A stretch of 29,768 nucleotides of DNA from a virus: the IMG/VR virus record IMGVR_UViG_3300049048_000041, positions 1 through 29,768 of that record; one strand, given 5' to 3'. The position numbers and the translations under genes are program-made. The notes beneath the pieces were generated by a model, which was not told the DNA's origin, searched no databases, and saw nothing but the letters and a program-made list of their open reading frames with translations. Shown here piece by piece: positions 1-29,768 of this stretch (positions are counted from its first letter, which is position 1; every line of letters begins with the position of its first letter).

Positions 1-1
1 T

Positions 2-784
2 CCCCCAGCAGCAGCTCCAGCAGGGCTGCAACAGCAGATCATGCCGCACACCAAGGCGATCTTCGATGCGCTGGCGGCGCTGGTCGGCATGGGCTCGCGC
101 ACGTTCAAGCAAGACCCTGACCACGACTACATCAGCCGCGATCAGGTCATGCCGCTGGTGCTGCGCATCCGGGACGCCGCCGGAGCAATCAACGCCGCTC
201 TCCGTGACGCCCGCCACGCCGCAGCCGAGTTGGTGGGTGGCGCTCCCATCAGGGACGAGCGCGAAGCGTTTGAGGCCGCGATGCGTGAACGCTGGCCTGT
301 CACGCGCGACTCGGACGGAGAGTACATCTCTACCTTCGTTCGCGGAGCATGGGCCGGTTGGCAAGCCCGCGCCGGAATGGTGGTGGGTGGGGGTGCTGGT
401 GCGCCGACAGACCTGCAACAGCAGATGCCATCACTCGGCACCGTCCCGTGGGAGGAACTGATCGCAGCCATTGGTGAAGCGACCGGAGCGCCGCCCACGT
501 TCGATGACAAATTCCACATCGGCCATCAGCACCCCGGCATCAACATGAATTCGCTGAATCGCATCGTCAGCCACTTCATCGCCCGCCGCGCCAGCGAGCT
601 TGCTGGGGGCGCTCCCATCAGGATGCTGACGTTCGATGAAATCGACGCGGTGTATGAGGCAGACCGGGGCGAGCGCAACTGCTTCCAGACGCAAGCCGCC
701 GACCTGCTGCGCAAGTTCTGCGAAGTGAACGGCATCAGGCTTGCCGCCATGTCGGCTGCACCTGATGGGGAGGCAGCTGACTGA
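2..784 (+). CDS. Modular repeat phage protein, 5' end cut by window edge
   Basis: Function not recognised. The frame is open from base 2 to the stop at 782-784. The first ATG (41) has no ribosome binding site, and the residues before it (PPAAAPAGLQQQI) match a linker inside the protein, so the true start is probably upstream of the window. The protein reads as short modules joined by repeated linkers: LQQQ(I)MP occurs at the start and near the middle, and ELxGGAPIR occurs twice. One module contains EAFEAA...GAWAGWQARA, a pattern I know from many small phage early proteins of unknown role. The linkers are also repeated as DNA, which suggests modules are swapped by recombination. The stop overlaps the helicase start (ATGA), so the two are probably co-translated. 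No catalytic motif is seen. Confidence 0.7.
   Translation, partial: PPAAAPAGLQQQIMPHTKAIFDALAALVGMGSRTFKQDPDHDYISRDQVMPLVLRIRDAAGAINAALRDARHAAAELVGGAPIRDEREAFEAAMRERWPVTRDSDGEYISTFVRGAWAGWQARAGMVVGGGAGAPTDLQQQMPSLGTVPWEELIAAIGEATGAPPTFDDKFHIGHQHPGINMNSLNRIVSHFIARRASELAGGAPIRMLTFDEIDAVYEADRGERNCFQTQAADLLRKFCEVNGIRLAAMSAAPDGEAAD
26..622 (+). repeat. Short direct DNA repeats marking module borders
   Basis: Two pairs of exact direct repeats lie inside the first gene. CTGCAACAGCAGAT occurs at 26-39 and 413-426. GGCGCTCCCATCAGG occurs at 239-253 and 608-622. They encode the LQQQ and GGAPIR linkers. Identity at DNA level, not only protein level, fits recent or recurrent shuffling of the modules between them. 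Confidence 0.7.
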
Positions 785-2166
785 TGCAGTTGTTCCCCTA
801 CCAGCACGATGGCGCGGCGTTCCTCGCCCGCATGCCCCAGGCCCTGCTCGCGGACGAGATGGGGCTGGGCAAGAGCGCGCAGGTGGTGCGCGCCTGCGAC
901 CTGGTGGGGGCGCAGCAGATCCTGGTGGTGTGCCCTGGCGCCGTGCGCGTGAACTGGAGCCGTGAGTTCACGCGGTTCAGCCCGATGGACAGGCCCTGCC
1001 ACCTGCTGATGACCGGCAAGGACCGGCCGGCGGCCGGCATCAACGTGGTCAGCTACGACCTCCTGGTCAACGAGAAGGTGCGCGCAGCGCTGAAGGCCAC
1101 GCGCTGGGACGTGGTGGTGATCGACGAGGCGCACTTCCTCAAGGAACGGGCAGCCAAGCGCACGAAGGCCCTGTACGGCCACGCCCAGCACCCCGGGATC
1201 ATTCACAGCGCGGCGCGCGTGTGGCGCCTCTCGGGCACGCCGGCGCCCAACAACGCCAGCGAGCTCTACACGCACCTGAAGACCGCGGGCGTGGTCAAGC
1301 AGCCGTACTGGGACTTCGTGTTCGAGTATTGCGACGGCTTTGACAGCGACTACGGCTTCAAGATCACCGGCACGAAGAACGTGCCGCGGCTGCGCGCCCT
1401 GCTCGCGCAGTTCATGCTCAGAAGGAAAAAGGACGACGTGAACCTGCAACTGCCCCCGATCGTTTTCCACCACGTCACGGTCGACCGCTCGGACGTGGAA
1501 CTGGACCCTTGGTTCTATGAGAACTGGCGCCCGCTGGGCGAAGGGCTGGAGGGGCAGCGCAAGTTCCTCTCCCAACTGAAGAACGTGGACACGACGCTCA
1601 AGGCAGCGCTGGCCACCGTGCAGAACGGCCACCACCACAACTTCAACGACGACATCAAGCTGCTCGAGTCCTTCAGCAAGAGCACGAGCACGCTGCGCAG
1701 GTACATCGGCCTGGCGAAGCTCCCCAAGGTGGCCGAGATCCTGCATGAAGATCTCAAGTCCGGCGCGATCGAGAAGCTGGTGATCTTCGCCATCCACGCC
1801 CAGGTGATCGAGGGCATGCGCGAGCGGCTGCGCGAGTTCCGCCCGGTCACGCTCTACGGCAACACGCCCCAGGCCAAGCGCCAGGGCCACATCGACAAGT
1901 TCCAGCAGGACAAACGGTGCCGCGTCTTCATCGGCCAGGTGGTGGCCGCCGGCACCGGAATCACACTGACCGCCGCCCACGAGGTGGCGTTCGTGGAGGC
2001 GGACTGGGTGCCGGCAAACAACGCCCAGGCCGCCATGCGCTGCCACCGTGTGGGTCAGACCCGCAAGGTGCGCGTGCGCTTTTTCGACTGCGCAGGCAGC
2101 GTGGACGAGGACGTCAACCGCGTGCTGATGAGCAAGACGCGCGAGATCGCCAAGTTCATGGACTGA
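784..2166 (+). CDS. SNF2-family (SF2) DEAH helicase/ATPase
   Basis: A superfamily 2 DNA translocase/helicase, expected to remodel or unwind DNA during phage replication or recombination. The helicase motifs appear in order: a Walker A variant DEMGLGKS (about 24-31), VVCPGAV (motif Ia region), DEAH (about 114-117), LSGTPAPN (motif III, about 149-156) and, near the C-terminus, AAMRCHRVGQTRKV (motif VI, about 415-428), a typical SNF2/SMARCAL1-type signature. At 460 aa it is the minimal two-domain core with no extra DNA-binding domain. The ATG at 784 overlaps the upstream stop as ATGA. Genes of this kind are common in replication modules carrying DUF2800, DUF2815 and a PolA-type polymerase, as here. 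The enzyme class is clear; its exact role (replication start, fork reversal or recombination) is inferred. Confidence 0.93.
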   Translation: MQLFPYQHDGAAFLARMPQALLADEMGLGKSAQVVRACDLVGAQQILVVCPGAVRVNWSREFTRFSPMDRPCHLLMTGKDRPAAGINVVSYDLLVNEKVRAALKATRWDVVVIDEAHFLKERAAKRTKALYGHAQHPGIIHSAARVWRLSGTPAPNNASELYTHLKTAGVVKQPYWDFVFEYCDGFDSDYGFKITGTKNVPRLRALLAQFMLRRKKDDVNLQLPPIVFHHVTVDRSDVELDPWFYENWRPLGEGLEGQRKFLSQLKNVDTTLKAALATVQNGHHHNFNDDIKLLESFSKSTSTLRRYIGLAKLPKVAEILHEDLKSGAIEKLVIFAIHAQVIEGMRERLREFRPVTLYGNTPQAKRQGHIDKFQQDKRCRVFIGQVVAAGTGITLTAAHEVAFVEADWVPANNAQAAMRCHRVGQTRKVRVRFFDCAGSVDEDVNRVLMSKTREIAKFMD

Positions 2167-2181
2167 CCTGTGCGGTTGATG

Positions 2182-2196
2182 TTGAGAAAATCGCAA
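2182..2196 (+). promoter_or_regulatory. Near-palindromic 15-bp motif, copy A
   Basis: TTGAGAAAATCGCAA fits the inverted-repeat pattern TTGNG-N5-CNCAA. Related copies lie at 5074-5088, 18060-18074 and 28589-28603, all at gene boundaries. It overlaps the -35 box of a predicted promoter, a placement typical of a repressor or activator operator. The binding protein is unknown. Confidence 0.5.
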
Positions 2197-2210
2197 TAGT
2201 CCCCTATAGT
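2182..2210 (+). promoter_or_regulatory. Predicted sigma70 promoter for the 187-aa gene
   Basis: TTGAGA (2182-2187) and TATAGT (2205-2210) are separated by exactly 17 bases, in the only sizeable gap near the start of the early operon. The AT-rich spacer stands out against very GC-rich surroundings. The -35 box lies inside the near-palindrome at 2182-2196, so a protein binding there could block the promoter. Confidence 0.6.
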
Positions 2211-2232
2211 TCACCTTCACCCGGAGTCATCA

Positions 2233-2796
2233 ATGCACTTCCAACTGACCGGCGAAACCGCCGAGCTCAACCAGGCGGACGCCGCCTTCCTCCGCGGCAT
2301 CGCCCGCGTCATCGACGAGGCCACCGGCCCCAACGTCGGCCCGATCTCCACGACTTCTGCCGCTCCGGCAGTTGCCACGCCCCAGCCGCAGGTGGGCGAA
2401 AACAGCGGCACCACCGTCACGGTGTCTCCCTTGGCCGGGGGCGGTGGCGTGAGCGGGGCCGGCAGCACCGTCGAGGTGACGTCGGCCCCCGCTCCCGAGA
2501 AGAAGCGCGGGCCCGGTCGCCCGCCCAAGGCTGCGCCGGCTCCGGCCCCGACCGAGCCGCCCGCTCCCGGCCCCGTGCAGGAACCGGTTGCCGCCGGCCC
2601 GCAGCCCGAACCCAGCACCCCCAGTCCCGACGCCGCCCCGATGACGCTCGACCAGGTGCGCCTGGCGCTGCAGGAGTTCACCGGTGCCAAGGGCGTGGAC
2701 GCCGGCATCGAACTGCTCAAGGGCTTCGGCGCCAGCCGCATCAGCGAACTGAAGGCCGACGACTACGCTGCCTTCGCCGCCAAGTGCAGGGCATGA
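2233..2796 (+). CDS. Proline/alanine-rich phage protein with AT-hook motif
   Basis: Not assigned to a named family. Three parts are visible in 187 aa: an N-terminal segment of about 35 aa, a long low-complexity Pro/Ala/Gly linker (about 36-135), and a compact helical C-terminal domain from MTLDQVRLAL to AAKCRA (about 137-187). The linker holds KKRGPGRPPK, whose core GRP flanked by basic residues is an AT-hook, a minor-groove DNA-binding motif. The C-terminal domain (LLKGFGASRISELKADDY) resembles one I associate with small phage replication-region proteins of unknown function. The start follows a CGGAG ribosome binding site and a predicted promoter. It could be a DNA-bound accessory factor for the replication proteins; that is inference. 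Confidence 0.75.
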   Translation: MHFQLTGETAELNQADAAFLRGIARVIDEATGPNVGPISTTSAAPAVATPQPQVGENSGTTVTVSPLAGGGGVSGAGSTVEVTSAPAPEKKRGPGRPPKAAPAPAPTEPPAPGPVQEPVAAGPQPEPSTPSPDAAPMTLDQVRLALQEFTGAKGVDAGIELLKGFGASRISELKADDYAAFAAKCRA

Positions 2797-2900
2797 GCGG
2801 CGCCGACTTCCTGCTGGTGGCCACGATCATCTACGCTGCCGGCGTCGCCAGCGGCGTGGTGATCTGGGACGTGCTGTGCGCCAGGAGCAAGCCCGAATGA
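2793..2900 (+). CDS. 35-aa single-pass membrane peptide
   Basis: A 35-codon gene whose ATG overlaps the upstream stop as ATGA and whose own stop overlaps the next start as ATGA, so it sits in a translationally coupled chain. The product has one hydrophobic segment (FLLVATIIYAAGVASGVVIW, about 6-25) followed by a short basic tail (CARSKPE), which suggests an inner-membrane peptide with its N-terminus outside. No family recognised. Tiny membrane genes in early operons sometimes affect host physiology or superinfection, but nothing here shows which. Confidence 0.6.
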   Translation: MSGADFLLVATIIYAAGVASGVVIWDVLCARSKPE

Positions 2901-3370
2901 GCGCGCCCGCTGGCTTCCGCCCGATTCCCGGCTACCCTGCCTACTTCGTGAACGCGGACGGGGATGTGTTCAGCACGGTCAGCCACCGGGTCCTGAAGCC
3001 CTTGGCGTACACCAACGGGTACGTGGGCGTGAACCTGGGGCGCGGGCAGCGGCACCTAGTGCACCGGCTCGTCGCTTCGGCATTTCTCGACAACCCCGCA
3101 AGCAAGCCCCAGGTGAACCACTTGGATGGAAACCGGACCAACAACTGCCTGGCCAATTTGGAGTGGGTGACGTGTAGCGAAAATCACAAGCACTCTTACC
3201 GGGCCCTTCACCGCAAAGGCCACGCGCTGGCGCGGCCGGTGTTGGTCAACGGCCGCCGCTATTCCGATCAGAGCGAGGCGGCTCGCGCCATCGGGGTCCG
3301 GCCCGGGTCAGTGGCGTCGGCGGCGCTGCGCGGGCACAAGTGCAAGGGCATGGAGGTGCGTTATGTCTGA
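2897..3370 (+). CDS. NUMOD4/HNH homing-type endonuclease
   Basis: A free-standing HNH nuclease of the homing type, expected to make site-specific breaks in DNA lacking its gene and so spread itself between phages. The N-terminus is NUMOD4-like (FRPIPGYPAYFVNADGDVFS, about 7-26). The HNH core follows: HRLVA with H56, VNHLDGNRTNN (H75, N82-N83) and LEWVTCSENHKH (about 88-99). A NUMOD1-like DNA-binding helix (SDQSEAARAIGVRPGSVASA) lies near 125-144. I chose the ATG at 2897 (157 aa) because it overlaps the preceding stop as ATGA; an upstream in-frame start at 2876 would add seven residues. The next gene starts 8 bases before its stop, so it is embedded in the operon with no intron visible. Confidence 0.9.
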   Translation: MSAPAGFRPIPGYPAYFVNADGDVFSTVSHRVLKPLAYTNGYVGVNLGRGQRHLVHRLVASAFLDNPASKPQVNHLDGNRTNNCLANLEWVTCSENHKHSYRALHRKGHALARPVLVNGRRYSDQSEAARAIGVRPGSVASAALRGHKCKGMEVRYV

Positions 3371-4496
3371 GCACGCCAAGCTGTCACCGTCGCACGCGCC
3401 AACCTGGATGTCATGCCCCGGCAGTGTTGTGCTGTCGGAAGGCATGCCGAACAAGTCCAGCCCGCACTCTGAACTCGGCACCCGCGCCCATGCCTTGGCA
3501 GAAGCCATCCTCGCCACGGGCGCAACGCCGCCGGACCCGGATGGCATGCTGCCCCACGTCATGGTGTACGTCGACCATGTGCGCAGCCTGGGCGGCGAAC
3601 TCCACATCGAGCAGCGTGTGCATGTCACCCAAGACGTCTACGGCACCGCAGACGCCGTGGTGTGGCAGGCCGAGGCGCGCCATCTCCACATCTGCGATTA
3701 CAAGAACGGGGCAGGCGTACCCGTCGAGATCCACGGCAACCTGCAGCTGCGCATCTACGCGCTGGCCGCGCTGCTGACGTTCAAGTACCCGGCCACCCAG
3801 GTGACGGCGACGATCGTGCAGCCGCGCTGCCCGCACGCGGACGGCCCGGTGCGGTCGGTGACCTTCGACGTGGTGGACCTGATCGACTTCCACGCGGATC
3901 TGCTGGACGCGGTTGATCGGGTGCACACCGCGCAGACGCTGCACCCGGGCAACGATCACCCGATCTGGGTGCGCGACCACTTGGCCCCCACCGAGAAGGG
4001 CTGCCGCTGGTGCCTGGCCTCGCCCAAGTGCCCTGCCCTGAAGTCCAAGGCGCAGCAACTGGCGCGCCAGGTGTTCGCCCCCGGCGTCGCCTACGACCCG
4101 CTTGAGCTCGCGCGCACGCTGGATTTCCTGCCCATCCTGGAGGGCTGGATCAAGAACACGCGCGAGTTTGCCTACGCCGAGGCCGAGAAGGGCCACGACA
4201 TCCCCGACTACAAGCTGGTGGAGAAGCGAGCCACGGCGAAGTGGAAGGACGGCGTGGCCGAGCAGCTGGCCAAGGCGCTGGGCGTCAAGCTCGATGAGCT
4301 CTATGACGACGTGCCGCGACCACTCAAGGGCATCACCGAGATCGTCAAGCTCGCGTCCGGCAAGAACGACAAGGAGCGCAAGGCGGTCATCGACCCCTTC
4401 GTCTCCCGCGAATCGAGCGGTCACACGCTCGTACACACGTCGGATAAGCGTCCGGCGGTCAAGGTGGACGCAGCCTCTGCGTTCGCCACTTCCTGA
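3363..4496 (+). CDS. DUF2800 PD-(D/E)XK nuclease with Cas4/AddB-like cysteines
   Basis: DUF2800 family, a RecB/Cas4-like nuclease group in phage recombination/replication modules. Visible: an SPSHAPTWMSCPGS start with C18, ELGTRAH with H43, and the PD-(D/E)XK core D97 (GTADAVV) and D112-Y-K114 (ICDYKNG). A cysteine group C214-X2-C217-X5-C223 (CRWCLASPKC) follows. Together with C18 this matches the C-Xn-C-X2-C-X5-C arrangement that binds a 4Fe-4S cluster in AddB and Cas4. The gene directly precedes a DUF2815 ssDNA-binding protein, so the pair may work as an end-processing nuclease plus annealing or SSB partner. Its start lies 8 bases inside the HNH gene. Family call is firm; the Fe-S cluster and partnership are inference. 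Confidence 0.9.
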   Translation: MSEHAKLSPSHAPTWMSCPGSVVLSEGMPNKSSPHSELGTRAHALAEAILATGATPPDPDGMLPHVMVYVDHVRSLGGELHIEQRVHVTQDVYGTADAVVWQAEARHLHICDYKNGAGVPVEIHGNLQLRIYALAALLTFKYPATQVTATIVQPRCPHADGPVRSVTFDVVDLIDFHADLLDAVDRVHTAQTLHPGNDHPIWVRDHLAPTEKGCRWCLASPKCPALKSKAQQLARQVFAPGVAYDPLELARTLDFLPILEGWIKNTREFAYAEAEKGHDIPDYKLVEKRATAKWKDGVAEQLAKALGVKLDELYDDVPRPLKGITEIVKLASGKNDKERKAVIDPFVSRESSGHTLVHTSDKRPAVKVDAASAFATS

Positions 4497-4515
4497 AACC
4501 CTCTGGATCAATCAC

Positions 4516-5070
4516 ATGAGCGACAACATCCTCACCCCCGAGTTCCGTGCCGGCTTCGTCGGCTTGTTCAAGGCCAGCGCCCCCAAGGAAGACCCCAACG
4601 GCAAGAAGAAGTACAGCATCCGCGCGATCTTCATGCCCGGCGCCGACCTCACGCCGATGAAGAAGGAAGCCGAGGCGGCCGCCGTCGAGAAGTGGGGCGC
4701 CAACATCCCCAAGACCATGCGCAGCCCGTTCCGCAAGAACGAGGAACTGGAGAACCCGGTGCCCGGCATCCCCGATGACGCCATCGTGATGACGTTCTCC
4801 GCGAACGAGGACCGCCGCCCGGGCCTGGTGGACGCCAACCTGCAGGACATCATCGACGACGCCCAGGTCTACAGCGGCGCGTGGTTCCGCGCCCAGGTGC
4901 GCGCCTTCGCCTACGAGGCCAAGGGCAACAAGGGCGTGAGCTTCGGCCTGCAGAACGTCCAAAAGCTGCGCGACGACGAGCCGCTGGGCAAGGGCAAGGT
5001 GCCCGCCAGCAAGGCGTTCACCGCCGTGGAGGGCGCCGGCGGCAACTCCGCAGGATCCATCTTCGGCTGA
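4516..5070 (+). CDS. DUF2815 ssDNA-binding protein
   Basis: DUF2815 phage protein (184 aa), a family annotated as single-stranded DNA-binding and expected to coat ssDNA at the phage fork or during recombination. Typical features are an N-terminal FRAGFVGLFKASAPKEDPNG, KYSIRAIFMPGADLTPMKKE, a region rich in R and K around MRSPFRKNEE, and SGAWFRAQVRAFAYE with a conserved aromatic strand pattern. The C-terminus is low-complexity (GAGGNSAGSIFG), as often in SSB-like proteins, but lacks the acidic tip of bacterial SSB. The ATG at 4516 is 19 bases after the DUF2800 stop; a longer in-frame reading upstream is only a shadow of that gene. A hairpin follows directly. Confidence 0.88.
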   Translation: MSDNILTPEFRAGFVGLFKASAPKEDPNGKKKYSIRAIFMPGADLTPMKKEAEAAAVEKWGANIPKTMRSPFRKNEELENPVPGIPDDAIVMTFSANEDRRPGLVDANLQDIIDDAQVYSGAWFRAQVRAFAYEAKGNKGVSFGLQNVQKLRDDEPLGKGKVPASKAFTAVEGAGGNSAGSIFG

Positions 5071-5073
5071 GTG

Positions 5074-5088
5074 TTGCGTTTTTCTCAA
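5074..5088 (+). promoter_or_regulatory. Near-palindromic 15-bp motif, copy B
   Basis: TTGCGTTTTTCTCAA. Its reverse complement, TTGAGAAAAACGCAA, differs from copy A (2182-2196) at a single base. It sits four bases after the DUF2815 stop and just before a hairpin. Copies A and B also share flanking TG before and TAG after the core. Confidence 0.5.
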
Positions 5089-5089
5089 T

Positions 5090-5113
5090 AGCGCCCTACG
5101 GGGCGCTTCTTGT
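5090..5113 (+). terminator. Hairpin terminator or attenuator after the DUF2815 gene
   Basis: Perfect 7-bp stem AGCGCCC (5090-5096) / GGGCGCT (5101-5107) with a TACG tetraloop, followed by TCTTGT. The U-run is short, so termination may be partial. It would separate the ssDNA-binding gene from the polymerase operon and reduce readthrough. Confidence 0.5.
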
Positions 5114-5124
5114 CGGAGCACCAC

Positions 5125-5382
5125 ATGAAAAAAGTGATTGAGATCAAGCCGCTTCAGTTGATGGCGATTGTTCCCGAGGCCGGCTTCTACGACTACTGCG
5201 GCAGCCTGTACGTCGCGGCCACCCCCAACACCACCCCGATGTACGTCGGCGTCCTGTCGACGCTGCCGCTGCAGGAGTTCATCGAGTGCGTGCAGCCAGC
5301 TGGCGGCAACGTCAGCGAAGGCGCGCTGCTGCGTGCCATCGCCATCGCGCAACGTCCCGAGCTCGCAGCGCAGTTGGTGTGA
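5125..5382 (+). CDS. 85-aa phage protein upstream of DNA polymerase
   Basis: No family recognised. The ATG at 5125 follows a CGGAG ribosome binding site at good spacing, right after the hairpin. The product begins basic (MKKVIEIKP), is otherwise mixed alpha/beta in character (GFYDYCGSLYVAAT, MYVGVLSTLPLQEFIE) and has no signal peptide, membrane segment or cysteine cluster. The last codons overlap the polymerase start as GTGA, so the polymerase is likely translated by coupling to this gene. This position, fixed to the polymerase, suggests a small replication accessory role, but no motif proves it. Confidence 0.7.
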   Translation: MKKVIEIKPLQLMAIVPEAGFYDYCGSLYVAATPNTTPMYVGVLSTLPLQEFIECVQPAGGNVSEGALLRAIAIAQRPELAAQLV

Positions 5383-7481
5383 CCGAACTCCACATCGACT
5401 TCGAGACGTTCAGCGCCTGCGAACTGCGCGACGCGGGGCTGGACAACTACGCGAAGCACCCGACGACTGGCGTGCACTGCATGGCGTGGACGATGGGCGA
5501 CGAGCCGGTCGACGTGTGGACGCCCGCTGACGGCCGCACATTCTCGATGCGGGAGGTGGTGTTCAAGCACATCGCCGCTGGCGGCACCGTCGTCGCCCAC
5601 AACGCCGCATTCGAGTGGGCGATCTGGAACCACGTCTGCGTGCCCAAGTACGGCTGGCCGCCGCTTCGCATCGAGCAGATGCGCTGCACCATGGCCCAGG
5701 CGTACGCCATGGCCCTGCCCGGGGCGCTGGAGAAGCTGGCCCCGGCGCTGGGCATCGAGCAGCAGAAGGACATGGCCGGCGCCCGCGTGATGATGCAGCT
5801 GGCCAAGCCGAAGCTGGACGGTTCGTTCTGGACGCCGGCCGACGACCCCGACAAGTTCGCCAAGCTGTACGCCTACTGCAAGCAGGACGTGGTGGTCGAG
5901 CGCGAAGCCGACCGCCGGATGATGCGCCTGTCCGACGCCGAGCAGCGCCTGTGGACCATCGACCAGCGCATCAATCAGCGCGGCATCCAGGTGGACCTGG
6001 CCGCGATCGACGCTGCCATCGCCCTGGTGGAGTCCGAGAAGGCGCGGCTGAACGCCGAGATTCTGAAGGCAACTGGGGGCGTGGTCGGGAGCGCGACCGA
6101 GGTGCAGCTGCTGGTCAAGTGGATCCGCCAGTTCGTCGAGATCAAGGGGCTGGCCAAGGCCGACGTGCTGGACGCGCTGAAGGTGGACGACATGCCGCCG
6201 GCCGTGCGCCGCGCACTGCAGCTGCGCCAGGAGGCAGCCAAGTCCTCCACCGCCAAGCTGGTGGCCATGAAGCAGCGCGCATCCAGCGACGGGCGGGTGC
6301 GCGGCACCAAGCAGTACCACGGCGCTGGCACCGGCCGCTGGGCTGGGCGCGGCATGCAGACCGACAACTTCCCGCGGGGAAACCTCAAGCCCCACGAGGT
6401 GCAGGACGTGCTGAACCAGCTGCTGCGCGCGGGCAACGCGATGCAGCGCAAGATCGCCACCACCTACATCGACATGATGTACGGCCCGCCGATGGATGTC
6501 ATGGCGTCGTGCCTGCGCGGGATGATCACGGCCACCCCGGGCAACGAGCTGGTGGCCTGCGACTTCTCCAACATCGAAGGCCGCGTGCTGGCGTGGCTGG
6601 CGGGCGAAGAGTGGAAGCTGCAGGCCTTCCGCGACTACGACAAGCGCACCGGGCCGGACCTGTACCTGGTCACGGCAGGGAAGATCTACCACCGCGAGCC
6701 CACCGAGTTCACCAAGACATCGCCCGAGCGTGAGGTCGGCAAGCGCTGCGAATTGGCCTTCGGCTTCGGTGGCGGGCTGGGCGCATGGCGCAAATTCGAG
6801 ACGTACGCCACCGCGGACTACGTGCCATTCAAGGACGAGAGCGTACACGAGATCAAGAACGCCTGGCGCGACGCGCACCCCAAGCTGACCCGGTACTGGC
6901 ACGACCTGGAGAGTGCAGCCCTCAACGCAGTCGACTACCCCGGCACGCCATGCAAGGCCGGCGCCGCCGACAGGCTGGTCACGTTTAAGAAGGCAGGCTC
7001 CTTCCTGTGGTGTCGCCTGCCGAGCGGCCGCGTGCTCTGCTACCCGTACGCGCGCATCGACTCTTCGCACACCATGGTCAACACCAAGACTGGCGCGCGG
7101 AAGGTGGTGTCGGGCAATTCGATGGCCACCAACCCTCTCGGGCTCGACTGGCGGCAGGAGCGCAGCAGCGATCGCGTGCTGTGGTTCTGGGGCGTGAACG
7201 GCGTGACCAACAAGTGGGAAGAGATGAGCACGTACGGTGGCTCGCTCGCGGAGAACGTCACGCAGGCAGTAGCGCGCGACGTCCTGGCCGAAGCGATCGT
7301 GCGGCTGGATGACGCGGGCCACCAGGTGGTGATGCACGTCCACGACGAAGTTGTGTGCGAGGTGCCCGCTGGCGTCTCGCGTGTTGAGGAAATCGAAACA
7401 CTCATGTGCCAACTGCCTGCATGGGCGGCTGGTCTGCCCGTGGCTGCCGAGGGGTGGCAGGGCTTCCGCTACCGCAAGTGA
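5379..7481 (+). CDS. Family A DNA polymerase with 3'-5' exonuclease domain
   Basis: Replicative T7/PolI-type DNA polymerase (700 aa). Exonuclease motifs come first: Exo I IDFETFS with D7 and E9, Exo II VVAHNAAFEW (about 69-78), Exo III YCKQDVVVE (about 165-173). Polymerase motifs follow: A, CDFSNIEGR with the metal-binding Asp (about 394-402); B, KRCELAFGFGGG (about 453-464); C, HVHDEV (about 653-658). The start is a GTG at 5379 that overlaps the preceding stop as GTGA; it places Exo I at residue 6, as expected. The much earlier in-frame ATG at 5286 runs through the 85-aa gene and is rejected. There is no 5'-nuclease domain, which is usual for phage enzymes. It should work with the primase-helicase encoded downstream. 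Confidence 0.96.
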   Translation: MTELHIDFETFSACELRDAGLDNYAKHPTTGVHCMAWTMGDEPVDVWTPADGRTFSMREVVFKHIAAGGTVVAHNAAFEWAIWNHVCVPKYGWPPLRIEQMRCTMAQAYAMALPGALEKLAPALGIEQQKDMAGARVMMQLAKPKLDGSFWTPADDPDKFAKLYAYCKQDVVVEREADRRMMRLSDAEQRLWTIDQRINQRGIQVDLAAIDAAIALVESEKARLNAEILKATGGVVGSATEVQLLVKWIRQFVEIKGLAKADVLDALKVDDMPPAVRRALQLRQEAAKSSTAKLVAMKQRASSDGRVRGTKQYHGAGTGRWAGRGMQTDNFPRGNLKPHEVQDVLNQLLRAGNAMQRKIATTYIDMMYGPPMDVMASCLRGMITATPGNELVACDFSNIEGRVLAWLAGEEWKLQAFRDYDKRTGPDLYLVTAGKIYHREPTEFTKTSPEREVGKRCELAFGFGGGLGAWRKFETYATADYVPFKDESVHEIKNAWRDAHPKLTRYWHDLESAALNAVDYPGTPCKAGAADRLVTFKKAGSFLWCRLPSGRVLCYPYARIDSSHTMVNTKTGARKVVSGNSMATNPLGLDWRQERSSDRVLWFWGVNGVTNKWEEMSTYGGSLAENVTQAVARDVLAEAIVRLDDAGHQVVMHVHDEVVCEVPAGVSRVEEIETLMCQLPAWAAGLPVAAEGWQGFRYRK

Positions 7482-7490
7482 GGTGAACGC

Positions 7491-7745
7491 ATGTTGATCC
7501 ACGAAGCCAAGGCCATCGCCAACGGCCGCATCCCCCAGCACCTGCGCGAAGAAGCCGTGCGTGTGGTGCGCCTGCACGAGTCGATGCGCGGCACACGTGC
7601 AGCGATCGACGAATTCCAGACCGTCAGCGAAGCGCATGTGGCCAGGGCCAACGCCGTGCTGATCGTGAACCTGATCAAGGAGTGCTGCAACCGCTCGTGG
7701 TTGCCGCTCCCGGCCGTGCGCGTCACCCGCACCACAAAAAACTGA
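7491..7745 (+). CDS. 84-aa helical phage protein
   Basis: No family recognised. Nine bases after the polymerase stop, with a strong GAGGTGA ribosome binding site. The product is mostly charged helix (AKAIANGRIPQHLREEAVRVVRLHESMRG is followed by another long helix) with a pair of cysteines (ECCNRSW) and a basic C-terminus (VRVTRTTKN). It has no signal peptide or membrane segment. Placement between the polymerase and the primase suggests an accessory replication factor, without direct evidence. Confidence 0.7.
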   Translation: MLIHEAKAIANGRIPQHLREEAVRVVRLHESMRGTRAAIDEFQTVSEAHVARANAVLIVNLIKECCNRSWLPLPAVRVTRTTKN

Positions 7746-7757
7746 AGGAAGAGAGAC

Positions 7758-7964
7758 ATGGATCCCGCCGACGAAGCCGACCAGCAAGTGGAGAACCTGA
7801 ACGACATCGCCCGCGCGATGCGCAAGCCGTCCGGCCCCCTGGCCACCGGCGTGTGCGCGTGGTGCGACGAGCCCGTCGACGCCGGCAAGCGCTGGTGCGA
7901 CGTGCAGTGCCGCAACGACTGGGACAAGGCGGAAGGGCGTCGAAGTGGCGAGCAAGATGCTTGA
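7758..7964 (+). CDS. 68-aa zinc-finger-like protein
   Basis: Small protein with four cysteines arranged as CAWC (about 33-36) and WCDVQCRNDW (about 46-55), a treble-clef-like zinc-binding pattern similar to small MYM/FCS or DUF2116-type Zn ribbons. The N-terminal half is acidic and helical. The start follows GGAAGAGAG. Its 3' end overlaps the primase-helicase start by 20 bases, and the ribosome binding site of that gene lies inside it. It may contact nucleic acid or the primase; the family match is from pattern only. Confidence 0.75.
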   Translation: MDPADEADQQVENLNDIARAMRKPSGPLATGVCAWCDEPVDAGKRWCDVQCRNDWDKAEGRRSGEQDA

Positions 7965-10104
7965 GCAAGCGCTGGCGCTGGCCGCGCGTGGGTTCCATGT
8001 GTTCCCGTGCGAGGTGGGCGGCAAGCTGCCGGTGATCAAGGACTTCCCGAACCGCGCCACGCGCGAACCGGAGCAGATCGCCAAGTGGTGGGGCAGCGCC
8101 GACTACAACATCGGCATCTCCACCAGCCGCTTCCGCGAATCGCAAGCGCTGATCGTGGTGGACGTCGACAACAAGAACGGCAAGGGTGGCGACGCCAGCG
8201 TGATGACGCTGGAGTTGCAGGGCAACGAGTTGCCGCCCACCTTCGAGCAGCGCACCCCCACCGGCGGCAAGCACCTGGTGTACGTCACCGAAGTGGCGGC
8301 CAAGCAGGGCGTGGAGGTGCTGGGCTCGGGCCTGGATATTCGCAGCCGCGGCGGCTATATCGTCGGGCCCGGCAGCGAGATCGCCGGCGCCACGTACACG
8401 GTCACGGCCGACACTCTGCAGCCCGCACCCAGCTGGCTGATCATGCGTTTGGGCAACGCGCCCGACCGGCCGGCTGCCGCCGGCGAGGTGCTGCCCGGCA
8501 TCGACCCGGACCGCGCCGAGCAGCGCGCGGCCGAGTATCTGTGCAACGCGCCCGTGAGTGTTGAGGGGCAAGGCGGCGACCTGACTGCGTACAAGGTGGC
8601 GGCCAAGCTAAAGGACTTCGGCTGCACCCAGGAACAAGCCATCTTCCTGATGCACGAGTTCTGGAACACGCGCTGCTCGCCCCCGTGGTCCGACGAAGCC
8701 CTGTCCGACAAGGTCAAGCACGCCTACCAGTACGGCAAGGAGCCGGCCGGCAGCGCAGCCCCCGAGGCGGTGTTCCCCAAGGTCGACACCCCGGCGGCCA
8801 CCGGCGACGACGAGCCGCCCCACCCCGTCGACGCGCTGAACGCCAGCTACGCCTTCATCAAGGAAGGCGCGTTCGTGCTCCAGGAGACGACGGATGAGGA
8901 CGGTAAGTTCTCCACCATCCGCCTGTCGCCGCCGGACATGCACGCCTGGTTTGCCAACAAGCGGCTGCAGGTGGGCGAGAAGAGCACGCCCCTGTCGCAA
9001 CTGTGGATGCGCGCGGGCAGCCGCCGCGAGTTCGACAGCGTGGTGTTCAGCCCCGCCAGGGATCCAGGCTCGCGCTTTTACAACCTCTGGCGCGGGTTCA
9101 CGGTGGAGCCGAAGGCTGGCGACCACCCGACGCTGGCCGCCTTCCTCGAGCACGCCCTGAATAACGTGTGCAACGGCGACCAGGCGCTGTGCCGGTGGCT
9201 GCTGGGTTACTTCGCCCACATGATCCAGCGGCCGTGGGACAAGCCGCTGACGGCCCTGGTGTTTCGCGGCGCCAAGGGCACTGGCAAGAACGCGCTGGTC
9301 GAGCGGGTGGGGCACCTGTTGGGCGCCCACTTCATGGTGGCCGACGACGACCGCTACCTGCTGTCGAACTTCAATGCCCACCTGGAGAGCAACCTGTTCT
9401 TCGTGCTGGACGAGGCCAGCTGGGCGGGCGACAAGAGGGCCGAGGGGCGCCTGAAGGGCCTGATCACCGGCGCCCACCACAACATCGAGCGCAAGGGGGC
9501 CGAGCCGTACAAGGTGCGCAACCTCACGCGCGTGGCCATCATCGGCAACGAGCGCTGGCTGGTGCCGGCCACGTTCGACGAGCGCCGCTTCGCCGTGTTC
9601 GACGTGGGCAACGGCCGGCGTCAGGACCGGGCCTTCTTCGAGTCCATGCGCCTGGGCATGGAGCAAGGCGGCTACGCCCACCTGCTGCATTTCCTCCAGC
9701 AGTTCGACCTGAAGGGCGTCGACGTCAACGCGGCGCCCAAGACCCAAGGGCTGATCGACCAGGTGCGCCAGTCCATGGAGCCGCTGCACGAGTGGTGGCT
9801 GGACTGCCTGGAGTCGGGCCAGCTGGTGGGCTCGTCGCTCGCGGGCCAGTTGCCCGAGCGCATCCCCACCGAGCGCGCCTACGAGGCGCTGGAGCGCTGG
9901 GCCCGTGGCCGCAACGTGCGCACCCGGCTGCCGCGGCGCCAGGGATTCATCGAGCAGTTGCGCGAGGCCGCCCCGTCGATGGCCAAGAAGCGGGCGCGCG
10001 TGGACGACGTGAACGTCAACTGCTTCGTCGACGTGGATTTGGCGCGCCTGCGCTCCGACTGGGACCGCTTCATCGGCGTGCCGCACAAGTGGGACGAGGA
10101 ATAA
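7945..10104 (+). CDS. Primase-polymerase / SF3 helicase fusion (DUF5906-type)
   Basis: Replicative primase-helicase (719 aa). The N-terminal archaeo-eukaryotic primase (Prim-Pol) domain shows the catalytic Asp pair VVDVDNKNG (about 70-78), TPTGGKHLVY with the nucleotide-binding His (about 110-119), and LDIRSRGGYIVGPGS (third Asp, about 131-145). The C-terminal helicase has Walker A GAKGTGKN (about 441-448), Walker B FFVLDEAS (about 485-492), motif C VAIIGNERW (about 530-538) and an arginine-rich FDERRF. The GTG start at 7945 is favoured by GGAAGGG at ideal spacing; an ATG four codons later is less well placed. It supplies primers and unwinding for the family A polymerase, so the phage carries the core of its own replisome. 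No separate DnaB-type helicase is seen. Confidence 0.94.
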   Translation: MASKMLEQALALAARGFHVFPCEVGGKLPVIKDFPNRATREPEQIAKWWGSADYNIGISTSRFRESQALIVVDVDNKNGKGGDASVMTLELQGNELPPTFEQRTPTGGKHLVYVTEVAAKQGVEVLGSGLDIRSRGGYIVGPGSEIAGATYTVTADTLQPAPSWLIMRLGNAPDRPAAAGEVLPGIDPDRAEQRAAEYLCNAPVSVEGQGGDLTAYKVAAKLKDFGCTQEQAIFLMHEFWNTRCSPPWSDEALSDKVKHAYQYGKEPAGSAAPEAVFPKVDTPAATGDDEPPHPVDALNASYAFIKEGAFVLQETTDEDGKFSTIRLSPPDMHAWFANKRLQVGEKSTPLSQLWMRAGSRREFDSVVFSPARDPGSRFYNLWRGFTVEPKAGDHPTLAAFLEHALNNVCNGDQALCRWLLGYFAHMIQRPWDKPLTALVFRGAKGTGKNALVERVGHLLGAHFMVADDDRYLLSNFNAHLESNLFFVLDEASWAGDKRAEGRLKGLITGAHHNIERKGAEPYKVRNLTRVAIIGNERWLVPATFDERRFAVFDVGNGRRQDRAFFESMRLGMEQGGYAHLLHFLQQFDLKGVDVNAAPKTQGLIDQVRQSMEPLHEWWLDCLESGQLVGSSLAGQLPERIPTERAYEALERWARGRNVRTRLPRRQGFIEQLREAAPSMAKKRARVDDVNVNCFVDVDLARLRSDWDRFIGVPHKWDEE

Positions 10105-10106
10105 CT

Positions 10107-10331
10107 ATGGCCAACCAACGAACGATTGAGTTTGTCTATGAACTGCCCGGCGGGCTGCCGCTGGCGGTGCAGGTGGACCTGGCCGAAGAGAGCGGCCGCG
10201 TGATGCGCTGCTTCGGGCCCAACGGCTACCCGCTGGACACCGACGCCATCTGGATCGACACGGGAAACGTGGACGTGGGGCTGATGCCCCTGACCTTCAT
10301 CTTGAAACAGGAAGCAGGAGAGCGCGCATGA
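10107..10331 (+). CDS. 74-aa phage protein
   Basis: No family recognised. Starts two bases after the primase-helicase stop with GAGGA as ribosome binding site, and its last bases overlap the next start as ATGA. The sequence looks like a small beta-rich domain (TIEFVYELPGGLPLAVQVDL, then DAIWIDTGNVDVGLMPLTFI) with no cysteines, signal or membrane segment. The coupled position suggests it is made in step with the neighbouring excisionase-like protein. Confidence 0.7.
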   Translation: MANQRTIEFVYELPGGLPLAVQVDLAEESGRVMRCFGPNGYPLDTDAIWIDTGNVDVGLMPLTFILKQEAGERA

Positions 10332-10549
10332 CGCAAGAGACGGAACAGGTCCAGCAGGACGACGAGGTGCACCTGACCACCAAGGAGGTGGCCAAGCGCC
10401 TGCGGCTGAACGTGGTGACGCTGGCCAACTGGCGCGTCCAGGGCAAGGGCCCCATGTTCATCAAGGCGGGCCGGCGCGTGCTGTACCCGATCGACCAGCT
10501 GCAGGTGTGGGAGAAAGGCCAGCTGCGGCAGAACACGGCGGTGGCGTGA
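10328..10549 (+). CDS. Excisionase-like HTH DNA-binding protein (HTH_17/MerR-like)
   Basis: Small DNA-binding protein (73 aa) with a MerR/excisionase-type winged helix: LTTKEVAKRLRLNVVTLANW (about 16-35), then a wing KAGRRVLYPIDQLQVWEKGQ. Family members act as recombination directionality factors (Xis) or small regulators. It lies about 1.2 kb from the integrase with only the radical SAM gene and attachment region between, so it is the best Xis candidate in the window. It could instead regulate the operon or recognise the palindromic motif. It starts by ATGA overlap and its stop overlaps the radical SAM start as GTGA. Confidence 0.82.
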   Translation: MTQETEQVQQDDEVHLTTKEVAKRLRLNVVTLANWRVQGKGPMFIKAGRRVLYPIDQLQVWEKGQLRQNTAVA

Positions 10550-11505
10550 GGGTTCGGCTCACCCAGATTGACGGCGCCCTGCCGAATCTGGCGCTGATGA
10601 AACTGTCCCACTGGCATCGGTCCCGGGGCGATGAAGTCGTCTACACCCGCGAGATCCGCCGCGGGTCGGGGGAACCGGTCTACGACCGCGTGTACGGGTC
10701 TGCCATCTTCCAGTTCAGTCAGCTGCAGTTGATGCAATTCCAGCGCGAATGGCCAGGAGCCATCGTCGGCGGCACGGGCACCCCGTCCACGCAGACGGTC
10801 GAAGAGTTGATCGGTGCCGAGCACGAGCATTACGACTACGCAGACCAGGGGGTGGATTACTCCATCGGATTCACGCAGCGCGGCTGCCGCCTGAGTTGTG
10901 GCTTCTGCGTCGTCCCGACGAAGGAGGGGAAGCCCCGGTCCGCCAACACGATCGAGCAAATCTGGCGTGGCGCCGGCCACCCGAAGAAGCTGCACCTGCT
11001 GGACAACGACTTTTTCGGCAACCCCGAGTGGCGATCGCGCATCGAAGAAATCCGCCAGGGCAAGTTCCGCGTGTGCATGTCGCAAGGCATCAACGTGCGC
11101 CTGATTAACGAAGAGGCGGCCGCAGCCCTGGCGACCATCGAATACCGCGACACCAAGTTCGAGCGCCGGCGGCTATACACCGCGTGGGACAACCTCAAGA
11201 ACGAGCGCGTGTTCTTTCGCGGCGTGGACATGCTGGAGAAGGCGGGCGTTCCTGCACACCATCTGATGGCCTACATGCTGGTGGGCTACGACCCGGATGA
11301 AACCTGGCCGCGGATCTGGCACCGCTTCTATCGGATGGTCGAGCGGGGCATCCGCCCGTACCCCATGGTGTACGACCGCAAGCGCACCGACCTCAAGGTG
11401 TTTCAGCGGTGGGTGATTCGGGGCCTGTATCGCATTGCCCCATGGTCGGAATACCAGCACGCGGCACGCGATTCGGTGTCCACGGAGGCGTTCATCCTGT
11501 CCTGA
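10546..11505 (+). CDS. Radical SAM protein with B12-binding-like N-terminus
   Basis: Radical SAM superfamily protein (319 aa). The 4Fe-4S motif CX3CX2C is clear: C114, C118 and C121 in GCRLSCGFCVVP. The N-terminus (LTQIDGALPNLALMKLSHWH, then GDEVVY) resembles the Rossmann-like cobalamin-binding domain seen in many radical SAM enzymes, but lacks the DxHxxG cobalamin ligand motif. A GGTGTP loop (75-80) and LLDNDFFGNPEW after the cluster fit a TIM-barrel core. I recall related proteins in phage and bacterial genomes with no known substrate. A GTG at 10546 overlaps the previous stop as GTGA; the earlier ATG at 10507 lies inside the HTH gene. Superfamily is firm, reaction unknown. Nucleic-acid, nucleotide or cofactor modification is possible. 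Confidence 0.9.
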   Translation: MRVRLTQIDGALPNLALMKLSHWHRSRGDEVVYTREIRRGSGEPVYDRVYGSAIFQFSQLQLMQFQREWPGAIVGGTGTPSTQTVEELIGAEHEHYDYADQGVDYSIGFTQRGCRLSCGFCVVPTKEGKPRSANTIEQIWRGAGHPKKLHLLDNDFFGNPEWRSRIEEIRQGKFRVCMSQGINVRLINEEAAAALATIEYRDTKFERRRLYTAWDNLKNERVFFRGVDMLEKAGVPAHHLMAYMLVGYDPDETWPRIWHRFYRMVERGIRPYPMVYDRKRTDLKVFQRWVIRGLYRIAPWSEYQHAARDSVSTEAFILS

Positions 11506-11520
11506 CCAGCCCATTCCCGA

Positions 11521-11540
11521 GCTACCAGTGTGCTACCAGT
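11521..11540. repeat. Tandem 9-bp direct repeat beside the attachment core
   Basis: GCTACCAGT at 11521-11529 and again at 11532-11540, an 11-bp period (about one helical turn). Phased short repeats next to an att core are typical of arm-type integrase or excisionase binding sites. The binding protein is inferred. Confidence 0.5.
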
Positions 11541-11543
11541 AAA

Positions 11544-11574
11544 AAAGCCTGCTATGAACTTCATAGCAGGCTTT
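11544..11574. terminator. Bidirectional intrinsic terminator
   Basis: A 15-bp perfect inverted repeat, AAAGCCTGCTATGAA (11544-11558) / TTCATAGCAGGCTTT (11560-11574). On the minus strand it ends in six Ts, a strong intrinsic terminator directly downstream of the tRNA-Asn 3' end. On the plus strand TTTCCTTAT follows, enough to end the early operon after the radical SAM gene. It may have come from the host tRNA locus together with the att core. Confidence 0.8.
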
Positions 11575-11586
11575 CCTTATCTAGCT

Positions 11587-11633
11587 TGGCTCCCCGACCT
11601 GGGCTCGAACCAGGGACCTACGGATTAACAGTC
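11587..11633 (-). other. Attachment core: 3' part of tRNA-Asn(GTT)
   Basis: On the minus strand this reads as tRNA-Asn from the anticodon loop (CTGTTAA, anticodon GTT) through TCCGT, variable loop, T arm with GTTCGAG, the 3' acceptor strand TCGGGGA and GCCA. The D arm and the 5' acceptor strand are absent: upstream of the anticodon the sequence turns into unrelated ACGCCCCCCGTCAAC, and the anticodon stem already carries one mismatch. It is therefore not a working tRNA but the segment a phage carries to restore the host gene on integration. Position 100-150 bp from the integrase supports attP. The exact crossover is not determinable here. Confidence 0.85.
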
Positions 11634-11634
11634 T

Positions 11635-11741
11635 GTGTTGACGGGGGGCGTGTTGATGTTTTAACATCATCCTACATAAGCGAATCAACGACTTAGACAC
11701 AACGTTGATAAACCCACATCACGAACTAGCATGACCCAGGC
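11635..11741 (+). promoter_or_regulatory. Repeat-rich attP arm / integrase leader
   Basis: AT-rich leader with several repeats: GTGTTGA at 11635-11641 and 11650-11656; a perfect 7-2-7 palindrome TGATGTT-TT-AACATCA at 11654-11669; and an inverted pair ATCAACG (11684-11690) / CGTTGAT (11703-11709). The shared TGTTGA/TCAAC core suggests repeated protein-binding sites for integrase, excisionase or a regulator. A weak promoter TTGATG (11653-11658), 16 bases, CATAAG (11675-11680) would overlap the palindrome and drive the integrase. A five-codon reading frame (11731-11745) overlaps the integrase start. Confidence 0.45.
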
Positions 11742-12857
11742 ATGACCAGCAGAGAACTCACCGAACGCGCCATCAAGGACACCCAGCCCGGCGACGTGCT
11801 GCGCGATCGCATCGTGCCCGGCCTGCACCTGCGCGCCTTCCCCCAGTCCAAAGCCTTCTACCTGTACTTCCGCACCAAGGCCGGCGTGCAGCGCAAGCCC
11901 AAGCTGGGCGAGCACGGCGCCATCACGCTGGTGCAGGCACGTGCCGTGGCGCGCGAGATGCTGGTGGAGGTGGCCGCCGGCCGCGACCCGTCCCAGAAGC
12001 GCCAGGACGATCGGGCCGAGCTCTCCGTCGAGGATCTGTGGAACGAATACTGGAAGCGGCACGGCAGCAAGAAGAAGTCCAGCGTCGACGACAAGGGCCT
12101 GTGGAACCGCTACCTGAAGAGCAGGTTCAGTAGGCAAAAGCTATCGGCCGTTGGCTACAAGCAGGTGGCCGACATGATGGACGCGCTGAAGGCCACGCCG
12201 ATCGCCGCCAACCGGGCGCTGGCCCTGCTGTCCAAGATGTTCAACTTCGCCCACCGCCCGCTGCAGCTGGTGGTGCAGAACCCGTGCAAGGGCGTGGCGC
12301 GCTACCCGGAGAACAAGCGCCGCCGGTACATGAAGGGCGACGAGCCGGCCAAGATCGCCACGCTGCTGGACGCCGTGGCCGACAAGGAGCCGGCCGGCGT
12401 CGCCTTCATCTACCTCCTGATCCTGACCGGCGCGCGGTGCGGCGAGATCGCCGCGGCCCGCTGGACCTGGCTGCACGGCAACGCGCTGCACCTGCCCGAC
12501 TCCAAGACCGGCGAGAAGCAGGTGTACCTGCCGCCCCAGGCGATGGACGTCATCGGGCGCCTGAAGCGCACCAACGGCACCATCGTCGGGATCAAGAGCC
12601 CGAAGAAGCTGTGGGACCGCGTGCGCCGCGAGGCCGGCTGCCCTGACCTTCGGCTGCACGATCTGCGCCACTCCTTCGCCAGCGCCGCCATCTCAGCAGG
12701 GTTTTCCCTCGCGCAGATTGGCGAGCTCCTGGGGCACAAGAACACCCAGACCACGCAGCGGTACGCGCACCTGGTTGAAGAAGCGGCGCTCGCCGCATCG
12801 ACGGCGACAGCAGACGTGCTGTTCGCCGCAATGAAGAAAACGCCGGCCGCGGCGTGA
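11742..12857 (+). CDS. int: Tyrosine recombinase integrase (DUF4102 N-terminal arm domain)
   Basis: Site-specific integrase (371 aa) for insertion into and excision from the host tRNA-Asn gene. The N-terminus (LTERAIKDTQPGDVLRD, LHLRAFPQSKAFYLYFR) is the DUF4102-type arm DNA-binding domain, followed by a core-binding SAM-like domain (about 85-190) and the catalytic domain. Catalytic residues are all present: R232 (TGARCGE), H306 and R309 (HDLRHS), H332 (LGHKN) and the nucleophile Y341 (QRYAHL). The ATG at 11742 has only a weak ribosome binding site (CCAGG), consistent with low expression. The adjacent tRNA-Asn fragment is the matching attachment core. Its stop overlaps a possible GTG (12854) of the lipoprotein frame, so readthrough into that gene is likely. 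Confidence 0.96.
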   Translation: MTSRELTERAIKDTQPGDVLRDRIVPGLHLRAFPQSKAFYLYFRTKAGVQRKPKLGEHGAITLVQARAVAREMLVEVAAGRDPSQKRQDDRAELSVEDLWNEYWKRHGSKKKSSVDDKGLWNRYLKSRFSRQKLSAVGYKQVADMMDALKATPIAANRALALLSKMFNFAHRPLQLVVQNPCKGVARYPENKRRRYMKGDEPAKIATLLDAVADKEPAGVAFIYLLILTGARCGEIAAARWTWLHGNALHLPDSKTGEKQVYLPPQAMDVIGRLKRTNGTIVGIKSPKKLWDRVRREAGCPDLRLHDLRHSFASAAISAGFSLAQIGELLGHKNTQTTQRYAHLVEEAALAASTATADVLFAAMKKTPAAA

Positions 12858-12871
12858 GGGAAACAAAACCA

Positions 12872-13549
12872 ATGAACTGGATGAAACGAAGCGCCGCTGT
12901 TGCGGCCATGGCACTGCTGGCAGCCTGCGGCGGTGGGGGCGGCGGGAGCAGCAGCGCTGCGCCCGGCAGCACCACGGGCTTCTGGACCGGCACCACCAGC
13001 ACGGGCGCCACCGTGGCGGCAGCCGTGTTCCCGAGTGGCGAGACGTGGGCGATCTACCGCAGCGGTGCCACGATCGGCGTCGTGCAGGGCACCATGAACG
13101 GTGCGGCCACGGACTTCAACTCGGCCGGCGCCGTGACCAACGGCACCATCACCGGCACGGCAACCACGAAGCAGAGCATCAGTGGCACGGCCGGCAGCGC
13201 CACGTACTCGGGCACCTACAACGCGCTCTTCGAGCAGACGCCCAGCCTGGCCACCGCTGCCGGTACGTACACCGGATCTGGCGTCAGTGCCGGCACCACT
13301 CTCACGGTGGCCGCCGGCGGCGCCGTGACCGGGAACAGTGCCGTCTGCACTTTCACCGGCACGGCCACTCCGCGCACGGACGGCAATGCGTTCAACGTCT
13401 CGCTGACGTACGCTGGGGGCGCCTGCCCGGCAGCGGGGCAGACGCTCACCGGCGTGGCGATCCACGACCCGTCCGACAGATCCTTGACCGGGGCGCAGAT
13501 CAACGCGGGGCGCACGCTCGCGGCGATCTTCTACGGCACGAAGCCCTAA
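12872..13549 (+). CDS. Gly-rich secreted lipoprotein, probable lysogenic-conversion gene
   Basis: Predicted outer-membrane or surface lipoprotein (225 aa). Signal peptide MNWMKRSAAVAAMALLAAC has a lipobox LAAC with the lipidated Cys at 19, followed by a flexible GGGGGGSSS tether. The rest is rich in Gly, Thr and Ala with alternating beta patterns (TTGFWTGTTSTGATVAAAVF, WAIYRSGATIGVVQGTMNG), suggesting a small beta-barrel or sandwich as in many Burkholderiales lipoproteins. The start at 12872 is chosen because it puts the signal peptide in place; a GTG at 12854 would add six residues. It lies directly behind the integrase, a common place for genes expressed by the prophage. Superinfection exclusion or altered cell surface is plausible but inferred. 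Confidence 0.82.
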   Translation: MNWMKRSAAVAAMALLAACGGGGGGSSSAAPGSTTGFWTGTTSTGATVAAAVFPSGETWAIYRSGATIGVVQGTMNGAATDFNSAGAVTNGTITGTATTKQSISGTAGSATYSGTYNALFEQTPSLATAAGTYTGSGVSAGTTLTVAAGGAVTGNSAVCTFTGTATPRTDGNAFNVSLTYAGGACPAAGQTLTGVAIHDPSDRSLTGAQINAGRTLAAIFYGTKP

Positions 13550-13689
13550 CGCGCGTCCCAGGCGAAGCCGCAGTTGGCCAAGCCGTAGCAGACGAAGGCG
13601 AAGGCCATGCCCGGCCTGTTCTGCCGGGCGTAGTCCAGCGCCACCCACCAGTAGATGGCGCCCGTGACCAGCAGGAGCGGGACGCTCAC
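13546..13689 (-). CDS. 47-aa two-helix membrane protein
   Basis: Last gene of the late operon. A GTG at 13689 overlaps the metallophosphoesterase stop as GTGA; a start at 13779 would lie inside that gene and is rejected. The product has two hydrophobic segments (VPLLLVTGAIYWWVALDYA and GMAFAFVCYGLANCGFAW) joined by a short charged turn (RQNRP), so both ends should face the same side of the inner membrane. No family recognised. Its TAG stop overlaps the lipoprotein's TAA stop on the other strand, and no terminator is visible between them. It could be an accessory holin or an exclusion factor. Confidence 0.6.
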   Translation of the reverse strand: MSVPLLLVTGAIYWWVALDYARQNRPGMAFAFVCYGLANCGFAWDAR

Positions 13690-14870
13690 GCCAGCATCTC
13701 CGGCACCACGGTGTTGCGCGCCACTTGGCCGAACTCGGCGTGGTAGGTGATGGCCGTGACTGCCCGCTCGGCGTGCCACCCTCCCCTGGCTGCGTAGGCG
13801 TCGCGCGCCGCCAGCGTCGGGTGCTGGATCACCGTCATCCCCGAGTGCTCCTTTTCCTCAGCGTGATGGCGGTGGCCGCAGTGGGCGTATCGCTTGGACG
13901 TGGCGCCCCACACCTCGGGGAACTGGCTGGCGAAGAGGATCGGCAGCTGGTCGTTCTTCTTCAGGTGCCCGTGATGGAAGGCCAGCATGGTCTTGCCGTG
14001 CCGGTGGCAGTAGTACGGCAGTTCGGAGTCGATCACCTCGACCCGCGGCTCGTTCTCGTACAACGCCCGGAACATCACCCGCAGCCACACGGACGAGGCC
14101 ACATCGTGGTTGCCCTCGGCCAGCAGGACCACAACCTTCTCGTGCTTGGCCAGCGCCAGGTCGATCACCCGGCGCAGGATCCGCACGGCCGTTGACACCA
14201 TCTTCGAGAACCGGCCGTCCGAATCCAACACGTGCCCGTGCATCGGCGTGACCGGTGCGATGGCCGAGTCGTAATGCAGGAAGTCCCCCAACTGGTTGAC
14301 GAACCCCACGGTCGCCGGCGGCGAGGCCAGCACCATCTGCTCGAAGCAGCCTATCAAGGTGCGCTCCGCGATAGCCAGGTCCCAATCCGCCCCGCCCTCT
14401 TTCGCCCACGCCAGCATGCCCACATGGCTGTCGGTCAGGGTGTAGAGCGTGGCCAGGCTGGCGACCGGCGTGCCCGCATAGGGGACAGGTGCCGTCCTCG
14501 GCAGATCCTGCGCCAGCGCCTCGTACGCTTCGCGCAGGATGGCGTCGCGCCGATCCTGGTCGACGGTGGACTTGACCCATTGCCCCCGCGGCTTGCCCGC
14601 CTCGTCGTAGTAGGTGGAGACGCCCTTGACGACGTAGCCATCGGGGACCGGGTGCGTCAGATCGTGCTGGGGCGACAGGCCCATGAGCGCGGCCTTCGTT
14701 CTCAGCCTGCGCATGGACTGCCCGAACACCCGCTCGTCCACGCCGATGGCCTTGGCCGCGCGGTACATGGACTTGTGCTCGCGGAACGCGGCCAGGTACT
14801 CCAGCTGCCTGACGGTGGCGTACTGGTCTAGCCCGTCGAACGTGGCCGGCTCGAGCGGCTGGCCTGCCAT
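13686..14870 (-). CDS. Winged-helix calcineurin-like metallophosphoesterase
   Basis: Phage metallophosphoesterase (394 aa) expected to hydrolyse phosphodiester or phosphomonoester bonds with two metal ions. The five metal-site motifs are complete: TDSHVG (D147, H149), GDFLH (195-199), GNHD (253-256), HHGH (299-302) and GHRH (332-335). The N-terminus (RQLEYLAAFREHKSMYRAAK to MRRLRTKAAL, about 21-62) looks like a winged helix-turn-helix, so the enzyme is probably brought to DNA. Genes of this fusion type are frequent in phage late regions and I know of no proven substrate. It begins one base after the HslV-like gene's stop and its end overlaps the 47-aa gene. Confidence 0.9.
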   Translation of the reverse strand: MAGQPLEPATFDGLDQYATVRQLEYLAAFREHKSMYRAAKAIGVDERVFGQSMRRLRTKAALMGLSPQHDLTHPVPDGYVVKGVSTYYDEAGKPRGQWVKSTVDQDRRDAILREAYEALAQDLPRTAPVPYAGTPVASLATLYTLTDSHVGMLAWAKEGGADWDLAIAERTLIGCFEQMVLASPPATVGFVNQLGDFLHYDSAIAPVTPMHGHVLDSDGRFSKMVSTAVRILRRVIDLALAKHEKVVVLLAEGNHDVASSVWLRVMFRALYENEPRVEVIDSELPYYCHRHGKTMLAFHHGHLKKNDQLPILFASQFPEVWGATSKRYAHCGHRHHAEEKEHSGMTVIQHPTLAARDAYAARGGWHAERAVTAITYHAEFGQVARNTVVPEMLA

Positions 14871-14871
14871 G

Positions 14872-15294
14872 TCAGGCTTTCAGCCGGTGGACGATCACGT
14901 CGCCGCCGGAGTTGACGTCGATGTCGCAGGCGATACGCACCGCGTCCTGGGGCTTGGCGCCGGCCTTGAATGCCGCCACCGCGTACCCGCCGCCCGAGCC
15001 GATGCCGTGGTAGCCGCGCTCGACCAGCTGCTCGAAGCCATCGGCCGAGACGTCGAACACGCCCTCGGCGCGCAGGATCAGCGCCGAGAACGTGTCCAGC
15101 TTGGGGCGGCCACCCTTCTTGCCGCCCATGTACCACTCGACCCAGGCGGCTGCGTCCTTGACGTTGCCGGCGATCCCCACGAGCTCGACGCCCACGCGCC
15201 GCACCTTTGTCATGGGGAACCAGGTCGAGTCGCTGGTGCACTTGCTGTCGCACACCATGACGCCGGCCTTGGCGTCAGCGAACACGGTAGTCAT
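14872..15294 (-). CDS. HslV-like Ntn hydrolase (proteasome beta-like)
   Basis: Resembles the HslV peptidase of the bacterial HslVU protease. MTTVFADAKAGVMVCDSK would expose a catalytic Thr after Met removal, as in HslV (TTI...). Further matches include TKVRRV, LVGIAGNVKDA, ALILRAEG, GIGSGGGYAVAA, a DAVRIACDIDVNSGG stretch and a short basic end. At 140 aa it is shorter than HslV (about 175 aa), and no HslU-type ATPase is encoded nearby. It may act alone, use the host HslU, or have another Ntn activity. It starts by ATGA overlap with Rz1, so it is translated with the lysis genes. The superfamily call is good; the protease activity and target are inference. Confidence 0.8.
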   Translation of the reverse strand: MTTVFADAKAGVMVCDSKCTSDSTWFPMTKVRRVGVELVGIAGNVKDAAAWVEWYMGGKKGGRPKLDTFSALILRAEGVFDVSADGFEQLVERGYHGIGSGGGYAVAAFKAGAKPQDAVRIACDIDVNSGGDVIVHRLKA

Positions 15295-15539
15295 CTAGGC
15301 CACGCGCGCAGGAGCCCGACCCGCTTGGCGCGTTCGCAGCTGGCGAACCCCATCCACTCGACCAGTGCCTCGGCCAACTCCCGGGCCGTGGCCATGTCCG
15401 GAAGGTCATCGGGCGGCGGGCACGGCGTCGTCAGCACCACAGGCGCTGGCGGAATCGCCGCGGGCGCAGCGGGCGGCTTCGTTGAGCAGCCGGCGAGCAT
15501 CAGCAGGGACAGGACAGGAAGCCAAGCTCTGGGCGGCAT
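15291..15539 (-). CDS. Rz1: Rz1-like outer-membrane spanin lipoprotein
   Basis: o-spanin that links with Rz to fuse inner and outer membranes at the end of lysis. Signal peptide MPPRAWLPVLSLLMLAGC has lipobox LAGC with Cys18, followed by the proline-rich segment typical of Rz1 (STKPPAAPAAIPPAPVVL). The start lies inside Rz in a different frame, and the two overlap over 15406-15539, the usual Rz/Rz1 arrangement. Unlike lambda Rz1 it is not fully nested: it extends past the Rz stop to 82 aa, ending with a helical, cysteine-containing tail. Its stop overlaps the next start as ATGA. Confidence 0.88.
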   Translation of the reverse strand: MPPRAWLPVLSLLMLAGCSTKPPAAPAAIPPAPVVLTTPCPPPDDLPDMATARELAEALVEWMGFASCERAKRVGLLRAWPR

Positions 15540-15786
15540 AGCGCACCTCCGTGATGGTCTGGGTGATGACCCGCTCCCGGGCCGCGGCTTGGACGACGTA
15601 GCGCTTCTCGGCCGCACGCTGCAAGTCCAGGTTGGCTTCACGCTGCGCCTCGACGGCGCGTTGCAGTTGCAGTTCCTTGCTGGCGGCGCGCCAGTTCTGC
15701 ACCTTCCAGGCGCTGCTGCCGCCGGCGGCAAAGCCCACCAGCACGGCCAGCGTCAGGCTGGCGATGGGGCCGAACCCGAAGATCAC
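15406..15786 (-). CDS. Rz: Rz-like inner-membrane spanin
   Basis: i-spanin (126 aa): an N-terminal membrane segment (GPIASLTLAVLVGFAAGGSS) then a long periplasmic coiled coil rich in Gln, Glu, Arg and Ala (ASKELQLQRAVEAQREANLD and on to RERVITQTITEVRYAA). It pairs with Rz1, whose gene begins inside it in another frame. I chose the GTG at 15786, which overlaps the endolysin stop as GTGA and gives the expected Nin-Cout layout; an in-frame start at 15891 would run through the endolysin gene. A C-terminal Cys pair (CPVPADA, CARGDSASAC) could form a disulphide in the periplasm. Confidence 0.88.
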   Translation of the reverse strand: MIFGFGPIASLTLAVLVGFAAGGSSAWKVQNWRAASKELQLQRAVEAQREANLDLQRAAEKRYVVQAAARERVITQTITEVRYAAQSLASCPVPADARRLLNEAARCARGDSASACGADDAVPAAR

Positions 15787-16259
15787 GCGAACATGCCCCC
15801 CGCCTTTTCGTAGGCGGCTTCGAGGGTGTCCATGCGGTGCTCGTTCTGGCCGTACCCCGCGCCGGGGAAGGACGCCCACCGTGATGCGCATTTCGCAACA
15901 GCACGGACGAAGTGGCCCGTCTCGATGTCATCGAGCGCCTTGCACTCCTTGATCAACTGCACGGCCCACCTGTCCTGGCTGGCCGGGCCGAAGTCCGGCA
16001 GCGACAGCTGCAGCTTGTAGTGCGCCCAGTAGCGCCCCATGAACTGGTAGCGCCCGGCCGCGTCCGAGTGCACCACCTTGCCCTTGATCACCATGCTCTG
16101 GCGCAGCTGCGGGTGGCGGCTGTAGTCGTGGAACAGGATCGGCTTGGCGGGCGTGGAGCCCACGATCACGTTGTAGCCGTCGTCGCTGAGCGCCAGCAGC
16201 TGTGCGCCAAGCTCGCTGTGCGCCGTCATGTCCAGGAACGCCTTGAGGTTGGGGCTCAC
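15783..16259 (-). CDS. Endolysin, lambda R-type lytic transglycosylase (GH104)
   Basis: Degrades peptidoglycan at lysis by non-hydrolytic cleavage of MurNAc-GlcNAc bonds. The protein (158 aa) lines up with phage lambda R: KAFLDMTAHSE with the catalytic Glu at 16, GYNVIVG, LFHDYSRHP, AAGRYQFMGRYW, LSLPDFGPASQDRWAVQLI, and ASFPGAGYGQNEH. Length matches lambda R (158 aa). No signal peptide or SAR segment is seen, so it needs the holin to reach the cell wall. It starts at a GTG that overlaps the holin stop (GTGA). Confidence 0.95.
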   Translation of the reverse strand: MSPNLKAFLDMTAHSELGAQLLALSDDGYNVIVGSTPAKPILFHDYSRHPQLRQSMVIKGKVVHSDAAGRYQFMGRYWAHYKLQLSLPDFGPASQDRWAVQLIKECKALDDIETGHFVRAVAKCASRWASFPGAGYGQNEHRMDTLEAAYEKAGGMFA

Positions 16260-16621
16260 TGCTTCAGTTCCTTGACCGCGGCCACCGGGTCCGCGCGGAA
16301 CCTCTTGAGCGCCATTGCTGCCCCGCCGATCACGAACCAGCCAGCGCCGCCCAGCACCGCATTCACGGCGGCGTGGTGCATGTGCTTGCCCGGGTCCAGG
16401 AAGCTGAACCAGGTGGTCGAGTCGAGGTAGTCGAAGAAGGCTTCGCCCAGCACGATGGAGCAGGCCATGGCGACGAACACGCGCATGAACAACTCGCGCT
16501 TCGTGGCGGGCATGTCCACGGCTATCATGATCGCCGCGCCGACGCCTGCCGGCAGCAGCTTGGATAGAACGGTAGCGAGCCAGCCCGCTGCGTCAGGGTG
16601 GAAATGCTCGTTCATTCGCAT
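16256..16621 (-). CDS. Holin-like protein with three membrane segments
   Basis: Small membrane protein (121 aa) just upstream of the endolysin, hence the probable holin that opens the inner membrane at a set time. Hydrophobic segments: about 12-36 (AGWLATVLSKLLPAGVGAAI), about 45-70 (LFMRVFVAMACSIVLGEAFF) and about 86-110 (HAAVNAVLGGAGWFVIGGAA), with a basic, charged C-terminus (KRFRADPVAAVKELKQ), as in class I holins. Two close in-frame ATGs exist (16621 and 16615). A dual start, as in lambda holin/antiholin pairs, is possible because the extra residues add an Arg (MRM). Frame further upstream is rejected. Confidence 0.82.
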   Translation of the reverse strand: MRMNEHFHPDAAGWLATVLSKLLPAGVGAAIMIAVDMPATKRELFMRVFVAMACSIVLGEAFFDYLDSTTWFSFLDPGKHMHHAAVNAVLGGAGWFVIGGAAMALKRFRADPVAAVKELKQ

Positions 16622-16643
16622 AGCGCTTTCAGCCGTGAGGCGT

Positions 16644-16916
16644 TTAGTTGAGGGTGTGCGTGCCTTGCCAGGCGGCGCCCCACGCTGCCCACACACTTCC
16701 GTGCAGTGCCTCGCGTTCGGCCTGCACCTTGCAGTGCGACGGCTGGAAGAAAAACAGGGCGTCAATGAAGTGGTGGGTCCAGCCCCACCACTTGTGGCCG
16801 CGGTGGTTCCACGCTTCACCGGAAAGCGTGTGGCGGAAGCTGCCGCCGTGCAGCAGGTTGCCCAGGCAGTCCAGTGCGAGCAACGGGACGAGCAAGAGCA
16901 AGCCGATGCGCTTCAT
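16644..16916 (-). CDS. 90-aa exported or membrane-anchored phage protein
   Basis: No named family. A basic start and hydrophobic N-terminus (MKRIGLLLLVPLLALDCLGN) act as signal peptide or membrane anchor. The body is rich in Trp and His (EAWNHRGHKWWGWTHHFID), then ALFFFQPSHCKVQAEREALH. I recall similar small proteins (ALD(Q)...SAxAWR...IDALFF...HC..AYEAE) next to lysis or tail genes of other proteobacterial phages, always without a proven role. It lies between the tail fibre and holin genes, so it may belong to lysis or to a virion function. The His/Cys content could bind metal. Confidence 0.72.
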   Translation of the reverse strand: MKRIGLLLLVPLLALDCLGNLLHGGSFRHTLSGEAWNHRGHKWWGWTHHFIDALFFFQPSHCKVQAEREALHGSVWAAWGAAWQGTHTLN

Positions 16917-16919
16917 GGC

Positions 16920-18047
16920 CTAGACCGCGATCTCTTCGACAACGAGAGTTGCAGCCGAGACACCGCCGAACAGACGCGCCGAGTCGAGGCCGTTCATTCG
17001 CATGGTGTACGCCCCCACGGGGCCAACGCGCACAGTGAACGTCAGCGCAGTGGTGACGCCAGGGACGTACTCCCATTCGCAATCGATCTGCCTTGCGTTA
17101 TTGGCTGTCGCCTCTGCGATGGTCGCCGCCAGCGCGTTCGCCGACGCGCTCGAAAACACGGCCGCAACGCCGGACCCTCCAGATGTCAGTGCGAACTGGC
17201 CGCGAAACCGCAGTCGCACCCGACTCGACGCCGACGTCGGCGTCAGGGTCACGGAGATGATCTCGGTGCCCTCCGTGTTCTGGGGGATGGTGTCGTCCGC
17301 AGGGATGACGGTCGTTAGGTCCGCGTTGGTGGCGTAACTGCCGAAGGCGCGATTAACAAGTGCTGCTGTGAAGCCGAGATTTGCCCGCCCAGTCGCGCCG
17401 GTTGCTGCGGCACCGATTGCAGTGCGCGCAGCGGCCGCATCCGTGGCGGTGAACACGGCACCGCCCACGCTGGTTGCCCCGAACGCCGTGCGCCCCAGCG
17501 CCAGCGTGCCGGCCTGCACCACCGGCGCCATGGCGGCCGACACCAGCCCGTCCGCCGTGTCCGGCTCGTAGTTCACCAGCGACAGCGCATCGGAGCTCCA
17601 GCCGATCAGCGTGCTGGCCTCGGGCGTCGGCAGTTCGGCGCTCACGCCGGTGCTGTTGGCCGAGAGCGTCAGCGCGCGGTCGATCTGCTCCTGCAGCTGC
17701 TGGTCGCGCATGACGCCCAAGTCCAGCGCCGCCTCGTGCGTCTCGGCCGGGAAGGGGTCGTTCTCCACGTAATCGGTCAGCTGCGTCAGCGGCACGTTGC
17801 GCAGGATGGAGATGCGCTGGTCCGCGGTCGGGGCGGTCACGGCGGTGATCGAGCCGCCAACCGACACGCCCTCCCCCGTCACCGTGTAGTCGGTGGTCAG
17901 CGCCAGCGTTGTCACCACGCCGGTGCTGATCTGGGTGCGCAGCACCTGGATGTGCGTCTCGTCCGTGAAGTAGAAAGGCACCGTGAACGAAGTGGTCGCT
18001 CCGTTGCCCGTGTAGTCTGCGCGCAGGGTTGTGGTGCTGACGGTCAT
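16920..18047 (-). CDS. Tail fibre protein with T7-like N-terminal domain
   Basis: Receptor-binding fibre (375 aa). The N-terminus (TTTLRADYTGNGATTSFTVP, YFTDETHIQVLR, YTVTGEGVSVGG, RISILRNVPLTQLTDY, FPAETHEAALD) is the T7 gp17-like domain that attaches the fibre to the tail, ending in a helix (MRDQQLQEQIDRALTL). A repetitive Ala/Gly/Thr shaft (about 150-240) follows, and a C-terminal beta-rich part (about 250-375) probably contacts the host. It is short for a T7-type fibre. It has an SD (AGAGG) and its own predicted promoter, separated from the upstream 1100-aa gene by 51 bases. No chaperone gene is seen next to it; the 90-aa neighbour might contribute. Confidence 0.9.
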   Translation of the reverse strand: MTVSTTTLRADYTGNGATTSFTVPFYFTDETHIQVLRTQISTGVVTTLALTTDYTVTGEGVSVGGSITAVTAPTADQRISILRNVPLTQLTDYVENDPFPAETHEAALDLGVMRDQQLQEQIDRALTLSANSTGVSAELPTPEASTLIGWSSDALSLVNYEPDTADGLVSAAMAPVVQAGTLALGRTAFGATSVGGAVFTATDAAAARTAIGAAATGATGRANLGFTAALVNRAFGSYATNADLTTVIPADDTIPQNTEGTEIISVTLTPTSASSRVRLRFRGQFALTSGGSGVAAVFSSASANALAATIAEATANNARQIDCEWEYVPGVTTALTFTVRVGPVGAYTMRMNGLDSARLFGGVSAATLVVEEIAV

Positions 18048-18059
18048 CGTGTGCCTCTG

Positions 18060-18074
18060 TTGTGATTATCTCAA
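18060..18074 (-). promoter_or_regulatory. Near-palindromic 15-bp motif, copy C
   Basis: On the minus strand TTGAGATAATCACAA, 12 of 15 bases as in copy A (2182-2196), again with TG in front. It covers the -10 box of the predicted tail fibre promoter, about 13 bases before the fibre start codon. Confidence 0.5.
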
Positions 18075-18093
18075 CATCGCGGACAATAGCCAA
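18065..18093 (-). promoter_or_regulatory. Predicted sigma70 promoter for the tail fibre gene
   Basis: Read on the minus strand: TTGGCT (18093-18088), exactly 17 bases, GATAAT (18070-18065), inside the 51-base gap between the 1100-aa gene and the fibre gene. The spacing and -10 box are good. The -10 box lies within motif copy C, so expression may be regulated. Confidence 0.5.
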
Positions 18094-18098
18094 CCCGG

Positions 18099-21000
18099 CT
18101 ACTTGGTTTGCGCCATGCGGCGCCTGAGTTCGGCCGCGATCCGCTCGGACTCGCGCTGCAGCTGCTCCGGCCCCACCGCGGCAGCGCGTCCGGCCACCCT
18201 TGCCTTCTCGAACACCTGCTGCATCGCCGCGCGCTGGGCGGTGTCGGGCATGTTGTCCCATGTCGGGGAGTTCACCAGGTCGGTCAGGACCCGGTACGCG
18301 AGGCGCCCCGACTCGCTGGCGAACACGTCCTGTTGCTCGGGGGTGAGCTCCACCTTCCCCAGCTTCGAGTCTCGCCCGGCCGGCAACTCGATGCTGTCGG
18401 GCGCCTTGGCCACGCCCACCTCGAGGCGGGCGGCTTCCGCGCGCACCTTGTCGCCGGACTGCACCGACTGGGTGATCGGCGTGACCATGCCCATGCGGTC
18501 CTTGGCCAGGATCGGCTCGCCGTAGGCGTCTCGCTTGGGGTACAAGTCCTCGCGCAGCCCAGGGATGCGGGCGCGCACCGCGTCCATCACCGAATCGACC
18601 TCGCGCTGGTACGGGTCCATCATCTGCGCCGGCTGCGCGACGATCGCCGGCACGGCGCTGCCGGCCATGCTCTGCACGAACTTGGGGCCGAAGCGGCTGG
18701 GGTCGCTGAGCGCGTTGACGATGTTGGCGATGCCCTGCAGGAACGTCTGATTCGTGACCGCGTTGGCGAAGGCGGTGGACAGGATCTTCGGAATCTTGTC
18801 GCTCTCGTCGGGGGTCAGGTTGTCCCAGACGCTGGCCATGTCGGCGGCCATGCCCATCAGGGTGCCCACCGGCTGCAGGCGCTGGTAGCTGTACCAGGTG
18901 TCCCCCACCTTGACGGAGTACGGCTGCCAGCCGGCGGCCATGGCCACCGCGCGCTTCTTGGGATCCGGGTCGCCGGCGCCGGAGATGTGGCCGGACAGGG
19001 CGAAGGCGAACACCGCGGTGCCCACGCTCGTGCCCACCACCATCTCCGCGATCGCCTGGTCGCGCGCCGCGCCGCCCTTGGCGAAGGCTTCGCGCCACTC
19101 CCCGATGATGGGCGCGGCGGGCGTCAGGCGCACCATCTCCTTGAACACGTTGGCCGGCGTCTGCACGAAGGGCACCGCCCACTCCAGGTGCAGCTTGCGG
19201 ATGACCGCCTGCACCGCCTGGCCCTTTTCGCCCAGCGGCATGTTGAAAGTGAAGCGGGCGCCGGCGGCATCCACCGCCTGCTCCATCTTGACGCTCGGGT
19301 TGGCGGCCAGTTCCAGCACGCGCTCGCGGAACTCGCGGGTGGCCGGATTGAAGCCCTCCTTGACCGCCTCGCGGGACGCCAGGGCGTACATCTCACCGCG
19401 CTCGTTGGTGACACGGAAGAAGGCGTCGGCGGTGGACAGCAGGCGGAACGGCACCCGGATCACCTCGCCGGCCACGCCCTCGATCGAGTTTCGCCGCTGC
19501 TCGGCCTTGGCGCTGATCTCGCCGGTGCGCAGGACGGCCATGGCCGCCTTCGAGCCGTCGATCACGCCATGGATATTGCCCAGCACGCGGGCCAGCGGCT
19601 CCACTGCGGTGACGCGATCGGGGCCCGAGCGGGCGAAGCTGACGGCCGCGGCCACCGTGTCCACCAGCGGGCGCGTGGCCATGAAGGTGGCGTTGCCCAT
19701 GATGTTGGCCAGCTGGGTGAAGGGGCCGGACACCAGGCCCGCCTTCCACGCCTCGACCACCTTGTCCCATGTGGTGGCGCGCGATGCGCGCTCAGCGAAG
19801 GCCAGCGCCTCGCGCGGGCTGCCCAGGTCGCCCATCATGTCGACCATCTTGTCGAAGTTCACGCCACCATTGGGGCTGTCGGGCGTGGCGAACCGGTCGG
19901 AGATGAGCTTGTTCAGGTCGTCGAAGTACGCCTTGTCCCGGTTCGTGGACTTCAGGATGTTCAGGGCCCGGCCCACCTCGGCCTGCGCGCCGCGCGTGGT
20001 GGCGTGCGCCGTGGCCACGCGCTCGATCTGCGCGAGCAGCTGCGCCTGCATCTCCGGGGTGGCGCGGCCCTCGGCCTTGGCCGCCACGTAGTCGTTGCGC
20101 AGCGCCATCAACTGCTCGGCGCCGGAGATGAGCAACTGCTTCTGCGCATAGATGTCGGCCGCCAGCTTCTGGTAGTTGGCGCCCGTGGGGGCGTCCGGCA
20201 GCTTGGTGCCGGTGGACTGCTCGAAGAGCGTGCGCGCCTCCAGGTACGTCTGCTCCCACGGCACGGTGCCGCGCTTGGCCTCCAGGATGCGCGCTTCGTA
20301 CAGGCCCGAGAGGCGCGACAGCGCGCCTGCCACGTCCGCCGACGAGTTCAGGTAGTTGTAGTTGACGTGCGTGGACAGCACCGGCTCGCCCGGCAGCTGC
20401 GGCACGTCCGCGAACGGGCGCTCCACGAAAGCGCGGGCCGCCTGCGGCGACGGATCAGGCACGGCGTCCCGGGCGTTCTCGGCGCGGGCGGCTTCCCGGT
20501 ACGCCCGGGGAATCTCCGGGGCGCCGAACAGGTCCATCTGGTCCGGCCGCTGCAGATCCTCCACGATGGTGGGGTCCCGCTTGGCCTCGGCCGCCACCTC
20601 GAGCGGGTCCTTGCCGGTGCGCGCGTACACCTCGCGCAGCTTGGCCGCGCCCACCTGGGCACCCTTCAGGCCCACCAGCAGGATGGCCGTGTTCAGGAAG
20701 TCCTCGGGCTCGGGCATGCGGCCCTCGAGCGCCGCCGGCGTGACCACCAGGGCGCCGAACTCGGCCCCCAGCTTCACGCCTTCGGTGCCCGCCCGCGCGC
20801 CGCCGGCCGTCATCGTGCCGGCCATGACTTTGCCGCCCAGCATCGGCGCGGCCACCACTTCGGCGGCCCGGCCAGCGCCGGCCGTCACCGCGCCGATCAG
20901 CGCTTCCTTGCCGGTGGCCTTGAGCACGATGCTTGCGCGGTCCAGGAAGTCCGCGCTGCTGGTGATGTCGCCGCGGGAGAGGGCCTGGATGTAGGACTGG

Positions 21001-21401
21001 CGGATGGCGGCCGGCAGGGCGAACGCGCCCGCGCCCCCGCCCAGCGTCGCGCCCAGGGCGCTGCCCACCACCGGGACGGCACTGCCAGCCGCGCCGCCGG
21101 CGGCCGCGCCGCCAAGCACGCCGACGATCGACTGCGGAATCTCGGCCGCCATCTGCGTGCCGGCCTGCACCAGCTTCTCGTACCAGGTGGCGTGGTGCGG
21201 ATCCAGCTGCACGTCCGGCAGCTTGTTGCGCAGCATCAGGCCGGTGGCCGAACCTTGGAACCCCGCCGCCGCGGCGTCCGCGACGCCGCTGCCGGTGCGC
21301 GGCGCAGGTGCCGTCGCCCCGATCTGCTGGAACATCGACCACGGGCCGTCACCGCCGGCCGGGGCCTGCGCCTGCTGGTAGAGCTCCCAGGGCCCGCTCA
21401 T
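18099..21401 (-). CDS. Large internal virion / DNA ejection protein
   Basis: At 1100 aa the largest gene here, in the position of T7 gp16 (last core protein before the fibre). It probably is packed in the virion and ejected with DNA to form part of a channel. The N-terminus has two short repeats, GPWELYQQ (3-10) and GPWSMFQQ (19-26). A glycine-zipper membrane-active region follows (about 92-130, LGGAAAGGAAGSAVPVVGSA), with more Gly/Ala-rich helices to about 250. The remainder is long, charged, mostly helical sequence (for example ERVATAHATTRGAQAEVGRA). No catalytic motif was recognised. It starts by ATGA overlap with the transglycosylase gene. Role is inferred from size, composition and synteny. 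Confidence 0.82.
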   Translation of the reverse strand: MSGPWELYQQAQAPAGGDGPWSMFQQIGATAPAPRTGSGVADAAAAGFQGSATGLMLRNKLPDVQLDPHHATWYEKLVQAGTQMAAEIPQSIVGVLGGAAAGGAAGSAVPVVGSALGATLGGGAGAFALPAAIRQSYIQALSRGDITSSADFLDRASIVLKATGKEALIGAVTAGAGRAAEVVAAPMLGGKVMAGTMTAGGARAGTEGVKLGAEFGALVVTPAALEGRMPEPEDFLNTAILLVGLKGAQVGAAKLREVYARTGKDPLEVAAEAKRDPTIVEDLQRPDQMDLFGAPEIPRAYREAARAENARDAVPDPSPQAARAFVERPFADVPQLPGEPVLSTHVNYNYLNSSADVAGALSRLSGLYEARILEAKRGTVPWEQTYLEARTLFEQSTGTKLPDAPTGANYQKLAADIYAQKQLLISGAEQLMALRNDYVAAKAEGRATPEMQAQLLAQIERVATAHATTRGAQAEVGRALNILKSTNRDKAYFDDLNKLISDRFATPDSPNGGVNFDKMVDMMGDLGSPREALAFAERASRATTWDKVVEAWKAGLVSGPFTQLANIMGNATFMATRPLVDTVAAAVSFARSGPDRVTAVEPLARVLGNIHGVIDGSKAAMAVLRTGEISAKAEQRRNSIEGVAGEVIRVPFRLLSTADAFFRVTNERGEMYALASREAVKEGFNPATREFRERVLELAANPSVKMEQAVDAAGARFTFNMPLGEKGQAVQAVIRKLHLEWAVPFVQTPANVFKEMVRLTPAAPIIGEWREAFAKGGAARDQAIAEMVVGTSVGTAVFAFALSGHISGAGDPDPKKRAVAMAAGWQPYSVKVGDTWYSYQRLQPVGTLMGMAADMASVWDNLTPDESDKIPKILSTAFANAVTNQTFLQGIANIVNALSDPSRFGPKFVQSMAGSAVPAIVAQPAQMMDPYQREVDSVMDAVRARIPGLREDLYPKRDAYGEPILAKDRMGMVTPITQSVQSGDKVRAEAARLEVGVAKAPDSIELPAGRDSKLGKVELTPEQQDVFASESGRLAYRVLTDLVNSPTWDNMPDTAQRAAMQQVFEKARVAGRAAAVGPEQLQRESERIAAELRRRMAQTK

Positions 21402-23554
21402 TGGACCTTCCCGGTGGCCACGCGGCTACCCGTGACCGGCTCCCAGTTGCCCTGTGACTTCGGATCGCCGCCCTTGAACCGGTACAGCTTGCCGTCCTTG
21501 CCGGGCATCTCGGCGCCCGGCTGCAGCTGCTGTGTGGCCGCGTCCGCCGCTTGCTTGGCCACCGACTGCCGGCTGTTGCCCATGAACGCCTGGATGCGCT
21601 CGGGCTTCAGGAGGTAGTCGCGCGACATAGGATCCAGCAGCACGCGCGGATCCTTGTTCTCCTTGCGCAGCCGCTCGATCTGCTGCTCCATGTCGGCGTT
21701 GAACCGGTAGGCGGCGTCGGCAGCCACCTCGGGCTGGACCTGGCCGATGATGCTGCGGGTGAGCGCCGTGTAGACCACCTCGCGCGCCCGCTGCACGTCC
21801 TTCTGGAACCCGCCGGTGCTGCCGTCGCGCAGCTGCTCGACCTCCCTGCGCAGCCCCAGCATCTCCGGCGTCGAGATGTCGCCGTCCCGGTACGCCTGCA
21901 TCACCGGGTCCATGTTGTAGGTCTTGGTCGGGTCGCCGTCAGCCGCGTGGATCTGCAGCATGAGCTCGCGCACCTTGCCCGGGTTCGTGCGGGGCTCGGC
22001 CTGGGCCGACATCTCCCGCTCGCGCCGCATCATGTAGTCGATCGCGTGCTGCTTCTGCTGCCAGTCCAGCGTGTTGTCGGCCAGGATCTCGCGCTCGGAC
22101 AGTGCGCCGCCGGCGCCCTTGGGGTCGACGATGCGCGCCAGAAACGTGTTCATCACCCCGTCCTGCGCCTGCTTCTTGGCGCGCTCGGCGGCGATGCGGG
22201 ACCGCTCGCTCTCGCTGTCGTAGGCGCGCTGGTACTGCTCTGCCTCGGTGACGATGGCGAAGAACTTGTCGGCCGGCAGGCTGTCGATGAAGCCGATGCC
22301 CGTGCTGGGCTTCTTCCACTCCTGGGACTGGCCGGTCTGCTCGGCCGCCGGCGCCTTGAACGCTTCGGGCGGCACCTGCGACCCCAGGCCCGCCACCTGG
22401 CGCGCGGCCGCCAGGTTGGCGGCGTACTGGCGGGTGTTCGGGCCCCATGCGGTGCCGCCCTCCCCGCCGTAGTACATCATGTCCACCTTGGCCATGTCGC
22501 CATCGGCCTTGGTGCGGTACTGCGCCACCAGCTTGGCCGCCCCGAAGATCGCGTCCTTGGGGTTGTTGGCGTCCACGCCCAGCTGCTTGGCCATGGCCGG
22601 GACCATCTGCATGATCCCCTGCGCGCCCTGGCTGCTCTGCGCCGTGGGGTTCAGGCCGCTCTCGGCCACCGCGCGCAGCTTCAGGTCGCGCCAATCCAGG
22701 TTGTAGAGCGCGGCCGCATCCTTGAAGTGCTGGTCGTACTGGCTGGGCATGTTCACCGTCTTGACCAGCGAATCCAGCCGCGGCTGGTCGTAGGGCTTGA
22801 CGATCGGGGCCTTCAGGTCCGGCGGCAGCCCGGGGCGCGGCTGCTCGGCAACCACCGCCTTGACGCTCTCGCGCAGCTGCTGCGGCACCGTGCCCAGCAC
22901 CGCGTTCGGGTAGCGGCGGGCGAACCCCTTGGCCGCATCGAACTTGATCTGCTCGGCAATCGACTGCTTGAACGCCTCGCGCGCCGTGGACGGCACCCGC
23001 CCGAAGCGCCCGGCCGGGTCGTCGATCGCGGCGGTGGCCTGCTTGATCAGGCTCTCCCACTGCGTGTGGTCCTGGATGGCAACGCTGCCCAAGGTGCTGG
23101 ACAGGGTGTTGAACTGGTTTTTCGCCGCTTCGCCGGCCAGACGGCCCTGCACACCCACCGCCTCCTGGCCGTACATCGCGGTCATGTCGGCCGACATACG
23201 GGCGAAGGTGTCCTGCCCGCGGCGCGTCTTGAACTCGGCGCCCAGCTTGTCGAAGCGCTGGCGCATGTCGTCCATCAGCTTCGGCGCGAACGTGTCGTCG
23301 CCCGGCTGCGCGTTGTTCGTGCGGTTGGTCAGTTCCTGCTGCCAGGCAGCGCGCTCCTTGGCCATGGCGACGTGCACGTTGGTCACGTCGTCGGCCACCT
23401 CCTGCTGGTGCAGCACGTCCCCGAACTGGCCGACCGCAGCGCCCAGGCCCTGCAGCGCGTCGCCCACCTGGGCCCCGAAGTCGGCACCCGTGGCGCGCAC
23501 GTTCAGCTGCCCTTGGGCAGCCACGTTGTCGTCGTAGATTTTGATTTCCGGCAT
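21398..23554 (-). CDS. Virion-associated lytic transglycosylase (SLT domain)
   Basis: Internal virion protein (718 aa) with an SLT/lysozyme-like domain at about 275-395, used to cut a local hole in the cell wall during DNA entry. Typical motifs: AVAESGLNP with the catalytic Glu at 298, SSQGAQGIMQMVP (about 307-319), and MMYYGGEGGTAWG later in the domain. The flanks are long alpha-helical segments (about 30-240 and 430-700), as in T7-type ejection proteins. Here the enzyme domain is central, not N-terminal as in T7 gp16. It starts two bases after the preceding stop and overlaps the 1100-aa gene start as ATGA. Confidence 0.92.
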   Translation of the reverse strand: MPEIKIYDDNVAAQGQLNVRATGADFGAQVGDALQGLGAAVGQFGDVLHQQEVADDVTNVHVAMAKERAAWQQELTNRTNNAQPGDDTFAPKLMDDMRQRFDKLGAEFKTRRGQDTFARMSADMTAMYGQEAVGVQGRLAGEAAKNQFNTLSSTLGSVAIQDHTQWESLIKQATAAIDDPAGRFGRVPSTAREAFKQSIAEQIKFDAAKGFARRYPNAVLGTVPQQLRESVKAVVAEQPRPGLPPDLKAPIVKPYDQPRLDSLVKTVNMPSQYDQHFKDAAALYNLDWRDLKLRAVAESGLNPTAQSSQGAQGIMQMVPAMAKQLGVDANNPKDAIFGAAKLVAQYRTKADGDMAKVDMMYYGGEGGTAWGPNTRQYAANLAAARQVAGLGSQVPPEAFKAPAAEQTGQSQEWKKPSTGIGFIDSLPADKFFAIVTEAEQYQRAYDSESERSRIAAERAKKQAQDGVMNTFLARIVDPKGAGGALSEREILADNTLDWQQKQHAIDYMMRREREMSAQAEPRTNPGKVRELMLQIHAADGDPTKTYNMDPVMQAYRDGDISTPEMLGLRREVEQLRDGSTGGFQKDVQRAREVVYTALTRSIIGQVQPEVAADAAYRFNADMEQQIERLRKENKDPRVLLDPMSRDYLLKPERIQAFMGNSRQSVAKQAADAATQQLQPGAEMPGKDGKLYRFKGGDPKSQGNWEPVTGSRVATGKVQ

Positions 23555-23557
23555 AGG

Positions 23558-24073
23558 TCAGTCTCCAGACGTGCCGGTTCCCCGGTAGAAGCCGTCCAGC
23601 GGATCACCGAAGGAGGGAATGGCCGTGCTGCCGCCGGACATGCTGGCCATCGACGTCGCGCCGCGCAGCACCGCGCTGGTGGCGTTGAGCTCGCCGGCCT
23701 GGATGGAGTTTTCGGCGCGGGCTTCGTCCAGCGCCGACTGGCGCAGGTAGCTGCGGGCCTTCAGGTCGGCGTTGTAGCGGATGGTCAGCTTGTCCAGCGT
23801 CGCCATGCGCACGCTGTCGGCCAGCACGTCCATGGGCGAGCCGGTGCTGACCTGGACGCCGGAGGCGCCGTACAGCGCGACGGCCGCACCAATCTTGCGG
23901 GCGGCTTCGCGCTGCTGCGCCTCGGCCTGCGCCACGCCTTGCGAGCGGGCGATCTCGGCGTTCTGCCGGGACGTCTCTGCGTTGTAGCGCGATGCGTTCG
24001 CGTCGGCTTCGCCTTGGCGCATGGCGCCGCCGGCGCCAAGCAGCGTGCTTCCGATTTGGGCCAGGAATGCCAT
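23558..24073 (-). CDS. T7 gp14-like internal virion protein
   Basis: Predicted core/ejection protein (171 aa) in the place of T7 gp14. It has a short hydrophobic Gly-rich start (AFLAQIGSTLLGAGGAMRQG), then a long Ala/Gln/Glu-rich helix (ANASRYNAETSRQNAEIARS), a YGASGVQVSTGSPMDVLADS motif common to this family, and a further helix (ATLDKLTIRYNADLKARSYL). In T7 this protein enters the outer membrane to start the ejection channel. The ATG directly follows the TAG of the gp13-like gene with no gap. The assignment rests on pattern and gene order. Confidence 0.8.
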   Translation of the reverse strand: MAFLAQIGSTLLGAGGAMRQGEADANASRYNAETSRQNAEIARSQGVAQAEAQQREAARKIGAAVALYGASGVQVSTGSPMDVLADSVRMATLDKLTIRYNADLKARSYLRQSALDEARAENSIQAGELNATSAVLRGATSMASMSGGSTAIPSFGDPLDGFYRGTGTSGD

Positions 24074-24496
24074 CTACTTCACCTTCGCGTAAAGCGCGTT
24101 GTCGCGGCCGTCGAAGCCGAAGCAGCGCAGGCGCTCGACCTCGAGCTCGAAGCCCAGCAGGCGCGCCCACCGGTGGCCTTCCTCGAAGTCGCAGTCCACC
24201 TGCATCTCCAGCCGGCGGAAGGGCAGCGCGTCCAGCCGGGTAGCCGCCTCGCGGTGGATGCGGGTGAAGTGCGGCCCGGCGTGGCGGCCGATGAAGGCCC
24301 ACACCGCGGCGCGCGTGGCGTACACCGGCAGGTAGCCGAAGCACCACAGCGGCTTGCCGTCCACGAAGCCAGTCCAGGCGGTCGGCCCCTCCATCGCGCG
24401 CAGCAAGTCCACCGTGACAATCTCGCGCAGGTGCGCCTGCGCCGGCTGCGGATCCAGCGCGAAGAAGTCCTCGGCCTTGAAGAATCGGACGTCCAC
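24074..24496 (-). CDS. T7 gp13-like / GNAT-fold virion assembly protein
   Basis: A 140-aa protein in the slot of T7 gp13, whose relatives (DUF2833) often score as GNAT acetyltransferase-like. Visible: VRFFKAEDFFALD start, WTGFVDGKPLWCFGYLPVY, AVWAFIGRHAGPHFTRIHRE, LEMQVDCDFEEGHRWARLLG, GFELEVERLRCFGFDGRDNA, which fits the central GNAT strands and the C-terminal helix-strand. I chose the GTG at 24496, one base after the gp12-like stop. A longer frame to 24592 overlaps that gene and has no domain support. Whether it binds acetyl-CoA or is only a structural fold is unknown. Confidence 0.78.
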   Translation of the reverse strand: MDVRFFKAEDFFALDPQPAQAHLREIVTVDLLRAMEGPTAWTGFVDGKPLWCFGYLPVYATRAAVWAFIGRHAGPHFTRIHREAATRLDALPFRRLEMQVDCDFEEGHRWARLLGFELEVERLRCFGFDGRDNALYAKVK

Positions 24497-24497
24497 C

Positions 24498-26567
24498 TCA
24501 GCCGTCCTGCGTGTCCAGTTGGACCGCCAGCATGGTGACGTTGCTGGGCAGCGGGTCGGGCTGCTCCCAGTACACCTGGCCATCGCGGTCATAGGTGCCC
24601 TCCCAGCGCTGCTCCTTGTCGCCGGTGAACAGGCCCACCGGGTTGTCCATCAGGTCCGCGCTCGTGCGGAACGGGATCGGGTATGGAGCCTTCGCCGTGG
24701 GCGTGCCGCTGCCGGCCACGGACAGGCCGATCGACTGGAAGAAGCGGAACACGGCGCGGTGCAGGCGCTTCAACTTGCCCTGCGCCGGGCCGTCCGCGCC
24801 GGCCGCCTCGATGCGCAGGGTGCGGGCCCGGCTGCTGCTGTGCAGCCCCACGGACGCCTTGGTCACGGAGCGGCTGAGCGTGATCACGCCGCTGCTGTTG
24901 ACCACGCAGTCGGGGTGCGTCGCGCCATTGGCCAACACCTTGACCGTCTGCCCCTTCAGCCAGGTCAGCCCGCTGATGGTGGTAGTCGCCACGCCATCGT
25001 AGGTGGCGCCGCTGTCGACGAAGAAGGCGTCCTCGATGTCGTCGCCGTCCTCCCAGTATTTGGTCAGGCGCTCGACGGTGCGCACCACGCCACCGTTGAC
25101 GTAGCGCTGCACCGCGACCCAGAGCTCGTCGCGGTCCACGTCCTCGGACGGGATCACGCACACGCTCTCGACCACCGGCGGCTCGGACTGCCCGGCGTCC
25201 GAGTAGCCGCCAAGCTCGTGCTGGTGCCATGCCGACACCTCCTGGTCCTTGTCGTAGGACACGCCCACCAGCGTGCCGTCCAGGCGGCACATCCACAGGA
25301 TCGGGTACGGCTGCATGGCGGCCGCCATCTGCTTGAGCCCGCCCTTGGTCAAGTGCTCGGACACCAGCGAGATGTCCGGCGCAGAGAACGTGCCCAGCGT
25401 GAACTGGTACGTCATCTCGCGCAGCTTGCGCTTGGCACGCTGCACGAACAACGTGCTCTTGCCCATGCGCTGGGGCGGGATGTTGGTCGAGCCGTAGCTG
25501 GTCACGGTCTTGGCCGTGACGTTGGTGGGGGTCAGCGCGTTCTGCGTGGTGCTCGGCGCCATCACCCACTCGGCGCTGGCGGTGCCGGCCAGCAGGCCCC
25601 ACTCGTCCGAGAGCATCCAGTTGATCGTGTTCACCTTGCTCGCGTTCAGCGAGAAGGAGATCGCGTTGCTGTCGACCACCGTGCCGCTCGTGTCGGACGG
25701 CGTGAAATTCTCGTAGTCAGACGTGTTGCTGCCGTCGATGCGGTTGGGGTACTGCGCCGCGCCCGCCCAGAACAGGCGGTCCTGGTGGAAAGCGACGGCG
25801 CGCGGGTAGCCGTTGGCGCTGTTCCACACGCCCAGGCGCCAGAGGCTCGTCGCGCTCGTGCCGCCCATTGCCGTGGTCACGCTGACCGTGATCGACGTGG
25901 TACTGCCCACCGCGGTGATCGTGCCCCAGCCCCAGGTGCTGCCCGACTTGATCCTGATGGAGCGGCCGACGTCGGCGGCCACGAAGCCGCTGCCGCCGTT
26001 GATCCCGGTGACGGCCGACGCCGTGACCGTGATGCTGCCGGTCGTGCCGCTTGGCGTGAGGGTCGTGTCGCTGATGTTGGTCGGCAGGTACGGGCCGTCC
26101 TGGAAGCTGATCGCGCTGAGCGCCCAAGACAGCGCGCCGGCGCGCACCAGCTTGCGCGGTGCGTAGTTCGGGTGCGCCAGGTACAGGGTGTCCGCGCTCT
26201 GGGTGAACGCCAGGTCGGCCAGGTCCGCGGTGGTGTAGGGCGTGACCACCTCGTACGCCACGCCGGGGCTGCTCTCCAGCTGGCCGCTGTTCGTGTAGAA
26301 GCGCACGTACAGGTTGCCGAATTCCAGGACGTACGCCTGGGTGATCGAAAACTCGAACGGCACCAGCTTGACCGCAGCGCCCGCGGTCTTGACGTTGGCC
26401 ACATAGGCGAAGCCCGGCCGGCGCGTCAGGCCACCCTGCGACGTCGGGATGTAGTTGATGCAGGTGGCCAGCCCGTTCTTGTACTTGGCCAGGTCGGCGC
26501 GCCCATGCGCGAGCGGCGACCATTCGCCGCCGTTGAAGTTGTGCTGGACCCAGGTTGCGCGCGGCAC
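24498..26567 (-). CDS. Tail tubular protein B / nozzle (T7 gp12-like)
   Basis: Probable nozzle of the short tail (689 aa), forming the tail tip through which DNA leaves. The N-terminus VQHNFNGGEWSPLAHGRADL...CINYIPTSQGGLTRRPGFAY mirrors the gp12-type GGISQQP...GLQKRPP pattern. The rest is a beta-rich array, with FWAGAAQYPNRIDGSNTSDYENF, LLAGTASAEWVM and many short strand repeats, consistent with the gp12 beta-propeller. The GTG start at 26567 lies one base after the gp11-like stop. The T7 protein is about 795 aa, so this is somewhat shorter. Order gp11-gp12-gp13-gp14 is kept as in T7-like phages. Confidence 0.86.
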   Translation of the reverse strand: MPRATWVQHNFNGGEWSPLAHGRADLAKYKNGLATCINYIPTSQGGLTRRPGFAYVANVKTAGAAVKLVPFEFSITQAYVLEFGNLYVRFYTNSGQLESSPGVAYEVVTPYTTADLADLAFTQSADTLYLAHPNYAPRKLVRAGALSWALSAISFQDGPYLPTNISDTTLTPSGTTGSITVTASAVTGINGGSGFVAADVGRSIRIKSGSTWGWGTITAVGSTTSITVSVTTAMGGTSATSLWRLGVWNSANGYPRAVAFHQDRLFWAGAAQYPNRIDGSNTSDYENFTPSDTSGTVVDSNAISFSLNASKVNTINWMLSDEWGLLAGTASAEWVMAPSTTQNALTPTNVTAKTVTSYGSTNIPPQRMGKSTLFVQRAKRKLREMTYQFTLGTFSAPDISLVSEHLTKGGLKQMAAAMQPYPILWMCRLDGTLVGVSYDKDQEVSAWHQHELGGYSDAGQSEPPVVESVCVIPSEDVDRDELWVAVQRYVNGGVVRTVERLTKYWEDGDDIEDAFFVDSGATYDGVATTTISGLTWLKGQTVKVLANGATHPDCVVNSSGVITLSRSVTKASVGLHSSSRARTLRIEAAGADGPAQGKLKRLHRAVFRFFQSIGLSVAGSGTPTAKAPYPIPFRTSADLMDNPVGLFTGDKEQRWEGTYDRDGQVYWEQPDPLPSNVTMLAVQLDTQDG

Positions 26568-26568
26568 G

Positions 26569-27132
26569 TCAGTACCTCGCCGTCAGCCAGTCGCTCTCCG
26601 CTGCCTCGTCCGGCCCGCCCTCGATGGCGTCGGTCCTGCGCGCCTCGCGCACCATCGCGCGGTGCTCTTCATTCAGGGCTTGCTTCTTGGTGTTCGATTG
26701 CGTCAGCTTCTCCACGATCTCCACCGCCAGCGCGACGGAGAGGTAGTCGTAGAAGGCCGAGTCGAACTGCGTGGGGTCGGTGACGTCCTTGACGTACCGC
26801 AGGTACAGCGTGTCGCCGTCGTTAGTGAGGATCTTGCGACCCTCGATCTTCCAGTCCAGGCCGGACTCGGCCGGGCGCAGCACGCGCAGGCAGTCGGACG
26901 GCAGGGTGAACTGGTAGTCGTAATCGTGGTCAGGTTCGGTGGCATCCGGCGCCAGCGTGGTCCGCGTGATGGCGAAGTTCCACGGGTGCCGGCGCAGCGC
27001 GGCGCGACGGGTGGCGTCGTACGCCAGGTTGCAGGCGCGTGCCTCGGGGCTGTTGTCCGTCAGCGCGGTAATGCTCGCCGCGCCCACCTTCAGGAGCGCG
27101 CGGTTGCAGATGTCGATGGCGGACTGGGCCAT
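26569..27132 (-). CDS. Tail tubular protein A / adaptor (T7 gp11-like)
   Basis: Gatekeeper/adaptor (187 aa; T7 gp11 has 196) that joins portal to nozzle. The start MAQSAIDICNRALLKVGAAS...EARACNLAYDATRRAALRRH...PWNFAITR is the characteristic helix pair and PWxFA element of this family. YDYQFTLPSDCLRVLR follows, then a KDVTDPTQFDSAFYDYLSVA segment and a helical C-terminus. It is preceded by a strong hairpin that separates it from the capsid genes, and followed after one base by the nozzle gene. Confidence 0.88.
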   Translation of the reverse strand: MAQSAIDICNRALLKVGAASITALTDNSPEARACNLAYDATRRAALRRHPWNFAITRTTLAPDATEPDHDYDYQFTLPSDCLRVLRPAESGLDWKIEGRKILTNDGDTLYLRYVKDVTDPTQFDSAFYDYLSVALAVEIVEKLTQSNTKKQALNEEHRAMVREARRTDAIEGGPDEAAESDWLTARY

Positions 27133-27151
27133 TGGTCCTGTTCAGGACGAC

Positions 27152-27181
27152 GAGACGGGCCCCCGCGAAGGGGCCCGTCTC
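27152..27181. terminator. Strong GC hairpin between capsid and tail genes
   Basis: Perfect 12-bp stem GAGACGGGCCCC (27152-27163) / GGGGCCCGTCTC (27170-27181), loop CGCGAA, eight bases downstream of the cement protein stop. There is no U-run on the minus strand, so it may act as partial terminator, RNA 3'-end stabiliser or processing site rather than a full intrinsic terminator. Confidence 0.6.
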
Positions 27182-27188
27182 AGGCCGG

Positions 27189-27635
27189 TCAGGGCATGGA
27201 GTAGTACAGGTCCACCACCAGGGTGCCGGACGACGGAGCCGTCGCGGCAGCCAGGGTGATGATCACCGTCTCTTCAGCCGACAGGGCCGACGCGGCGCCA
27301 GCCGTCGCGGTCTTGCCGAACAGGGTCGGCGTGTCCGTGGCGGTGAAGGCGGCTGCGGCCCGGTACTTGGCGGTGGAGCCGGAGATGCCGATCGCCAGCG
27401 TGGTCGAACCCGAGCTCGTGTCGGCATTCAGCACGCCGAACGCGAAGGTCGCGCCGGCGGGCAGCGTGCCCACGGTCAGGGTGTCGCTGGTGGTCTGCGA
27501 CGCGTACGTGAACGTCGCGCGCATGCGACGCAGGCGGGCGCCGTAGACGGTCGCCACCGGCTTGTAGCCGACAGCGGCCGAAGTGGACAGGCCCGTGGTG
27601 GTGCCGGCCAGTTCGTTGGAGAGGTAGGCTGCCAT
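27189..27635 (-). CDS. Probable capsid cement / decoration protein
   Basis: A 148-aa protein directly downstream of the capsid gene, rich in Thr, Ala, Gly and Ser with a regular beta-strand pattern (ATFTYASQTTSDTLTVGTLP, TTLAIGISGSTAKYRAAAAF, ETVIITLAAATAPSSGTLVV) and no charged core, as expected for a jelly-roll head decoration protein. Bordetella phage BPP-1 has a cement protein of similar size next to its capsid protein; I use that only as a parallel. It has a strong ribosome binding site (AAGGAG). A hairpin follows its stop, which may raise its amount relative to tail proteins. Confidence 0.72.
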   Translation of the reverse strand: MAAYLSNELAGTTTGLSTSAAVGYKPVATVYGARLRRMRATFTYASQTTSDTLTVGTLPAGATFAFGVLNADTSSGSTTLAIGISGSTAKYRAAAAFTATDTPTLFGKTATAGAASALSAEETVIITLAAATAPSSGTLVVDLYYSMP

Positions 27636-27647
27636 GTCGTCGGCTCC

Positions 27648-28589
27648 TTACTTGCAGTTGATGATCACGCAGCGCTTTTCTTCCGTGCGCGCGCCGCCGA
27701 AGGTGCCGGTGACGTAGACCTGGGTGGAATTGCGCTTGTCGGCGCGCTTCGAGATGTCGGTCTTGACGTCGTTCCACACGCCCAGGGCCACGCCGGACTT
27801 GGCGAAGCACGGCACCATCCAGCGCGAGCCGGTGACGTACGAGCCGTCGCTGTCGGCGGACGAGAGGCCCGTGTTGATCGCCGTGTTGAAGCTGGCCGCG
27901 CCCGGGATCCGCTCGGAGAGGATGAAGTTGAACCCCATGAACGAGGTGATCTTCCCGTCGACCAGGACCGGCCGGGTGTTGTAGTCCAGGCTGATCGCGG
28001 TCGTCTCGCCCAGCAGGTCGTCGTGCTGCTTGGCCGAGATGACGCAGTACAGCTGCTCGTTGTCGACGTCCACTTCGGAGGCCAGCAGGATCCGCTTGGC
28101 CGAGCGCAGCTTGGCGACGGTCAGGCCGGTGGCCGCGGCGGCGACGGACTGGCTGTTGCTGTTGAAGGCATACAGCGTGCCGGTCGCGCTCGAGCCGTTC
28201 TCGCCGGTGTTGTTGCTGCCGAAGAAGCCGGCGATGATCTCGTCGTCCATCGCGCGACCCATCGCCATGGCGCCAGCCATCGCGTACGGGCCGGTCGGGT
28301 CGACCAGCATGCGCAGCTTGTCCTGGTCGTCGATCAGGTCGGCCCAGTCGTAGTCGTTGGGGTAGATCCAGCGCTTGTCGTGCGGCGTGCTGATCAGCGG
28401 GGTGTCGCTGTGGCGGGACTGGTTGCGCACCGGCGTGACGGAGCCGAACTGCTCGAGCATCGAGGCAGCCTTGCCCACGAAGCTCTGGTTCATCACGGCG
28501 TTGCGCAGCTTGGAACCACGCTGCTGGAGCAGCATGGAGACGTTCGTGCTGTACTGCTGCACGAACGCGGTATTGACTTGGGTGCTCAT
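27648..28589 (-). CDS. Major capsid protein
   Basis: Main head protein (313 aa). The N-terminal helical part (TQVNTAFVQQYSTNVSMLLQ, QRGSKLRNAVMNQSFVGKAA), then PVRNQSRHSDTPLISTPHDK, DYDWADLIDDQDKLRMLVDP, YAMAGAMAMGRAMDDEII, GFFGSNNTGENGS, and a C-terminal GITSFMGFNFI-like turn match phage capsid families seen in podoviruses with HK97-type heads. There is no sign of a protease domain. It follows the scaffold gene and a 78-aa gene, as expected for a head module, and is preceded by a good SD (GAGGA). The family is clear; exact fold variant is not. Confidence 0.88.
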   Translation of the reverse strand: MSTQVNTAFVQQYSTNVSMLLQQRGSKLRNAVMNQSFVGKAASMLEQFGSVTPVRNQSRHSDTPLISTPHDKRWIYPNDYDWADLIDDQDKLRMLVDPTGPYAMAGAMAMGRAMDDEIIAGFFGSNNTGENGSSATGTLYAFNSNSQSVAAAATGLTVAKLRSAKRILLASEVDVDNEQLYCVISAKQHDDLLGETTAISLDYNTRPVLVDGKITSFMGFNFILSERIPGAASFNTAINTGLSSADSDGSYVTGSRWMVPCFAKSGVALGVWNDVKTDISKRADKRNSTQVYVTGTFGGARTEEKRCVIINCK

Positions 28590-28603
28590 TGTGAAATCCT
28601 CAA
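28589..28603 (-). promoter_or_regulatory. Motif copy D at the capsid ribosome binding site
   Basis: On the minus strand TTGAGGATTTCACAA, ending at the first base of the capsid start codon. It fits the TTGAG-N5-CNCAA pattern but also contains the GAGGA ribosome binding site, so similarity to the other copies may be chance. Confidence 0.3.
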
Positions 28604-28670
28604 CAAGAGTTGCACGAAGGGTCTGCCGCGGTTAAGGCCGCTGCGTCCTTGGCTTGTCCTCTTGTCGAGG

Positions 28671-28695
28671 GGCCACACGCGCCTGTCGTGTGGTC
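28671..28695. other. Hairpin between the 78-aa gene and the capsid gene
   Basis: Stem GGCCACACG (28671-28679) / CGTGTGGTC (28687-28695), nine pairs with one G-T, loop CGCCTGT. It lies in the 112-base untranslated stretch ahead of the capsid gene. A smaller stem CCTC-TTGTC-GAGG lies next to it. There is no U-run, so an RNA processing or stability role fits better than termination. Confidence 0.5.
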
Positions 28696-28701
28696 GGGGC
28701 T

Positions 28702-28938
28702 TCAGCTGAAGGGGTCCGGCTTTCCGCCCTTGCGGGTGAGGGTCGGCCGGGCACCGGGCTGGGGCTTGTCCGTGGTTCCCGCCTGCACCGTTTCCGGCGC
28801 CGGCGGTGGCGCTTGAACGAAATCGTACATCACTCTTGCGATTTCCACAACACTCGTGGCGTTGGGAATCTCGCCGTGCTTGCGGTAGAGCGCTGCCCCG
28901 ATCTCCAGGCAGCGCACCTTCGCTTCGATCTCGTCCAC
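28702..28938 (-). CDS. 78-aa phage protein between scaffold and capsid genes
   Basis: No family recognised. The N-terminal half is one or two helices (DEIEAKVRCLEIGAALYRKH, TSVVEIARVMYDFVQA), the C-terminal half is a Pro/Lys-rich flexible tail (APPPAPETVQ, GARPTLTRKGGKPDPFS). The GTG start follows one base after the scaffold stop. A small protein in this place may help capsid assembly or be a minor head component. Confidence 0.68.
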   Translation of the reverse strand: MDEIEAKVRCLEIGAALYRKHGEIPNATSVVEIARVMYDFVQAPPPAPETVQAGTTDKPQPGARPTLTRKGGKPDPFS

Positions 28939-28939
28939 G

Positions 28940-29767
28940 TCAGGCCGCCTGGTCGGGGTAGGCGAACTTCATCAGCCGCGCCATTTCGGCCTTCTCGGCG
29001 CTGCCGCCGGCCAGGTACTTCTGCGACCACTCGCGGTCGGCCTTCAGGGCGGTGATCTTGGCCAGCGCCTGGCCCGGGGTCAGCGCGTTGCCGAAGCCGG
29101 ACTGCTGGCCGCCGGCCACGAAGGTGTCCTCGCCCATGCCTGCGCCGATCCGCGCCAGCATCTGCATGGTGGCCTTGTGCCCGAGCGCCCCGGAGAGCTT
29201 GTCGATCGTGGCCGCGTCCATGCCCAGCCCGCGGGCGCCGGCCTGCGCCTTGGCCAGTTCCTGGGTGTACGCCTGGCCCCACTCCTGTTTGAGCGCGGCA
29301 TCCTGCCTGGTGAACTCGGCGGCCGCGGCCTCGGCCTGCTGCGTGGCCGCCTGCTGCGCCATACCGTTCCACCACTGGGCCAGCCCCTCGCCCTGCGCCT
29401 TGGTCAGCCCGAGCTCGTGCATCTTGGCGCTGGTGGCCTTCCAGACGTTCTCGTCGCCGCCCTGCGGGATCTCCACCTTGTAGCCGTCCGGCCCGGTCGG
29501 GCGGCCCAGCTTGTCGAAGACGGCGTTCCACTCCTTGGGGTCCGCGTCGGCCTTGGGGATGATGATGCCGTTGCCGGCCTTGTCCGCGCCCACGAACTTC
29601 TCGAGGTTGCGGTAGGACTCGATCGCCTTGAGCGGCTCGTCCCAGCCCTTGTTCTGCACGTAGCCCACGAGCTCGGCGTCGGCGCCTTGCGGCAGCCAGG
29701 CGGGCGCGGCGACGGCCGGCGCTGCCGCCGGCGGCGCGGGCGCGACCTGCGCGCTGGTGGGCGGGGG
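28940..29767 (-). CDS. Head scaffolding protein, 5' end beyond window
   Basis: Predicted scaffold for head assembly. The frame stays open to the right edge: Pro/Ala-rich sequence (VAPAPPAAAPAVAAPAW) continues before VGYVQNKGW, so the internal GTG at 29668 is not the true start. The visible part has LPQGADAELVGYVQNKGW, ESYRNLEKFVGADKAG, IIIPKADADPKEWNAVFDKL, PDGYKVEIPQ, a long Ala/Gln-rich helix (AQQAATQQAEAAAAEFTRQD) and a C-terminal helical part (GQALAKITALKADREWSQKY, MARLMKFAYPDQAA), typical of scaffolds located before podovirus capsid genes. Portal and terminase genes should lie farther right. Confidence 0.82.
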   Translation of the reverse strand, partial: PPPTSAQVAPAPPAAAPAVAAPAWLPQGADAELVGYVQNKGWDEPLKAIESYRNLEKFVGADKAGNGIIIPKADADPKEWNAVFDKLGRPTGPDGYKVEIPQGGDENVWKATSAKMHELGLTKAQGEGLAQWWNGMAQQAATQQAEAAAAEFTRQDAALKQEWGQAYTQELAKAQAGARGLGMDAATIDKLSGALGHKATMQMLARIGAGMGEDTFVAGGQQSGFGNALTPGQALAKITALKADREWSQKYLAGGSAEKAEMARLMKFAYPDQAA

Positions 29768-29768
29768 C

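Follow-up and report, generated by a model that had tools for sequence, protein, structure and literature searches.

A dispersed 19-bp dyad as the putative operator of a lambda-CI-like repressor at early and late promoters of temperate podoviruses

Background

Why should one short inverted repeat recur at gene boundaries in both the rightward and the leftward gene arms of a phage? The question is raised by a 29,768-bp virus record (the window, by which we mean this whole stretch of DNA), a fragment of a temperate podovirus whose HTVC010P-type capsid protein falls into the family shared by the HTVC010P pelagiphages and Vibrio phages. In a gene map based on codon usage, with gene starts taken from a simple caller, 97% of the window is coding. 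The rightward genes code for a DNA helicase (784..2166, phrog_62), an exonuclease, a ssDNA-binding/annealing protein (4516..5070, phrog_112), a DNA polymerase (polA; 5379..7481, phrog_17), a primase, an excisionase-like HTH protein (10328..10549, HTH_17, phrog_66), a radical-SAM protein and a tyrosine integrase (11742..12857, phrog_1), the last of which indicates that the phage is temperate. The leftward genes comprise those for lysis, tail, internal virion and capsid proteins and one in the scaffold position. A first-pass annotation of this DNA had reported four 15-bp copies of a near-palindrome and suggested that they are an operator set for one regulator, which could coordinate lysogeny or the early/late switch.

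Results and discussion

Inverted repeats in the window

The pattern TTGAG-N5-CNCAA has four matches in the window, all where the first-pass annotation had placed them and on the strands that it had given, against 0.29 expected from dinucleotide shuffles, and four matches were reached in none of 100 shuffles. The fully symmetric form TTGNGNNNNNCNCAA (TTGNG-N5-CNCAA) has five matches against 0.50 expected and adds a better-supported site at 28836-28850 that the annotation had not listed; read along the adjacent genes, all five give TGTTGNGNNNNTCNCAA. The claim that the original four lie at gene boundaries is borne out, as four of the nine window gaps of at least 25 bp hold a site (2182, 5074, 18060 and 28589), the last of these extending over the first nucleotide of the capsid start codon.

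Operator A (TTGAGAAAATCGCAA, 2182..2196, plus strand) lies in the gap between the helicase gene and gp2233 (2233..2796, plus strand, function unassigned), 36 bp 5' of the start codon of the latter, and its TTG forms the -35 box of TTGAGA-N17-TATAGT, with the -10 box TATAGT at 2205..2210 (plus strand), at the spacing that peaks among the relatives. Operator B (TTGCGTTTTTCTCAA, 5074..5088, plus strand) is found 3 bp 3' of the annealing-protein gene and directly 5' of an intrinsic-terminator-like hairpin, AGCGCCC-UACG-GGGCGCU (5090..5107, plus strand; -15.1 kcal/mol, z -4.05). Operator C (TTGAGATAATCACAA, 18060..18074, minus strand), 12 bp 5' of the start codon of a tail fibre/tail protein gene (16920..18047, minus strand, phrog_1640), includes TGAGATAAT, an extended -10-like element. 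Upstream of the major capsid protein gene (27648..28589, minus strand, phrog_3437) are two sites. Site D (TTGAGGATTTCACAA, 28589..28603, minus strand) overlaps the ribosome binding site as well as the start codon's first base, and no relative examined has a match at that place; it is possibly a chance or weak site, in keeping with the annotation's own view of it as the weaker evidence. Operator E (TTGTGGAAATCGCAA, 28836..28850, minus strand), about 250 bp 5' of the capsid gene, is located inside a small gene of 78 aa (28702..28938, minus strand) and supplies the -35 box of TTGTGG-N17-TACGAT (28822-28850), whose -10 box TACGAT (28822..28827, minus strand) is likewise within the coding sequence. 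Two of the original sites had been said to overlap a promoter box; such an overlap is seen at 2182 and at the newly added site at 28836. Further matches at 3175, 7384 and 15884 are weaker, are unsupported by relatives and look like chance; the one at the end of polA falls on another residue than do the matches there in two relatives (G032 and G033).

Conservation of sites in related phages

Searches with the capsid gene recovered 80 related viral loci, for about 30 records of which longer stretches were fetched and genes called. A symmetric matrix built from 18 sites has as its consensus the 19-bp dyad YGTTGCGATWATCGCAACR, which recurs at syntenic places in about 30 related viral contigs. The gap between the helicase gene and the gp2233 homologue holds a site in the window and in those examined relatives that have this gene pair: six of them (G001, G007, G009, G021, G029, G034) and, with a lower score, G033. 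A later, independent search with the helicase added 15 loci (about seven distinct sequences), each of which has a site 3-20 bp past the end of the helicase gene. The ssb/polA gap has one in the window, G001 and G021, placed as is operator B, with weaker sites in G007 and G009 and, near there, in G032 and G034. The gap between the internal-virion-protein and tail-fibre genes holds one in the window and nine relatives (G001, G010, G015, G018, G020, G025, G029, G032, G033), and the capsid-upstream site keeps its place about 200-260 bp 5' of the capsid gene. Conservation in related phages, by which the annotation had proposed to judge its motif, therefore holds for the places of operators A, B and C and fails for 28589.

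After removal of near-duplicates, the gaps of the relatives contain 79 sites (63 of them not used for the matrix) against 0.7 expected under a second-order Markov model of the gaps, and their coding DNA 43 against 7, although these counts overstate independence because the contigs are related. The pattern is thus not equally frequent inside genes, an outcome that had been named in advance as refuting the operator reading. The phages in which the dyad is kept span 48-68% G+C and presumably infect different hosts. Each near-complete relative that bears the CI gene described below has 3-10 sites, mostly in gaps, a single sequence recurring at many places of the genome.

Promoter phasing of the dyad

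When the sites are oriented to the downstream gene, TAnnnT follows TTGNNN at exactly 17 bp in 14 of 89, against a background of 0.23 per offset; six sites have it at spacer 16 and three at spacer 18. In the whole window TTGNNN-N17-TANNNT has only two matches, both at sites (2182; 28822-28850). The dyad covers the -35 box and the spacer, an arrangement that would fit occlusion of RNA polymerase rather than activation. Sites close to start codons are mostly devoid of a downstream -10 box. Among 19 distinct sites of this kind the centre base of the sense strand is A in 16 and T in 3 (p=0.004), so that this strand tends to GATAAT or GAAAAT, which gives a modest hint that the dyad itself contains an extended -10 element; a pairing of such a -10 within the dyad with a -35 box at 17 bp was found in only 4 of 41 sites and was discarded. 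Promoter occlusion cannot account for every site, since several lack a recognisable -10 box. At the ssb/polA place of the window, G021 and G001 a terminator hairpin comes immediately after the dyad, which makes repressor-assisted termination possible there.

An operator within a coding sequence

In all 13 distinct sequences of the capsid-upstream site, which lies inside a small gene, the first codon is GTT or ATT and the fifth is GCA (once TCA), and in 11 of the 13 a T forms the final base of the -10 box, where the encoded residue is variable. In the genes of the window 4% of valines are encoded by GTT and 8% of alanines by GCA; the joint probability of this codon retention is 2e-21 if shared ancestry is ignored. 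That rare synonymous codons are kept rules out protein conservation alone as the cause of the site's fixed place and points to selection on the DNA sequence itself.

The candidate repressor

Near divergent gaps, relatives of the window phage carry a gene that is 142-211 codons long and encodes a Cro/C1-type HTH (PF01381). A profile of these homologues has lambda repressor as its best match among solved structures. The predicted structure (pLDDT 82) has five helices in its N-terminal domain, and its C-terminal domain is matched best by 2ho0, a C-terminal fragment of lambda repressor (Z 10.1 over 112 residues, 3.0 A). The top hits of a Foldseek search are the lambda-186 hybrid repressor and lambda repressor. 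Based on sequence and on the predicted fold of both domains, this regulator is lambda-CI-like, combining a Cro/C1-type HTH with a lambda/LexA-type C-terminal fold; inspection of the alignment by eye found no clear Ala-Gly cleavage site, nor a serine for the Ser-Lys catalytic pair, of the kind that marks a RecA-cleavable CI. In many relatives the CI gene is divergent from one with weak similarity to P22 Cro, and in most of those having both genes the dyad occurs in the gap between them (G001, G010, G029, G033, G032, L158/L160, L163, L164/L165, L168-L170), a good dyad being absent from this gap in G034 and G007/G009. Among near-complete records those with CI have 3-10 sites scoring at least 14 and those without it 0-4 (one-sided p=0.002). 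In G021, a record that may be incomplete, four sites were seen and CI was not found.

The window has no repressor gene since it is a fragment. In L160 the CI-cro pair is located about 3 kb before the helicase gene, and the left end of the window begins 783 bp before its own helicase gene, which places the pair of the window phage probably just beyond that end; by this synteny the phage probably carries the same repressor. The first-pass annotation had named, besides the repressor, the HTH protein at 10328-10549 as one to consider for binding; this protein resembles excisionases, probably is one, and is not the likely candidate. Another gene that adjoins sites, orf168/187, was considered as the regulator and turned out to be a small terminase.

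Proposed function and alternatives

The conserved places, the promoter overlap and the sites beside the CI gene suggest that the dyads are most likely the switches through which the repressor keeps the entire phage silent during dormancy. We regard it as very probable, from these sequence comparisons, that they serve as dispersed operators for a single lambda-CI-like repressor, encoded by the phage, which silences separate promoters directly, and that they are probably shared with the divergent Cro-like partner. This upholds the earlier proposal of an operator set for one regulator of lysogeny, in which the syntenic gaps, the sigma-70 phasing, the CI-cro gap and the few or no sites in phages without the repressor agree. 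A repressor dimer would bind the dyad and would exclude RNA polymerase from those sigma-70-type promoters (TTGNNN-N17-TANNNT) whose -35 box and spacer the dyad covers. In a lysogen, promoters of the early arm (helicase/gp2233 and the ssb/polA region) and of the late arm (capsid and tail fibre) would be silenced directly, and upon induction all site-bearing promoters would be freed together. Where no -10 box follows downstream, as at 5074 and 18060, the repressor may instead obstruct an extended -10 within the dyad or halt polymerase during elongation. We more tentatively posit a fuller design, possible rather than probable, in which one symmetric operator has been fused to separate sigma-70 promoters in two registers, over the -35 box or the extended -10, and has also been written into coding sequence before the capsid gene, so that one lambda-type CI/Cro repressor might directly control early and late genes without a late activator or a phage RNA polymerase.

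Of the competing explanations the one that survives best, though we consider it unlikely, is that some other regulator of the phage binds the dyads, perhaps the Cro-like protein or else a late activator, and that CI uses a second palindrome, TGTTACNGTAACA. Fifteen copies of this palindrome were counted, most of them in the immunity region, whereas three control palindromes gave none, and it could be the real CI or Cro site; it indicates that the switch has another element, and the lack of a good 19-bp dyad in some CI-cro gaps would accord with such a division of labour. Yet the dyad lies over the -35 box and spacer with its centre near -28, activators usually binding near -42, and its count tracks the presence of CI: two records with a Cro-like gene in which CI was not found, the near-complete W01 and the fragment G028, have no dyad scoring at least 14. 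Very unlikely is a reading in which the phages exploit sites of a host transcription factor; such a factor could likewise overlap sigma-70 promoters, but the same dyad is found across the whole range of G+C noted above, is present between the phage's own CI and cro genes, and becomes rare where relatives lack CI.

Chance, in the sense that TTG...CAA words only seem enriched because a GC-rich phage has gaps rich in A and T, fits site D and the matches at 3175, 7384 and 15884, all without support in relatives; for the set as a whole it is refuted by a Markov model that was itself trained on gaps, by the conserved places and by the constrained synonymous codons, and we give it next to no credence beyond site D. 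Equally implausible is that the dyads work at the level of the transcript, as small RNA hairpins or processing sites, since positions 4 and 12 of the dyad are unpaired in most window copies and the promoter boxes are phased with it on DNA, even if one site does adjoin a terminator hairpin.

Implications and comparison with known systems

Our search of open-access papers found no description of regulation in this podovirus group. The operator sequence, its promoters and the repressor family together outline a putative lysogeny-control circuit for a broad group of podoviruses with the HTVC010P/Vibrio phage capsid family; they predict which phages would share immunity and how late genes could be silenced without a step like that of lambda Q, and they mark candidate internal promoters in uncultivated phages, one of them inside a gene.

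The system resembles lambda CI/Cro at OR and OL, and phage 186 CI, in the pairing of an HTH with a lambda/LexA-type C-terminal domain, the divergent cro gene and the promoter-overlapping dyads. In lambda, operators are clustered at two early promoters and late genes are controlled through Q; here, in contrast, single dyads are found at many promoters, including those of capsid and tail genes, and rather than three clustered operators per control region the CI-cro gap usually has one dyad and at most 2-3 weak ones. Inverted-repeat repressor sites dispersed over the genome are a feature of the Streptomyces phage phiC31, although that phage, its repressor and its sequence are unrelated to those considered here.

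The phage P1 genome has 22 C1 operators (PMC8546580), and the present sites, as putative operators of a single lysogeny repressor, are likewise numerous and scattered across the genome; the P1 operators, however, are 17 bp long and asymmetric (ATTGCTCTAATAAATTT), as against 19-bp dyads with a lambda CI-type repressor and a Cro-like partner. In the L5-type (cluster A) mycobacteriophages, repressor sites occur in promoters and short intergenic spaces throughout the genome (PMC9283540). The L5 stoperators are 13-bp, asymmetric, orientation-dependent sites recognised by a repressor that is monomeric and has a special second domain, whereas asymmetric 13-bp sites oriented with transcription were not what we found: the sites here are symmetric dyads, often phased with promoters, and the relatives' repressor has a predicted lambda/LexA-type C-terminal fold. 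What the two systems share is the placement of their sites, in promoters and intergenic spaces across the genome.

Genomic context of the predicted operators

Immediately 3' of operator B, the predicted repressor site between the ssb/annealing gene and polA (window 5074-5088), lies a terminator-like hairpin (5090-5107), and equivalent hairpins follow the counterpart of this operator in the related contigs G021 and G001; it is possible that repressor and terminator are paired here. In three other relatives, one or two copies of the 19-bp dyad precede the Sf6-type small terminase gene (G032, 38686-39249; G033, 30998-31504; G007, 20930-21436), which is absent from the window, a 29,768-nt fragment. 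The late arm of the window ends with a DNA repair exonuclease gene (phrog_704) and an HslV-family peptidase-like gene (13686-15294), and a radical-SAM protein gene (10546-11505) separates the integrase from the gene for the excisionase-like HTH protein. A related 41.9-kb phage (L090) forms its own contig, NZ_PNFP01000031.1, within the Ensifer adhaerens ST2 isolate genome, and might provide a cultured source of such a phage.

A second palindrome in the immunity region

We also observed that a 13-bp palindrome, TGTTACNGTAACA, distinct from the 19-bp dyad, occurs repeatedly in the immunity region of relatives (L160, 4836-4947 and 5405; G001, 2139; G007, 24022; G009, 65; L158, 264), with four copies in L160 spaced about 33 bp apart immediately past the CI gene. 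The 13-bp palindrome and the 19-bp dyad have similar half-sites, but in the former a spacer of just 1 bp lies between them.

Follow-up and report, generated by a model that had tools for sequence, protein, structure and literature searches.

The window, by which we mean the whole stretch of DNA that was analysed, is a 29.8-kb virus record. Its minus strand carries the structural genes and, since these encode internal virion proteins, tail proteins and a major head protein, the predicted phage particle is suggested to be podovirus-like. The features on which this work is centred are the following.

784-10104, plus strand: replication module, common to related phages without the radical SAM (rSAM) gene
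784-2166, plus strand: SNF2 helicase, replication module
3363-4496, plus strand: DUF2800 exonuclease, replication module
4513-5070, plus strand: gene of the replication module that we take to be DUF2815-like
within 5286-7481, plus strand: PolA, replication module
7945-10104, plus strand: Prim-Pol primase, replication module
10328-10549, plus strand: HTH_17/excisionase-like gene, 73 aa (HTH_17, 2.9e-8; phrog_66 excisionase/regulator, 2.5e-9), with a GTGA overlap with the rSAM start
10546-11505, plus strand: rSAM gene of the phrog_9298 family, 319 aa, GTG start (translation, profiles and model)
10546-10860, plus strand: B12-domain-like N-terminal portion (up to about residue 105) with four strands and no cysteine; Y50/S52/F55 and G75-G76 are conserved
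10885-10908, plus strand: codons of the CX3CX2C [4Fe-4S]-SAM motif (C114, C118, C121; translation)
11521-11540, no strand: 9-bp direct repeat GCTACCAGT in two copies, which may be integrase arm sites
11544-11574, no strand: perfect 15-bp inverted repeat just 3' of the rSAM stop, a hairpin and possible terminator
11588-11634, minus strand: 3' part of a tRNA-like sequence, read by eye, likely attachment-site core
11742-12857, plus strand: tyrosine integrase (profile matches)

The inverted repeat at 11544-11574 was not flagged by the terminator scan, and ARAGORN found no complete tRNA in the window; an equivalent of the tRNA-like fragment sits between the HTH_17 gene and the integrase in related phages. 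A 74-aa ORF matching no Pfam family lies between the primase and HTH_17 genes (10107-10331), and a similar-looking ORF is found in one of the related phage loci (L146, 7647-7889).

The interval 10546-11505 translates as a single open frame of 319 aa and a stop. An alternative, longer ORF begins at 10507, and homologues favour the GTG at 10546 as the start. This codon (10546-10548) shares bases with the TGA (10547-10549) of the upstream 73-aa gene, so that the GTGA overlap with an excisionase-like gene described in an earlier note on this DNA is seen, as is the complete CX3CX2C motif which that note had read in the protein. In an alignment of 66 family members with 14 invariant columns, C114 and C121 are invariant and C118 is nearly so, while residues 1-113 of the translation contain no cysteine. 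The gene has a GC content of 0.632 and a GC3 of 0.841, lower than most of its neighbours. Against phrog_9298, annotated as "radical SAM domain protein", the protein gives E 2.1e-46 (residues 4-284 against profile positions 4-265 of 305), and this match and the 14 invariant columns place the assignment far above chance level. Pfam PF04055 (Radical_SAM) gives 20.5 bits against a curated cut-off of 29.5 (E 5.8e-4), and is matched at E<=0.1 by 63 of the 66 members.

Relatives of this gene are numerous and scattered. A first scan rendered 52 viral loci with 45-67% identity, and profile scans found at least 572 viral relatives in IMG/VR as well as 354 rSAM-like stretches in cellular genomes, 80 of which were kept. 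Homologues are also present in 12 INPHARED records from isolate phages (24.7-31% identical to the window protein), in 9 records of a plasmid collection, and as an open frame 60% identical on the megaplasmid of Methylorubrum extorquens AM1, within the ORF at 11812-12996 of L260; among 299 genomes of the bacterial family to which Paraburkholderia humisilvae belongs, the seed alone carries one. Given this spread across the database scans and its rarity in that family, the gene is a sparse accessory gene of phages, prophages and plasmids, and apparently also of Bacteroidales conjugative-type elements (L129-L133), as judged from the neighbour genes. In a Magnetococcales MAG (L083, 8138-10729) the gene is found in two parts ca. 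1.5 kb apart, which may reflect an interrupting insertion. The family is thus already known, by name only: no description of its function was found among titles and the first parts of abstracts in the open-access literature, and the portions consulted of PMC7029224, PMC9301287, PMC11437467, PMC10853773 and PMC12707154 state none. A three-gene module with an rSAM gene is described for a Thermus phage in PMC11437467.

The earlier note had placed the gene between replication genes and attP, as the end of the early operon. Both statements are correct as to position, but a functional link to replication is not supported, and the gene is an insertion that the related phages do not show. A search with the primase and helicase of the window yielded 35 comparison loci from 33 contigs, two contigs being represented twice and seven loci (L150-L154, L172, L173) being only distant relatives. 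The rSAM gene is present in none of these 35 replication-module loci (profile search, E<=1e-3), including all 11 that span from primase to integrase (L140-L146, L148, L149, L162, L163), most of which have primase, HTH_17, tRNA-like fragment and integrase directly in a row. Because it is absent from related phages found through their replication genes, the rSAM gene is cargo and not a part of the replication module. Two recognisable alternative cargos only were found in or near the slot. One locus (L144, 5683-6165) has between HTH_17 and integrase a 160-aa gene similar to Thoeris anti-defence 2 (Tad2-like, PF11195, 1.6e-19), and another (L139, 2990-4155) has between primase and HTH_17 a C5 cytosine methylase (PF00145, 3.2e-13) that is apparently frameshifted and broken into two ORFs. 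Since the slot of a related phage holds a likely immunity-blocking gene, the rSAM protein may help the phage to evade bacterial defences.

An AlphaFold2 model built from the 66-row alignment has a mean pLDDT of 94.1 and a pTM of 0.87, and consists of a four-stranded B12-domain-like N-terminus (strands 2-7, 30-34, 48-52 and 73-75) followed by an rSAM barrel, a partial TIM-barrel. The lack of a SAM barrel in a predicted structure had been named in the earlier note as a possible refutation; the barrel is present, and the designation of the gene as a phage-encoded radical SAM protein is upheld by the sequence, by this model of high confidence and by known structures that align with it from residue 1 to residue 309. 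A Foldseek search of the PDB returned MiaB twice and nothing else at E<=0.001. Realignment of the top Foldseek chains with VIA-align, in which rSAM chains lead the list and the alignments cover both N-terminal domain and barrel, gave AprD4 as the best match (Z 19.7, rmsd 3.9, 293 aligned residues), followed by MgmA (19.1), MtaB (18.1), MiaB (17.9), TsrM (17.7), RimO (17.5) and OxsB (16.2). By sequence, the protein alone found no match in the PDB, and the top matches of the family-profile search, designed pentatricopeptide and alpha-solenoid repeats, were taken as spurious repeat matches. PADLOC gave no match to a known defence protein.

Two known subclasses were considered and rejected. The N-terminal domain of class 1 cobalamin rSAM enzymes is described, in the consulted portion of PMC13331322, as having five strands and a beta-hairpin. 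This five-stranded Rossmann arrangement is absent from our model, which has four strands only, and at E<=0.1 the 66 members together match 12 Pfam families, none of them B12-binding. A B12-dependent methylase was rejected on these two grounds, and the view that the N-terminus is B12-domain-like and without the cobalamin ligand motif agrees with both fold and profiles. Because S52, F55 and G75-G76 are conserved, this lid could still bind some ligand, cobalamin included. The second subclass is that of MiaB-type methylthiotransferases. Most sub-threshold NCBIfam matches are to MiaB/RimO, and TIGR00089 is matched at E<=0.1 by 45 of the 66 members; the score of the window protein is, however, 16.5 bits against a cut-off of 251. 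An auxiliary cluster of the MiaB type is disfavoured because no cysteine precedes C114, and with TIGR00089 so far under its cut-off this identity was also rejected.

Of 136 rSAM loci, the 99 that remained once redundancy at 85% identity had been removed were used for neighbourhood counts. The DNA-modification set comprised six kinds of genes represented by eight profiles (C5 methylase, ParB-methylase, PAPS reductase, DUF5131, Mom and Dam-like) and, because these were built from clusters in the very same loci, only the trend with distance counts. Such genes are found 32 times per 185 flank-kilobases within 1 kb of the rSAM gene, versus 59 times per 1006 at 1-8 kb (odds 3.4, p 1.2e-6). The position control was kept within the rSAM loci since anchor scans with helicase and SSB gave too few loci or none. 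For a first control, made up of five other clusters, the figures were 12 in 185 versus 34 in 1006 (p 0.059); control cluster c10 is a helicase fused to a DNA methylase and, when it was left out, replication genes gave 10 in 185 versus 23 in 1006 (p 0.026), a trend that does not differ from that of the modification genes (p 0.67). The survey of homologues' neighbourhoods recommended in the earlier note thus yields an enrichment of modification genes which is nonetheless unspecific and, because replication genes cluster near rSAM too, constitutes weak evidence for function. In a hand-compiled list, 26 of 79 further viral loci, whose contigs partly overlap those of the first scan, have a DNA-modification match within 2 kb.

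The rSAM gene therefore has its place in accessory early regions, along with modification and replication genes, and has no constant partner. Mom-family genes adjoin or lie near it in several loci, and on the archaeal plasmid P-10H_0 (LC711081.1; L263, 3594-5630) an intein bearing a LAGLIDADG domain interrupts a homologue immediately ahead of the cluster motif, and this homologue heads three overlapping DNA methylase genes. PAPS reductase was rejected as a constant partner, being present in 3 of 50 viral records and adjacent in few lineages, and a hypermodification operon was rejected for the window, where no match to any of the eight profiles was found. Phage genes of the DUF5131 (Gp37/Gp68) family, whose products are presumably cysteine-rich, lie near rSAM in five loci (L066, L070, L126, L181, L221). 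The neighbour listing, derived with a simple ORF chooser, includes spurious antisense ORFs.

In six cellular loci (L108, L112, L118, L131, L136, L137) the rSAM protein forms the C-terminal half of proteins of ca. 700 aa, for instance at 8975-11074 of L137. Two of the N-terminal parts were scanned with models of PtuA, the Septu ATPase, and the match was weak in L137 and clear in L131 (2.5e-11). A DruA-family gene directly follows the fused gene in four of the six loci (L108, L118, L136, L137), and 6 of the 395 genomes in the L137 phylum, seed included, encode the fused form. The structure model of this form has a mean pLDDT of 65 and was not used for fold searches. The fusion and the DruA gene make up a candidate pair of defence-like genes, found in MAGs of Desulfobacteraceae and others, which, by association, would link the rSAM enzyme to immunity-type proteins; the fused form may also have a role other than that of the stand-alone protein. 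PADLOC gave no match to a known defence protein.

From the motif and the fold we infer radical chemistry, and the reading that we prefer, with a probability of roughly 35%, is that the rSAM protein is a cargo enzyme which acts on its own in counter-defence by modifying a nucleic acid, DNA being the likeliest. The gene would be a mobile accessory of a temperate podovirus-like phage, inserted after the HTH_17/excisionase gene and ahead of the attachment site. In its product, a [4Fe-4S] cluster on C114, C118 and C121 would cleave SAM to a 5'-deoxyadenosyl radical, and this would abstract hydrogen from a substrate that the barrel and its small Rossmann-like lid hold between them; cobalamin would probably not take part. 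Modification of nucleic acid, DNA in the first place and tRNA in the second, would then prevent the host immune system from recognising or cutting its target. The Tad2-like gene in the slot, the C5 methylase near it, the methylases of P-10H_0, the Mom neighbours and the PtuA-like fusion all point in this direction; against it stand the want of a constant partner or of any partner gene that would identify the reaction, the unspecific neighbourhood trend and the small number of alternative cargos. Of the roles originally proposed, namely on DNA bases, tRNA or a host protein, the context mildly favours nucleic-acid modification and counter-defence, but singles out none.

It could also be the case, although we consider it rather unlikely, that tRNA or rRNA of host or phage is modified in a MiaB-like manner, providing escape from RNA-targeting nucleases or a tuning of translation. 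The recurrent sub-threshold TIGR00089 matches and the alignment of MiaB-RNA complexes to the model (Z 17.9 over 278-279 residues) are consistent with this, as is the PtuA-like domain of the fused form, Septu being described as cleaving a tRNA in the consulted portion of PMC13096335. However, the scores lie far under the cut-offs, N-terminal cysteines for a second cluster are missing, and the recurrent neighbour clusters contain no regularly occurring tRNA gene or gene for RNA processing. A doubtful prospect, too, is an AprD4-like chemistry on small molecules or nucleotides, such as a sugar, a nucleotide or an immune signal, for instance depleting a defence second messenger or its precursor. 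It would fit AprD4 as the top structural match and the Tad2-like gene found at this place in L144, since proteins of the Tad2-like class bind a nucleotide signal; yet AprD4 and MgmA tie within 1 Z unit, a common fold does not prove function, and the recurrent neighbour clusters include no reductase partner. Modification of a host or phage protein or peptide is quite improbable: the second structural match, MgmA, methylates a glutamine of methyl-coenzyme M reductase, and SuiB gives sequence-profile matches (8.3e-5), but SuiB-type RiPP enzymes carry extra clusters whose cysteines are absent from the rSAM alignment, and the neighbour listing shows beside rSAM neither a small precursor peptide nor a target gene that is always present.

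Should the preferred reading of counter-defence by nucleic-acid modification be true, radical SAM chemistry would join the means by which phages counter immunity, and a single assay would suffice to give a function to a family whose viral relatives number at least 572. Mass spectrometry of nucleosides with versus without the gene is feasible thanks to the 60% identical, open-frame homologue of M. extorquens AM1. Should it be wrong, the protein would be one more uncharacterised accessory enzyme. The functional hypothesis, unlike the family, is new. In its widest and distinctly speculative form, which we regard as improbable as a whole, a stand-alone, cobalamin-free rSAM family of phages, plasmids and conjugative elements would install a novel nucleic-acid modification (e.g. 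on the methyl group of methylated bases or on another carbon) as counter-defence, being an oxygen-independent counterpart of the iron/oxoglutarate DNA-base oxidases, and bacteria would have fused the enzyme to a Septu-like ATPase beside DruA as a defence-like system.

With respect to known systems, AprD4 (a 1,2-diol dehydratase), TsrM, OxsB and MgmA share with the window protein a Rossmann-like N-terminal domain followed by an rSAM barrel, residues 1-309 being aligned with Z scores of 16-19.7, although they are 417-731 aa long versus 319 aa. The MiaB/RimO methylthiotransferases resemble it in fold (Z 17.5-17.9) and in sub-threshold profile matches around the cluster motif, but in the window protein N-terminal cysteines are missing and the only cysteines in conserved columns are the three of the motif. 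A label similar to that of phrog_9298 is carried by genes of Bacteroides, Oscillospiraceae and Methanomassiliicoccales phages. Finally, the Tad2-like cargo of the related phage, even if unrelated to rSAM as a protein, occupies the very insertion slot, from HTH_17 to integrase, in which the rSAM gene is found.
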